The notes beneath the pieces were generated by a model that searched no databases, was not told the origin of the DNA, and saw only the letters and a program-made list of their open reading frames with translations. A stretch of 64,000 bases of DNA from Antedon mediterranea (taxonomy: Eukaryota > Echinodermata > Crinoidea > Comatulida > Antedonidae), in the NCBI RefSeq assembly GCF_964355755.1, contig NC_092674.1, positions 15,629,001-15,693,000 on the forward strand. The letters run 5' to 3'. The translations under genes were made by a program, and so were the position numbers. Shown here piece after piece: positions 1 through 64,000 of the stretch. Numbering within the stretch: position 1 is the first letter of the stretch; each line of letters starts with the position of its first letter.

Positions 1-771
1 AACAGACCAATCATTTACACATTATAAACAGTGTTTTCTCATTCGCTGAACCCTGTTTAACAATGACTAGCAGTAACCCGTGCTCTGCACGGTCTTTTTC
101 TGTCTTAATATGTTGTTATATACTTTACATGCGCAACAGCGCAGTTTTGAAAGTCCTCACTCGCTTTGATGTTACGCTAGGCCTAGGCAGCCAAGCACCA
201 AGCAACACGTACCTACGCTTCGCTCAAATTTACCGCAGTCATATTTTGGACGGCGACCTCAGTATTTCGTTGCCATGCAAAACAGATTTTTACTGGCTTA
301 CGAAATACGAATACGTGTGCGTGACGTATCCGTTTTCGTTATCGTATTCGTAAGATTGCAAAAACTCCCTATTATGTAGATGTATGCGCCATATTTGGAC
401 ATTGGTTGATGTATTTATTTTATGGTACAATATTTATGCTGAAATCAATATTAGTGAATTTGTGAAAAACTAGAGAAAGGGTATGCTCTAATATGCTGGG
501 GAATAATGGAAGTTCTTATTTTCTAAATATTGTACCAAATATTAATACGGACCAGTGCATGATATTTTAAACGTGAAAGAGGCCTCTAGCGTGAGGGACT
601 TAGTAAGGTAGGTATTACTCATACACTCATTCCTTCCTTGCAAATTTGTTTTTACCCGCCAATGTATGTAAATGAGTTGAATTGCGCACATACGTGGACG
701 ACACATACTACAACTTTCTTCTCCCTTTTTTCTCTCCTTCGTGTCGAGTGCTGCTACAACAACAGGTGCGG
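1..771. other. AT-rich non-coding stretch
   Basis: No gene is supported. The short open frames here have no recognisable domain and overlap on both strands. A 13-bp inverted repeat (ggtacaatattta at 424-436, complement at 524-536) brackets 87 bp; it could be a small decayed foldback or chance. Confidence 0.5.
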
Positions 772-862
772 TATCCCGGGATAGCCTCCCACTCTTCCGA
801 AACACGTACTAAGTTCTTTAACGTGCACACGAAACGAGTCAGATGTGTACACCAGATCTCCA
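772..862 (-). mobile_element. Old SINE fragment (body region)
   Basis: The stretch around gtactaagttctttaacgt and agatgtgtacacc aligns with the body of the tRNA-derived SINE copies at 7717-8022 and 11556-11857. It has diverged clearly and lacks the tRNA-like head. Orientation is inferred from those copies. Confidence 0.5.
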
Positions 863-3284
863 GTTTTAAAATCTTTTTGGGTTGCTGGATGATCAAGTAG
901 TCTATGGATAATAGGTGAGCAAATAAACGTTTTACCAAAGTAGGAACTTTAAAATAAGGGAGGAGTGATATTTTAATGTTTCCAGGAGATATAACGTTAA
1001 AAATGACACTAGAACTGAGAATTATATAATCTATAATTACAAATATTTTTTTTTTCATCACAACATTTTTAATTGTTCTAACCAATAGGTGTATAATCAG
1101 GTCATCATTTTTTTTTATTAATCACAATTTGCTTTAAAAAATGTATAAATCCAAAGGCAAATTACTGAAAATAATGACAATGCTGTGGGTATCAGTGGAT
1201 GGATCTCAATGGAGATACAAAATAAAATGTTAAATCAAAACTAAATGTAAAACAGCCAGAAAAAAAGTAGTAGAGCTTTCGGGTAACACTAGCCCTTCTT
1301 TTTGTATATACAGTATATATAAATGACTGTTTCTGACAAAAATCTTTTAGGTTTTTAAATTAAACCGGTTAGTTGTTTTTGCTGGACAGAGTAGTCTTTT
1401 AATAAATGGAATTTCCCAAAAGTATGAAATCGGTTAAAGGTGTGCAGCCAGACCAAAACTAACGCTTGTCGACAGGAAGGAATTTCTGTAAATAATGCGT
1501 CTCAATGTGTAAAACCTATATCTTGTCTTGTATTTATTTTCCGCTAATACGACAGCAAATCTAATTTAGATTTCAAAAGTCTATTTATTTCTAAGAAATT
1601 CAGAATATTAATCAATGAAAAATGACAATTTTATGAAACCCTATTTTTCGTCTGTGATGATAAAACGAAGTTCTATTTATGTAGGCCTAATTGTGCCTAT
1701 TTCTAACTCAATTTGTACATCTTTCATTATGGGAAGACCCCTTAGTGTGTGGTATTTTTAGAAAGCTCGTGAATTAATCTTTCCAACAATAAAGGTTGCA
1801 AAGTGCGAAACGACGTCCTGACGCTACACACTTAGGTTAGGGAACAGGAACCTAGCCTAGGCCAAAATTGTTTCTACAGTTTTGTATCAGTTAGTATCTG
1901 TGAATCGTAACTATTTCACAGTAAAAATTTCAAAAAGTATATAAGCGCAAATGTTTTAATTTATTTGTGGTAATGTATATTGTTATAAACATAAACAAAT
2001 CTATGGTGTACTGTCAATGACCATGCCTTTTAGCAAATATTCACGAGGCATGTACTGAATCGTTTTATATTCACAAATATTATGCTGAATTAGATTTTTA
2101 GTTAGTTAATACAAATGTTTGCTGAATGGTTTTATTTAGCCTAAATAATATCTGTACCTTATTACCCTTTGTGTTTGGTACAGTACATTGTTAAAAAACA
2201 CGAAATACAAAATAATCATTTATAAACTTTATTATTGCAGTTGGGAAATATATTTTTGTAATAAAGTATGCTACTTTTACGTCAATTTCAATTGACCATG
2301 ACAATCAATAATAGTAATCGTAGGCCTATCACTCCAAAAGATGAAGATACTTGTTCAAATCTCCTTTCATTTTGTTAATAATCAAATTTAAAAAAAAACA
2401 AATTAAATGTGTTGTTTAAACTAAACATTTTCCATTTATAATTTTTGCTATAATACGTGCTGGTTGCTTAATAAACAAAACGCAAAACATTACATTATTC
2501 ATCTTTCAGTTCGATTGATTTATAAAAAAAATTCTTTGGTTGATGGGTAAAAAAAAAGGTTGACAATAAATGCCTATCGGCAATTCGTATGTTCGCCTAC
2601 CAATTATGTTTCAAAAGTAAATATAGTATGCATAGTTGTACTGTAATTCTTCTGTTTTTTAATGGTTGCTTACCAAATACCTGTAGAATAAAGAAACATA
2701 CAGTGTAAATCCTTTCATACTGACACAACATTGTATTTATTAATTCGGTATCTAAAACTGTCAAACGGAACTCAAAATAAATGAAATCGTGGAGGGTTTA
2801 CCGTACATCACATTGACAATTATTCACCATTTTGTATGCAATAGCGTAGGACGTCTAAATTCCTCACATTTACCCATTTGGAATTTGTTTTTATGCGTGT
2901 TTATTATGAATATCAATAAATCTGTGACGTCGTAAAAGCTTCATCAAATATCGAGTTATCGTATCTTCAATATGGGCATGAATATTAAACACACCCTCTG
3001 TCGCTCTCTACACGTGCAATTTATTATATATATTATATGACAGTGACAGTGACAATGACAATGACAATATTAATGATAATATTAATGATAATAATGTTAC
3101 GTGTAGTATTATTCAAATTTAATAATACTGCAATTCATTTTGATTTTGAGTAATTTAATGTGTAATCATTATTTCAAATATAAATAAACATGCAAATTAA
3201 TTTACCTTAACTTAACTTAATTAATAACATATCGACAATTTTGAAGTAAATTACAAAGCTGTATAGACCAGAGTTATGATTATT
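863..3284. other. AT-rich stretch without recognisable gene
   Basis: No long open frame, RNA gene or transposon end was recognised. A short degenerate run built on acaatg and attaatgataat lies near 3040-3095. Confidence 0.5.
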
Positions 3285-4801
3285 GTTCCACACTGAAGGT
3301 CCCTAACTCTTGGCTGATGAGTAAGATCACTTGTATTTTTAAGAAGGAGAATGTCAGTGAAGCCAAGAATTACAGAGGGATATCGATAGGCTCAAATCTA
3401 AGCAGAATTCTATCCAAGATTATTACATGGAGATTGAAAGGGGCGTATGAAAGTCATTTAAGTGAGAGTCAGTTTGGATTCCGCAGCAATAGATCAACTG
3501 CTGATGCTATTTTTATAACCAGAGCTGTTATCGAGAAACATCAAGGTACAATCATTACTACCTATATTGTTCTCACTGCTGCATATGATCACATACCAAG
3601 ACACCTACTCTTTAAAGTTCTACTTCTCAGGACAAAAGCTACACATATCGTTTCAATTCTAAAAGCTATGTATGATGGAACAACAGCATGCATCAACGGG
3701 ATGAAATCTTTCTTTGAAGTGAGAGTCGGATGCAGACAAGGTGGTTAGGAATCCCCTTGCCTTTTTAATTTGTATTTTTGATTGTCCTCAAAATTTCTGC
3801 ATTTCAAATCGATAAGGAATTTCCCGATGGATGGGGTATTGGATTTCGTTAAAATATTCCAAATGAATGTACAATCAGAGAACAGAGAAAAGAAGCTAAT
3901 CAGAATGGAGTGGAAATAATCAAGTGGATCTTATATGCAGATGATCTTGTTTTATTCTCAAAAAATTTTAAAGAATCACAGCAAATGTTAACCATTATTT
4001 GTGATACTTGCAGAAGATACGGGCTGAATGTTTCCCTGAAGAAAACGAAGACTCAGGTGTTTGGTGAACAACATCTAGCAGAGAAAAGTTCCTTAGTGAA
4101 CATAAATGGAGTGGATATTGAAAATGTAAGAGACTTTGTTTATTTGGGGCATACAATCACAAATAGAGAGGATGGCTGCTTCACTGACCATAGAACATCA
4201 AGTGCTGTAGGAAAGTTACATGAATTAAAAGAAGTTTTAAAAGATCATGATGTCTATATGAAGACAAGAAAGAAAGTTTTAGAGGCCTGCAAAAGATCCA
4301 GGCTCTTATATGGTACACAAGCATGGTTTCCAAATGAGAATAAAATAAAGAAAGCTGGAATCGTGTTGGCATAAATTATATTGAGACAGATGGTCAAGAG
4401 AGGGTTTGACAGGGCAAAGAAAGAGGCTGACCAACCAGATGAGGATATCTACAGACTTGTATATTCCAACAAAAGGATATGTAAAATTGTTGGAACATCT
4501 TCCTTGAGGGACTGCATATACAGTCAGTATATCCGATACGTTGGTCAAATCTGTAGAGGACCGAATACATCAATTACAAAAAAGATGCTGTTTGCTGTTC
4601 CAACAACAAGACAGTATTATCGTGATCCGTGGATTAAAATCTCTCGTATTTTAAGTATGAAAATCAGGCAAGCCAAAGCCATTACACAATCGACGAAAAT
4701 TCTTAACGAACACCTTAGTAGGCTATTTGGTGCTGAATAGGTTTTCGACTCCAGAGTTCTACGACGTAGAAGAGGAGGATCCCATATGTATGTATGTATG
4801 T
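3285..4801 (+). mobile_element. RTE-like non-LTR retrotransposon, 5'-truncated and broken
   Basis: Three frames read in order as one reverse transcriptase. At 3317-3748 are the NYRGISI and QFGFRSNRST motifs. At 3910-4374 are the catalytic YADD box (LYADDLVLF) and YLGHTI. At 4381-4740 is the C-terminal tail region (RYVGQI). A TAG after the CRQGG motif near 3747 and a frame break up to 3910 interrupt the RT palm, so this copy cannot make an active enzyme. The endonuclease part is absent, as in 5'-truncated LINEs. The element ends in a short tatg repeat at about 4787-4800, a tail style seen in RTE elements. The 3' end abuts the last exon of the lectin gene on the other strand. RTE assignment is by motif pattern only. 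Confidence 0.7.
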
Positions 4802-4823
4802 TCGTGGGTCATGATGTAGGACC

Positions 4824-5056
4824 TCAACGTTGTTTTTTCCTACCTGCGTAAACTTCAACTTCACAAATAGTGAGAATCTTTGTTCCTGGGAGATATACAG
4901 TTATGTACTTTCCTGTGATTGGTTTGTTACATACAATTTCGATGGGATTTGACTCAATCATAGTTGATGTTACAGTACTGCCGCATGGAACATTATCAGT
5001 AAAAGGGGACTTGCTTGTATTGCCAACACGAACTTGAGCATCAATTAACCTGTCAG
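4824..5056 (-). CDS. Lectin exon 9: FTP2 C-terminal part and stop
   Basis: The acceptor is TCTAACCAG. The exon ends ICEVEVYAGRKKQR and a TGA at 4824-4826. The basic tail is unlike FTP1. An RTE-like element ends only about 23 bp further on, so the native 3' UTR has been displaced or replaced. Confidence 0.83.
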
Positions 5057-8000
5057 CTGGTTAGAAAAAGTATATAAAGGTATAATTAGAATTTTGCTTA
5101 TTATTTTCAAATAAATAAAACATTTACTACTATTCATGCTAACCACAAAGTACCCGTTATAACTAAAGATCTTATCATAAGTTATAAAGTGATTAAAAAA
5201 TCAAATACAGTGCCATTTCCTTTTCCAACTTGATAATACAGTAACCGTAGAGATCACTTTCGAATTAAATGATAAAGCAAGAAGTGATGACGTAAGTTAG
5301 GACAGTTCCCTTTATGTCTAGGGTTTGATTATTGTTTTTAACCTAAAGAGTTATCTTTAGCAATACCATTACTTCAAACGTGTACTTCTATTTTATAAAA
5401 CCCACAGAACTGTGCCTTACCATATTATAGTGAACTATACAATTTCCATGGTCTTACTTACCACAACAGTCTTGTCTGTTATATAAAACAATCTTTGAAA
5501 TAGGTTTCGGAGTTCCTAAATCGGCATACCACCAAGGATTTTTGTCACTTTCACCAGCTTTTGAAAAATCCATCAAAACAGATTTAGACATATTATTGTA
5601 GCATGGTTGAAGATCGATCGATCCGATTTTACAAAAATTCACATTCATTACAGCAGTATTTCATTCAAATAATATAAATAATAAAGAGGTCGTATACATA
5701 CATACCAGTGTGGGAACATGAATTTTGATTAAATATTGAATTTGTGTTTCCATCAATGGCCCTATTAGCGTCACCTCCTGCGCCACGTGTTGAACTTTGT
5801 TTCGCTCCTACAAAATGGGTCACTAATACACTCTCTAAAATATTTGAGTAAAAAAATAATGGTGCTTTGAGATAAAATTAAATCAAATCATTGTCCATTA
5901 TTTTATTTCTATAATTTTTTATTTTGTTTATTTTTCTATTTATTTGTTGTATTATTGTTTGCATTATTATTATATAGTTTAAATACTATATATAGAAATA
6001 AGGAAAATGCCTGCAAATGACTCGCATGCCTGCAAACGACTCGCATCCCGTTAAAACCACGTTTGTTTGACATGAATATGTTTCAAAATAATTCAGTAGC
6101 TGCTGAGTTTAATGATGTTTATGTACTAATGTTTATAAATGAGATTTAGAATATGAATTATATATTAAAAATATTCAGTATCGTTTTATGACAAATATTC
6201 CTACCATAAATTTCAACTTCACAGAGAGTAAGACATTTTTTTCCAGGAAGACGAACACTGATGTACTTTCCTTTGATTGGCTTGTTACATATAACTTCAA
6301 TGGGGTTTGAACCAATCATAGCTGATGTAAGAGTAGCTCCACATTGTGCATTTTCATTAAAGGGTGACTTGTTGTCATCTCCAACTCGAATTTCAGCACC
6401 AATTAACCTTTCACCTATTTTAAAGAAATTGTCATACATATTTTATAAAGAGTATTACATTTACTTTGTTTATTTTCAAAAGCACTACCGTAATCAGAAG
6501 ATCAACCGAAAAGCATTTCCGTGTGTAAAACTAGGGATCCTTAGTAAAACCTGAAAGAACGTTTCGCATTGTTTTTAGTATTAATTGATGTATACATTAA
6601 ATGTTATACTAGGCTTACATGTACAATTTCAATATTTCACATGACTTCAATTTATCACACTTCGACCTGATTTGTTATATTATAAAGTTTGCGGTGCACC
6701 ACGTTATATAGTAATTCTGTAAAGAACTGTTGAGTTTTTCAACGTTTCAATCAATATACTTCGATTGTCCTTAGGAGTGAGAATCACAAAATCATTCTCA
6801 CTCCTAAGGACGCTCGAAATATATTGATCGAAACGTGGTTTAACTTTATATCAACATATTGATTTTGCCATGCAAACCTTCAAACAATGAATTATATTAT
6901 TAAATTATTATATTATTTTTTACCACAAATGTATGTTTACTTATATTTTCTACTTTTTAGAACAGGATGTCTTACCACAACAGTCTTCTCTGTTATATAT
7001 CACAACTTTTGAAATAGGTTTCGATGAGTCTAACTGCGCATACCACCAAGGATTTTTTTCATCTCCACAAGCTGTTGAATAAAAGTGCATGATATACTTT
7101 TATAGACTATTATGTAAGATAGATTTGTTTGGAATTACAGTAGGCCTAAATATGTTCCGGAAACCAAAACAAATTAGTTTAATAGTAATAATAATAATAA
7201 CAGGATTTTTATAGCGCACATACCACTCAGGAGTGCTCAAGGCGCATTAAAAAAAAAAAAAAAATAAATCATACAAATGCCTGACAAATAAAATGCAATT
7301 TCTTTAGAGGGTCCCCATCCAAACAAAGGAGCAGGATACACATTTGCCTTGCCACAGATGACCGGGTGCTCAGAGACAACAACCAAGACAGAGGCACCCC
7401 AAAGATAATGCTGGTCAGGAAAAAGTATACTATAACATTCTAGAACTTTAAGAAACCTCATGATTTCCATATGCCTTAATGAATAAATGTGTTTTTAATA
7501 ATTTTTTAAAAGTATCAACAGTTTTGCAAAATCTGATAGAGCTCGGTAGAGCATTCCATAGACGAGGAGCAGTAACGGTGAAAGCTCTGTCTCCCCATGA
7601 GTGGTGAGACTTAGGTTGATGTAGAAGCAGCGTATCACTAGAACGCAGATTCCGTCTGGGAACATACAGCCTAAGCATGTCAGAAATATATTCAGGAGCC
7701 ATGCCATTATTGGAATTTATATTTATACTGGGTAACCTCTTCAGTCAAAGACTGGTCTCCCAGAGGGCCCAGTTGGTGATCAGTGGCTTTGATGTACTAA
7801 TACACCGGGGTAACCCCCTACTCGTCTCGAAAGATGTACTAGGTTCTTTAAAGTGCACACGAGCTAGATGTGTACACTGGACCTACGGTTTATAGTCCAT
7901 ATATCCGAGAAGGCTCGTTCTACCACCAGAACCATGGAGTGAGTGAGCCTCGAACCCCTGTCGATGTTATGGCTACGTAATTACGGTTCCACTGTCTTAA

Positions 8001-11000
8001 CCGCTCGGCCACTCACTCACTCTTGAATTAATAGACTTAAAAACATAGAGTAATATTTTAAAAACAATGCGGTACCTAACAGGAAGCCAATGCAAAGTTT
8101 CCCAAGGTATTTGATATGTGTGCATATCTTGGTAGTTTTTTAACAACTCGTGCCGCTGTATTTTGAATCAGCTGAAGCCTGTGGAGTTGTTTTTGTGGGA
8201 GACCAAATAACAAGGAGTTACACATATCGAGACGCGAACTAACAAATGCATGTACAAGTTGCTCAGCAGCTGCACGATTTAAGTATTTTCTGATGCCTCG
8301 AATATTTCTTAAATGATATGACGATGCAGACGTAATTTTAGAAATATGAGCCGTCATTGTCATATTAGAATCCAGAATTACACCAAGATTTCCAACTTGT
8401 GTAGTATTTTTAGTACAAAAGTTACCAATGGAAACCCTCCTAGATGGAATTTTCTCTAATTGTTGTTGCGAACCAAATAGAATGTACTCAGTCTTATCAT
8501 CATTAAGTTTTAAAAAGTTTTTGGCCATCCAGATACGAATTTCAGAGATACATTTTTCAAGCAAATCAATTGATAATTCACTCTGTGTCATGGTAGGTTT
8601 AAACGATATATATATATCTGAGTGTCATCAGCGTAAACATGATAGCTAAGATTATATTTCTTAATGATATCACGAATAGGATATACATAAATTGTAAACA
8701 ATTGTGGACGTAACACAGATCCTTGCGGAACAGAGTAATTTAAAGTGGTAGGTTGAGAGATTACCTCTCTAATACAAATGTGTTGAGGTCTGTCCGCCAA
8801 ATATGATTGACACCATCTTAGTGCACATCCCTCAACACCAATAGAAGCATGCAACCTCTCAATCAGAATACTATGATCTACCGTATCAAACGCAGCACTC
8901 AAATCAAGTAAAATTAAAGCAGTTACTTTTCCAACATCCATCGCACGAAGTATATCATTGCTAACGCGCAGCAGTGCAGTTTCAGTAATGTGATGTGCTT
9001 TATACGCTGATTGAAACGGGTCAAGTAAAGAATTATCCTTTACATGTGATAGTATACGTTTAGATACCACTTTTTCAATTACTTTTCCAAGAAAACACAG
9101 ATTTGATACTGGTCTGTAATTGGATAGCTTTTCATGATCAAGACCCGATTTCTTTAATTGAGGACGTATGTGCGAGATTTTACAAATATCTGGGAAAACC
9201 CCAGTTTCCAAAGACAGATTAACGACACGTGTAATTAGTGGAACAAAAACAACAGCATTTCTCTTAATTAACAGAGTAGGAACTGGATCAAGACTGCAAG
9301 ATTTAGCAGGCGAGTTTTTGACAATTTCAGAAATTTCTTTTTCACTTGCAGGTTCAAATTTACAAAGGGAAGGACAATTATAATTTCCACAGCATACGTC
9401 GTTATTAAAGTAATGAGACAAACTTCCAGCACTATCTTTAACAAGAAGTTTACGAATATTAACAATTTTATTTTTGAAAAATACGGAAATTCTTTCTGCA
9501 AGCAACTCATCTGAGTGAGAAAATGGAAGCACCGACGATTTAGAACAGTGTAAAAGATTGTTTACAACTTTAAACAGCTTCTTCTGATCACCTGAGCAAT
9601 CTTCGACCAGATCAGAATAATATTGTTTCTTAGCACTTTCAACAAGCATATTAACAATACACCGGTGATGACAATATTTCTGTCTATTAGGTATTTTTTG
9701 ATTTCATCCATTTTCTCTCAAATACGCGACGGAGTTTCCTCGCAGATCTAATTTCATCAGTATACCACGGTTTTGAAGAATTTAGTTTGATACATTTTGT
9801 TTTTAAAGGTGCGTGTTTATCCATAACTTCTCTTAAAGAGCAGTATCTTTCAATATTTTCTTGCAAAGTACCATCATGCATATTAGACAACCGAGCTTGT
9901 ATGTCATCTGAAAATATTGTTGTATCAATACTGTTTATATTTCGGATTTTAATTTTAGATTTAGGAAGAGGTGGTTTCTTGAAGTCAAGACTACAAAGTA
10001 TAGAAAAATGATCAGAGATACCCGGTTTTACAGTGATCCCCGAGATCAGAGAAACATCTCTAGTAATAATGAGATCAAGACAATGACCACCATCATGCGT
10101 AGGTTACATGCTGTATAAGATTGAAAGACTGCAATAGACAATTAAATTTATTTGCAGCGATATTCTCATTTTTATCAATGTGGATATTAAAATCCCCACA
10201 AAAAATTACTTCTGATGGAATAATGAGATAATCAAAAATCATATTTTCAAATTCATTAAGAAAGTCGGTGACAGACAAACTCGGTGGTCTATAGATGCAT
10301 ACAATATAAATTGTTTTTGTAATATAAACAGTTCCATACATTGGCAAAAAACTCTAAATAAAAACAAAACAAAACGTTATCATTGTCATATTATGAACTA
10401 TCATGAACAAACATGAACATCAGAAATGTAATTCAAACAAAAAAATATTCAAAACCACCTAAACAGTGCACTGAAGTATATAGTAAGATACGTAAATAAA
10501 CACTAATGTCAATTGGTATTACTAGATTAGAATTCATATTCATCAATTTAACCATGTGTGGAATTGGAATAATATGGTATAAGATATCAATTTTCTTCGA
10601 ATCTTAACTTAGGTAACTAGACGTAGTGTAAATCATTATATTTCAGCTCTGATTTCTTTTTTGGGGATTAATTTATCAATAATTATTGTGTAGGCTCTTT
10701 TCGGATCCGTTTATGGCTGATTGCTAAAGTAGAGTAAGCTGGATGCCAGATCGGTACCGGTACATGCATATTTAAACAAAACCTGTAGAAATACAGTACA
10801 AATTTTGAACTGACAAAACAAAAAACGTGTTAAAGTATAAGTAGGAATAATGTACCATAGGATTATCATCAATGTCAAATCTAAAGTCAAGTCTAAGGTC
10901 AAATTATATTTGTTAACCAGTCTTATCAAATAATGGGTTGAGAATCCAGACGCAAATTAATTGCCTATTATTATGTTGTGGATGTATGATGTGAACTCGG

Positions 11001-13551
11001 CCGTATAGGCCTAAACTTACCGGTGTGGGTACACGAATGTTTATTAAAAATTCCATTTGTGTTTCCATCGATGGCTCTACTAGCAGCACCACCAGCGTCA
11101 CGCGTCGAACTTTGTTTAGCTTCTATAATTCGAGTTACCGGTACTAATACGCTCTCTGAAATAATCGGATACAAATGCATTCAATTGATAGAAAGAAGAT
11201 AGAAAACTTATGTTAAAAACTGTTAGTAGGCTATTTTTTCCCATTTAATTAATTTATTTAAAACAAATATTATTGTTTATTATTGAAGTCAATTAATGGT
11301 ATGAAGGTGTTTTGTGAGTATTCTAAAATATACATTCTGCATTTAAATGTTTAGTAATCACTAGCACTTTGATTATTAAATTTTTTCAATCAAGAACCGC
11401 ATAGTTTGAATATGAATTTGTGTCTTAAGTAAATATTTTTTTAAATATGGATCATTTCAAATTTAATGAATTTTAAGGCAATTATTTATTTATATATGAG
11501 CAAAACGTACTCTGATCATAAACAGTTAAATGATCTAATGTTTTTTGAATTGAAATTTATATTTATACTGGGTAACCTCTTCAGTCAAAGACTGGTCTCC
11601 CAGAGGGCCCAGTTGGTGATCAGTGGCTGTGATGTACTAATACACCGGGGTAACCCCCTACTCGTCTCGAAAGATGTACTAGGTTCTTTAAAGTGCACAC
11701 GAGCTAGATGTGTACACTGGACCTACGGTTTATAGTCCTTATCCGAGAAGACCCGTTCTACCACCAGAACCATGGAGTGAGTGAGCATCGAACCCCTGCC
11801 GATGTTATGGCTACGTAATTACGGTTCCACTGTCTTAACCGCTCGGCCACTCACTCAGTTAATGTTAAATGATTTAAACTGTAATGTCGTTACCTGTGGC
11901 TGGTCCGTGAACAAAACTTATTTCTCCCTCTTCCACTCCAAATCCATTTTCACCGATACCTACACATAAGTACAAGAAATGAAAAAAGCAAATCAATGAC
12001 ATGGTATAAAGTAATGTAAGTTTTGTACTAACCCTTTGGCTCAGACAGAGTGATATGGCCGAGCGGTTAAGGCAGGGGCGCCGTTTACCGTATCTAAAGA
12101 GCCAACAACAACATCGGCAAGGGTTCGAGGCCGACTCGCTCCTAGTTCTGGTGGTGGAACAAGTCTTCTCGGATAAGGACTATAAACCGTAGGTCTAGTG
12201 TACACAGTTATAACCTGTGTGTACTTTAAAGAACCCAGTTCATTATTCGAAAAAGAGTAGGGGGTTACCCCGGTGAACTGGTTCACACAATAGCCCCTGT
12301 ATCAGGAGGATTACCACCTATCTGATAGGACAGTGATTAATTCACTATTGGTAATCCTTGGCCACATTGCCTAAAGACATAAAATGACGACTGACCAGCC
12401 AACCGACCGACATAGTGAGCTGTAGAGTCGAGTTGCACGCGACTAATGAAATTCATCCGCCGAAAGAGGCGCGTCTAATATAATCTGAAATGGTTATGCT
12501 GATGACACAACTTATATCTAAAGCGACACATTTTAGAATGTTTATGCATTCACGGTTTTTAAGTTCTCAAATATTAAAAACTCTTACTTACATTCGTATG
12601 TTACTTGTAGGTACTTGTATGTAGAGACACATGGGTCACCAAACACACTATTACTTGCGTGGACATTACATGACGACTGACTCTGACAGAACTGGTTAAC
12701 ATTTAAGACGGATGAAGTTGCAAGACACGAAGTGCTAGGTGGCTTTGAGATGGAGGCGTAACATCGTTCACTGTAAGACACGGAGCGTCCGTAAGCAGCA
12801 GAAATCACATTAATCTTTTCATTCCCACAATTTATCTTCAATGTACTGCCCTCACAAACATATTGAGTAACAATTTCAGCATCTGTAAATATACAAATAT
12901 TATATTTATCACAAATTCAATTTATTACATAGTTGTAATAACAGGGACAGTTGTATAGTCTGATTAAAACCATAGTAAACGTACTTCAACAATCCAACCC
13001 ACATCAGCGTTGGTGCAAATTATTAGTTTAGGATATTGTAGATTGGTTTTGTGGAAGTTGCTTATATTATTTTATCTTTTTTTATTATATCTTTTTTTAT
13101 TTTTTTGGTTTGTATGATTTGTATATGGATGTACGGTACTATCCGAAATCAAGGAAATGAAAGAATGAATGAATTACGGTCAAACGCATACGCGTGGCTT
13201 GAAACTTATGTTGCTTATAACAGATAAAAATATTAAAAACACCAACACATTCTCACAATTACATTGTCAATATCAAAAATGGGTAAAATATAAAGAAAAA
13301 TAAAAGAACATGGACATTTTAAAATATTTTCAATGGTAATGAACGAATTATATAACGTGTGGAGAATATCCAATGGGTAAATGAATTGAGAAACTTTATG
13401 TAAAAGAAAAAATAGTAGAAATAGATAGTTATCAACTCCAAGAAAACATATAGAAACAAAAATATTGTTATGATATTGAAATTATTTAATGCAAATACTC
13501 ACTTGCTGTGAAGAAAATTGCTAAGAGGTAGAGAGAAACAGTGATCTTCAT
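4824..13551 (-). CDS. Secreted chimeric lectin: SUEL domain plus two FTP (fucolectin-type) domains, nine exons
   Basis: Coding exons: 13503-13551, 12592-12882, 11894-11959, 11021-11155, 6976-7071, 6205-6414, 5706-5834, 5462-5557 and 4824-5056. Joined they give 1,305 nt with no stop before the last codon, so 434 residues, and all eight introns are GT-AG and phase 1. Residues 1-18 form a signal peptide (MKITVSLYLL...). Residues 19-114 are a SUEL/rhamnose-binding lectin domain with YGR (47-49), DPC (99-101), KYL (106-108) and eight cysteines (26, 35, 57, 69, 82, 88, 101, 114). Residues 115-135 are a linker. FTP1 is 136-282 and FTP2 is 283-434. Both keep the PWW motif and the fucose-binding RXDX4R pattern (R208, D210, R215; R353, D355, R360). 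FTP1 alone has C182 and C273, possibly an extra disulfide. Inferred role: extracellular binding of galactose/rhamnose and fucose glycans, as in innate immunity or egg lectins. Exon 9 could instead use a donor at its CAG/GTAGG, but it reaches a stop after a few codons. Confidence 0.88.
5462..5557 (-). CDS. Lectin exon 8: FTP2 core
   Basis: The acceptor is TTTCAAAAG and the donor GTAAGT. It encodes NPWWYADLG and NRQDCC. The open frame continues upstream to 5648, but that part is intron. The spacing from CSHT to PWW and the match to exon 5 place the exon start at 5557. Confidence 0.87.
5706..5834 (-). CDS. Lectin exon 7: FTP2 N-terminal part
   Basis: The acceptor is ATTTTAG and the donor GTATGT. 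It is homologous to exon 4 (AKQSSTRGAGG...AIDGNTN...CSHT). Confidence 0.87.
6205..6414 (-). CDS. Lectin exon 6: FTP1 C-terminal part
   Basis: Starts after TTAAAATAG and ends before GTAGGA. It completes RXDX4R through its first arginine and ends with LTLCEVEIY. Confidence 0.88.
6742..6836. repeat. Long hairpin: 43-bp arms, 9-nt loop, in lectin intron 5
   Basis: Arm 6742-6784 pairs with arm 6794-6836 at 39 of 43 positions. The inner 18 bp (gtccttaggagtgagaat and its complement) are perfect. It may be a tiny foldback element or a small-RNA precursor hairpin; the sequence alone does not decide. Confidence 0.8.
6976..7071 (-). CDS. Lectin exon 5: FTP1 core with fucose-site residues
   Basis: The acceptor is TTCAACAG and the donor GTAAGA. 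It encodes NPWWYAQLD and NREDCC. It is 96 nt, like exon 8. Intron sequence just upstream still resembles that upstream of exon 8, which indicates a recent duplication of the FTP block. Confidence 0.88.
7183..10350 (-). mobile_element. CR1/L2-like LINE, 5'-truncated, in lectin intron 4
   Basis: Read on the minus strand the coding order is: endonuclease C-terminal part (10093-10347, with CIYRPP and FCGDFNIH), linker (9687-9890), RT (8588-9649, with NYRPVSNL, LDLSAAFDTVDH, VPQGS and YADDTQ), post-RT region (8076-8591, with LGVILDSNM) and tail (7448-7702, with APRLWNALPSSIR). The frame breaks near 8590 and the N-terminal endonuclease is missing, so it is dead. The 3' end has the tagcgcacataccac block and a taa microsatellite at about 7181-7200. 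A SINE interrupts it at 7717-8022. It lies antisense to nothing: same strand as the host gene, wholly intronic. Confidence 0.82.
7717..8022 (-). mobile_element. tRNA-derived SINE nested in the LINE
   Basis: On the minus strand the head reads TGGCCGAGCGG (pol III A box) and GGTTCGAGGCTC (B box), like a class II tRNA of Ser/Leu type. Then comes a body shared with 11556-11857. The LINE frame resumes on both sides, and imperfect duplications (attggaattta, cttgaattaat) flank it, so it inserted after the LINE. Confidence 0.75.
10351..11020. other. Lectin intron 4 sequence without recognised elements
   Basis: AT-rich intron between the truncated 5' end of the LINE and exon 4. Only a short duplicated motif (aagtctaaggtcaa) near 10870-10905 stands out. 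Confidence 0.5.
11021..11155 (-). CDS. Lectin exon 4: FTP1 N-terminal part
   Basis: The acceptor is TTTCAG and the donor GTAAGT. It encodes the AKQSST...RAIDGNTN...CTHT block shared with exon 7. Confidence 0.88.
11556..11857 (-). mobile_element. tRNA-derived SINE in lectin intron 3
   Basis: Nearly identical to 7717-8022 over about 300 bp, with the same A and B boxes on the minus strand. The high identity of two neighbouring copies suggests recent activity or a local copy. Confidence 0.75.
11894..11959 (-). CDS. Lectin exon 3: linker
   Basis: A 66-nt phase 1-1 exon with acceptor TGTGTAG and donor GTAACG. It is acidic (GVEEGE) and links the SUEL domain to FTP1. It has no domain of its own, so it rests on splice signals and frame continuity only. 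Confidence 0.65.
12052..12340 (+). mobile_element. tRNA-derived SINE, plus orientation, in lectin intron 2
   Basis: The A box TGGCCGAGCGG and B box GGTTCGAGGCC open the element. The body (gactataaaccgtaggtc, gggggttaccccgg) is the complement of the other SINE copies. The 3' boundary is uncertain. A repeat of another kind (accgaccgacatagtgagct) follows to about 12480. Confidence 0.65.
12592..12882 (-). CDS. Lectin exon 2: SUEL/rhamnose-binding domain
   Basis: The acceptor is TTTACAG, followed by residues 17-113 including the N-terminal VTQYVCEGSTLKINCG block. The donor is GTAAGT. One exon carries the whole domain, typical of a shuffled module. Confidence 0.88.
13503..13551 (-). CDS. Lectin exon 1: start and signal peptide
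   Basis: The ATG at 13549-13551 opens a hydrophobic leader. The exon ends before a consensus donor (GTGAGT on the minus strand, 13497-13502). It lies about 56 nt downstream of a TATA box, which supports this start. Confidence 0.85.
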
Positions 13552-13606
13552 GTTTGCAACAAACTATTATACGGTAACGATTGATGAGATCATTCGATGG
13601 TTCGTA

Positions 13607-13616
13607 CTTTTATATA
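13607..13616 (-). promoter_or_regulatory. TATA box of the lectin gene
   Basis: The minus strand reads TATATAAAAG. It sits about 56 nt before the start codon, so transcription would begin near 13580 and leave a 5' UTR of about 30 nt. Confidence 0.65.
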
Positions 13617-13617
13617 G

Positions 13618-15217
13618 TTGCAATAACAGTTTATGAGTGCATGCAGTATACAAATATTGACCCACAAGATAATTCAGATAAATTAGAAATGAAACTCAAA
13701 CAATTCAATCAAAAAGTATCAGGGAGCTCAGATACGAAAACACAAAGTACGTTATCAATTGTACAACAAGCAATATTTGATCGGACAACAATAAGATTAA
13801 ACATTTATTTTAATGAATATGAAAGTCAGAGAAAGAATATCTTAAAAATAATATTGGTACAAAACAAGATTTATAGGCCTAAACTATAAAACAAATTACT
13901 AAAATTCGGTTATTCGATATTTCGAGACTGTTAGTACAGTACACCAACTCTTTTGTCTTAATCATATTCACTATTTTACTCATGGTTAATCTAAACTAGG
14001 GCCTACATTTACATTTTTATTCCAATACAATTTTACCTTTTGATGCCCTCTACTACATTATTTCTCTCTTCATTTGTATATTACAATTATGTACTTTGAT
14101 ACTATTGTTGTGCATTTATTATTGAAATGTAGTTGGTCTTTATTCCAAATAACCCAGTTACTGTGGCATAATTGATAACGTATTTACATTCTCAACATGC
14201 AATAAAACAATGTTGATTTAAATACAATATTTGAATACAGATTCTTATGTTGCAAGTTTGTTTTGTGCGACATACCTATGCGTAGGCCAACCGTAGGCGT
14301 GATTGATATGATCCAATAAATGAATTAATGGATATTTTATGGTCATGTAGTTCGGAAATAATCTGTGCTACTTGAGGTGTCTCATGCTTGCATCGTGGGT
14401 TGAAGATAACATCGATATGTACAACTCATACCAGAACACGTGTAATTGTACGGTTTTTGAATTTTTTGTTAATTAACCGTTTTCACGTGACCTCCAATGT
14501 TAACACTAATAGTAACAAATGTTGAAGTACATTAATTAAGAAGAACAACAAAGTATTGATTTTAACATACAAGGTTAAATCAAAATTAAATTTCATCTAA
14601 TATTACTCTTAACATTCATATAAAATGTTCAGCAATATCTTGGAAATCCGTATCTCCGTGAAAACAGCGTCAAATATTGTGTTTAGGCCCTATATGCTCT
14701 TAAGAAAAAGGTGACTATGTTTATAAAATTTGATTTTGAAGTTCAGAAAAGAATAACTTCTTACATAATATTAAATAATGATGACGTGTAACAACATAAC
14801 AATTAGTATCATTTCATATGTTATGATATCTTGTCTAGCCCATGATTGTTGGTAATGTGTCTGATTATAACACCCACGTCATCGGATGTATGATTAAGAT
14901 TGCATTATCTTGATAACTTGTGTACATTCAGTCACACGTGGGCCTATAATAAGTTATCGCCTGTTATTCAATTGGTTTTACCTACTGTAGGTTATAATTC
15001 ACAGCGTTTGATGACGTTATTGTTCATTTTGGAAATAATCCTGGTAAAAGATTTTATCTATTATATATGTCCACATCATAACAAAATCGCTAATATAACA
15101 TAGATTGATGGCGTACAACAAATATAACAAAGTATATTATAGATTATAACAGCTTACAAGGGTATGCCTACAACATGTTAAATAATAATAATAATAATAA
15201 TAAAATATTATCTTGAA
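13618..15217. other. AT-rich intergenic stretch
   Basis: No gene supported. The 102-codon frame at 13581-13889 overlaps the lectin promoter and has no recognisable domain. An aat microsatellite lies at about 15181-15202, just before the Helitron-like element. Confidence 0.45.
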
Positions 15218-16454
15218 TCTATATATAAATTATGGTTAATTCTGACATAGGCGAGCACAATGCAAAAACTTCTCTACAAATCTCCGCCTTGGATACCTAC
15301 CTTATCTATCCGAGATGTACCGCGAAACGTAGATTTGATAACATTAGTGTGCACGCCGACGCTATTGTTCCATATTTATATCTTAGGAAGATATTATAAA
15401 GAGTTTTTTAACAACATTTATGATTTCAACATTGGATTTTCCTCTCAATTTCAATTCTTCCCGGTCAAAGTAATTTCCGGGTTTAAGATAAGTTCACCTT
15501 ACAACGACCTGGTTTCAAATATTTTCTCTCATTTAAACACAAGGGAGCAGTTAAAATAATAGATTTGACCCTAAAGGTGACTGGAAACAGGCACTTTCCA
15601 TCAATCAATACAGTGTCCCTTTGGAAGATGAAAAAAAATCAGAAGTTGGCCATTAGTCATAGCCATTTCAGTTTTTTGTTTATTTTAAAACATACCACGC
15701 GTGTGTGAAGGTACAGTAGTTAAATTATACTGCAAATTAATAAAGATCAAATTTAATATACGTCATAAAGAATCAGAATATATTGTGGGGAATAGTATTA
15801 TAAAATTACATAGGGAGATTTGATGATAAGACATTTTACGAGTGAAATCCCGATAGCTGAGTTTTATTGAGGAAGATTGCAGGAATAACTGTAGGCTATC
15901 TTCCTGTGTCCCGTTAGGACCGAGATGTCTGCCCATGTTGCAAGCCGTAATGTCTTCTTTCTTGGGGCCCACTCTGTTACGGCAGTTTCAAAAGATGATT
16001 AAATTAAATAATGTATTAATAATTATTAGGATGGTATTCATTTGAATAAACGCCTCTCCAATAAAACATCACTTTGAATAATAACCCCCCCCCCCCCACT
16101 CACATTTGTTATTCTTTTTTACCACTTTTCATATCTACTGTATTAGAGGATTTCATTTGATTATAAATGTTACCATATTATTAAAACTAAAAAATTTAAC
16201 ATATATCCCTCGAATAAGCACCTCCCTCAAATGACCTCCGCCTCCCCAAAGGGCCCTCCAAACAATAAAAACTATACTTTAAAATGTTATTAATCATCTA
16301 AAACACTGTGAAACAAAGTAGTTTAGTTTTACGAATGTCAAGCATTTTCAATAATGGTAACCGACAGAAAACGTATAAGGAGAACATTATCATTCCGAGA
16401 ACCATCGTCTACACTTCCTAGAGGGGGAGCGAGCGAAGCGAGCTCACCCTCTAG
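15218..16454 (+). mobile_element. Non-autonomous Helitron-like element
   Basis: Begins TCTATATATAAATT directly after an A and ends CTAG directly before a T, the canonical Helitron ends and A/T target. The 3' end is a palindrome from about 16418 to 16454 whose core is gagcgaagcgag. A second element at 19250-20243 shares the 5' start, the cgagaaccatc block and the same 3' core. No Rep/helicase frame is present. A run of 13 C lies at 16085-16097. The 99-codon frame at 15260-15559 has no recognised domain. Confidence 0.65.
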
Positions 16455-18277
16455 TTGAAAATAATTGTTATACAACGGTCAAGCGTGACGATCAGGCAAC
16501 CAACTAACAACGGCTCATTCAGAACCAGAGTTTTTCGGAACTAGAAATAAATGCCATGTGTTGCGTCTGGTCAGATGAAAGGGGGTACCCGTACATTTAT
16601 AGATATTGTGCCACTGCACAATAATTAAAAGATGAAGATGTTAGCAAAATGACCAGGTACAATTAATTAACATGCAGTGCTTGTTAAAAGCATGGAATGG
16701 TGAAGGGATGTCAATGTACTGGTGTATATGTCTTGAGCTGTTTAATGTTGCACACCATGTTGTGTTATGTTCCTCCTGTGCTTGGAGTATGACTGTTGTT
16801 GATGAAGGATTCTGGTGGTGAGAGGATGCATTACCCATACGGGGAATGCATCCTCTCACTTACTGATTTTGATGTTGGAAGTGAATGTTGGGATGTGTCT
16901 GTACTCACATTGGTCATGTATGTGGCATCGTTGTTTAGTCTAATAGTGAATCTATCTGTCTGACGGCTTAGTTTTATCTACTATGAACTTGTCTTGATAA
17001 AAACATAAGTAATAAAATTCGTCCTAAAAACCCAACCCTCTAATTAATCTCTATCAAACTAACAAAGATTGTCAAGTAGAGAATTATTGCAACCCCCTAG
17101 GCAATACCCTCAATACAATCCCACTGAGCCATCCAGCTCGTCGATTCAATCGGGTTTTAATTTGTGTATGAATGAATAAAACATATACGTAAGCATTTTA
17201 ACTGACCAATCAGCATGATCCGAAGACGTTGCTTCCGAAGACATGCCGAAGATTACGTTCTTTGTGACGTCACAGGTACTTTAAATAAAATGATAACATT
17301 CACTTTTTGGCTCAGATATATACTGTTTCGTATGTTTTTTCAGCGTTTCCAACCCCTTTGAACGCGTTCCATGCGATACAATGTCAAAATGTTGGCTACA
17401 ACATACATATCTCTGGCATTTTTGGTCATTACATGATAGTCTCTCTACGAAAGTTTTAGTTGTGTACAGCCCCACCTACCGGTGGTTCCAGGGACATTGC
17501 GTCAAGTGATCCTTGACAGTTCGTGTTACGTAATTTCCCAAAATATGTGATCCAAGTATAAATGATTTAAATGTATAAAAAACAACCATAATAATATGAT
17601 ATTTGAATACTTGTGTCTGATATCGAGCTTGTCAAGATCGTTGAGGTATTTGTTCAATTATAAAGTTAAACGGTCGAATTAATTTAAAGTAGGCCAAGTT
17701 GCATTACGAATGACCGAATTGAGAGGCAGCGGGGGTCGGTTTACGTCGTAGATCGAACGTAAACGATTTAAAGGTACAATTGCATTACATGAGCCTACCT
17801 GATCAATTTAAAAAACCGCGTTTGAAAACAAGTTTTCACTCCAAAGTAGATAAATATAAGTTCTACAATTGTAATTAATAATGTCCTTAGTAGGCCTACT
17901 GTATATTTTAGAAATCAGCTATTGAAAAGCTGAAATGTTATGATAATTATTTACAGTAGTATGAGACAAATTGAAACCAACCGCTCAATCACGCCCTCAG
18001 GCTATCAATAAATAAATATATAGACATATGGGATATCAAAATGCCCGCAATTGTCTGGGAAGGATTTAAACTATATTTGAATATTAGTAGCCTAGGACTT
18101 TTTAGTATAACTTTCAGACCTGCTAGTGTTAAAAGATAGGACAGGATTTTCAAAAGCCGGCGAACAGTCTTAAAGTAATAACAAGTAAACTGGAATTGCA
18201 TTTTCTAGAGAACTGCTTGTTCAAAAAACTGTGATTTGTAATTTTAAAACATAATTTGATTTAATTTACAGGTTTTT
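16455..18277. other. Intergenic stretch with one perfect hairpin
   Basis: No gene supported. The block near 17218-17256 contains the motif ccgaaga three times. The perfect hairpin at 16818-16859 is listed separately. Confidence 0.45.
16818..16859. repeat. Perfect 15-bp-arm hairpin
   Basis: gtgagaggatgcatt at 16818-16832 pairs with its exact complement at 16845-16859 across a 12-nt loop. Function is unknown; it could be a transposon terminus or a terminator-like structure. Confidence 0.7.
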
Positions 18278-18845
18278 ACTCGGGGTACCCGAGTCTAGGA
18301 CTCGCTCATCTTCTCTTCCTCTTCCCCTACTTCTTCCATCTGGACACTATTGTTCGTACTTCAACCGGATGCAGAATTATGACGTCATAAACATGGTACC
18401 AATAAAAAAAAATTGCGATTTATAAAGTACTACTCCTCCCTTATTCGTTGTAGTATTGAGCTAGGATTTGTCATGGGTATACTACAGGGACATGTCCTTA
18501 AAGTTATAGAACCGGATTTTTTAATTTCAAACCGGATGCAGCCATATGACGTCTCGAAGATGGTACCTTGGTGGCAAACGATTTTCGTCGTAATATAGCC
18601 GTGTTTGGAGAATCTTAAGAATATATACAGTAAAACCTATTTATGATATTGTGACGTCACTTTTACTTCAGGAAATAGCAAAAAATCAGTTTGAGATTTC
18701 ATAATTTACCGTAATTATGCCATTTCCGGTTATGTGACGCAACTTTTCGGAATATAGCCGTATTTGGTAGCGAGGTTATTGATGTGTATGTGACGTTACA
18801 TCCCGTCGTGACGTTACATCCCAGCTTCTTTTGCTGTACCCCGAG
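18278..18845. mobile_element. Possible short DNA element bounded by an 11-bp inverted repeat
   Basis: actcggggtac at about 18278-18288 faces gtaccccgagt at about 18835-18845. Inside are repeated aaccggatgcag and gtgacgttacatccc motifs. No target duplication was found, so the bounds are tentative. Confidence 0.3.
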
Positions 18846-18989
18846 TATCGCACATTCGTGCTTGTTTAATACGAGTAAACGAAAAAACCTATTTCTTTTA
18901 AAATTCACCCGTTGGTTTTAGTCAAATGATACTATTGTTAGTTGAAATGCTGGTTACATAACCATTACACCAAATTCACATACACATGC

Positions 18990-19249
18990 TTGTAGTAAAA
19001 TTAGCCTAAATCACACACAGCATTTAATTCACAGTATATAATAATTCACAGAAATCATCTATTGAACAACTCAATAATACAGGACATTCAAGTAGTTAGA
19101 CATGTGTAAGGGTACAGTTATTATAGAACACAATTAAGAGCACATATTTTAGACAAATCTAACAAAATAATTTGTTGAGAAACCATCTAATAGACAACAC
19201 AACATTACAGGACATTCAAGTAGTTAGATGTGTAGGGGTACAGTTATTA
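18990..19249. repeat. Minisatellite, left part
   Basis: Units of roughly 125-130 bp carrying gacattcaagtagttagac and gtaggggtacagttatta. The array is cut by the insertion at 19250 and resumes at 20244. Confidence 0.75.
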
Positions 19250-20243
19250 CCTATATATAAATTTACGTAAGGGCAAAATTCGGTAAATCGCGCGTTATTT
19301 CTAGAATGTTTAGGCCTACTCGATGGTATATAAAGTTGGTTAGAATCTCGGTACTGATTTTAACCACCTGATGTAACCCTGTTTACTAATTAAATTGAGT
19401 TAGATAATGAGTTATTGACAATTAAAACAAATTTAGGTTCAACGATTTGCCCCAAATAGGGGTGTTTTCCGATCGTGGTATACACTGTTTAATGCATGTC
19501 CATCGTGAAAAATACCCGCATACAATAATACGGGGATGCTTCGCATTTTCCTATCTCCTCCTACGATAATTGTTTTTAATAGCTGAAAACCGGTTGAACA
19601 GCTCGAGTACAACTAGCATCAAAATGTTGAAGACATGCCGATTTTCTTTAAAAAATTCTATTTTGATAGATTTAATATACGTTTATACAAAAATGTATTG
19701 ATTTGCAATGAATGGAACATTCCAACTTATTCGATTTAACCATACTTGCATACCTCCATGGTTTAATACAAGTAGGTAAATTTATGGACCCTTGTAGAAT
19801 AAACATAAATAGTATTGTAATGCTATACAATACTGCAAATAGGTATTAATCACTTTTGATCGCCATTTGAATCAAAAGTGTGTTGGTACTGTTAGATATA
19901 ATATAAACAAAAATACTAATAAACTTTATTACTGTGAGTGTGGGTAGCTCCTACTTTTAGATTATAAACACATAATAATATAATACTTTATTACTGACAG
20001 TTGCTTCTCAACGTTTGTATTAATTAATAATTACAAACATTTTAAAATATTATTTTGTGACAAGTTTCTAGGTGCTAATTTTGATTGACTACACAAATCA
20101 TTGTGTCTATTTATTTGTTTCTGTAAACGACAATGTTTTATAGTCCTGCGGTACGTACATTTGAAATCGTCAGTTTTGTTACGCTGAAATTACTATGTAT
20201 TCGAGAACCATCTGTACGCGAGCGAAGCGAGCGTACCATCTAG
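19250..20243 (+). mobile_element. Helitron-like element inserted in the minisatellite
   Basis: 994 bp starting CCTATATATAAATT and ending CATCTAG. Removing it rejoins gtacagttatta and tagaacacaatt into the regular minisatellite unit, with the insertion lying exactly between A and T and no target duplication, as Helitrons do. The first base is C rather than T. The 3' end carries gtacgc and gcgtac around gagcgaagcgag. Confidence 0.65.
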
Positions 20244-22290
20244 TAGAACACAATTTAGAGTACATATTTTAGGACAAATCTAACAGTACAATTGGTTGAG
20301 AAATCATCTATAGAACAACCTAACAATACAGGACATTCAAGTAGTTAGAAATGTGTAGGGGTACAGTTATTAAAGAACACAATTAAGAGTACATATTTTA
20401 GACAAATCTAACAGTAGTAGACCACTAAAAAATATAGAACATTCATGTAGTTAGACATGTGTATGGTGCAGTTATTATACAACACAATTAAGAGTACATT
20501 GTTGTAGTTTTATCTATTTGTAGGACAACATTAAACACAGCAATGTAGTTAGTTTAGTTGGTTTGTTTTAGGGCAAAATAAAACACAGGAATACAGTTTA
20601 GTTTAATTAGTTCGTTTAGGACAAAATTGAAAAGAAATGCAGTTTAGTTTAATTATTTGTTTTGGGCAAAAATAAAACACAGCAAGTCTAACAGTACAAT
20701 TGGTTGAGAAATCATCTATTAGACCACTCAAAAATACAGGACATTCAAATATTTAGACATGTGTAGGGGTATAGTTATTATAGAACACAATTAGAAGTAC
20801 ATATTTTAGACAAATCTAACAGTATAATTGGTTGAGAAATCATCTATAGAACAACCCAATTATAAAGGACATTCAAATAGTTAGACATGTGTAGGAGTAC
20901 AGTTATTATAGAGCACAATTTTTTAGTTTTGTCTTTTGGTTGTAGAGAAATTTAAACACACCAATGCCGTTAGTTAGTTGCTTTAGGACAGAATTAAACA
21001 GAGGAATGCAGTTTAATGTTGTTAGGGCAAAATAAAACAGCAAATCTAATAGTGAAATTGGTTGAGAAATCATCTATTAGACAAAACAATTATACAGGAC
21101 ATTCAAGTAGTTAGACATGTGTAGGGGTACAGTTATTATAAAACATAATTAGGAGTGCATATGTTAGACAAATCTAAAAGTATAATTGGTTGAGAAATCA
21201 TCTATTGAACAACTCAACAATACAGGACATTCAAATAGTTAGACATGTGTAGGGGTACAGTTATTATAAAAAATAATTAGGAGTGCATATGTTAGACAAA
21301 TCTAAAAGTATAATTGGTTGAGAAATCATCTATTGAACAACTCAACAATACAGGACATTAAACTAGTAAGGCAAATGTAGGGGTACAGTTATTATAGAAC
21401 ACAATTAGCAATTGGTTTTAAGACACAATTAAACAGAGCAATTCAGTTTAGTTTAGTTGGTTGTAGAACAACATTAAACAGGGCAATTCTAGTTTAGTTT
21501 AGTTGGTTGTAGAACAAAAACTTAACAGAGAAATTTAGTTTAATTTAATTGGTTTTAGAACAACATTAAACAGAGCAATTCAGTTTAGTTTAGTTGGTTG
21601 TAGGACACAATTAAACACAGCAATTTAGTTTAGGTTAGTTGGTTTTAGAACAAAATTATACACAGCAGTTTACTTTAGTTTAGTTGGCTGTAGAACAAAA
21701 ATTAAACACAGCATCTCAGTTTAATTTAGTTGGTTGTAGGACACAATTAAACACAGCAGCTCAGTTTAGTTTAGTTGCTTGTAGGACACAATTAAACAGA
21801 GCAAATCAGTTTAATTTAGTTGGTTGTAGAACAAAATTAAATAGAGAAGTTTAGTTTAGTTGGTTGTAGGACACAATTAAACACAGCAATTCAGTTTAGA
21901 TTAGTTGGTTGTAGAACAAAATTAAACACAGCAGCTCAGTTTAGTTAAGTTGGTTCTAGAACAAAATTAAACAGAGCAATTTAGTTTAGTTGGTTGGAGG
22001 ACACAATTAAACACAACAGTTCAGTTTAGTTTAGTTGGGAAGAAAGAAGTTGGGATAAATCATTTATTGAACAACTCAACAATACAGTACATTCAAGTAG
22101 TTAGACATGTGTAGGGATACAATTATTATAGAGCATAATTAATAGTACATTGTAGTTTTATCTATTGGTTGTAGGAGAAATTTAAACACAGCAATGCAGT
22201 TCAGTTTAGTTAGTTGTTAAGGGCAAAATTAAACAGAAGAATGCAGTTCAGTTTAGTTGTTTGTATGAGAAATTTAAACACAGTAATGCA
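20244..22290. repeat. Minisatellite, right part, with a second ~57-bp unit type
   Basis: The ~125-bp units continue to about 21410. Then short units built on tttagttggttgtaggacac and aattaaacacagca repeat to about 22040, followed by mixed units. They are diverged, so the array is old. Confidence 0.75.
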
Positions 22291-22337
22291 GTTTAATCAG
22301 TAATTATTATTATATTATTATTTTTTATTTATTACAA

Positions 22338-23407
22338 TATGTGTAGTTTAATATTCCAGGAATGTTTAGTTGATTTGATGATAGTAGGGGTAGTTGATAA
22401 TTAGTAGTTTAGGTGATTCAAACACAATAAATGTAGTTGATTAATCAGTAATTGTTTGGCTAATTTAAACACAACATGTGTAGTTTAATATTCCAGGAAT
22501 TTTTAGTTGATTTGATGATAGTAGGTGTAGTTGATAATTAATTATGGTTCAGGTGATTCAAACACAATGAATGTAGTTGATTCATCAGTAATTGTTTGGC
22601 TAATTTAAACACAACATGTGTAGTTTAATATTCCAGGAATTTTTAGTTGATTTGATGATAGTAGGGGTAGTTGATAATTAGTTATTGTTCAGGTGATTCA
22701 AACACAATAAATGTAGTTGATTAATCAGTAATTGTTTGACTAATTTAAACACAACATGTGTAATTTAATATTCCAGGAATTTTTAGTTGATTTGATGATA
22801 GTAGGTGTAGTTGATAATTAATTATGGTTCAGGTGATTCAAACACAATGAATGTAGTTGATTCATCAGTAATTGTTTGGCTAATTTAAACACAACATGTG
22901 TAGTTTAATATTCCAGGAATTTTTAGTTGATTTGATGATAGTAGGGGTAGTTGATAATTAGTTATTGTTCAGGTGATTCAAACACAATAAATGTAGTTGA
23001 TTAATCAGTAATTGTTTGACTAATTTAAACACAACATGTGTAATTTAATATTCCAGGAATTTTTAGTTGATTTGATGATAGTAGGTGTAGTTGATGATTA
23101 ATTATTGTTCAGGTGATTCAAACACAATAAATGTAGTTGATTAATCAGTAATTGTTTGGCTAATTTAAACACAACATGTGTAGTTTAATATTCAGGAACG
23201 TTTAGTTGATTTGATGATAGTAGTGGTAGTTGATAATTAGTTATTGTTCAGGTGATTCAAACAAAATAAATGTAGTTGATTAATCAGTAATTGTTTAATA
23301 TTCCAGGAATTTTTAGTTGATTTGATGATAGTAGGGGTAGTTGATAATTAGTAATAAAGGTAGTTGATTAATCAGTAATTGTTTGGCTAATTTAAACACA
23401 ACATGTG
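22338..23407. repeat. 140-bp satellite, about 7.5 copies
   Basis: The marker acaacatgtg recurs at 22471, 22611, 22751, 22891, 23031 and 23171, exactly 140 bp apart. Two variants alternate (gtaggtgtag with ttcatcag; gtaggggtag with ttaatcag), giving a 280-bp higher-order unit. The array is cut at 23407 by a LINE and a remnant resumes at 29592. Confidence 0.88.
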
Positions 23408-24441
23408 TTTCTCGAAAGGTCGGTTCATGTTCAGTTAGAACAGTACCTTGTGGAAAATGATCTTATTTATCAATATCAGTCAGGTTTTCGGCAATTTCAT
23501 TCTACCGAAAGAACTTTAATTAATCTATTAGACACAATTAAATTAAATAACTCCAAAGGTACACATACTGGTATGGTACTTATAGATTTATGTAAGGCAT
23601 TCGACACTGTCGATCATGATATATTGTGTGAAAAGCTTTTGTTAATGGGCATCACCTCATTAGATTTAATTGGTTTCGTTCATATTTGTCAAACAGAAGC
23701 CAAATTGTTAAAATCGAAGACTCCTTATCCGTTCCCATGGATATTTCACGTGGAGTTCCACGGGGTAGCATATTGGGTCCTTTGCTTTTTTTATGTTTCA
23801 TAAACGATATGGTTGTAAGTATCGACCCTGAATGCAAATTGCTGTTATATGCTGATGACAGTGCAATTGTTTTTTGGCACAAAGATCCGACTGTCGTCGC
23901 TGATAAACATAGTAAAGCTCTTGATTCATGTAGAGTATGGCTTGTCGATAACAAACTATCTATCAATATCAGTGAAACTGAATCTATCATCTTTTGTACC
24001 CAAAAAAGGCTTCAACGTTTACGATCTTTCAATATTATTTCTCATGGCGTTACTTTAACGGGTTCAAAATCAGTAAAATATTTAGGTATAGAACTTGATA
24101 GTTCTGCCTCTTGTAACAACATCGCCAAAAGTGTAATAAAAAAGGCGAATAGTAGATTAAGGTATTTATATCGTCAGGCTAGTTGCTTGGACAAAAATAC
24201 AAAAAAACTGTTATGCTCTGTCTTAATTCAATGCTTGTTTGATTATTGTGCTTCGACTTGGTATGAAGGTATTGACAAAGTTTTGAAGCAAAAACTACAG
24301 ACCACTCAGAACAAATTTGTGCGTTTTATTTACGGTTTCGGACCACGATCTCATATTGGTCAGAAGGAGTTATCAGACATTGGCATGCTTAAAATGGATA
24401 TGAAAGGGTTCCTAGCAATATCATTTTATTGGCTCAACGTG
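23408..24441 (+). mobile_element. CR1-like LINE, first half (RT), broken
   Basis: RT motifs run in order: FRQFHSTERT, LIDLCKAFDTVDH, then after a frameshift near 23680 GVPRGSILGPLLF, YADDSAIVF and KYLGIELD. The 5' end starts inside the RT, so it is 5'-truncated. Its coding frame continues at 28861 after a 4.4-kb interruption. Confidence 0.8.
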
Positions 24442-24864
24442 TAGATCAATCAGTTTTAAGCTTGCCATAGTCATACTTAATGTTTTGGAGGACGACAACG
24501 CCCTCAAAACGCCACTGAGAAACCTGTGAAAAACTTTTTGTGACGTCACTAAAAGTTATTTTTGTATTACAGAGATAGGAATTTAGCAGTAAATCATTGA
24601 TTGATGCAAAAGCATGGTAGTAATTACTTATCGCTTTGATATTTTTATTCTTGGATAAGTATGTTAGCCTAATCGAATAAAATTAATTCATATTATCACC
24701 CTTTTTTTTTTTTAACGGATTTTAATTTCGTTTTTCAAGGCCACCTTTTACGAAATTCATAGCCAAATGCCTATCTTGCTGGGTACACGGAGTTATTTTG
24801 CGCATGCGTGAGAATCACAGAGTCGATCTCATTGGCCTCTCTCTCGACCCTCCTCTCGCGAGCG

Positions 24865-26487
24865 ATGTTTATTCGCCGTGGTTAGGATTCCGGCACCGGA
24901 ACTCAACTGCCCAGCGTTAGGGAATCCGACACGCTATTGCGCATGCCCAGAGTGAGGTAATCGGCGACTCTATACCACCAAAGAATATATATCACAAGAA
25001 TGAGTAATCCGCGATTTTCCCTGTAACAGTAATATTGTCCATGTGGTAGGGCGCCGCCATAAGTGTGGATGTATCTGGGATGTATACAACTTTTTGTGAC
25101 GGTTTCACTAATCAAAGGCTGGACCACCGGTAGTATTTTCATGATAAAAAATGTTATAAACTACATGCCAACATCATGTTAAATACTATTTGGATGTTTA
25201 ATTGTTTGTTTTATGCAATTTATTTAGTAAAAACTGCCGTATAAACAGTTTGCTTTATCAACCGGGCGCTACGATAGCGTGACCGGGCGTGTTGGTGTTT
25301 ACGCGTTTTCACGAACGATAGTTTAATAATATTCCTATATTTAAACTTGTTTCTGGTAAAACAAATAAATGTTAATGATATTTAACATTTTGTCCTATTA
25401 ATAACATGTATTTTATACTAATTTATATCATAAAAACAATACTTAATTTACCGGGCGTAGAGTAGTACACGGCAATGGTAAAGAATAGGCCGTGCTGAGT
25501 AACGATTCGTTGATTTTTGGTGTTGCTGTGTTAGGCTTTTTTTGTGAACTAACTTAGCATGTTAGTAAATAATTGTCTGTAAAAGTGAATGTACACTAGT
25601 TTGTTAATAAATATGTAGTTTGTAATAAAATAGTTTACAATTGCAAAATATATTATCATAATTCTATTTAATGTGACATGTATAATATCTATTAAATCAA
25701 GTCTTATTTAGTATGTATACATCCGCCCTTATGCGGGCGGGCATCACTCTCTGGAGCTCTCTGTTACAAATTTCTCATGCAAAAATCGCGGAATACTCAT
25801 TCTTGTGATATATATTCTTTGATACCACCTATCAACAACAGCGATGGATCATTTCATAGCTGCGCCACACACGGCAAACTAGTCTAGATGCCTACTAATA
25901 CGGTATCCACTAATCTAGGCTAGGGTTACCAGTTAGACGTGACCAGTGGGCCTATTTATTTTTTAATTAAATAGTGGTTGCTTCATTCATATATAAACTT
26001 CATATCATTATGAATTATATAATTACATGACTAGTTTTATGATTTTTCATAACGCATTATACTGTACATAACAACATGCAATCACAAGTTGATTTGTTGA
26101 CGGCAGCCACCGCGTGGATGTGAAAACTGTTCGGAAAGTCAGGGTCGCAACGCTAACAACAGCATTACGATTCTTAGATAGATACTGATACTTATTAATA
26201 TCATTATAATTATTTTAACGCGTGGCGTAGTCGTATTTTAATTATTAATTCATGTATGGCATAGGCCAAGTTTCATCCATCGCTCTCTCGCTCGCGCAAC
26301 GACTATCTAGGCTACAGTAAATCCCTATAACACTCCGACTCTCGGTGGTGTGGTGTGTGTGGCACTCTATAAGTGCAAGCTATAATTCACTTCCCAGAGC
26401 TATGAGCATGCGCAATAGCGTGTCGGATTCCCTAACGGTGGGCAGTTGAGTTCCGGTGCCGGAATCCTAACCACGGCGATGTTTATT
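24865..26487. mobile_element. Foldback-type DNA element with 9-bp target duplication
   Basis: The element is 24874-26478 (1,605 bp). Terminal inverted repeats begin CGCCGTGGTTAGGATTCCGG, and about 76 bp match with few differences. ATGTTTATT flanks it at 24865-24873 and 26479-26487. A second inner inverted pair (caccaaagaatatatatcac region near 24987; complement near 25800-25830) shows the arms originally ran further; the right arm carries about 550 bp of extra sequence. No transposase. A 9-bp duplication fits MULE/foldback-type elements. Confidence 0.75.
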
Positions 26488-26708
26488 TCGCTATTTTATA
26501 TTTATTATACACGTATTATTGAAACATTCATTTTATTATTATTTCGTTGTAATTAACTGAAATTGATGGAAATTTGTCCACATCGTCTTGTTAACACGGG
26601 TGTTAACATCGTTTTGAAGAAACGGTTGGACGAGTAAATGGTGTTTGACAATGCCATGGCCTGGAGCTAGCTAGGCCTAGTCCTAGAGGCCTAGGTCTTT
26701 TATTTTAG

Positions 26709-27424
26709 TAGTGATGACTGCTGGATACGGTGTTTAGTCGCCCGGCCAGAGGTGAGCTGAGAGCGTATGCTCCTTTATGTATCGTTGAGGGTGTTAATGG
26801 TAGGCACAATTGTGTTACTGTATTATGTATATGCACATTATTTATAAGTACGTTTATTAATATTGTTGTGTGCTGTAGTGTCCTGACTAACGCATTATTA
26901 AAATATTTTTTTGTTATTACATGCCGCCCTAGCTAGGCAACACTGAATACTAAATATTAGGATTCCCAATAAAATGAATAGAGGTGGATTTTCTCTAATG
27001 TAGTAATAAAGGTTATAACAGGCCAGGCCTAGTTAGGGGTATTTGAGCTTGTATCATATACAGTAAATAAACAATTCATTTGTATTTTTACCTACCTACA
27101 GGTCTATAATTGGAGTGCAACTATGATAATTGATGGACGGGATAAGCAAATGTATTTATTGATTGGAATGGAAGCGCAAATGTTAGAGTCAAATTATAAT
27201 ATTAAGGTAACAGATACTGAGCATTGCTATTTTAAACTGATCAAACCTACATAATACATTATACTAAATTATTATTTTGTTTTGAGGGCAGATAAACATG
27301 TGCTTATTCATTTTCCTTTTTTCAGGTGAATAGAAAGATGCCCAGCGTACTTTATAATAGATGCTACTTGGATCATCATGCTTGCACGATACATTTATGC
27401 AGTATACTAAGACACCAAGTATAG
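26709..27424 (+). CDS. Candidate small spliced gene, 5' end not found
   Basis: Three exon-like blocks stay open in one frame: 26709-26751, 27102-27206 and 27326-27424 (ending TAG). Junctions are TATTTTAG/exon/GTGAGC, CTACAG/exon/GTAACA and TTTTTTCAG/exon. Phase-0 joins give 81 complete residues, with ARPE then VYNWSATMII and SNYNIK then VNRKMP. An AATAAA lies about 130 nt after the stop. No domain or start codon is recognised; it may be a fragment of a host gene carried with the 4.4-kb segment, or chance. Confidence 0.3.
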
Positions 27425-28860
27425 AATGAGCGCAGACAATTAAAATTACAGAACTAAATATTTATGAAGAATACTAGTAAAATATGCATAATAGAATTCT
27501 TTAGACGCGAGTGCTAGGGTTACAGTCATACTGTAACTCTGGGTATATAAACAAATAAACCACTACTGTACTTTTTTTTATTTATTTAGCCAAATACTAT
27601 GTACAATGGACATTTATGAAAGAATCCATCTCTTGAATATGATGGAGCTGGCTGGTGTAGATAGAATTAAAATGTATCACTCAGGTCTCAAAAGTAATTT
27701 ATGTCCCGTTTCAAAAATCCTGCTTGTTCCAAACTCATTATGATACATTTGTTCAATAAAATTCATTCCACACACTATTAGTATTTCTGCCATATAATTT
27801 GTTGATGTTTACAATTTTATTATTAGTACTATTACAGTTCTTCAAAGCCATCTCATGTACTGTTGATTCCATAAATCTGCAAAGATAAGACCAATAAATG
27901 GATGGAAATGTACTATTATTTTTATTCAATCCTACCTAGGCCCTATAGTATTATATTTTATGACTTGGTAACAAACAGAAAGAGGTAATTATTTAATTAC
28001 AGTTACTAACTAAACTATAATAATCCTCTATGCCTCACCTCTGCTCTACTTTAATTATTAGTATTATTATAATATACTGTATTACTATATTATTAGTCAA
28101 TAACAAAAGTCAGAGCCAAAAACAAGTTCAACACAAGCTTACCTTTTTTATTTACGTCGCCTTTTACATACGTCTACGCCCGCGCCTTGTCCACTTCCTG
28201 GAGGTTCGTCGGTGGACCGGCGACTACTACTCTCTTGTACTGTAGGCCATGGAGTAACTCCATGTGTAGGCCTGGCCTAGCCTAGTATAGTACTAGCGAA
28301 TTTAGAAGAAACTATAGTCTACTAGACCTAGCCTAATTTGTAGTCTGCGTGAGTGGTTTAGTGTGAGAGATGTACAAATACACACTTTCTTCTTTTCACG
28401 TACAATCTTTGCAGACATAACTTTTTATTGATTTGTGAAATATCGATATTTTCTACGACTGCAGCAACAGGGAGCTTGCAACACGTGAGTCTCGTGTAGG
28501 ATGGGTTTGTTTATTTTGTTTACACCACACAGTCCGCGAACGAGACAAGGCGGTGATTGGACTGTATTAAAATTCATTAACCAATCACAAAACGACTGCT
28601 GCCGTGGCTACAACCCCGGGTGTTTCAAACTCTAAATTTGACGATCTCGTACGTGCGTATAGAACGTTCATAAAAATTAAGATGGCGTGCCAGTTAGTCG
28701 GCCATTTTGCGGACGTTTTATACCAAAATTTAATTTGTTTATTTCTCAAGTTCTACTAGGTATTTGAATCTAATTTTTTGTGTGCTGTTTATTAACATTA
28801 AAAGGATTCATACAAAGTCATTTTTGTGAAATTTTAAAATCCTTTCATATCCATTTTAAG

Positions 28861-29591
28861 GTGGAAAGTAGAGTAAAATTTCTCAGGTTTTGTAATGTTC
28901 ATAAAATTTTCAATAACAAAGCAGCTCCATATCTATCTGAACATTTCTCACGGACATCCACAATCCACACACATAACACACGCCAACGTAATGTTAATCT
29001 GGTTTTACCTCTACTTAAAGGAAATAAACAGTCTCATTCTACTTTTTTCTTCTCTGCTATCAAAGACTGGAACGCTCTTCCATCAAACTTAAAATTAATT
29101 TCCATCATAACTACCTTCAAATCTCATTAAAAAACATTTTGAACGCAATATTTAATATTTATAATAATTTTGATAACTATAATGGTCTTGATAACGTGCA
29201 ATCTTACTCATTACTTGTTTGCTTTCTCTTTTAATTTTTCTGTTTTACTGGGCTTTATTTTTAATGTATATATATATATATATATATATTTTTTATAAAT
29301 GTTGTATTTTAGATAAGATAAGATAAGATAAGATAAATCTTTATTGTCATGAACACAACAAGGCGAACATGAAATTGGTTTTCCTTGATGCTTAAAAACA
29401 CATACAATATATAAAACATTAAAAATATCAATACAATACATTTTCTATTGTTTGTTATGTGCAATTTGGACCCCATTGGAAATGGGCTGGTTTTTCCGGC
29501 ATAATGGGTGTTCCTAATGCTCGTCATTTTGTCTTTTGTCTGTTTGTTATTTTAATGTTGAGCATCAAATAAATTCAATCAATCAAAAAAA
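28861..29591 (+). mobile_element. CR1-like LINE, second half (C-terminus and 3' UTR)
   Basis: Encodes the conserved tail (KIFNNKAAPYLSEHF, THNTRQRN, DWNALPSNL) then a 3' UTR with ta repeats at about 29265-29290 and a final aataaattcaatcaatc tail. A short reverse element starting with a gataa repeat (29311-29336, then atctttattgtcatg) is nested up to about 29441. Directly after the tail the 140-bp satellite resumes. Confidence 0.78.
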
Positions 29592-29656
29592 GTAGTTTAA
29601 CATTCAGAAATGTTTAGTTGATTTGATGATAGTAGGTGTAGTTGATAATTAGTTAT
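29592..29656. repeat. Satellite remnant flanking the LINE
   Basis: tagtttaacattcag and agttgatttgatgatagtag match the 140-bp unit from the base where the array was cut at 23407, so the LINE landed inside this satellite. Confidence 0.75.
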
Positions 29657-29740
29657 TAATTAAATTTCAGTATATCACCGGGCGGTTTAGAATTAATGTT
29701 CTTTGCCTCTTGTGTATCGAGTTCGAACAATACCATGAAA

Positions 29741-29811
29741 GCCCCAGTGGTCTAATGGTTAGGACATCTGCATATCAAGCAGGTGGTCCGAGTTCGAGTC
29801 TCGGTTGGGGC
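29741..29811 (+). tRNA. tRNA-like gene, anticodon ATC (Asp-type), copy 1
   Basis: A 71-nt cloverleaf. The acceptor GCCCCAG pairs with TTGGGGC, D-stem GTCT with GGAC, anticodon stem TCTGC with GCAGG around ATATCAA, and T-stem CCGAG with CTCGG around TTCGAGT. The loop puts ATC at 34-36, which would read GAU (Asp). A34 is rare for this box, so a pseudogene or amplified relic is possible. Downstream is GTTTC, not a run of four T, so pol III termination looks weak. Confidence 0.65.
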
Positions 29812-30104
29812 GACTGTTTCTCATTCTCACAGATTTCCTCATCTTTATCGTTTCAAATTAATTAATTAAATTTCAGTATATCACCGGGCGGTTTAGAATT
29901 AATGTTCTTTGCCTCTTGTGTTTATATATATAAAAGTATCTCTTCGGAGATCCCGCCTCGTGAAAAAAAATACTGAAAGATGAGGGCGTATCAATTTGAT
30001 CTCTGTTGCGCGTGCGTACAACTGAGGACTAGTGCTGTTCCGCCGTACCACGCCGAGAATGTTAAAGAGTCGTTATCCAATCGAGTTCGAACAATACCAT
30101 GAAA

Positions 30105-30175
30105 GCCCCAGTGGTCTAATGGTTAGGACATCTGCATATCAAGCAGGCGGTCCGAGTTCGAGTCTCGGTTGGGGC
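30105..30175 (+). tRNA. tRNA-like gene, anticodon ATC, copy 2
   Basis: Same cloverleaf with GCAGGCGG in place of GCAGGTGG. It lies in a unit repeated every 364-382 bp. Upstream in the unit are a TATA-like tatatataaaag and a perfect atctc/TTCG/gagat hairpin. Confidence 0.65.
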
Positions 30176-30468
30176 GACTGTTTCTCATTCTCACAGATTT
30201 CCTCATCTTTATCGTTTCAAATTAATTAATTAAATTTCAGTATATCACCGGGCGGTTTAGAATTAATGTTCTTTGCCTCTTGTGTTTATATATATAAAAG
30301 TATCTCTTCGGAGATCCCGCCTCGTGAATAAAAATACTGAAAGATGAGGGCGTATCAATTTGATCTCTGTTGCGCGTGCGTACAACTGAGGACTAGTGCT
30401 GTTCCGCCGTACCACGCCGAGAATGTTAAAGAGTCGTTATCCAATCGAGTTCGAACAATACCATGAAA

Positions 30469-30539
30469 GCCCCAGTGGTCTAATGGTTAGGACATCTGCA
30501 TATCAAGCAGGCGGTCCGAGTTCGAGTCTCGGTTGGGGC
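30469..30539 (+). tRNA. tRNA-like gene, anticodon ATC, copy 3
   Basis: As copy 2 but with discriminator A instead of G. An 18-bp duplication in the downstream spacer makes this unit 382 bp. Confidence 0.62.
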
Positions 30540-30850
30540 AACTGTTTCTCATTCTCACAGATTTCCTCATTCTCACAGATTTCCTCATCTTTATCGTTTC
30601 AAATTAATTAATTAAATTTCAGTATATCACCGGGCGGTTTAGAATTAATGTTCTTTGCCTCTTGTGTTTATATATATAAAAGTATCTCTTCGGAGATCCC
30701 GCCTCGTGAATAAAAATACTGAAAGATGAGGGCGTATCAATTTGATCTCTGTTGCGCGTGCGTACAACTGAGGACTAGTGCTGTTCCGCCGTACCACGCC
30801 GAGAATGTTAAAGAGTCGTTATCCAATCGAGTTCGAACAATACCATGAAA

Positions 30851-30921
30851 GCCCCAGTGGTCTAATGGTTAGGACATCTGCATATCAAGCAGGCGGTCCG
30901 AGTTCGAGTCTCGGTTGGGGC
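30851..30921 (+). tRNA. tRNA-like gene, anticodon ATC, copy 4
   Basis: Identical to copy 2 in the cloverleaf. It faces copy 5 across an AT-rich centre, so the end of the cluster is a large inverted repeat. Confidence 0.65.
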
Positions 30922-31103
30922 GACTGTTTCTCATTCTCACAGATTTCCTCATCTCTATCGTTTCAAATTATATAATATAATATATATATATAAACACAAG
31001 AGGCAAAGAACATTAATTCTAAACCGCCCGGTGATATACTGAAATTTAATTAATTAATTTGAAACGATAAAGATGAGGAAATCTGTGAGAATGAGAAAAA
31101 GTC

Positions 31104-31174
31104 GCCCCAACCGAGATTCGAACTCGGACCGCCTGCTTGATATGCAGATGTCCTAACCATTAGACCACTGGGGC
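31104..31174 (-). tRNA. tRNA-like gene, anticodon ATC, inverted copy 5
   Basis: This copy has the canonical T-loop TTCGAAT and a proper TTTTT terminator right after GGGGCGAC. It is the best candidate for a transcribed gene in the cluster. The anticodon is again ATC. A 3'-half fragment (tctcggttggggcgac) lies at 31224-31239 on the plus strand. Confidence 0.72.
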
Positions 31175-31239
31175 TTTCATGGTATTGTTCGAACTCGATT
31201 GGATAACGACTCTTTAACATTCTCTCGGTTGGGGCGACT

Positions 31240-31664
31240 TTTTCTCATTCTCACAGATTTCCTCATCTTTATCGTTTCAAATAATGAGATAAGAGAGCTG
31301 CTTAAAATAAGGACACAAGAAGAAATTTGTAGCATAATCTATAGGCTAGGCTAGGCCATAACATAGCTCTTTGATTCGTTTGTTGGTGCCTGACCTTTCG
31401 TCGCCTTGTAAATTGTAGGCCTACAGCCTTCTAATAAGGTGTTTTACAGATTGCCGATGACGGCAAATTAATTGCTATACCTGTATAATATATGCACAAT
31501 ATACTGTACATAGCATGTATTGCATAAATATGCTATAAAGGAAGATAATAATCTGTAACTTAACATTCGCCGCCATATCATCGCTAGACAAAAATAATAA
31601 CAATAAAGGACGCCCTCAATAATTATTTGTCAGAGACTTTTTATTGGCCGAATATGCCCGACTC
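31240..31664. other. Non-coding stretch between tRNA cluster and Penelope remnant
   Basis: No gene or element recognised. Confidence 0.45.
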
Positions 31665-31802
31665 CTTTCTCACAGAAAGCCGGTATATACCGGTTATATT
31701 TCCGGCACGATAGTCCGATGAGAATGGGTATATGCCGGTAACGATACCGGCACGACGCCAGCACTGTACCGGTATATTGCAGGCACATCTGTGAGAAAGG
31801 GG
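31665..31802. mobile_element. Small MITE-like element with CTTTCTCACAGA ends
   Basis: cctttctcacag at about 31666 faces ctgtgagaaagg at about 31790. Inside, ccggtatata and its complements recur. It lies at the point where the Penelope-like coding sequence stops. Confidence 0.4.
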
Positions 31803-33745
31803 CTTTTGAGGCAGAGGTTGCATTTTTTGTTTGCGCTACTATATGCTTTAGCAGATGCCAAGATGCGCCATGAGATTGAATAGTCTGTGTTGTTGTCCTT
31901 GAGTGTCCAAATATGTTTACTGAGTTCGGTTGAGTTTCTAGAACGTGTATGACGGAATGATGAGGTGTGATTTCTGTATCGTGTTTTAAAATCAGTTTCA
32001 GTGAGTCCGATATAAGTTTCCGAGGTGGATTTGTCTTTGCGTGTAACTGTGGCTTGGTATATTACAGATGATTGTAGGCAATTTCCGTTTAGCGGGCATG
32101 TGTTTTTCTGTCGGCAGTTGCATGTTTTGATTTCTTGCGTGTTTTCCATGGATGTTGTTTCGGGCTGGTTGAGTATTCTCTTGTTGTGACTGTGTATTAT
32201 CTGTTTCATATTGTTCATACAACTGTAGCTAATCTTGATGGTGTTTCGGTTGAAAATTTTTCTTAGTTTGTTATCTTTTGGAAAATGTTTGTCTACTAGG
32301 GATAGGAATTTCTGTCCAATGTTTGTGCTGACGTTTTTGCTGAACGGTGGGTTGTACCACAGAATGTCGTTTCGTTGTCTGTTTTTTCGTCTTGTCTGGG
32401 TTACCGGCTCGTATTTTAGTGTGTACTGGTATCCACTGTCGTTGAGAGTTTTCTGGTATACAGGGGCGGCTTGGTTGAATGAATTCTTGTCGGATGACAA
32501 GGACGAGAGTCGTTTGTTTATTCCGGCGGGTATATTCTTTAGGATGGTCGGTGGGTGGTTACTTTGTTGATGGATATACTGTAACGTGACGTTTGGTTTG
32601 GTGTAGGGCTGGTATGTGTTCCTCGCTAGGTTTAGTGTGACGTCTAAGAAGTTGATGACTTGTTTGTTTGCTTCTATGGTAATGCGTAGGCCGTTATCTT
32701 TGAATATTTGGCATATGTCTTTTTTAATGTTTTCTGTGCTTTTAGGTGTGGTGTCTGTGACGGCAAGGCCGTCATCTCTGTAAAGTCCTATGTTGATTCC
32801 TAGTTTCTGTTGTAATTGGTGTAACAGGAAGCTTCCAACAAGTTCACACGTTTCTGCGCCATCATAACTACCCATAGTCACATCGAATGCTGTGGGGCCT
32901 TTCTTTTGCCACGGTTGCTGTTTGTGTGATAATATTGATTTTTTGGTATGTACGATGATGTCTCTTTCGTCGTTAGGTAATATCATCGTATCTATTAGCG
33001 AAGTCTAGTGCTTTGTTCAGCAGGTCATTGCTGATAGAGGGGTAAAATTCTGCGATGTCGAAGCATATAAAGTTGTGTTGTTGTTTCTTGTCGATGCTCT
33101 TAAACCAGTCGATGACCGATGAGGTATTTTTCCATTGATTGGTGCGAAGTTTTGATGTAATTTTGCTGTTAATACGATCGAGTATAGTTTTGCTTATCTT
33201 GCCTATCTCGGATTTGGTCGGGTTTATTAATCGGCAAGTCGGTTTGTTAGTGAAGTTCGGTTTGTGGTCTTTAAGGGTTATGAAAGCATCTTTATTTGCA
33301 GTTGTATCCACTCTGTTGGCGATGTTCAATTTTGTTGCAATACTTTTGTTTTTTCTATGAATCGTTTGTACGAGTTCAGGTTCTGCTTTCTTGTATGATT
33401 TGGTGATGTTTTCTTCTAGGAGGTTGTCATACGTCGGTGGGTCTAGTTTGTAAAAATTTGTGGTTTTGTCGGCTGCAATTAAAAGTTCGGGCTCGTTTTC
33501 AATTTTCTTGGAGTCGGTTTTTAACTTGTTGAGTAGAGGGTTGTCTGCGTTTTTGAATGTTGTCGATTGTATCAGATGGAGTATGTCATCTTCGAATTTG
33601 TATAGTTCTTCGATCGGTGGTGGGTTTTTGGTAGACTTGAAGCCAAATGTTTGCTTGGATGATGCGGTGGTCTATGGGACGTTGTATTAATTTGCTCTGC
33701 GTCCTAAAAGGCCTGAGTGTCGCAGGTCTGATGTAGACCGTACAT
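31800..33745 (-). mobile_element. Penelope-like retroelement remnant (RT plus GIY-YIG endonuclease)
   Basis: On the minus strand, about 33690-33330 reads the N-terminal region with AADKTTNFYKLD. The ORF at 32973-33329 gives ITLKDHKPNF and FICFDIAEFYPSIS. After a frame overlap near 32980, the ORF ending near 31800 gives TMGSYDGAETCELV, the YRDDGLAV catalytic box, a CNC...CPLNGNC zinc-type motif and the GIY-YIG core YIGLTETDFKTRYRNH. The C-terminus is lost at the MITE-like element, and the frame overlap makes it non-functional. It abuts the U1 array. Confidence 0.8.
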
Positions 33746-33982
33746 CACTTAAATGATTTGTCGGTATGAAATTACAAATTCCAATACTATTAAAAACAAC
33801 TAGCATTTAAATTTAGTTGATATGAAAATATGTTTGAGAATAGACTACAGTTAATGTAAGTTACAGAAGAGTATATTACTATTTACATTATGACACTGTA
33901 ACTGAATATAAATACCAGAATGACACTTGTACAACGATACCAAGCCAATATGTCAGCTAAGAACGTGGTATGGCGTTTAAGC

Positions 33983-34175
33983 ATACTTACCTGGCACAGG
34001 AGCGACTTTGATCAGGAAGGAATGTCCTCCCAAGATGAGGCCTCAGCATTGCACACACGGCTGCAATTGACCCTTGCGATTGACCCTTGCGATTGACCCT
34101 TGTGATTCCCCCAAACGTGGGGAACTCGGGTGTATATTTTATGGTAGCGGGGGACTGCGTTCGCGCTAACCCCCA
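33983..34175 (+). pseudogene. U1 snRNA, edge copy with internal 13-bp triplication
   Basis: Starts ATACTTACCTGG like the others, but attgacccttgcg occurs three times between stems II and III, adding 26 nt. The neighbouring bases also differ. As the outermost copy it probably escapes homogenisation and is unlikely to fold normally. Confidence 0.8.
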
Positions 34176-34519
34176 CCCCAATTCGACATTAATATTAGAT
34201 AGCCTATGCAGTTCAAGATAATCGTTAGTTTAATTAAGAACACTTGATATATAACTATTTATGGTTACATTATCTGTTTTGAAACTTTGTTGGTTTGTAA
34301 CTATTTATTTTCCCATAACAACTATTGGTATAGCATATTAACAGGCGTTGAACGCTTCATAATTATTTCGAAGCGTACGAAGAATAATATCAAACTCTAG
34401 ATTAAACAAAATAAAGTAGTCTATTATAGAACTTACGTATTTAAATAATTTTATTACTTTCTGTTAAACGATAATTATATTTCACTTACAATATGTATAT
34501 TTATAGATATTTTATTTAC

Positions 34520-35371
34520 TTACATGTCATATTGTTCTTGTCGAAGAAGTTTGGCGATAGAAAACCTTTGACATTTTAGACTCAATGATGAAGACGTAGT
34601 ATGTACAGCGTTTAATTGTTCTGTTTCAGTTTGTAAGCAATGCTGTTTTTCTTCGCCATTTCTATCGCTGCAATTCAAGTGGTTTATGGATTGGAGATCT
34701 AGCTCCATCGGTGCATTGCGTGATATCGTATACAGGTATGCCACCCACTCGTTGTAAGTGTTGGATGTTACGTGGTACTTCGTTCCATTCACTATAATGA
34801 TATATGGCAGATAGTATTGCCAACCGTCTGTCAATCGATACCTATAACAAGAAAACAACATTATTTATTAATAACGATGATCATGTAAATAAATAATAAG
34901 GATAATCAATGGTATTTCTGTTAAAATTACAAATGTAAGGAGCATTACTAGTAAAATGACAAAAGTACTGTAACCGAATAAGTAATGTAAGTAAGTTGCA
35001 GGCAGTGAGTTTTATTTAAGAAAAGGTTATTACAAATAATGTGGTAGAAAGAAGTTTCGTATCGATCAGTAAATTACCTGTAAAAACCAACATTGTTATT
35101 GCAATGAATAAGTTGGTTTAATAATGTAAATCACATACCTGTGTCTGTCAACCTTTTCGATATACGGAGATTCACTGAAGATCTGTCGAACACATTCTCT
35201 GACATTCTTCATATTATACTTCTCCGGACAAATTTTATCAATAATGTGCAGCACGTTTAGAGAACCGCTGGTAGTATCTGGACAACGGAGAAGAGCCGCC
35301 ACAACAAGTTCTTGAAATGAGAGAGGCATCATCAATGTATCGGTGAGATCGGAGAACATCATGCAAGACAT
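34520..35371 (-). CDS. Unrecognised 184-residue protein in the U1 unit, copy 1 (reference description)
   Basis: Two exons, 35139-35371 and 34520-34841, join in phase 2 across a GT-AG intron (CACAG/GTATGT and TTGTTATAG/G) to give 184 residues. I do not recognise the family. Residues about 15-80 look like a winged helix: an amphipathic helix (SFQELVVAALL), a second helix (LNVLHIIDKI), a third (VRECVRQIF) and a basic end (KVDRHRYRL). The third part resembles forkhead recognition helices, which is inference only. Residues 80-135 are hydrophobic and aromatic (WQYYLPYIIIVNG); the C-terminus is polar. No signal peptide. It is tail to tail with the U1 gene of its unit and head to head with the next one. 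This copy has MKNV where the others have MRNV. Start chosen at the first M (MSCMMF); an upstream exon cannot be excluded. Confidence 0.6.
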
Positions 35372-35855
35372 ATTTAGGTTATTCGTCGTTCGGATAATAG
35401 TCGAATGGTAGCTTTTCAGATAATTCAGTTGACTTTAATAGTTGAATGCCGTAGAAATCAAAGGCACACCATTTTATAAATGTCTTTGTCGGTTAGATAT
35501 TAATGAAAGGACAAGAAAAACACAATAGAAACAATGGCTGCGTTGAGTAACGCGGGCGCAATCGCAACAATAAACAATTTTAAAACAATAGAAACGGTAA
35601 AGCAAAGAAAGCAGATGACACTTTAATGATTTGTCGGTATGAAATTACAACTTCCAATACTATTAAAAACAACTAGCATTTAAATTTAGTTGATATGAAA
35701 ATATGTTTGAGAATAGACTACAGTTAATGTAAGTTACAGAAGAGTATATTACTATTTACATTATGACACTGTAACTGAATATAAATACCAGAATGACACT
35801 TGTACAACGATACCAAGCCAATATGTCAGCTAAGAAGGTGGTATGGCGTTTAAGC
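35372..35855. promoter_or_regulatory. Head-to-head spacer between the coding gene and the next U1 gene
   Basis: About 480 bp that must contain both the U1 promoter (plus strand) and the promoter of the minus-strand gene. It recurs with little change in every unit. A 30-codon plus-strand frame starts at 35534 (MAALSNAG, good start context acaATGG) and ends at 35626. In three other copies it differs by amino-acid-changing substitutions only, so it is probably not a gene. PSE and enhancer motifs could not be assigned by eye. Confidence 0.5.
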
Positions 35856-36023
35856 ATACTTACCTGGCACAGGAGCGACTTTGATCAGGAAGGAATGTCC
35901 TCCCAAGATGAGGCCTCAGCATTGCACACACGGCTGCGGTTGACCCTTGCGATTCCCCCAAACGTGGGGAACTCGGGTGTATAATTTATGGTAGCGGGGG
36001 ACTGCGTTCGCGCTAACCCCCCA
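35856..36023 (+). ncRNA. U1 snRNA, copy 2 (reference description)
   Basis: The 5' end ATACTTACCTG pairs with 5' splice sites. Stem-loop I carries GATCAGGAAG (U1-70K site), stem-loop II carries ATTGCAC (U1A site), ATAATTTATGG is the Sm site, and GGGGGACTGCGTTCGCGC with AACCCCC is stem-loop IV. Standard copies are 167 nt (human 164); this one has an extra C in the last stem. RNA polymerase II snRNA promoter elements should lie in the conserved 60-110 nt upstream, but I cannot assign the PSE. A 3'-box-like GTTTAATTAAGAACA lies at 36077-36091, further off than usual. Product: core of the U1 snRNP that selects 5' splice sites. Confidence 0.95.
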
Positions 36024-36380
36024 CCCCAATTCGACATTAATATTAGATAAGCCTATGCAGTTCACGATAATCGTTAGTTTAATTAAGAACACTTGATATA
36101 TAACTATTTATGGTTACATTATCTGGTTTGAAACTTTGTCGGTTTGTAACTATTTATTTTCCCTTAACAACTATTGGTATAGCATATTGACAGGCGTTGA
36201 ACGCTTCATAATTATTTCGAAGCGTACGAAGAATAATATCAAACTCTAGATTAAACAAAATCAAGTAGTCTATTATAGAACTTAGGTATTTAAATAATTT
36301 TATTACTTTCTGTTAAACGATAATTATATTTCACTTACAATATGTATTAAATGCTATTTATTTATAGATATTTTATTTAT

Positions 36381-37232
36381 TTACATGTCATATTGTTCTT
36401 GTCGAAGAAGTTTGGCGATAGAAAACCTTTGACATTTTAGACTCAATGATGAAGACGTAGTATGTACAGCGTTTAATTGTTCTGTTTCAGTTTGTAAGCA
36501 ATGCTGTTTTTCTTCGCCATTTCTATCGCTGCAATTCAAGTGGTTTATGGATTGGAGATCTAGCTCCATCGGTGCATTGCGTGATATCGTATACAGGTAT
36601 GCCACCCACTCGTTGTAAGTGTTGGATGTTACGTGGTACTTCGTTCCATTCACTATAATGATATATGGCAGATAGTATTGCCAACCGTCTGTCAATCGAT
36701 ACCTATAACAAGAAAACAACATTATTTATTAATAACGATGATCATGTAAATAAATAATAAGGATAATCAATGGTATTTCTGTTAAAATTACAAATGTAAG
36801 GAGCATTACTAGTAAAATGACAAAAGTACTGTAACCGAATAAGTAATGTAAGTAAGTTGCAGGCAGTGAGTTTTATTTAAGAAAAGGTTATTACAAATAA
36901 TGTGGTAGAAAGAAGTTTCGTATCGATCAGTAAATTACCTGTAAAGGCCAACATTGTTATTGCAATGAATAAGTTGGTTTAATGATGTAAATCACATACC
37001 TGTGTCTGTCAACCTTTTCGATATACGGAGATTCACTGAAGATCTGTCGAACACATTCTCTGACATTCCTCATATTATACTTCTCCGGACAAATTTTATC
37101 AATAATGTGCAGCACGTTTAGAGAACCGCTGGTAGTATCTGGACAACGGAGAAGAGCCGCCACAACAAGTTCTTGAAATGAGAGAGGCATCATCAATGTA
37201 TCGGTGAGATCGGAGAACATCATGCAAGACAT
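36381..37232 (-). CDS. U1-unit protein, copy 2
   Basis: Exons 37000-37232 and 36381-36702. C-terminus RQEQYDM as in copy 1. The frame is open a few codons further upstream (MTNNLN). Confidence 0.6.
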
Positions 37233-37716
37233 ATTTAGGTTATTCGTCATTCGGATAATAGTCGAATGGTAGCTTTTCAGATAATTCAGTTGACTTTAAT
37301 AGTTGAATGCCGTAGAAATCAAAGGCACACCATTTTATAAATGTCTTTGTCGGTTAGATATTAATGAAAGAACAAGAAAAACACAATAGAAACAATGGCT
37401 GCGTTGAGTAACGCGGGCGCAATCGCAACAATAAACAATTTTAAAACAATAGAAACGGTAAAGCAAAGAAAGCAGATGACACTTTAATGATTTGTCGGTA
37501 TGAAATTACAACTTCCAATACTATTAAAAACAACTAGCATTTAAATTTAGTTGATATGAAAATATGTTTGAGAATAGACTACAGTTAATGTAAGTTACAG
37601 AAGAGTATATTACTATTTACATTATGACACTGTAACTGAATATAAATACCAGAATGACACTTGTACAACGATACCAAGCCAATATGTCAGCTAAGAAGGT
37701 GGTATGGCGTTTAAGC

Positions 37717-37883
37717 ATACTTACCTGGCACAGGAGCGACTTTGATCAGGAAGGAATGTCCTCCCAAGATGAGGCCTCAGCATTGCACACACGGCTGCGG
37801 TTGACCCTTGCGATTCCCCCAAACGTGGGGAACTCGGGTGTATAATTTATGGTAGCGGGGGACTGCGTTCGCGCTAACCCCCA
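37717..37883 (+). ncRNA. U1 snRNA, copy 3
   Basis: Standard 167-nt form; first gene of a short (1,697-bp) unit. Confidence 0.95.
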
Positions 37884-38149
37884 CCCCAATTCGACATTAA
37901 TATTAGATAAGCCTATGCAGTTCACGATAATCGTTAGTTTAATTAAGAACACTTGATATATAACTATTTATGGTTACATTATCTGTTTTGAAACTTTGTT
38001 GGTTTGTAACTATTTATTTTCCCTTAACAACTATTGGTATAGCATATTGACAGGCGTTGAACGCTTCATAATTATTTCGAAGCGTACGAAGAATAATATC
38101 AAACTCTAGATTAAACAAAATCAAGTAGTCTATTATAGAACTTACGTAT

Positions 38150-38929
38150 TTAAATAGTATGTACAGCGTTTAATTGTTCTGTTTCAGTTTGTAAGCAATG
38201 CTGTTTTTCTTCGCCATTTCTATCGCTGCAATTCAAGTGGTTTATGGATTGGAGATCTAGCTCCATCGGTGCATTGCGTGATATCGTATACAGGTATGCC
38301 ACCCACTCGTTGTAAGTGTTGGATGTTACGTGGTACTTCGTTCCATTCACTATAATGATATATGGCAGATAGTATTGCCAACCGTCTGTCAATCGATACC
38401 TATAACAAGAAAACAACATTATTTATTAATAACGATGATCATGTAAATAAATAATAAGGATAATCAATGGTATTTCTGTTAAAATTACAAATGTAAGGAG
38501 CATTACTAGTAAAATGACAAAAGTACTGTAACCGAATAAGAAATGTAAGTAAGTTGCAGGCAGTGAGTTTTATTTAAGAAAAGGTTATTACAAATAATGT
38601 GGTAGAAAGAAGTTTCGTATCGATCAGTAAATTACCTCTAAAGGCCAACATTGTTATTGCAATGAATAAGTTGGTTTAATAATGTAAATCACATACCTGT
38701 GTCTGTCAACCTTTTCGATATACGGAGATTCACTGAAGATCTGTCGAACACATTCTCTGACATTCCTCATATTATACTTCTCCGGACAAATTTTATCAAT
38801 AATGTGCAGCACGTTTAGAGAACCGCTGGTAGTATCTGGACAACGGAGAAGAGCCGCCACAACAAGTTCTTGAAATGAGAGAGGCATCATCAATGTATCG
38901 GTGAGATCGGAGAACATCATGCAAGACAT
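38150..38929 (-). CDS. U1-unit protein, copy 3, short form
   Basis: Exons 38697-38929 and 38150-38399. The 163-bp deletion replaces the last 25 residues by Ile-stop after NAVHT, giving 160 residues. Confidence 0.55.
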
Positions 38930-39413
38930 ATTTAGGTTATTCGTCGTTCGGATAATAGTCGAATGGTAGCTTTTCAGATAATTCAGTTGACTTTAATAGT
39001 TGAATGCCGTAGAAATCAAAGGCACACCATTTTATAAATGTCTTTGTCGGTTAGATATTAATGAAAGAACAAGAAAAACACAATAGAAACAATGGCTGCG
39101 TTGAGTAACGCGGGCGCAATCGCAACAATAAACAATTTTAAAACAATAGAAACGGTAAAGCAAAGAAAGCAGATGACACTTTAATGATTTGTCGGTATAA
39201 AATTACAACTTCCAATACTATTAAAAACAACTAGCATTTAAATTTAGTTGATATGAAAATATGTTTGAGAATAGACTACAGTTAATGTAAGTTACAGAAG
39301 AGTATATTACTATTTACATTATGACACTGTAACTGAATATAAATACCAGAATGACACTTGTACAACGATACCAAGCCAATATGTCAGCTAAGAAGGTGGT
39401 ATGGCGTTTAAGC

Positions 39414-39580
39414 ATACTTACCTGGCACAGGAGCGACTTTGATCAGGAAGGAATGTCCTCCCAAGATGAGGCCTCAGCATTGCACACACGGCTGCGGTTG
39501 ACCCTTGCGATTCCCCCAAACGTGGGGAACTCGGGTGTATAATTTATGGTAGCGGGGGACTGCGTTCGCGCTAACCCCCA
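39414..39580 (+). ncRNA. U1 snRNA, copy 4
   Basis: Standard form; long unit. Confidence 0.95.
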
Positions 39581-39937
39581 CCCCAATTCGACATTAATAT
39601 TAGATAAGCCTATGCAGTTCACGATAATCGTTAGTTTAATTAAGAACACTTGATATATAACTATTTATGGTTACATTATCTGTTTTGAAACTTTGTTGGT
39701 TTGTAACTATTTATTTTCCCTTAACAACTATTGGTATAGCATATTGACAGGCGTTGAACGCTTCATAATTATTTCGAAGCGTACGAAGAATAATATCAAA
39801 CTCTAGATTAAACAAAATCAAGTAGTCTATTATAGAACTTAGGTATTTAAATAATTTTATTACTTTCTGTTAAACGATAATTATATTTCACTTACAATAT
39901 GTATTAAATGCTATTTATTTATAGATATTTTATTTAT

Positions 39938-40789
39938 TTACATGTCATATTGTTCTTTTCGAAGAAGTTTGGCGATAGAAAACCTTTGACATTTTAGACT
40001 CAATGATGAAGACGTAGTATGTACAGCGTTTAATTGTTCTGTTTCAGTTTGTAAGCAATGCTGTTTTTCTTCGCCATTTCTATCGCTGCAATTCAAGTGG
40101 TTTATGGATTGGAGATCTAGCTCCATCGGTGCATTGCGTGATATCGTATACAGGTATGCCACCCACTCGTTGTAAGTATTGGATGTTACGTGGTACTTCG
40201 TTCCATTCACTATAATGATATATGGCAGATAGTATTGCCAACCGTCTGTCAATCGATACCTATAACAAGAAAACAACATTATTTATTAATAACGATGATC
40301 ATGTAAATAAATAATAAGGATAATCAATGGTATTTCTGTTAAAATTACAAATGTAAGGAGCATTACTAGTAAAATGACAAAAGTATTGTAACCGAATAAG
40401 TAATGTAAGTAAGTTGCAGGCAGTGAGTTTTATTTAAGAAAAGGTTATTACAAATAATGTGGTAGAAAGAAGTTTCGTATCGATCATTAAATTACCTGTA
40501 AAGGCCAACATTGTTATTGCAATGAATAAGTTGGTTTAATAATGTAAATCACATACCTGTGTCTGTCAACCTTTTCGATATACGGAGATTCATTGAAGAT
40601 CTGTCGAACACATTCTCTGACATTCCTCATATTATACTTCTCCGGACAAATTTTATCAATAATGTGCAGCACGTTTAGAGAACCGCTGGTAGTATCTGGA
40701 CAACGGAGAAGAGCCGCCACAACAAGTTCTTGAAATGAGAGAGGCATCATCAATGTATCGGTGAGATCGGAGAACATCATGCAAGACAT
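39938..40789 (-). CDS. U1-unit protein, copy 4
   Basis: Long form; QIFNESP variant (Ser to Asn in the third helix) and RKEQYDM end. Confidence 0.6.
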
Positions 40790-41273
40790 ATTTAGGTTAT
40801 TCGTCGTTCGGACAATAGTCGAATGGTAGCTTTTCAGATAATTCAGTTGACTTTAATAGTTGAATGCCGTAGAAATCAAAGGCACACCATTTTATAAATG
40901 TCTTTGTCGGTTAGATATTAATGAAAGAACAAGAAAAACACAATAGAAACAATGGCTGCGTTTAGTAACGCGGGCGCAATCGCAACAATAAACAATTTTA
41001 AAACAATAGAAACGGTAAAGCAAAGAAAGCAGATGACACTTTAATGATTTGTCGGTATGAAATTACAACTTCCAATACTATTAAAAACAACTAGCATTTA
41101 AATTTAGTTGATATGAAAATATGTTTGAGAATAGACTACAGTTAATGTAAGTTACAGAAGAGTATATTACTATTTACATTATGACACTGTAACTGAATAT
41201 AAATACCAGAATGACACTTGTACAACGATACCAAGCCAATATGTCAGCTAAGAAGGTGGTATGGCGTTTAAGC

Positions 41274-41440
41274 ATACTTACCTGGCACAGGAGCGACTTT
41301 GATCAGGAAGGAATGTCCTCCCAAGATGAGGCCTCAGCATTGCACACACGGCTGCGGTTGACCCTTGCGATTCCCCCAAACGTGGGGAACTCGGGTGTAT
41401 AATTTATGGTAGCGGGGGACTGCGTTCGCGCTAACCCCCA
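41274..41440 (+). ncRNA. U1 snRNA, copy 5
   Basis: Standard form; downstream flank has gactttaat instead of gacattaat. Confidence 0.95.
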
Positions 41441-41797
41441 CCCCAATTCGACTTTAATATTAGATAAGCCTATGCAGTTCACGATAATCGTTAGTTTAAT
41501 TAAAAACACTTGATATATAACTATTTATGGTTACATTATCTGTTTTGAAACTTTGTTGGTTTGTAACTATTTATTTTCCCTTAACAACTATTGGTATAGC
41601 ATATTGACAGGCGTTGAACGCTTCATAATTATTTCGAAGCGTACGAAGAATAATATCAAACTCTAGATTAAACAAAATCAAGTAGTCTATTATAGAACTT
41701 AGGTATTTAAATAATTTTATTACTTTCTGTTAAACGATAATTATATTTCACTTACAATATGTATTAAATGCTATTTATTTATAGATATTTTATTTAT

Positions 41798-42649
41798 TTA
41801 CATGTCATATTGTTCTTTTCGAAGAAGTTTGGCGATAGAAAACCTTTGACATTTTAGACTCAATGATGAAGACGTAGTATGTACAGCGTTTAATTGTTCT
41901 GTTTCAGTTTGTAAGCAATGCTGTTTTTCTTCGCCATTTCTATCGCTGCAATTCAAGTGGTTTATGGATTGGAGATCTAGCTCCATCGGTGCATTGCGTG
42001 ATATCGTATACAGGTATGCCACCCACTCGTTGTAAGTGTTGGATGTTACGTGGTACTTCGTTCCATTCACTATAATGATATATGGCAGATAGTATTGCCA
42101 ACCGTCTGTCAATCGATACCTATAACAAGAAAACAACATTATTTATTAATAACGATGATCATGTAAATAAATAATAAGGATAATCAATGGTATTTTTGTT
42201 AAAATTACGAATGTAAGGAGCATTACTAGTAAAATGACAAAAGTACTGTAACCGAATAAGTAATGTAAGTAAGTTGCAGGCAGTGAGTTTTATTTAAGAA
42301 AAGGTTATTACAAATAATGTGGTAGAAAGAAGTTTCGTATCGATCAGTAAATTACCTCTAAAGGCCAACATTGTTATTGCAATGAATAAGTTGGTTTAAT
42401 AATGTAAATCACATACCTGTGTCTGTCAACCTTTTCGATATACGGAGATTCACTGAAGATCTGTCGAACACATTCTCTGACATTCCTCATATTATACTTC
42501 TCCGGACAAATTTTATCAATAATGTGCAGCACGTTTAGAGAACCGCTGGTAGTATCTGGACAACGGAGAAGAGCCGCCACAACAAGTTCTTGAAATGAGA
42601 GAGGCATCATCAATGTATCGGTGAGATCGGAGAACATCATGCAAGACAT
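41798..42649 (-). CDS. U1-unit protein, copy 5
   Basis: Long form with QIFSESP and RKEQYDM. The intron carries a tttttgttaaaattacgaat variant shared with copy 10. Confidence 0.6.
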
Positions 42650-43133
42650 ATTTAGGTTATTCGTCGTTCGGATAATAGTCGAATGGTAGCTTTTCAGATA
42701 ATTCAGTTGACTTTAATAGTTGAATGCCGTAGAAATCAAAGGCACACCATTTTATAAATGTCTTTGTCGGTTAGATATTAATGAAAGAACAAGAAAAACA
42801 CAATAGAAACAATGGCTGCGTTGAGTAACGCGGGCGCAATCGCAACAATAAACAATTTTAAAACAATAGAAACGGTAAAGCAAAGAAAGCAGATGACACT
42901 TTAATGATTTGTCGGTATGAAATTACAACTTCCAATACTATTAAAAACAACTAGCATTTAAATTTAGTTGATATGAAAATATGTTTGAGAATAGACTACA
43001 GTTAATGTAAGTTACAGAAGAGTATATTACTATTTACATTATGACACTGTAACTGAATATAAATACCAGAATGACACTTGTACAACGATACCAAGCCAAT
43101 ATGTCAGCTAAGAAGGTGGTATGGCGTTTAAGC

Positions 43134-43300
43134 ATACTTACCTGGCACAGGAGCGACTTTGATCAGGAAGGAATGTCCTCCCAAGATGAGGCCTCAGCAT
43201 TGCACACACGGCTGCGGTTGACCCTTGCGATTCCCCCAAACGTGGGGAACTCGGGTGTATAATTTATGGTAGCGGGGGACTGCGTTCGCGCTAACCCCCA
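43134..43300 (+). ncRNA. U1 snRNA, copy 6
   Basis: Standard form; short unit. Confidence 0.95.
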
Positions 43301-43566
43301 CCCCAATTCGACATTAATATTAGATAAGCCTATGCAGTTCACGATAATCGTTAGTTTAATTAAGAACACTTGATATATAACTATTTATGGTTACATTATC
43401 TGTTTTGAAACTTTGTTGGTTTGTAACTATTTATTTTCCCTTAACAACTATTGGTATAGCATATTGACAGGCGTTGAACGCTTCATAATTATTTCGAAGC
43501 GTACGAAGAATAATATCAAACTCTAGATTAAACAAAATCAAGTAGTCTATTATAGAACTTACGTAT

Positions 43567-44346
43567 TTAAATAGTATGTACAGCGTTTAATTGTTCTGTT
43601 TCAGTTTGTAAGCAATGCTGTTTTTCTTCGCCATTTCTATCGCTGCAATTCAAGTGGTTTATGGATTGGAGATCTAGCTCCATCGGTGCATTGCGTGATA
43701 TCGTATACAGGTATGCCACCCACTCGTTGTAAGTGTTGGATGTTACGTGGTACTTCGTTCCATTCACTATAATGATATATGGCAGATAGTATTGCCAACC
43801 GTCTGTCAATCGATACCTATAACAAGAAAACAACATTATTTATTAATAACGATGATCATGTAAATAAATAATAAGGATAATCAATGGTATTTCTGTTAAA
43901 ATTACAAATGTAAGGAGCATTACTAGTAAAATGACAAAAGTACTGTAACCGAATAAGAAATGTAAGTAAGTTGCAGGCAGTGAGTTTTATTTAAGAAAAG
44001 GTTATTACAAATAATGTGGTAGAAAGAAGTTTCGTATCGATCAGTAAATTACCTCTAAAGGCCAACATTGTTATTGCAATGAATAAGTTGGTTTAATAAT
44101 GTAAATCACATACCTGTGTCTGTCAACCTTTTCGATATACGGAGATTCACTGAAGATCTGTCGAACACATTCTCTGACATTCCTCATATTATACTTCTCC
44201 GGACAAATTTTATCAATAATGTGCAGCACGTTTAGAGAACCGCTGGTAGTATCTGGACAACGGAGAAGAGCCGCCACAACAAGTTCTTGAAATGAGAGAG
44301 GCATCATCAATGTATCGGTGAGATCGGAGAACATCATGCAAGACAT
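43567..44346 (-). CDS. U1-unit protein, copy 6, short form
   Basis: Same deletion junction as copy 3; 160 residues. Confidence 0.55.
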
Positions 44347-44830
44347 ATTTAGGTTATTCGTCGTTCGGATAATAGTCGAATGGTAGCTTTTCAGATAATT
44401 CAGTTGACTTTAATAGTTGAATGCCGTAGAAATCAAAGGCACACCATTTTATAAATGTCTTTGTCGGTTAGATATTAATGAAAGAACAAGAAAAACACAA
44501 TAGAAACAATGACTGCGTTGAGTAACGCGGGCGCAATCGCAACAATAAACAATTTTAAAACAATAGAAACGGTAAAGCAAAGAAAGCAGATGACACTTTA
44601 ATGATTTGTCGGTATAAAATTACAACTTCCAATACTATTAAAAACAACTAGCATTTAAATTTAGTTGATATGAAAATATGTTTGAGAATAGACTACAGTT
44701 AATGTAAGTTACAGAAGAGTATATTACTATTTACATTATGACACTGTAACTGAATATAAATACCAGAATGACACTTGTACAACGATACCAAGCCAATATG
44801 TCAGCTAAGAAGGTGGTATGGCGTTTAAGC

Positions 44831-44997
44831 ATACTTACCTGGCACAGGAGCGACTTTGATCAGGAAGGAATGTCCTCCCAAGATGAGGCCTCAGCATTGC
44901 ACACACGGCTGCGGTTGACCCTTGCGATTCCCCCAAACGTGGGGAACTCGGGTGTATAATTTATGGTAGCGGGGGACTGCGTTCGCGCTAACCCCCA
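44831..44997 (+). ncRNA. U1 snRNA, copy 7
   Basis: Standard form; long unit. Confidence 0.95.
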
Positions 44998-45354
44998 CCC
45001 CAATTCGACATTAATATTAGATAAGCCTATGCAGTTCACGATAATCGTTAGTTTAATTAAGAACACTTGATATATAACTATTTATGGTTACATTATCTGT
45101 TTTGAAACTTTGTTGGTTTGTAACTATTTATTTTCCCTTAACAACTATTGGTATAGCATATTGACAGGCGTTGAACGCTTCATAATTATTTCGAAGCGTA
45201 CGAAGAATAATATCAAACTCTAGATTAAACAAAATCAAGTAGTCTATTATAGAACTTAGGTATTTAAATAATTTTATTACTTTCTGTTAAACGATAATTA
45301 TATTTCACTTACAATATGTATTAAATGCTATTTATTTATAGATATTTTATTTAT

Positions 45355-46206
45355 TTACATGTCATATTGTTCTTTTCGAAGAAGTTTGGCGATAGAAAAC
45401 CTTTGACATTTTAGACTCAATGATGAAGACGTAGTATGTACAGCGTTTAATTGTTCTGTTTCAGTTTGTAAGCAATGCTGTTTTTCTTCGCCATTTCTAT
45501 CGCTGCAATTCAAGTGGTTTATGGATTGGAGATCTAGCTCCATCGGTGCATTGCGTGATATCGTATACAGGTATGCCACCCACTCGTTGTAAGTATTGGA
45601 TGTTACGTGGTACTTCGTTCCATTCACTATAATGATATATGGCAGATAGTATTGCCAACCGTCTGTCAATCGATACCTATAACAAGAAAACAACATTATT
45701 TATTAATAACGATGATCATGTAAATAAATAATAAGGATAATCAATGGTATTTCTGTTAAAATTACAAATGTAAGGAGCATTACTAGTAAAATGACAAAAG
45801 TATTGTAACCGAATAAGTAATGTAAGTAAGTTGCAGGCAGTGAGTTTTATTTAAGAAAAGGTTATTACAAATAATGTGGTAGAAAGAAGTTTCGTATCGA
45901 TCATTAAATTACCTGTAAAGGCCAACATTGTTATTGCAATGAATAAGTTGGTTTAATAATGTAAATCACATACCTGTGTCTGTCAACCTTTTCGATATAC
46001 GGAGATTCATTGAAGATCTGTCGAACACATTCTCTGACATTCCTCATATTATACTTCTCCGGACAAATTTTATCAATAATGTGCAGCACGTTTAGAGAAC
46101 CGCTGGTAGTATCTGGACAACGGAGAAGAGCCGCCACAACAAGTTCTTGAAATGAGAGAGGCATCATCAATGTATCGGTGAGATCGGAGAACATCATGCA
46201 AGACAT
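45355..46206 (-). CDS. U1-unit protein, copy 7
   Basis: Long form, QIFNESP variant. Confidence 0.6.
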
Positions 46207-46690
46207 ATTTAGGTTATTCGTCGTTCGGATAATAGTCGAATGGTAGCTTTTCAGATAATTCAGTTGACTTTAATAGTTGAATGCCGTAGAAATCAAAGGC
46301 ACACCATTTTAAAAATGTCTTTGTCGGTTAGATATTAATGAAAGAACAAGAAAAACACAATAGAAACAATGGCTGCGTTGAGTAACGCGGGCGCAATCGC
46401 AACAATAAACAATTTTAAAACAATAGAAACGGTAAAGCAAAGAAAGCAGATGACACTTTAATGATTTGTCGGTATGAAATTACAACTTCCAATACTATTA
46501 AAAACAACTAGCATTTAAATTTAGTTGATATGAAAATATGTTTGAGAATAGACTACAGTTAATGTAAGTTACAGAAGAGTATATTACTATTTACATTATG
46601 ACACTGTAACTGAATATAAATACCAGAATGACACTTGTACAACGATACCAAGCCAATATGTCAGCTAAGAAGGTGGTATGGCGTTTAAGC

Positions 46691-46857
46691 ATACTTACCT
46701 GGCACAGGAGCGACTTTGATCAGGAAGGAATGTCCTCTCAAGATGAGGCCTCAGCATTGCACACACGGCTGCGGTTGACCCTTGCGATTCCCCCAAACGT
46801 GGGGAACTCGGGTGTATAATTTATGGTAGCGGGGGACTGCGTTCGCGCTAACCCCCA
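46691..46857 (+). ncRNA. U1 snRNA, copy 8
   Basis: C to T in the stem I region (gtcctctcaag); short unit. The change is shared with copy 9. Confidence 0.95.
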
Positions 46858-47123
46858 CCCCAATTCGACATTAATATTAGATAAGCCTATGCAGTTCACG
46901 ATAATCGTTAGTTTAATTAAAAACACTTGATATATAACTATTTATGGTTACATTATCTGTTTTGAAACTTTGTTGGTTTGTAACTATTTATTTTCCCTTA
47001 ACAACTATTGGTATAGCATATTGACAGGCGTTGAACGCTTCATAATTATTTCGAAGCGTACGAAGAATAATATCAAACTCTAGATTAAACAAAATCAAGT
47101 AGTCTATTATAGAACTTACGTAT

Positions 47124-47903
47124 TTAAATAGTATGTACAGCGTTTAATTGTTCTGTTTCAGTTTGTAAGCAATGCTGTTTTTCTTCGCCATTTCTATCGC
47201 GGCAATTCAAGTGGTTTATGGATTGGAGATCTAGCTCCATCGGTGCATTGCGTGATATCGTATACAGGTATGCCACCCACTCGTTGTAAGTGTTGGATGT
47301 TACGTGGTACTTCGTTCCATTCACTATAATGATATATGGCAGATAGTATTGCCAACCGTCTGTCAATCGATACCTATAACAAGAAAACAACATTATTTAT
47401 TAATAACGATGATCATGTAAATAAATAATAAGGATAATCAATGGTATTTCTGTTAAAATTACAAATGTAAGGAGCATTACTAGTAAAATGACAAAAGTAC
47501 TGTAACCGAATAAGAAATGTAAGTAAGTTGCAGGCAGTGAGTTTTATTTAAGAAAAGGTTATTACAAATAATGTGGTAGAAAGAAGTTTCGTATCGATCA
47601 GTAAATTACCTCTAAAGGCCAACATTGTTATTGCAATGAATAAGTTGGTTTAATAATGTAAATCACATACCTGTGTCTGTCAACCTTTTCGATATACGGA
47701 GATTCACTGAAGATCTGTCGAACACATTCTCTGACATTCCTCATATTATACTTCTCCGGACAAATTTTATCAATAATGTGCAGCACGTTTAGAGAACCGC
47801 TGGTAGTATCTGGACAACGGAGAAGAGCCGCCACAACAAGTTCTTGAAATGAGAGAGGCATCATCAATGTATCGGTGAGATCGGAGAACATCATGCAAGA
47901 CAT
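47124..47903 (-). CDS. U1-unit protein, copy 8, short form
   Basis: Short form with an extra Ser to Arg change (HLNCRDRN). Confidence 0.55.
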
Positions 47904-48387
47904 ATTTAGGTTATTCGTCGTTCGGATAATAGTCGAATGGTAGCTTTTCAGATAATTCAGTTGACTTTAATAGTTGAATGCCGTAGAAATCAAAGGCACA
48001 CCATTTTATAAATGTCTTTGTCGGTTAGATATTAATGAAAGAACAAGAAAAACACAATAGAAACAATGGCTGCGTTGAGTAACGCGGGCGCAAACGCAAC
48101 AATAAACAATTTTAAAACAATAGAAACGGTAAAGCAAAGAAAGCAGATGACACTTTAATGATTTGTCGGTATGAAATTACAACTTCCAATACTATTAAAA
48201 ACAACTAGCATTTAAATTTAGTTGATATGAAAATATGTTTGAGAATAGACTACAGTTAATGTAAGTTACAGAAGAGTATATTACTATTTACATTATGACA
48301 CTGTAACTGAATATAAATACCAGAATGACACTTGTACAACGATACCAAGCCAATATGTCAGCTAAGAAGGTGGTATGGCGTTTAAGC

Positions 48388-48554
48388 ATACTTACCTGGC
48401 ACAGGAGCGACTTTGATCAGGAAGGAATGTCCTCTCAAGATGAGGCCTCAGCATTGCACACACGGCTGCGGTTGACCCTTGCGATTCCCCCAAACGTGGG
48501 GAACTCGGGTGTATAATTTATGGTAGCGGGGGACTGCGTTCGCGCTAACCCCCA
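48388..48554 (+). ncRNA. U1 snRNA, copy 9
   Basis: Same C to T change as copy 8, so the pair was spread together. Confidence 0.95.
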
Positions 48555-48911
48555 CCCCAATTCGACATTAATATTAGATAAGCCTATGCAGTTCACGATA
48601 ATCGTTAGTTTAATTAAGAACACTTGATATATAACTATTTATGGTTACATTATCTGTTTTGAAACTTTGTTGGTTTGTAACTATTTATTTTCCCTTAACA
48701 ACTATTGGTATAGCATATTGACAGGCGTTGAACGCTTCATAATTATTTCGAAGCGTACGAAGAATAATATCAAACTCTAGATTAAACAAAATCAAGTAGT
48801 CTATTATAGAACTTAGGTATTTAAATAATTTTATTACTTTCTGTTAAACGATAATTATATTTCACTTACAATATGTATTAAATGCTATTTATTTATAGAT
48901 ATTTTATTTAT

Positions 48912-49763
48912 TTACATGTCATATTGTTCTTTTCGAAGAAGTTTGGCGATAGAAAACCTTTGACATTTTAGACTCAATGATGAAGACGTAGTATGTACAG
49001 CGTTTAATTGTTCTGTTTCAGTTTGTAAGCAATGCTGTTTTTCTTCGCCATTTCTATCGCTGCAATTCAAGTGGTTTATGGATTGGAGATCTAGCTCCAT
49101 CGGTGCATTGCGTGATATCGTATACAGGTATGCCACCCACTCGTTGTAAGTGTTGGATGTTACGTGGTACTTCGTTCCATTCACTATAATGATATATGGC
49201 AGATAGTATTGCCAACCGTCTGTCAATCGATACCTATAACAAGAAAACAACATTATTTATTAATAACGATGATCATGTAAATAAATAATAAGGATAATCA
49301 ATGGTATTTCTGTTAAAATTACAAATGTAAGGAGCATTACTAGTAAAATGACAAAAGTATTGTAACCGAATAAGTAATGTAAGTAAGTTGCAGGCAGTGA
49401 GTTTTATTTAAGAAAAGGTTATTACAAATAATGTGGTAGAAAGAAGTTTCGTATCGATCATTAAATTACCTGTAAAGGCCAACATTGTTATTGCAATGAA
49501 TAAGTTGGTTTAATAATGTAAATCACATACCTGTGTCTGTCAACCTTTTCGATATACGGAGATTCATTGAAGATCTGTCGAACACATTCTCTGACATTCC
49601 TCATATTATACTTCTCCGGACAAATTTTATCAATAATGTGCAGCACGTTTAGAGAACCGCTGGTAGTATCTGGACAACGGAGAAGAGCCGCCACAACAAG
49701 TTCTTGAAATGAGAGAGGCATCATCAATGTATCGGTGAGATCGGAGAACATCATGCAAGACAT
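48912..49763 (-). CDS. U1-unit protein, copy 9
   Basis: Long form, QIFNESP variant. Confidence 0.6.
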
Positions 49764-50247
49764 ATTTAGGTTATTCGTCGTTCGGATAATAGTCGAATGG
49801 TAGCTTTTCAGATAATTCAGTTGACTTTAATAGTTGAATGCCGTAGAAATCAAAGGCACACCATTTTATAAATGTCTTTGTCGGTTAGATATTAATGAAA
49901 GAACAAGAAAAACACAATAGAAACAATGGCTGCGTTGAGTAACGCGGGCGCAATCGCAACAATAAACAATTTTAAAACAATAGAAACGGTAAAGCAAAGA
50001 AAGCAGATGACACTTTAATGATTTGTCGGTATGAAATTACAACTTCCAATACTATTAAAAACAACTAGCATTTAAATTTAGTTGATATGAAAATATGTTT
50101 GAGAATAGACTACAGTTAATGTAAGTTACAGAAGAGTATATTACTATTTACATTATGACACTGTAACTGAATATAAATACCAGAATGACACTTGTACAAC
50201 GATACCAAGCCAATATGTCAGCTAAGAAGGTGGTATGGCGTTTAAGC

Positions 50248-50414
50248 ATACTTACCTGGCACAGGAGCGACTTTGATCAGGAAGGAATGTCCTCCCAAGA
50301 TGAGGCCTCAGCATTGCACACACGGCTGCGGTTGACCCTTGCGATTCCCCCAAACGTGGGGAACTCGGGTGTATAATTTATGGTAGCGGGGGACTGCGTT
50401 CGCGCTAACCCCCA
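50248..50414 (+). ncRNA. U1 snRNA, copy 10
   Basis: Standard form; its unit runs into the transposon-split spacer. Confidence 0.95.
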
Positions 50415-50771
50415 CCCCAATTCGACATTAATATTAGATAAGCCTATGCAGTTCACGATAATCGTTAGTTTAATTAAGAACACTTGATATATAACTATTT
50501 ATGGTTACATTATCTGTTTTGAAACTTTGTTGGTTTGTAACTATTTATTTTCCCTTAACAACTATTGGTATAGCATATTGACAGGCGTTGAACGCTTCAT
50601 AATTATTTCGAAGCGTACGAAGAATAATATCAAACTCTAGATTAAACAAAATCAAGTAGTCTATTATAGAACTTAGGTATTTAAATAATTTTATTACTTT
50701 CTGTTAAACGATAATTATATTTCACTTACAATATGTATTAAATGCTATTTATTTATAGATATTTTATTTAT

Positions 50772-51623
50772 TTACATGTCATATTGTTCTTTTCGAAGAA
50801 GTTTGGCGATAGAAAACCTTTGACATTTTAGACTCAATGATGAAGACGTAGTATGTACAGCGTTTAATTGTTCTGTTTCAGTTTGTAAGCAATGCTGTTT
50901 TTCTTCGCCATTTCTATCGCTGCAATTCAAGTGGTTTATGGATTGGAGATCTAGCTCCATCGGTGCATTGCGTGATATCGTATACAGGTATGCCACCCAC
51001 TCGTTGTAAGTGTTGGATGTTACGTGGTACTTCGTTCCATTCACTATAATGATATATGGCAGATAGTATTGCCAACCGTCTGTCAATCGATACCTATAAC
51101 AAGAAAACAACATTATTTATTAATAACGATGATCATGTAAATAAATAATAAGGATAATCAATGGTATTTTTGTTAAAATTACGAATGTAAGGAGCATTAC
51201 TAGTAAAATGACAAAAGTACTGTAACCGAATAAGTAATGTAAGTAAGTTGCAGGCAGTGAGTTTTATTTAAGAAAAGGTTATTACAAATAATGTGGTAGA
51301 AAGAAGTTTCGTATCGATCAGTAAATTACCTCTAAAGGCCAACATTGTTATTGCAATGAATAAGTTGGTTTAATAATGTAAATCACATACCTGTGTCTGT
51401 CAACCTTTTCGATATACGGAGATTCACTGAAGATCTGTCGAACACATTCTCTGACATTCCTCATATTATACTTCTCCGGACAAATTTTATCAATAATGTG
51501 CAGCACGTTTAGAGAACCGCTGGTAGTATCTGGACAACGGAGAAGAGCCGCCACAACAAGTTCTTGAAATGAGAGAGGCATCATCAATGTATCGGTGAGA
51601 TCGGAGAACATCATGCAAGACAT
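50772..51623 (-). CDS. U1-unit protein, copy 10
   Basis: Long form with the same intron variant as copy 5. The spacer upstream of its start is split by the transposon from 51973. Confidence 0.6.
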
Positions 51624-51972
51624 ATTTAGGTTATTCGTCGTTCGGATAATAGTCGAATGGTAGCTTTTCAGATAATTCAGTTGACTTTAATAGTTGAATG
51701 CCGTAGAAATCAAAGGCACACCATTTTATAAATGTCTTTGTCGGTTAGATATTAATGAAAGAACAAGAAAAACACAATAGAAACAATGGCTGCGTTGAGT
51801 AACGCGGGCGCAATCGCAACAATAAACAATTTTAAAACAATAGAAACGGTAAAGCAAAGAAAGCAGATGACACTTTAATGATTTGTCGGTATGAAATTAC
51901 AACTTCCAATACTATTAAAAACAACTAGCATTTAAATTTAGTTGATATGAAAATATGTTTGAGAATAGACTA

Positions 51973-54334
51973 CACACTAAAAAAAAAAGGTGCAAATCTC
52001 TACCTAAAAAGGTGCAAACCGATGCAACAATAGCAGCTCCCTTTAAGGTGCACAACTGCACCTTTGACGGAAGGTGCAATTTTGAACCCTGATAAAGGGT
52101 GCTATAATGCTCCTTTGGAGTTCACATTTGCACCATATAAGGTGTAATTTTCTACCCTAAAAGGTGCAAACTAAATGCAACAATAGCAGCTCCCCAAAGG
52201 AGCAAAATTCAACCTCTAAATAAAGGTGCAACTTTACACCCTAATAAAAGGTTCAATAATGCTCCTCTAAGATTCAAATTTCTGTTAAAAAGGTGCACAA
52301 ATAAAAATCACTAAAATACAAAAAATATTGATTAAGCTTTATATAATTTTATTCAACTTTAAAACATTACATTATTCAATTCAACTGCTGAATTAATGGA
52401 TGGCAATTACCAGTCTCTGCACCTTAAATAGAGTGTGGCCATCTCTTCTCAAACCAACAATAGGCCTATTGTTAAAATTATCTAATGATGACATCTTTGG
52501 CAGTATTCTCTTCTTATCCCCATATATCTGAAACAGTGTTCTTGATGTCTGGTTCACCTTTTCCGAACATTTTCACCTGATTAAGTACTTTCCTAAAAAG
52601 CATGAAATAGGAAGGGAAACTATTATATATTATCATTAATATGACAACATCATACAATACATTATTGACATTGTTCTGATTTTTAAAGTCAAATTACCTT
52701 GACCACATGCTTTACATACTTTAAAGTATGTTCCTCTCCCTTTCCTCAGCTCGTAGTATAGTAGGCCCTATATACATTACTAGAGTATTACAGTACATGT
52801 GGTCACATTTCTTTCTCCTTTTCTGAACATCTTTATTGCTGCTGATTAGAGCAGAGGTGCTCTTTCATGTTTTAAACTTATTTTATCCCTCCATGACATC
52901 ATGTAGGCTGTAACTATAATTAAAAATAATGATAATGTGTATAAGAATTTAATATAGGCCTAGGCCTAATAATACCCAGCTACTGTAATAACTAATATTA
53001 ATAACTAGGCCCCTGGCCTGCCTAGCTAGGCCTATTATTAATTATAGGCCTAGCCGGGTAGCTAGGCCTAGGACTGCTTTTAATTAAGTTTAAGGTCTAG
53101 GCCTACCTAGGCCTAGTAACCTTTAGTTTAGGCATAGCCTAGCTAGCCTATATGCCTAACCTACTAGCTAGACCCAGGTAAGTAGGCTAGGCCTGGTCTA
53201 GGACTAGCCCCCACCCGAAAGGCTACTGTAGGCTAAGTAGGCCTCTAGACTGCCTACTTTAGGCTTAACCTAGCCTAGGCCTGGGCCTAATATAGGCCGC
53301 CTAGATAGGCTAGGGCTAGGTAGGAGGCCTCTAGCTAGCCATATTTATTTATTTAGCTATCATTTTTAAGTTTTAGGCCTAGCCTAGGCTTATAGGCCTA
53401 TACAATAATTAATCTAATAAAAACAACCAAACTACATGCCTATAAAGCTTCGTTACTTACTTTTAACAGCTATCCTACACTGGAGAGGTGTGGGAGCTAG
53501 CCTAGGCCTAGTTTAATTTTATAGCCTGATTTTTTGGGCGCAAACTCCTCAATTCAAACTGCATGTTTAACAACCGCACGCGCCTAAAATTATTGTTCAA
53601 TTCCTGTTTCAAATAAATTTAGAACAGATGCCTACATTATGATATTAGATATTCTAATAATATTGTTAAATATGACAGAAAAGTTTACTTATTCTAGAAT
53701 TAAGCAAACCAGAGTAAATAACCTCTGAAATTCAATATTTTAACAATTGTTTACAGACATCTTGCGTGCGCATACGGTACGAAAATTGTACAAAAATTGT
53801 ACAAAAAGGTGCTATTATGCACCTTTTAACTGATGTTAAACCTTATAGGGTGCCCAGTTGAACCTTTGAATTTATCATGTTAAAGGTATTAAACTTTAAT
53901 TTTCAGTTAGGCCTACAAGCCAGCGACTTTCTAATGTTCCGTAAAAAAAAGATTTGTTCGAATTCCGATAGCTGTCCCCACAAACCTATCTATATTATTA
54001 TTAATCTTTCTTATTTTTGTTTTAACTTACCACAATAATGTCATTCTAAAAAAATTGTCCTTATCATCACCTTTTAAGCTTTTAGAAGCCCTAAGTTAAA
54101 CATATCAAGAAGCGTTCATTAATCTAATAGGTCTTATTTGTCACACAGTCACCATGGCCTACTTGGGCCTTTGCGGTGCAGTTCTGCACCTTTTTATACT
54201 TGTCTGCATTTTTCGATATAAAAGGTGCAAAAATAAACCTTTTATGAACTCTGCACCATTTTATGAGAAAAAGGCGCAAATTAGCACCCTTTTATAGGTT
54301 TGCACCTTTTATTGCACCTTTAGTTTTAAGTGTG
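51973..54334. mobile_element. TA-flanked DNA transposon with GGTGCA-rich ends, inserted in one U1 unit
   Basis: 2,362 bp with CACACTAAAA at the left end and TTTTAAGTGTG at the right, flanked by TA at 51971-51972 and 54335-54336. Removing it and one TA restores gactacagttaatg exactly as in all sister units. Both ends hold several copies of aaaggtgcaaa in opposite orientation. The middle is rich in taggccta. No transposase frame is seen, so it is non-autonomous; TA duplication suggests a Tc1/mariner-type transposase. Confidence 0.8.
52393..52572 (-). other. Terminal-exon-like open frame inside the TA transposon
   Basis: 59 open codons (with QIYGDKKRILP and GLRRDGHTLFK) end at TAA 52393-52395, followed 40 nt later by AATAAA on the minus strand (52348-52353). 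This looks like the last exon of a captured gene, but there is no clean acceptor and I recognise no domain. Confidence 0.25.
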
Positions 54335-54471
54335 TACAGTTAATGTAAGTTACAGAAGAGTATATTACTATTTACATTATGACACTGTAACTGAATATAA
54401 ATACCAGAATGACACTTGTACAACGATACCAAGCCAATATGTCAGCTAAGAAGGTGGTATGGCGTTTAAGC

Positions 54472-54638
54472 ATACTTACCTGGCACAGGAGCGATTTTGA
54501 TCAGGAAGGAATGTCCTCCCAAGATGAGGCCTCAGCATTGCACACACGGCTGCGGTTGACCCTTGCGATTCCCCCAAACGTGGGGAACTCGGGTGTATAA
54601 TTTATGGTAGCGGGGGACTGCGTTCGCGCTAACCCCCA
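54472..54638 (+). ncRNA. U1 snRNA, copy 11
   Basis: C to T in stem-loop I (gagcgattttgatc). Its upstream region is separated from the rest of the spacer by the transposon ending at 54334, about 140 bp before the gene. Confidence 0.94.
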
Positions 54639-54995
54639 CCCCAATTCGACATTAATATTAGATAAGCCTATGCAGTTCACGATAATCGTTAGTTTAATTA
54701 AGAACACTTGATATATAACTATTTATGGTTAAATTATCTGTTTTGAAACTTTGTTGGTTTGTAACTATTTATTTTCCCTTAACAACTATTGGTATAGCAT
54801 ATTGACAGGCGTTGAACGCTTCATAATTATTTCGAAGCGTACGAAGAATAATATCAAACTCTAGATTAAACAAAATCAAGTAGTCTATTATAGAACTTAG
54901 GTATTTAAATAATTTTATTACTTTCTGTTAAACGATAATTATATTTCACTTACAATATGTATTAAATGCTATTTATTTATAGATATTTTATTTAT

Positions 54996-55847
54996 TTACA
55001 TGTCATATTGTTCTTTTCGAAGAAGTTTGGCGATAGAAAACCTTTGACATTTTAGACTCAATGATGAAGACGTAGTATGTACAGCGTTTAATTGTTCTGT
55101 TTCAGTTTGTAAGCAATGCTGTTTTTCTTCGCCATTTCTATCGCTGCAATTCAAGTGGTTTATGGATTGGAGATCTAGCTCCATCGGTGCATTGCGTGAT
55201 ATCGTATACAGGTATGCCACCCACTCGTTGTAAGTGTTGGATGTTACGTGGTACTTCGTTCCATTCACTATAATGATATATGGCAGATAGTATTGCCAAC
55301 CGTCTGTCAATCGATACCTATAACAAGAAAACAACATTATTTATTAATAACGATGATCATGTAAATAAATAATAAGGAAAATCAATGGTATTTCTGTTAA
55401 AATTACAAATGTAAGGAGCATTACTAGTAAAATGACAAAAGTACTGTAACCGAATAAGAAATGTAAGTAAGTTGCAGGCAGTGAGTTTTATTTAAGAAAA
55501 GGTTATTACAAATAATGTGGTAGAAAGAAGTTTCGTATCGATCAGTAAATTACCTCTAAAGGCCAACATTGTTATTGCAATGAATAAGTTGGTTTAATAA
55601 TGTAAATCACATACCTGTGTCTGTCAACCTTTTCGATATACGGAGATTCACTGAAGATCTGTCGAACACATTCTCTGACATTCCTCATATTATACTTCTC
55701 CGGAAAAATTTTATCAATAATGTGCAGCACGTTTAGAGAACCGCTGGTAGTATCTGGACAACGGAGAAGAGCCGCCACAACAAGTTCTTGAAATGAGAGA
55801 GGCATCATCAATGTATCGGTGAGATCGGAGAACATCATGCAAGACAT
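54996..55847 (-). CDS. U1-unit protein, copy 11
   Basis: Long form with Cys to Phe (DKIFPEKY). A base change upstream lengthens the open frame to 55895, but the conserved start is kept here. Confidence 0.58.
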
Positions 55848-56331
55848 ATTTAGGTTATTCGTCGTTCGGATAATAGTCGAATGGTAGCTTTTCAAATAAT
55901 TCAGTTGACTTTAATAGTTGAATGCCGTAGAAATCAAAGGCACACCATTTTATAAATGTCTTTGTCGGTTAGATATTAATGAAAGAACAAGAAAAACACA
56001 ATAGAAACAATGGCTGCGTTGAGTAACGCGGGCGCAATCGCAACAATAAACAATTTTAAAACAATAGAAACGGTAAAGCAAAGAAAGCAGATGACACTTT
56101 AATGATTTGTCGGTATGAAATTACAACTTCCAATACTATTAAAAACAACTAGCATTTAAATTTAGTTGATATGAAAATATGTTTGAGAATAGACTACAGT
56201 TAATGTAAGTTACAGAAGAGTATATTACTATTTACATTATGACACTGTAACTGAATATAAATACCAGAATGACACTTGTACAACGATACCAAGCCAATAT
56301 GTCAGCTAAGAAGGTGGTATGGCGTTTAAGC

Positions 56332-56498
56332 ATACTTACCTGGCACAGGAGCGACTTTGATCAGGAAGGAATGTCCTCCCAAGATGAGGCCTCAGCATTG
56401 CACACACGGCTGCGGTTGACCCTTGCGATTCCCCCAAACGTGGGGAACTCGGGTGTATAATTTATGGTAGCGGGGGACTGCGTTCGCGCTAACCCCCA
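56332..56498 (+). ncRNA. U1 snRNA, copy 12
   Basis: Standard form. Confidence 0.95.
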
Positions 56499-56855
56499 CC
56501 CCAATTCGACATTAATATTAGATAAGCCTATGCAGTTCACGATAATCGTTAGTTTAATTAAGAACACTTGATATATAACTATTTATGGTTACATTATCTG
56601 TTTTGAAACTTTGTTGGTTTGTAACTATTTATTTTCCCTTAACAACTATTGGTATAGCATATTGACAGGCGTTGAACGCTTCATAATTATTTCGAAGCGT
56701 ACGAAGAATAATATCAAACTCTAGATTAAACAAAATCAAGTAGTCTATTATAGAACTTAGGTATTTAAATAATTTTATTACTTTCTGTTAAACGATAATT
56801 ATATTTCACTTACAATATGTATTAAATGCTATTTATTTATAGATATTTTATTTAT

Positions 56856-57707
56856 TTACATGTCATATTGTTCTTTTCGAAGAAGTTTGGCGATAGAAAA
56901 CCTTTGACATTTTAGACTCAATGATGAAGACGTAGTATGTACAGCGTTTAATTGTTCTGTTTCAGTTTGTAAGCAATGCTGTTTTTCTTCGCCATTTCTA
57001 TCGCTGCAATTCAAGTGGTTTATGGATTGGAGATCTAGCTCCATCGGTGCATTGCGTGATATCGTATACAGGTATGCCACCCACTCGTTGTAAGTGTTGG
57101 ATGTTACGTGGTACTTCGTTCCATTCACTATAATGATATATGGCAGATAGTATTGCCAACCGTCTGTCAATCGATACCTATAACAAGAAAACAACATTAT
57201 TTATTAATAACGATGATCATGTAAATAAATAATAAGGATAATCAATGGTATTTCTGTTAAAATTACAAATGTAAGGAGCATTACTAGTAAAATGACAAAA
57301 GTATTGTAACCGAATAAGTAATGTAAGTAAGTTGCAGGCAGTGAGTTTTATTTAAGAAAAGGTTATTACAAATAATGTGGTAGAAAGAAGTTTCGTATCG
57401 ATCATTAAATTACCTGTAAAGGCCAACATTGTTATTGCAATGAATAAGTTGGTTTAATAATGTAAATCACATACCTGTGTCTGTCAACCTTTTCGATATA
57501 CGGAGATTCATTGAAGATCTGTCGAACACATTCTCTGACATTCCTCATATTATACTTCTCCGGACAAATTTTATCAATAATGTGCAGCACGTTTAGAGAA
57601 CCGCTGGTAGTATCTGGACAACGGAGAAGAGCCGCCACAACAAGTTCTTGAAATGAGAGAGGCATCATCAATGTATCGGTGAGATCGGAGAACATCATGC
57701 AAGACAT
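56856..57707 (-). CDS. U1-unit protein, copy 12
   Basis: Long form, QIFNESP variant. Confidence 0.6.
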
Positions 57708-58191
57708 ATTTAGGTTATTCGTCGTTCGGATAATAGTCGAATGGTAGCTTTTCAGATAATTCAGTTGACTTTAATAGTTGAATGCCGTAGAAATCAAAGG
57801 CACACCATTTTATAAATGTCTTTGTCGGTTAGATATTAATGAAAGAACAAGAAAAACACAATAGAAACAATGGCTGCGTTGAGTAACGCGGGCGCAATCG
57901 CAACAATAAACAATTTTAAAACAATAGAAACGGTAAAGCAAAGAAAGCAGATGACACTTTAATGATTTGTCGGTATGAAATTACAACTTCCAATACTATT
58001 AAAAACAACTAGCATTTAAATTTAGTTGATATGAAAATATGTTTGAGAATAGACTACAGTTAATGTAAGTTACAGAAGAGTATATTACTATTTACATTAT
58101 GACACTGTAACTGAATATAAATACCAGAATGACACTTGTACAACGATACCAAGCCAATATGTCAGCTAAGAAGGTGGTATGGCGTTTAAGC

Positions 58192-58358
58192 ATACTTACC
58201 TGGCACAGGAGCGACTTTGATCAGGAAGGAATGTCCTCCCAAGATGAGGCCTCAGCATTGCACACACGGCTGCGGTTGACCCTTGCGATTCCCCCAAACG
58301 TGGGGAACTCGGGTGTATAATTTATGGTAGCGGGGGACTGCGTTCGCGCTAACCCCCA
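58192..58358 (+). ncRNA. U1 snRNA, copy 13
   Basis: Standard form. Confidence 0.95.
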
Positions 58359-58715
58359 CCCCAATTCGACATTAATATTAGATAAGCCTATGCAGTTCAC
58401 GATAATCGTTAGTTTAATTAAGAACACTTGATATATAACTATTTATGGTTACATTATCTGTTTTGAAACTTTGTTGGTTTGTAACTATTTATTTTCCCTT
58501 AACAACTATTGGTATAGCATATTGACAGGCGTTGAACGCTTCATAATTATTTCGAAGCGTACGAAGAATAATATCAAACTCTAGATTAAACAAAATCAAG
58601 TAGTCTATTATAGAACTTAGGTATTTAAATAATTTTATTACTTTCTGTTAAACGATAATTATATTTCACTTACAATATGTATTAAATGCTATTTATTTAT
58701 AGATATTTTATTTAT

Positions 58716-59567
58716 TTACATGTCATATTGTTCTTTTCGAAGAAGTTTGGCGATAGAAAACCTTTGACATTTTAGACTCAATGATGAAGACGTAGTATGT
58801 ACAGCGTTTAATTGTTCTGTTTCAGTTTGTAAGCAATGCTGTTTTTCTTCGCCATTTCTATCGCTGCAATTCAAGTGGTTTATGGATTGGAGATCTAGCT
58901 CCATCGGTGCATTGCGTGATATCGTATACAGGTATGCCACCCACTCGTTGTAAGTGTTGGATGTTACGTGGTACTTCGTTCCATTCACTATAATGATATA
59001 TGGCAGATAGTATTGCCAACCGTCTGTCAATCGATACCTATAACAAGAAAACAACATTATTTATTAATAACGATGATCATGTAAATAAATAATAAGGATA
59101 ATCAATGGTATTTCTGTTAAAATTACAAATGTAAGGAGCATTACTAGTAAAATGACAAAAGTACTGTAACCGAATAAGAAATGTAAGTAAGTTGCAGGCA
59201 GTGAGTTTTATTTAAGAAAAGGTTATTACAAATAATGTGGTAGAAAGAAGTTTCGTATCGATCAGTAAATTACCTCTAAAGGCCAACATTGTTATTGCAA
59301 TGAATAAGTTGGTTTAATAATGTAAATCACATACCTGTGTCTGTCAACCTTTTCGATATACGGAGATTCACTGAAGATCTGTCGAACACATTCTCTGACA
59401 TTCCTCATATTATACTTCTCCGGACAAATTTTATCAATAATGTGCAGCACGTTTAGAGAACCGCTGGTAGTATCTGGACAACGGAGAAGAGCCGCCACAA
59501 CAAGTTCTTGAAATGAGAGAGGCATCATCAATGTATCGGTGAGATCGGAGAACATCATGCAAGACAT
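58716..59567 (-). CDS. U1-unit protein, copy 13
   Basis: Long form, QIFSESP, RKEQYDM. Confidence 0.6.
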
Positions 59568-60051
59568 ATTTAGGTTATTCGTCGTTCGGATAATAGTCGA
59601 ATGGTAGCTTTTCAGATAATTCAGTTGACTTTAATAGTTGAATGCCGTAGAAATCAAAGGCACACCATTTTATAAATGTCTTTGTCGGTTAGATATTAAT
59701 GAAAGAACAAGAAAAACACAATAGAAACAATGGCTGCGTTGAGTAACGCGGGCGCAATCGCAACAATAAACAATTTTAAAACAATAGAAACGGTAAAGCA
59801 AAGAAAGCAGATGACACTTTAATGATTTGTCGGTATGAAATTACAACTTCCAATACTATTAAAAACAACTAGCATTTAAATTTAGTTGATATGAAAATAT
59901 GTTTGAGAATAGACTACAGTTAATGTAAGTTACAGAAGAGTATATTACTATTTACATTATGACACTGTAACTGAATATAAATACCAGAATGACACTTGTA
60001 CAACGATACCAAGCCAATATGTCAGCTAAGAAGGTGGTATGGCGTTTAAGC

Positions 60052-60218
60052 ATACTTACCTGGCACAGGAGCGACTTTGATCAGGAAGGAATGTCCTCCC
60101 AAGATGAGGCCTCAGCATTGCACACACGGCTGCGGTTGACCCTTGCGATTCCCCCAAACGTGGGGAACTCGGGTGTATAATTTATGGTAGCGGGGGACTG
60201 CGTTCGCGCTAACCCCCA
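60052..60218 (+). ncRNA. U1 snRNA, copy 14
   Basis: Standard form. Confidence 0.95.
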
Positions 60219-60575
60219 CCCCAATTCGACATTAATATTAGATAAGCCTATGCAGTTCACGATAATCGTTAGTTTAATTAAGAACACTTGATATATAACT
60301 ATTTATGGTTACATTATCTGTTTTGAAACTTTGTTGGTTTGTAACTATTTATTTTCCCTTAACAACTATTGGTATAGCATATTGACAGGCGTTGAACGCT
60401 TCATAATTATTTCGAAGCGTACGAAGAATAATATCAAACTCTAGATTAAACAAAATCAAGTAGTCTATTATAGAACTTAGGTATTTAAATAATTTTATTA
60501 CTTTCTGTTAAACGATAATTATATTTCACTTACAATATGTATTAAATGCTATTTATTTATAGATACTTTATTTAT

Positions 60576-61427
60576 TTACATGTCATATTGTTCTTTTCGA
60601 AGAAGTTTGGCGATAGAAAACCTTTGACATTTTAGACTCAATGATGAAGACGTAGTATGTACAGCGTTTAATTGTTCTGTTTCAGTTTGTAAGCAATGCT
60701 GTTTTTCTTCGCCATTTCTATCGCTGCAATTCAAGTGGTTTATGGATTGGAGATCTAGCTCCATCGGTGCATTGCGTGATATCGTATACAGGTATGCCAC
60801 CCACTCGTTGTAAGTGTTGGATGTTACGTGGTACTTCGTTCCATTCACTATAATGATATATGGCAGATAGTATTGCCAACCGTCTGTCAATCGATACCTA
60901 TAACAAGAAAACAACATTATTTATTAATAACGATGATCATGTAAATAAATAATAAGGATAATCAATGGTATTTCTGTTAAAATTACAAATGTAAGGAGCA
61001 TTACTAGTAAAATGACAAAAGTACTGTAACCGAATAAGAAATGTAAGTAAGTTGCAGGCAGTGAGTTTTATTTAAGAAAAGGTTATTACAAATAATGTGG
61101 TAGAAAGAAGTTTCGTATCGATCAGTAAATTACCTCTAAAGGCCAACATTGTTATTGCAATGAATAAGTTGGTTTAATAATGTAAATCACATACCTGTGT
61201 CTGTCAACCTTTTCGATATACGGAGATTCACTGAAGATCTGTCGAACACATTCTCTGACATTCCTCATATTATACTTCTCCGGACAAATTTTATCAATAA
61301 TGTGCAGCACGTTTAGAGAACCGCTGGTAGTATCTGGACAACGGAGAAGAGCCGCCACAACAAGTTCTTGAAATGAGAGAGGCATCATCAATGTATCGGT
61401 GAGATCGGAGAACATCATGCAAGACAT
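60576..61427 (-). CDS. U1-unit protein, copy 14
   Basis: Long form, same protein as copy 13. Confidence 0.6.
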
Positions 61428-61911
61428 ATTTAGGTTATTCGTCGTTCGGATAATAGTCGAATGGTAGCTTTTCAGATAATTCAGTTGACTTTAATAGTTG
61501 AATGCCGTAGAAATCAAAGGCACACCATTTTATAAATGTCTTTGTCGGTTAGATATTAATGAAAGAACAAGAAAAACACAATAGAAACAATGGCTGCGTT
61601 GAGTAACGCGGGCGCAATCGCAACAATAAACAATTTTAAAACAATAGAAACGGTAAAGCAAAGAAAGCAGATGACACTTTAATGATTTGTCGGTATGAAA
61701 TTACAACTTCCAATACTATTAAAAACAACTAGCATTTAAATTTAGTTGATATGAAAATATGTTTGAGAATAGACTACAGTTAATGTAAGTTACAGAAGAG
61801 TATATTACTATTTACATTATGACACTGTAACTGAATATAAATACCAGAATGACACTTGTACAACGATACCAAGCCAATATGTCAGCTAAGAAGGTGGTAT
61901 GGCGTTTAAGC

Positions 61912-62078
61912 ATACTTACCTGGCACAGGAGCGACTTTGATCAGGAAGGAATGTCCTCCCAAGATGAGGCCTCAGCATTGCACACACGGCTGCGGTTGAC
62001 CCTTGCGATTCCCCCAAACGTGGGGAACTCGGGTGTATAATTTATGGTAGCGGGGGACTGCGTTCGCGCTAACCCCCA
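61912..62078 (+). ncRNA. U1 snRNA, copy 15
   Basis: Standard form. Confidence 0.95.
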
Positions 62079-62435
62079 CCCCAATTCGACATTAATATTA
62101 GATAAGCCTATGCAGTTCACGATAATCGTTAGTTTAATTAAGAACACTTGATATATAACTATTTATGGTTACATTATCTGTTTTGAAACTTTGTTGGTTT
62201 GTAACTATTTATTTTCCCTTAACAACTATTGGTATAGCATATTGACAGGCGTTGAACGCTTCATAATTATTTCGAAGCGTACGAAGAATAATATCAAACT
62301 CTAGATTAAACTAAATCAAGTAGTCTATTATAGAACTTAGGTATTTAAATAATTTTATTACTTTCTGTTAAACGATAATTATATTTCACTTACAATATGT
62401 ATTAAATGCTATTTATTTATAGATATTTTATTTAT

Positions 62436-63287
62436 TTACATGTCATATTGTTCTTTTCGAAGAAGTTTGGCGATAGAAAACCTTTGACATTTTAGACTCA
62501 ATGATGAAGACGTAGTATGTACAGCGTTTAATTGTTCTGTTTCAGTTTGTAAGCAATGCTGTTTTTCTTTGCCATTTCTATCGCTGCAATTCAAGTGGTT
62601 TATGGATTGGAGATCTAGCTCCATCGGTGCATTGCGTGATATCGTATACAGGTATGCCACCCACTCGTTGTAAGTGTTGGATGTTACGTGGTACTTCGTT
62701 CCATTCACTATAATGATATATGGCAGATAGTATTGCCAACCGTCTGTCAATCGATACCTATAACAAGAAAACAACATTATTTATTAATAACGATGATCAT
62801 GTAAATAAATAATAAGGATAATCAATGGTATTTCTGTTAAAATTACAAATGTAAGGAGCATTACTAGTAAAATGACAAAAGTACTGTAACCGAATAAGAA
62901 ATGTAAGTAAGTTGCAGGCAGTGAGTTTTATTTAAGAAAAGGTTATTACAAATAATGTGGTAGAAAGAAGTTTCGTATCGATCAGTAAATTACCTCTAAA
63001 GGCCAACATTGTTATTGCAATGAATAAGTTGGTTTAATAATGTAAATCACATACCTGTGTCTGTCAACCTTTTCGATATACGGAGATTCACTGAAGATCT
63101 GTCGAACACATTCTCTGACATTCCTCATATTATACTTCTCCGGACAAATTTTATCAATAATGTGCAGCACGTTTAGAGAACCGCTGGTAGTATCTGGACA
63201 ACGGAGAAGAGCCGCCACAACAAGTTCTTGAAATGAGAGAGGCATCATCAATGTATCGGTGAGATCGGAGAACATCATGCAAGACAT
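62436..63287 (-). CDS. U1-unit protein, copy 15
   Basis: Long form with Glu to Lys (RNGKEKQ). Confidence 0.6.
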
Positions 63288-63771
63288 ATTTAGGTTATTC
63301 GTCGTTCGGATAATAGTCGAATGGTAGCTTTTCAGATAATTCAGTTGACTTTAATAGTTGAATGCCGTAGAAATCAAAGGCACACCATTTTATAAATGTC
63401 TTTGTCGGTTAGATATTAATGAAAGAACAAGAAAAACACAATAGAAACAATGGCTGCGTTGAGTAACGCGGGCGCAATCGCAACAATAAACAATTTTAAA
63501 ACAATAGAAACGGTAAAGCAAAGAAAGCAGATGACACTTTAATGATTTGTCGGTATGAAATTACAACTTCCAATACTATTAAAAACAACTAGCATTTAAA
63601 TTTAGTTGATATGAAAATATGTTTGAGAATAGACTACAGTTAATGTAAGTTACAGAAGAGTATATTACTATTTACATTATGACACTGTAACTGAATATAA
63701 ATACCAGAATGACACTTGTACAACGATACCAAGCCAATATGTCAGCTAAGAAGGTGGTATGGCGTTTAAGC

Positions 63772-63938
63772 ATACTTACCTGGCACAGGAGCGACTTTGA
63801 TCAGGAAGGAATGTCCTCCCAAGATGAGGCCTCAGCATTGCACACACGGCTGCGGTTGACCCTTGCGATTCCCCCAAACGTGGGGAACTCGGGTGTATAA
63901 TTTATGGTAGCGGGGGACTGCGTTCGCGCTAACCCCCA
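63772..63938 (+). ncRNA. U1 snRNA, copy 16
   Basis: Standard form; its downstream flank is cut by the window end. Confidence 0.95.
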
Positions 63939-64000
63939 CCCCAATTCGACATTAATATTAGATAAGCCTATGCAGTTCACGATAATCGTTAGTTTAATTA

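Follow-up and report, generated by a model that had tools for sequence, protein, structure and literature searches.

What is a spliced protein gene doing between the genes of a tandem U1 snRNA array, and does it still code for anything? We address this for a 64-kb window (the whole stretch of DNA analysed here, on contig C5 of Antedon mediterranea), in which U1 genes on the forward strand alternate with a two-exon open reading frame (ORF) on the reverse strand. Our preferred answer, to which we give a probability of roughly 60%, is that a variant U1 gene and a real, repressor-like protein gene were co-amplified, are homogenised together by recombination, and that the protein gene mostly still codes. 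Positions without a contig name refer to the window.

Organisation of the array

Matches to the Rfam U1 model (RF00003, cut-off 69.5) located 16 U1 genes on the forward strand, starting at 33983 to 63772, which confirms the number reported in the earlier note on this DNA. Fifteen of them score 127-131 bits and the first scores 109 bits; array matches cover model positions 1-166. The whole array (C5:15,662,983-15,752,909) comprises 47 U1 genes and 46 intervals in ~90 kb, and the genome (354 Mb, 18 contigs) holds a single copy of it. A reverse-strand two-exon frame lies between every neighbouring pair of U1 genes (n = 15 in the window). U1 genes follow one another with a start-to-start period of 1860-1861 bp, or of 1697 bp in short units, the exceptions in the window being the first unit (1873 bp) and one that bears an insertion (4224 bp). 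Identity among units is 97-100% over ~1.86 kb, with copies differing by ~1% or less, and the regularity of the U1/ORF repeats is far above chance.

33746-64000, no strand: left part of the array, from blastn of one unit against the window and its right flank; continues to C5:15,753,352 outside the window
37717-39413, no strand: short 1697-bp unit; a 163-bp deletion leaves a 160-aa protein without the eh1 motif and removes polyadenylation signals
43134-44830 and 46691-48387, no strand: further short 1697-bp units, likewise with the 163-bp deletion
51975-54334, no strand: insertion of 2.36 kb, ~135 bp upstream of a U1 gene, in the unit 50248-54471

The 2.36-kb insertion ends in short inverted repeats (CACACTWAAAA) and seems to be flanked by a TA target duplication. 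We consider it most likely that a variant U1 gene and a divergent neighbour on the reverse strand formed the duplicated unit, that this unit expanded by unequal exchange into the ~90-kb array of 47 U1 genes, and that unequal crossing over and gene conversion keep the units alike. The multi-unit patterns in which short units recur would be expected under unequal crossing over.

The array U1 as a distinct isoform

Array U1 genes match the covariance model over its full length and carry the 5' splice-site-pairing end ATACTTACCTG; the Sm site AATTTATGG is present in all of them except the first and one further copy. The first is probably a pseudogene, because it combines a 13-bp repeat expansion with an altered Sm site.

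33983-34175, forward strand: first U1 copy, degenerate; expanded by a 13-bp repeat, Sm site altered (TATATTTTATGG)
35856-36022, forward strand: U1 snRNA gene of the intact array type (RF00003, 127-131 bits)
37717, 39414, 41274, 43134, 44831, 46691, 48388, forward strand: starts of further intact U1 genes
50248, 54472, 56332, 58192, 60052, 61912, 63772, forward strand: starts of further intact U1 genes
57983-58191, forward strand: 5' flank of U1 in one unit, 209 bp unchanged in 45 copies

Five full or near-full U1 genes are dispersed outside the array. Three of them, a pair at C9:4.08 Mb and a single gene at C3:6.44 Mb, are mutually identical, score 135.8 bits and share 88% identity with the array type; another, at C5:20.28 Mb, is 93% identical to the array type, and the one at C5:11.07 Mb is degenerate. 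In the 5-6.5 kb examined, none of the five is accompanied by the protein gene of the array. Where array and dispersed U1 differ, stem pairing is mostly preserved, in places by changes on both sides, so that the array U1 is a functional-looking isoform. Judged by these differences it is a distinct one, and the genome accordingly carries two U1 isoform classes.

A PSE-like octamer, ATGACACT, stands at -62 of array U1 genes, with extra copies at -92 and, just beyond the invariant flank, at -240. Most dispersed U1 genes and several U2 genes have the same octamer, or a close variant, near -62 as well; it is the probable PSE. While ~4% of unit positions vary, the 209 bp immediately ahead of U1 are identical in 45 copies, an invariance that may stem from promoter selection or from local gene conversion. 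As a control, the U2 array on C3 (780-bp units) contains no ORF that reaches 80 aa; the snRNA arrays of this genome thus do not generally hold a protein gene in each unit.

Structure of the protein gene and state of its copies

The splice coordinates of the earlier note are exact, with exon 1 ending at 35139, exon 2 starting at 34841 and a GT..AG intron between them. An alternative acceptor one base away was rejected, as it yields a 137-aa frame.

35139-35371, reverse strand: exon 1 of the first ORF copy, residues 1-77 plus two bases
34842-35138, reverse strand: intron of the first ORF copy, 297 nt, GT..AG, with in-frame stops
34520-34841, reverse strand: exon 2 of the first ORF copy, to the stop codon; its end is KCQRFSIAKLLRQEQYDM, with the eh1-type motif
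57475-57707, reverse strand: exon 1 in the unit used as reference for polymorphism
56856-57177, reverse strand: exon 2 of that reference unit, which has the 184-aa form
57808-57814, reverse strand: TATAAAA box, 107 bp upstream of the ATG, kept in 43 of 46 copies
56774-56779, reverse strand: polyadenylation signal AATAAA past the stop codon; 39 of 46 copies have it

All 46 array copies retain an intact splice donor and acceptor, and the gene is probably a Pol II transcription unit under its own TATA promoter. The window does contain the fifteen ORF copies counted before, but only 12 of them encode the 184 residues then ascribed to all; the other three, starting at 38929, 44346 and 47903, encode 160, because the 163-bp deletion removes the C-terminus and the polyadenylation signals. 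Units with the 160-aa form lack the AATAAA signal, and elsewhere additional AATAAA signals overlap or follow the stop. Across the 46 intervals of the whole array, the frame is 184 aa long in 33, 160 aa in seven and 120 aa in three (through a 13-bp deletion), and three more are otherwise disrupted. Truncated or broken copies thus number 13 of 46, and one nonsense variant was seen.

Relatives outside the array

The earlier note had held that the lack of any homologue outside the near-identical repeats would speak against a gene. This objection falls, because diverged, intronless paralogues were found at C5:4.97 and 5.88 Mb, both away from any U1 and about 40-51% identical to the array protein. 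The first is a 134-aa frame at C5:4,970,708 (51% identity over residues 1-122) and the second a 214-aa frame that starts at C5:5,881,613 on the reverse strand (46% identity); a broken copy of the latter lies at C5:4.98 Mb. A copy on C11 is 95-97% identical to the array in DNA. By genome-wide search, the family totals ~five loci. Both intronless frames cross the position of the array exon junction without a gap (VDRHRYRLTDGW / VGKNRYHLMDGW / VCRHKYRLRDGW), which lends independent support to the splice model.

One array-like unit stands alone as an orphon at C11:8.940-8.952 Mb. Its first part, 98-100% identical to the array, holds U1 positions 1-131 preceded by 285 bp of flank; after insertions, it resumes at U1 position 124 and runs through exon 1 at 95-97.5% identity. 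The 8 bp present in both parts (124-131) resemble a target-site duplication. Since the orphon has diverged by a few percent, the association of U1 and ORF is older than that divergence.

Could the frame stem from a mobile element or a virus, inserted in a U1 unit before amplification? The few genome copies, the intronless paralogues and the lack of a known family would suit such an origin. The array copy, however, has a spliceosomal intron, the genome holds only ~five loci, the family lacks a transposase, terminal repeats and a high copy number, and IMG/VR contains no relative; we rate this reading as very unlikely.

Selection on the protein

Comparison of the array protein with the paralogues gave dN of 0.36-0.55 and dS of 1 or more, often saturated. 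A chance ORF was rejected on the grounds of these diverged paralogues with low dN/dS. Within the array, there are 12 nonsynonymous and six synonymous variants, and pN/pS alone is not significant (p = 0.24). When synonymous and noncoding sites are pooled, nonsynonymous sites vary half as often as these presumed neutral ones (12 of 437 versus 56 of 1050 sites; p = 0.029). From the paralogue dN/dS and the array variant counts, we consider constraint on the protein clear over long evolutionary times and, among the array copies of today, probable but short of certain.

In the main rival reading, a formerly functional gene was caught as a passenger in the U1 amplification and is now drifting in early decay, its frames intact from recent, fast homogenisation. 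The constraint seen against the paralogues could pre-date amplification, and at copy differences of ~1% or less the decay would be young; yet a drifting gene does not readily account for the halved variability of nonsynonymous sites. The 13 truncated or broken copies and the nonsense variant fit decay, as does a pN/pS that by itself is not significantly below neutral, against which stand the 33 copies that keep the full frame, the splice sites intact in 46 of 46 and the TATA box in 43 of 46. On balance, we hold the passenger reading to be rather unlikely. The proposal of the earlier note that a spliced protein gene was amplified and homogenised with U1 is supported, and we prefer the reading that this gene mostly still codes.

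A C-terminal eh1-type motif

The 184-aa array protein and the 214-aa paralogue are conserved over the first 120 residues, unalignable in the linker and conserved again at the C-terminal end, where they share KCQxFSIxxLL. The eh1-type core reads FSIAKLL for the array and FSINALL for the paralogue. Groucho-binding eh1 cores have F at position 0, S at 1, I at 2 and L/I at 5 and 6 (PMC1939712), and the two motifs here are near-identical to those of insect FoxA (FSITRLL) and mammalian FoxH1 (FSIKSLL) (PMC1939712). A loose eh1 pattern arises in ~1% of shuffles of either protein; here, the core F-[S/T]-I-x-x-[L/I]-[L/I/M] is matched and conserved between two homologues. The motif is absent from the truncated array copies and from the 134-aa paralogue at 4.97 Mb. 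The array protein is likely eh1-bearing and repressor-like, and through this C-terminal motif it would probably recruit Groucho/TLE.

The N-terminal half

The N-terminal half, which the earlier note took for a DNA-binding winged helix, resembles a forkhead domain from helix 1 to helix 3 by eye. By hhalign, the similarity is marginal (P = 0.029; 7 of 300 column shuffles score as well). Against a profile of the genome's own FOX proteins, one of 432 shuffles matches the score of the 5.88-Mb paralogue and 45 of 446 match that of the array protein. In the searches that the earlier note had proposed, neither the array protein nor the paralogues or their profile had any Pfam or PDB match; Forkhead (PF00250) was not hit by the array protein or paralogues at E <= 10. 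AlphaFold modelled exon 1 alone as helices (pLDDT 59; no PDB match below E = 1) and exon 2 alone at pLDDT 36; Foldseek hits to the exon-1 model (E of 1.5 and up) were discarded as noise. The winged helix is therefore no more than suggested by the marginal forkhead similarity, in view of the missing Pfam and PDB matches and the pLDDT of 59. A FOX origin is a weak suggestion, and the most divergent FOX genes of this genome have no eh1-like motif in their reading frames. The protein is probably a transcriptional repressor, which would bind DNA through an N-terminal domain of putative winged-helix type, possibly forkhead-derived.

Such a repressor invites the idea that the array regulates itself: the protein, with Groucho, would act on the shared intergenic region and repress or time the U1 array, so that array size is tied to repressor dose. 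The ORF and the next U1 are divergent, with <500 bp from ATG to U1 start, the protein carries the eh1-type motif, and sea urchins switch their tandem U1 genes during development, according to work cited in PMC5159530 and PMC4291461. The invariant 209 bp ahead of U1 could be its target, yet selection on the U1 promoter or local gene conversion would explain this stretch just as well, and the intronless paralogues lie away from any U1. We consider self-regulation very unlikely, and it would be a long shot to call the array a self-limiting cassette in which each unit supplies a Groucho-recruiting repressor of the invariant U1 promoters, splicing RNA and regulator being co-amplified. If the protein does affect U1 transcription, a regulator has been co-amplified with its target, which could explain switching between U1 isoform classes.

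Comparison with known arrays

Like the array described here, the tandem U1 (and U2) arrays of sea urchin, Xenopus and primates (RNU2) consist of tandem, homogenised units; we know of no protein-coding gene per unit in them, whereas here a protein gene occupies every window interval. Various animals have 5S rDNA joined to histone or snRNA genes, which likewise brings protein and small-RNA genes into one tandem unit. Histone genes, however, are multicopy, intronless and housekeeping, unlike the diverged, spliced array gene of no known family.

In yeast rDNA, the protein gene TAR1 is antisense (PMC3026818, PMC3563013); it too runs opposite in strand to a tandem RNA-gene repeat, with which it is amplified, but it lies within the 25S gene, whereas the array gene is a spliced one that occupies the spacer and has paralogues elsewhere in the genome. 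DUX4, in the units of the D4Z4 macrosatellite (PMC3836709), is a similar case of a transcription-factor-like gene in a tandem array with its reading frame retained; D4Z4 is not known to contain an RNA gene, and the protein families are unrelated. Protein genes in tandem RNA or satellite arrays thus have precedents. In the open-access literature we met with no U1 array whose units each carry a spliced, non-histone protein gene, although this does not prove absence.

Where every repeat of a spliceosomal RNA array includes a spliced protein gene, that gene is bound to evolve in concert with the splicing RNA and to share its changes in copy number, and together with the paralogues outside, the array gene offers a natural test of selection on a gene under array homogenisation. 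The separate, dispersed U1 genes of another isoform, finally, parallel the U1 isoform classes of sea urchin and frog development, as these are described in PMC5159530 and PMC4291461.

Conservation within the array and a disrupted unit

In a comparison of the array units, each a U1 snRNA gene with a reverse-strand two-exon protein gene (the ORF), the 209 bp upstream of U1 (57983-58191 in one unit) are identical in 45 copies, whereas the U1 gene has seven variable sites. The array promoter is less variable than the U1 RNA gene downstream of it. One unit carries an insertion about 135 bp upstream of its U1 gene:

51975-54334, 2.36-kb insertion

Its ends are inverted repeats (CACACTWAAAA), with an apparent TA duplication, and it is probably a non-autonomous DNA transposon.

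Features to the left of the array

12584-12916, reverse strand, frame resembling a lectin domain of the rhamnose-binding (SUEL) type
29741-31174, five tRNA genes, nearly identical and predicted as tRNA-Asp
31694-33671, reverse strand, two long frames close to the array's left edge

The tRNA genes have an unusual ATC anticodon; four lie in direct orientation on a tandem repeat of 364-382 bp and one is inverted. Judged by reading their translation, the two long frames resemble a Penelope-like reverse transcriptase that ends in a GIY-YIG-like part. The likeness of the frame at 12584-12916 to a lectin domain was recognized by eye only.

Loci elsewhere in the genome

A single U1/ORF unit occurs as an orphon on contig C11 (8937001-8945000 and 8945001-8955000), interrupted by minisatellite-like insertions; at one of them there is a probable target duplication of 8 bp. 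U2 genes form a separate tandem array and are also dispersed on contigs C1, C3, and C8:

C3:13659800-13663300, tandem U2 array, 780-bp units

The genome also holds several strongly diverged, single-exon forkhead (FOX) genes (four loci) with the motifs WKNSVRH and GKDN[YF]W; at three of these loci, C-terminal PLDLS motifs represent possible CtBP sites.
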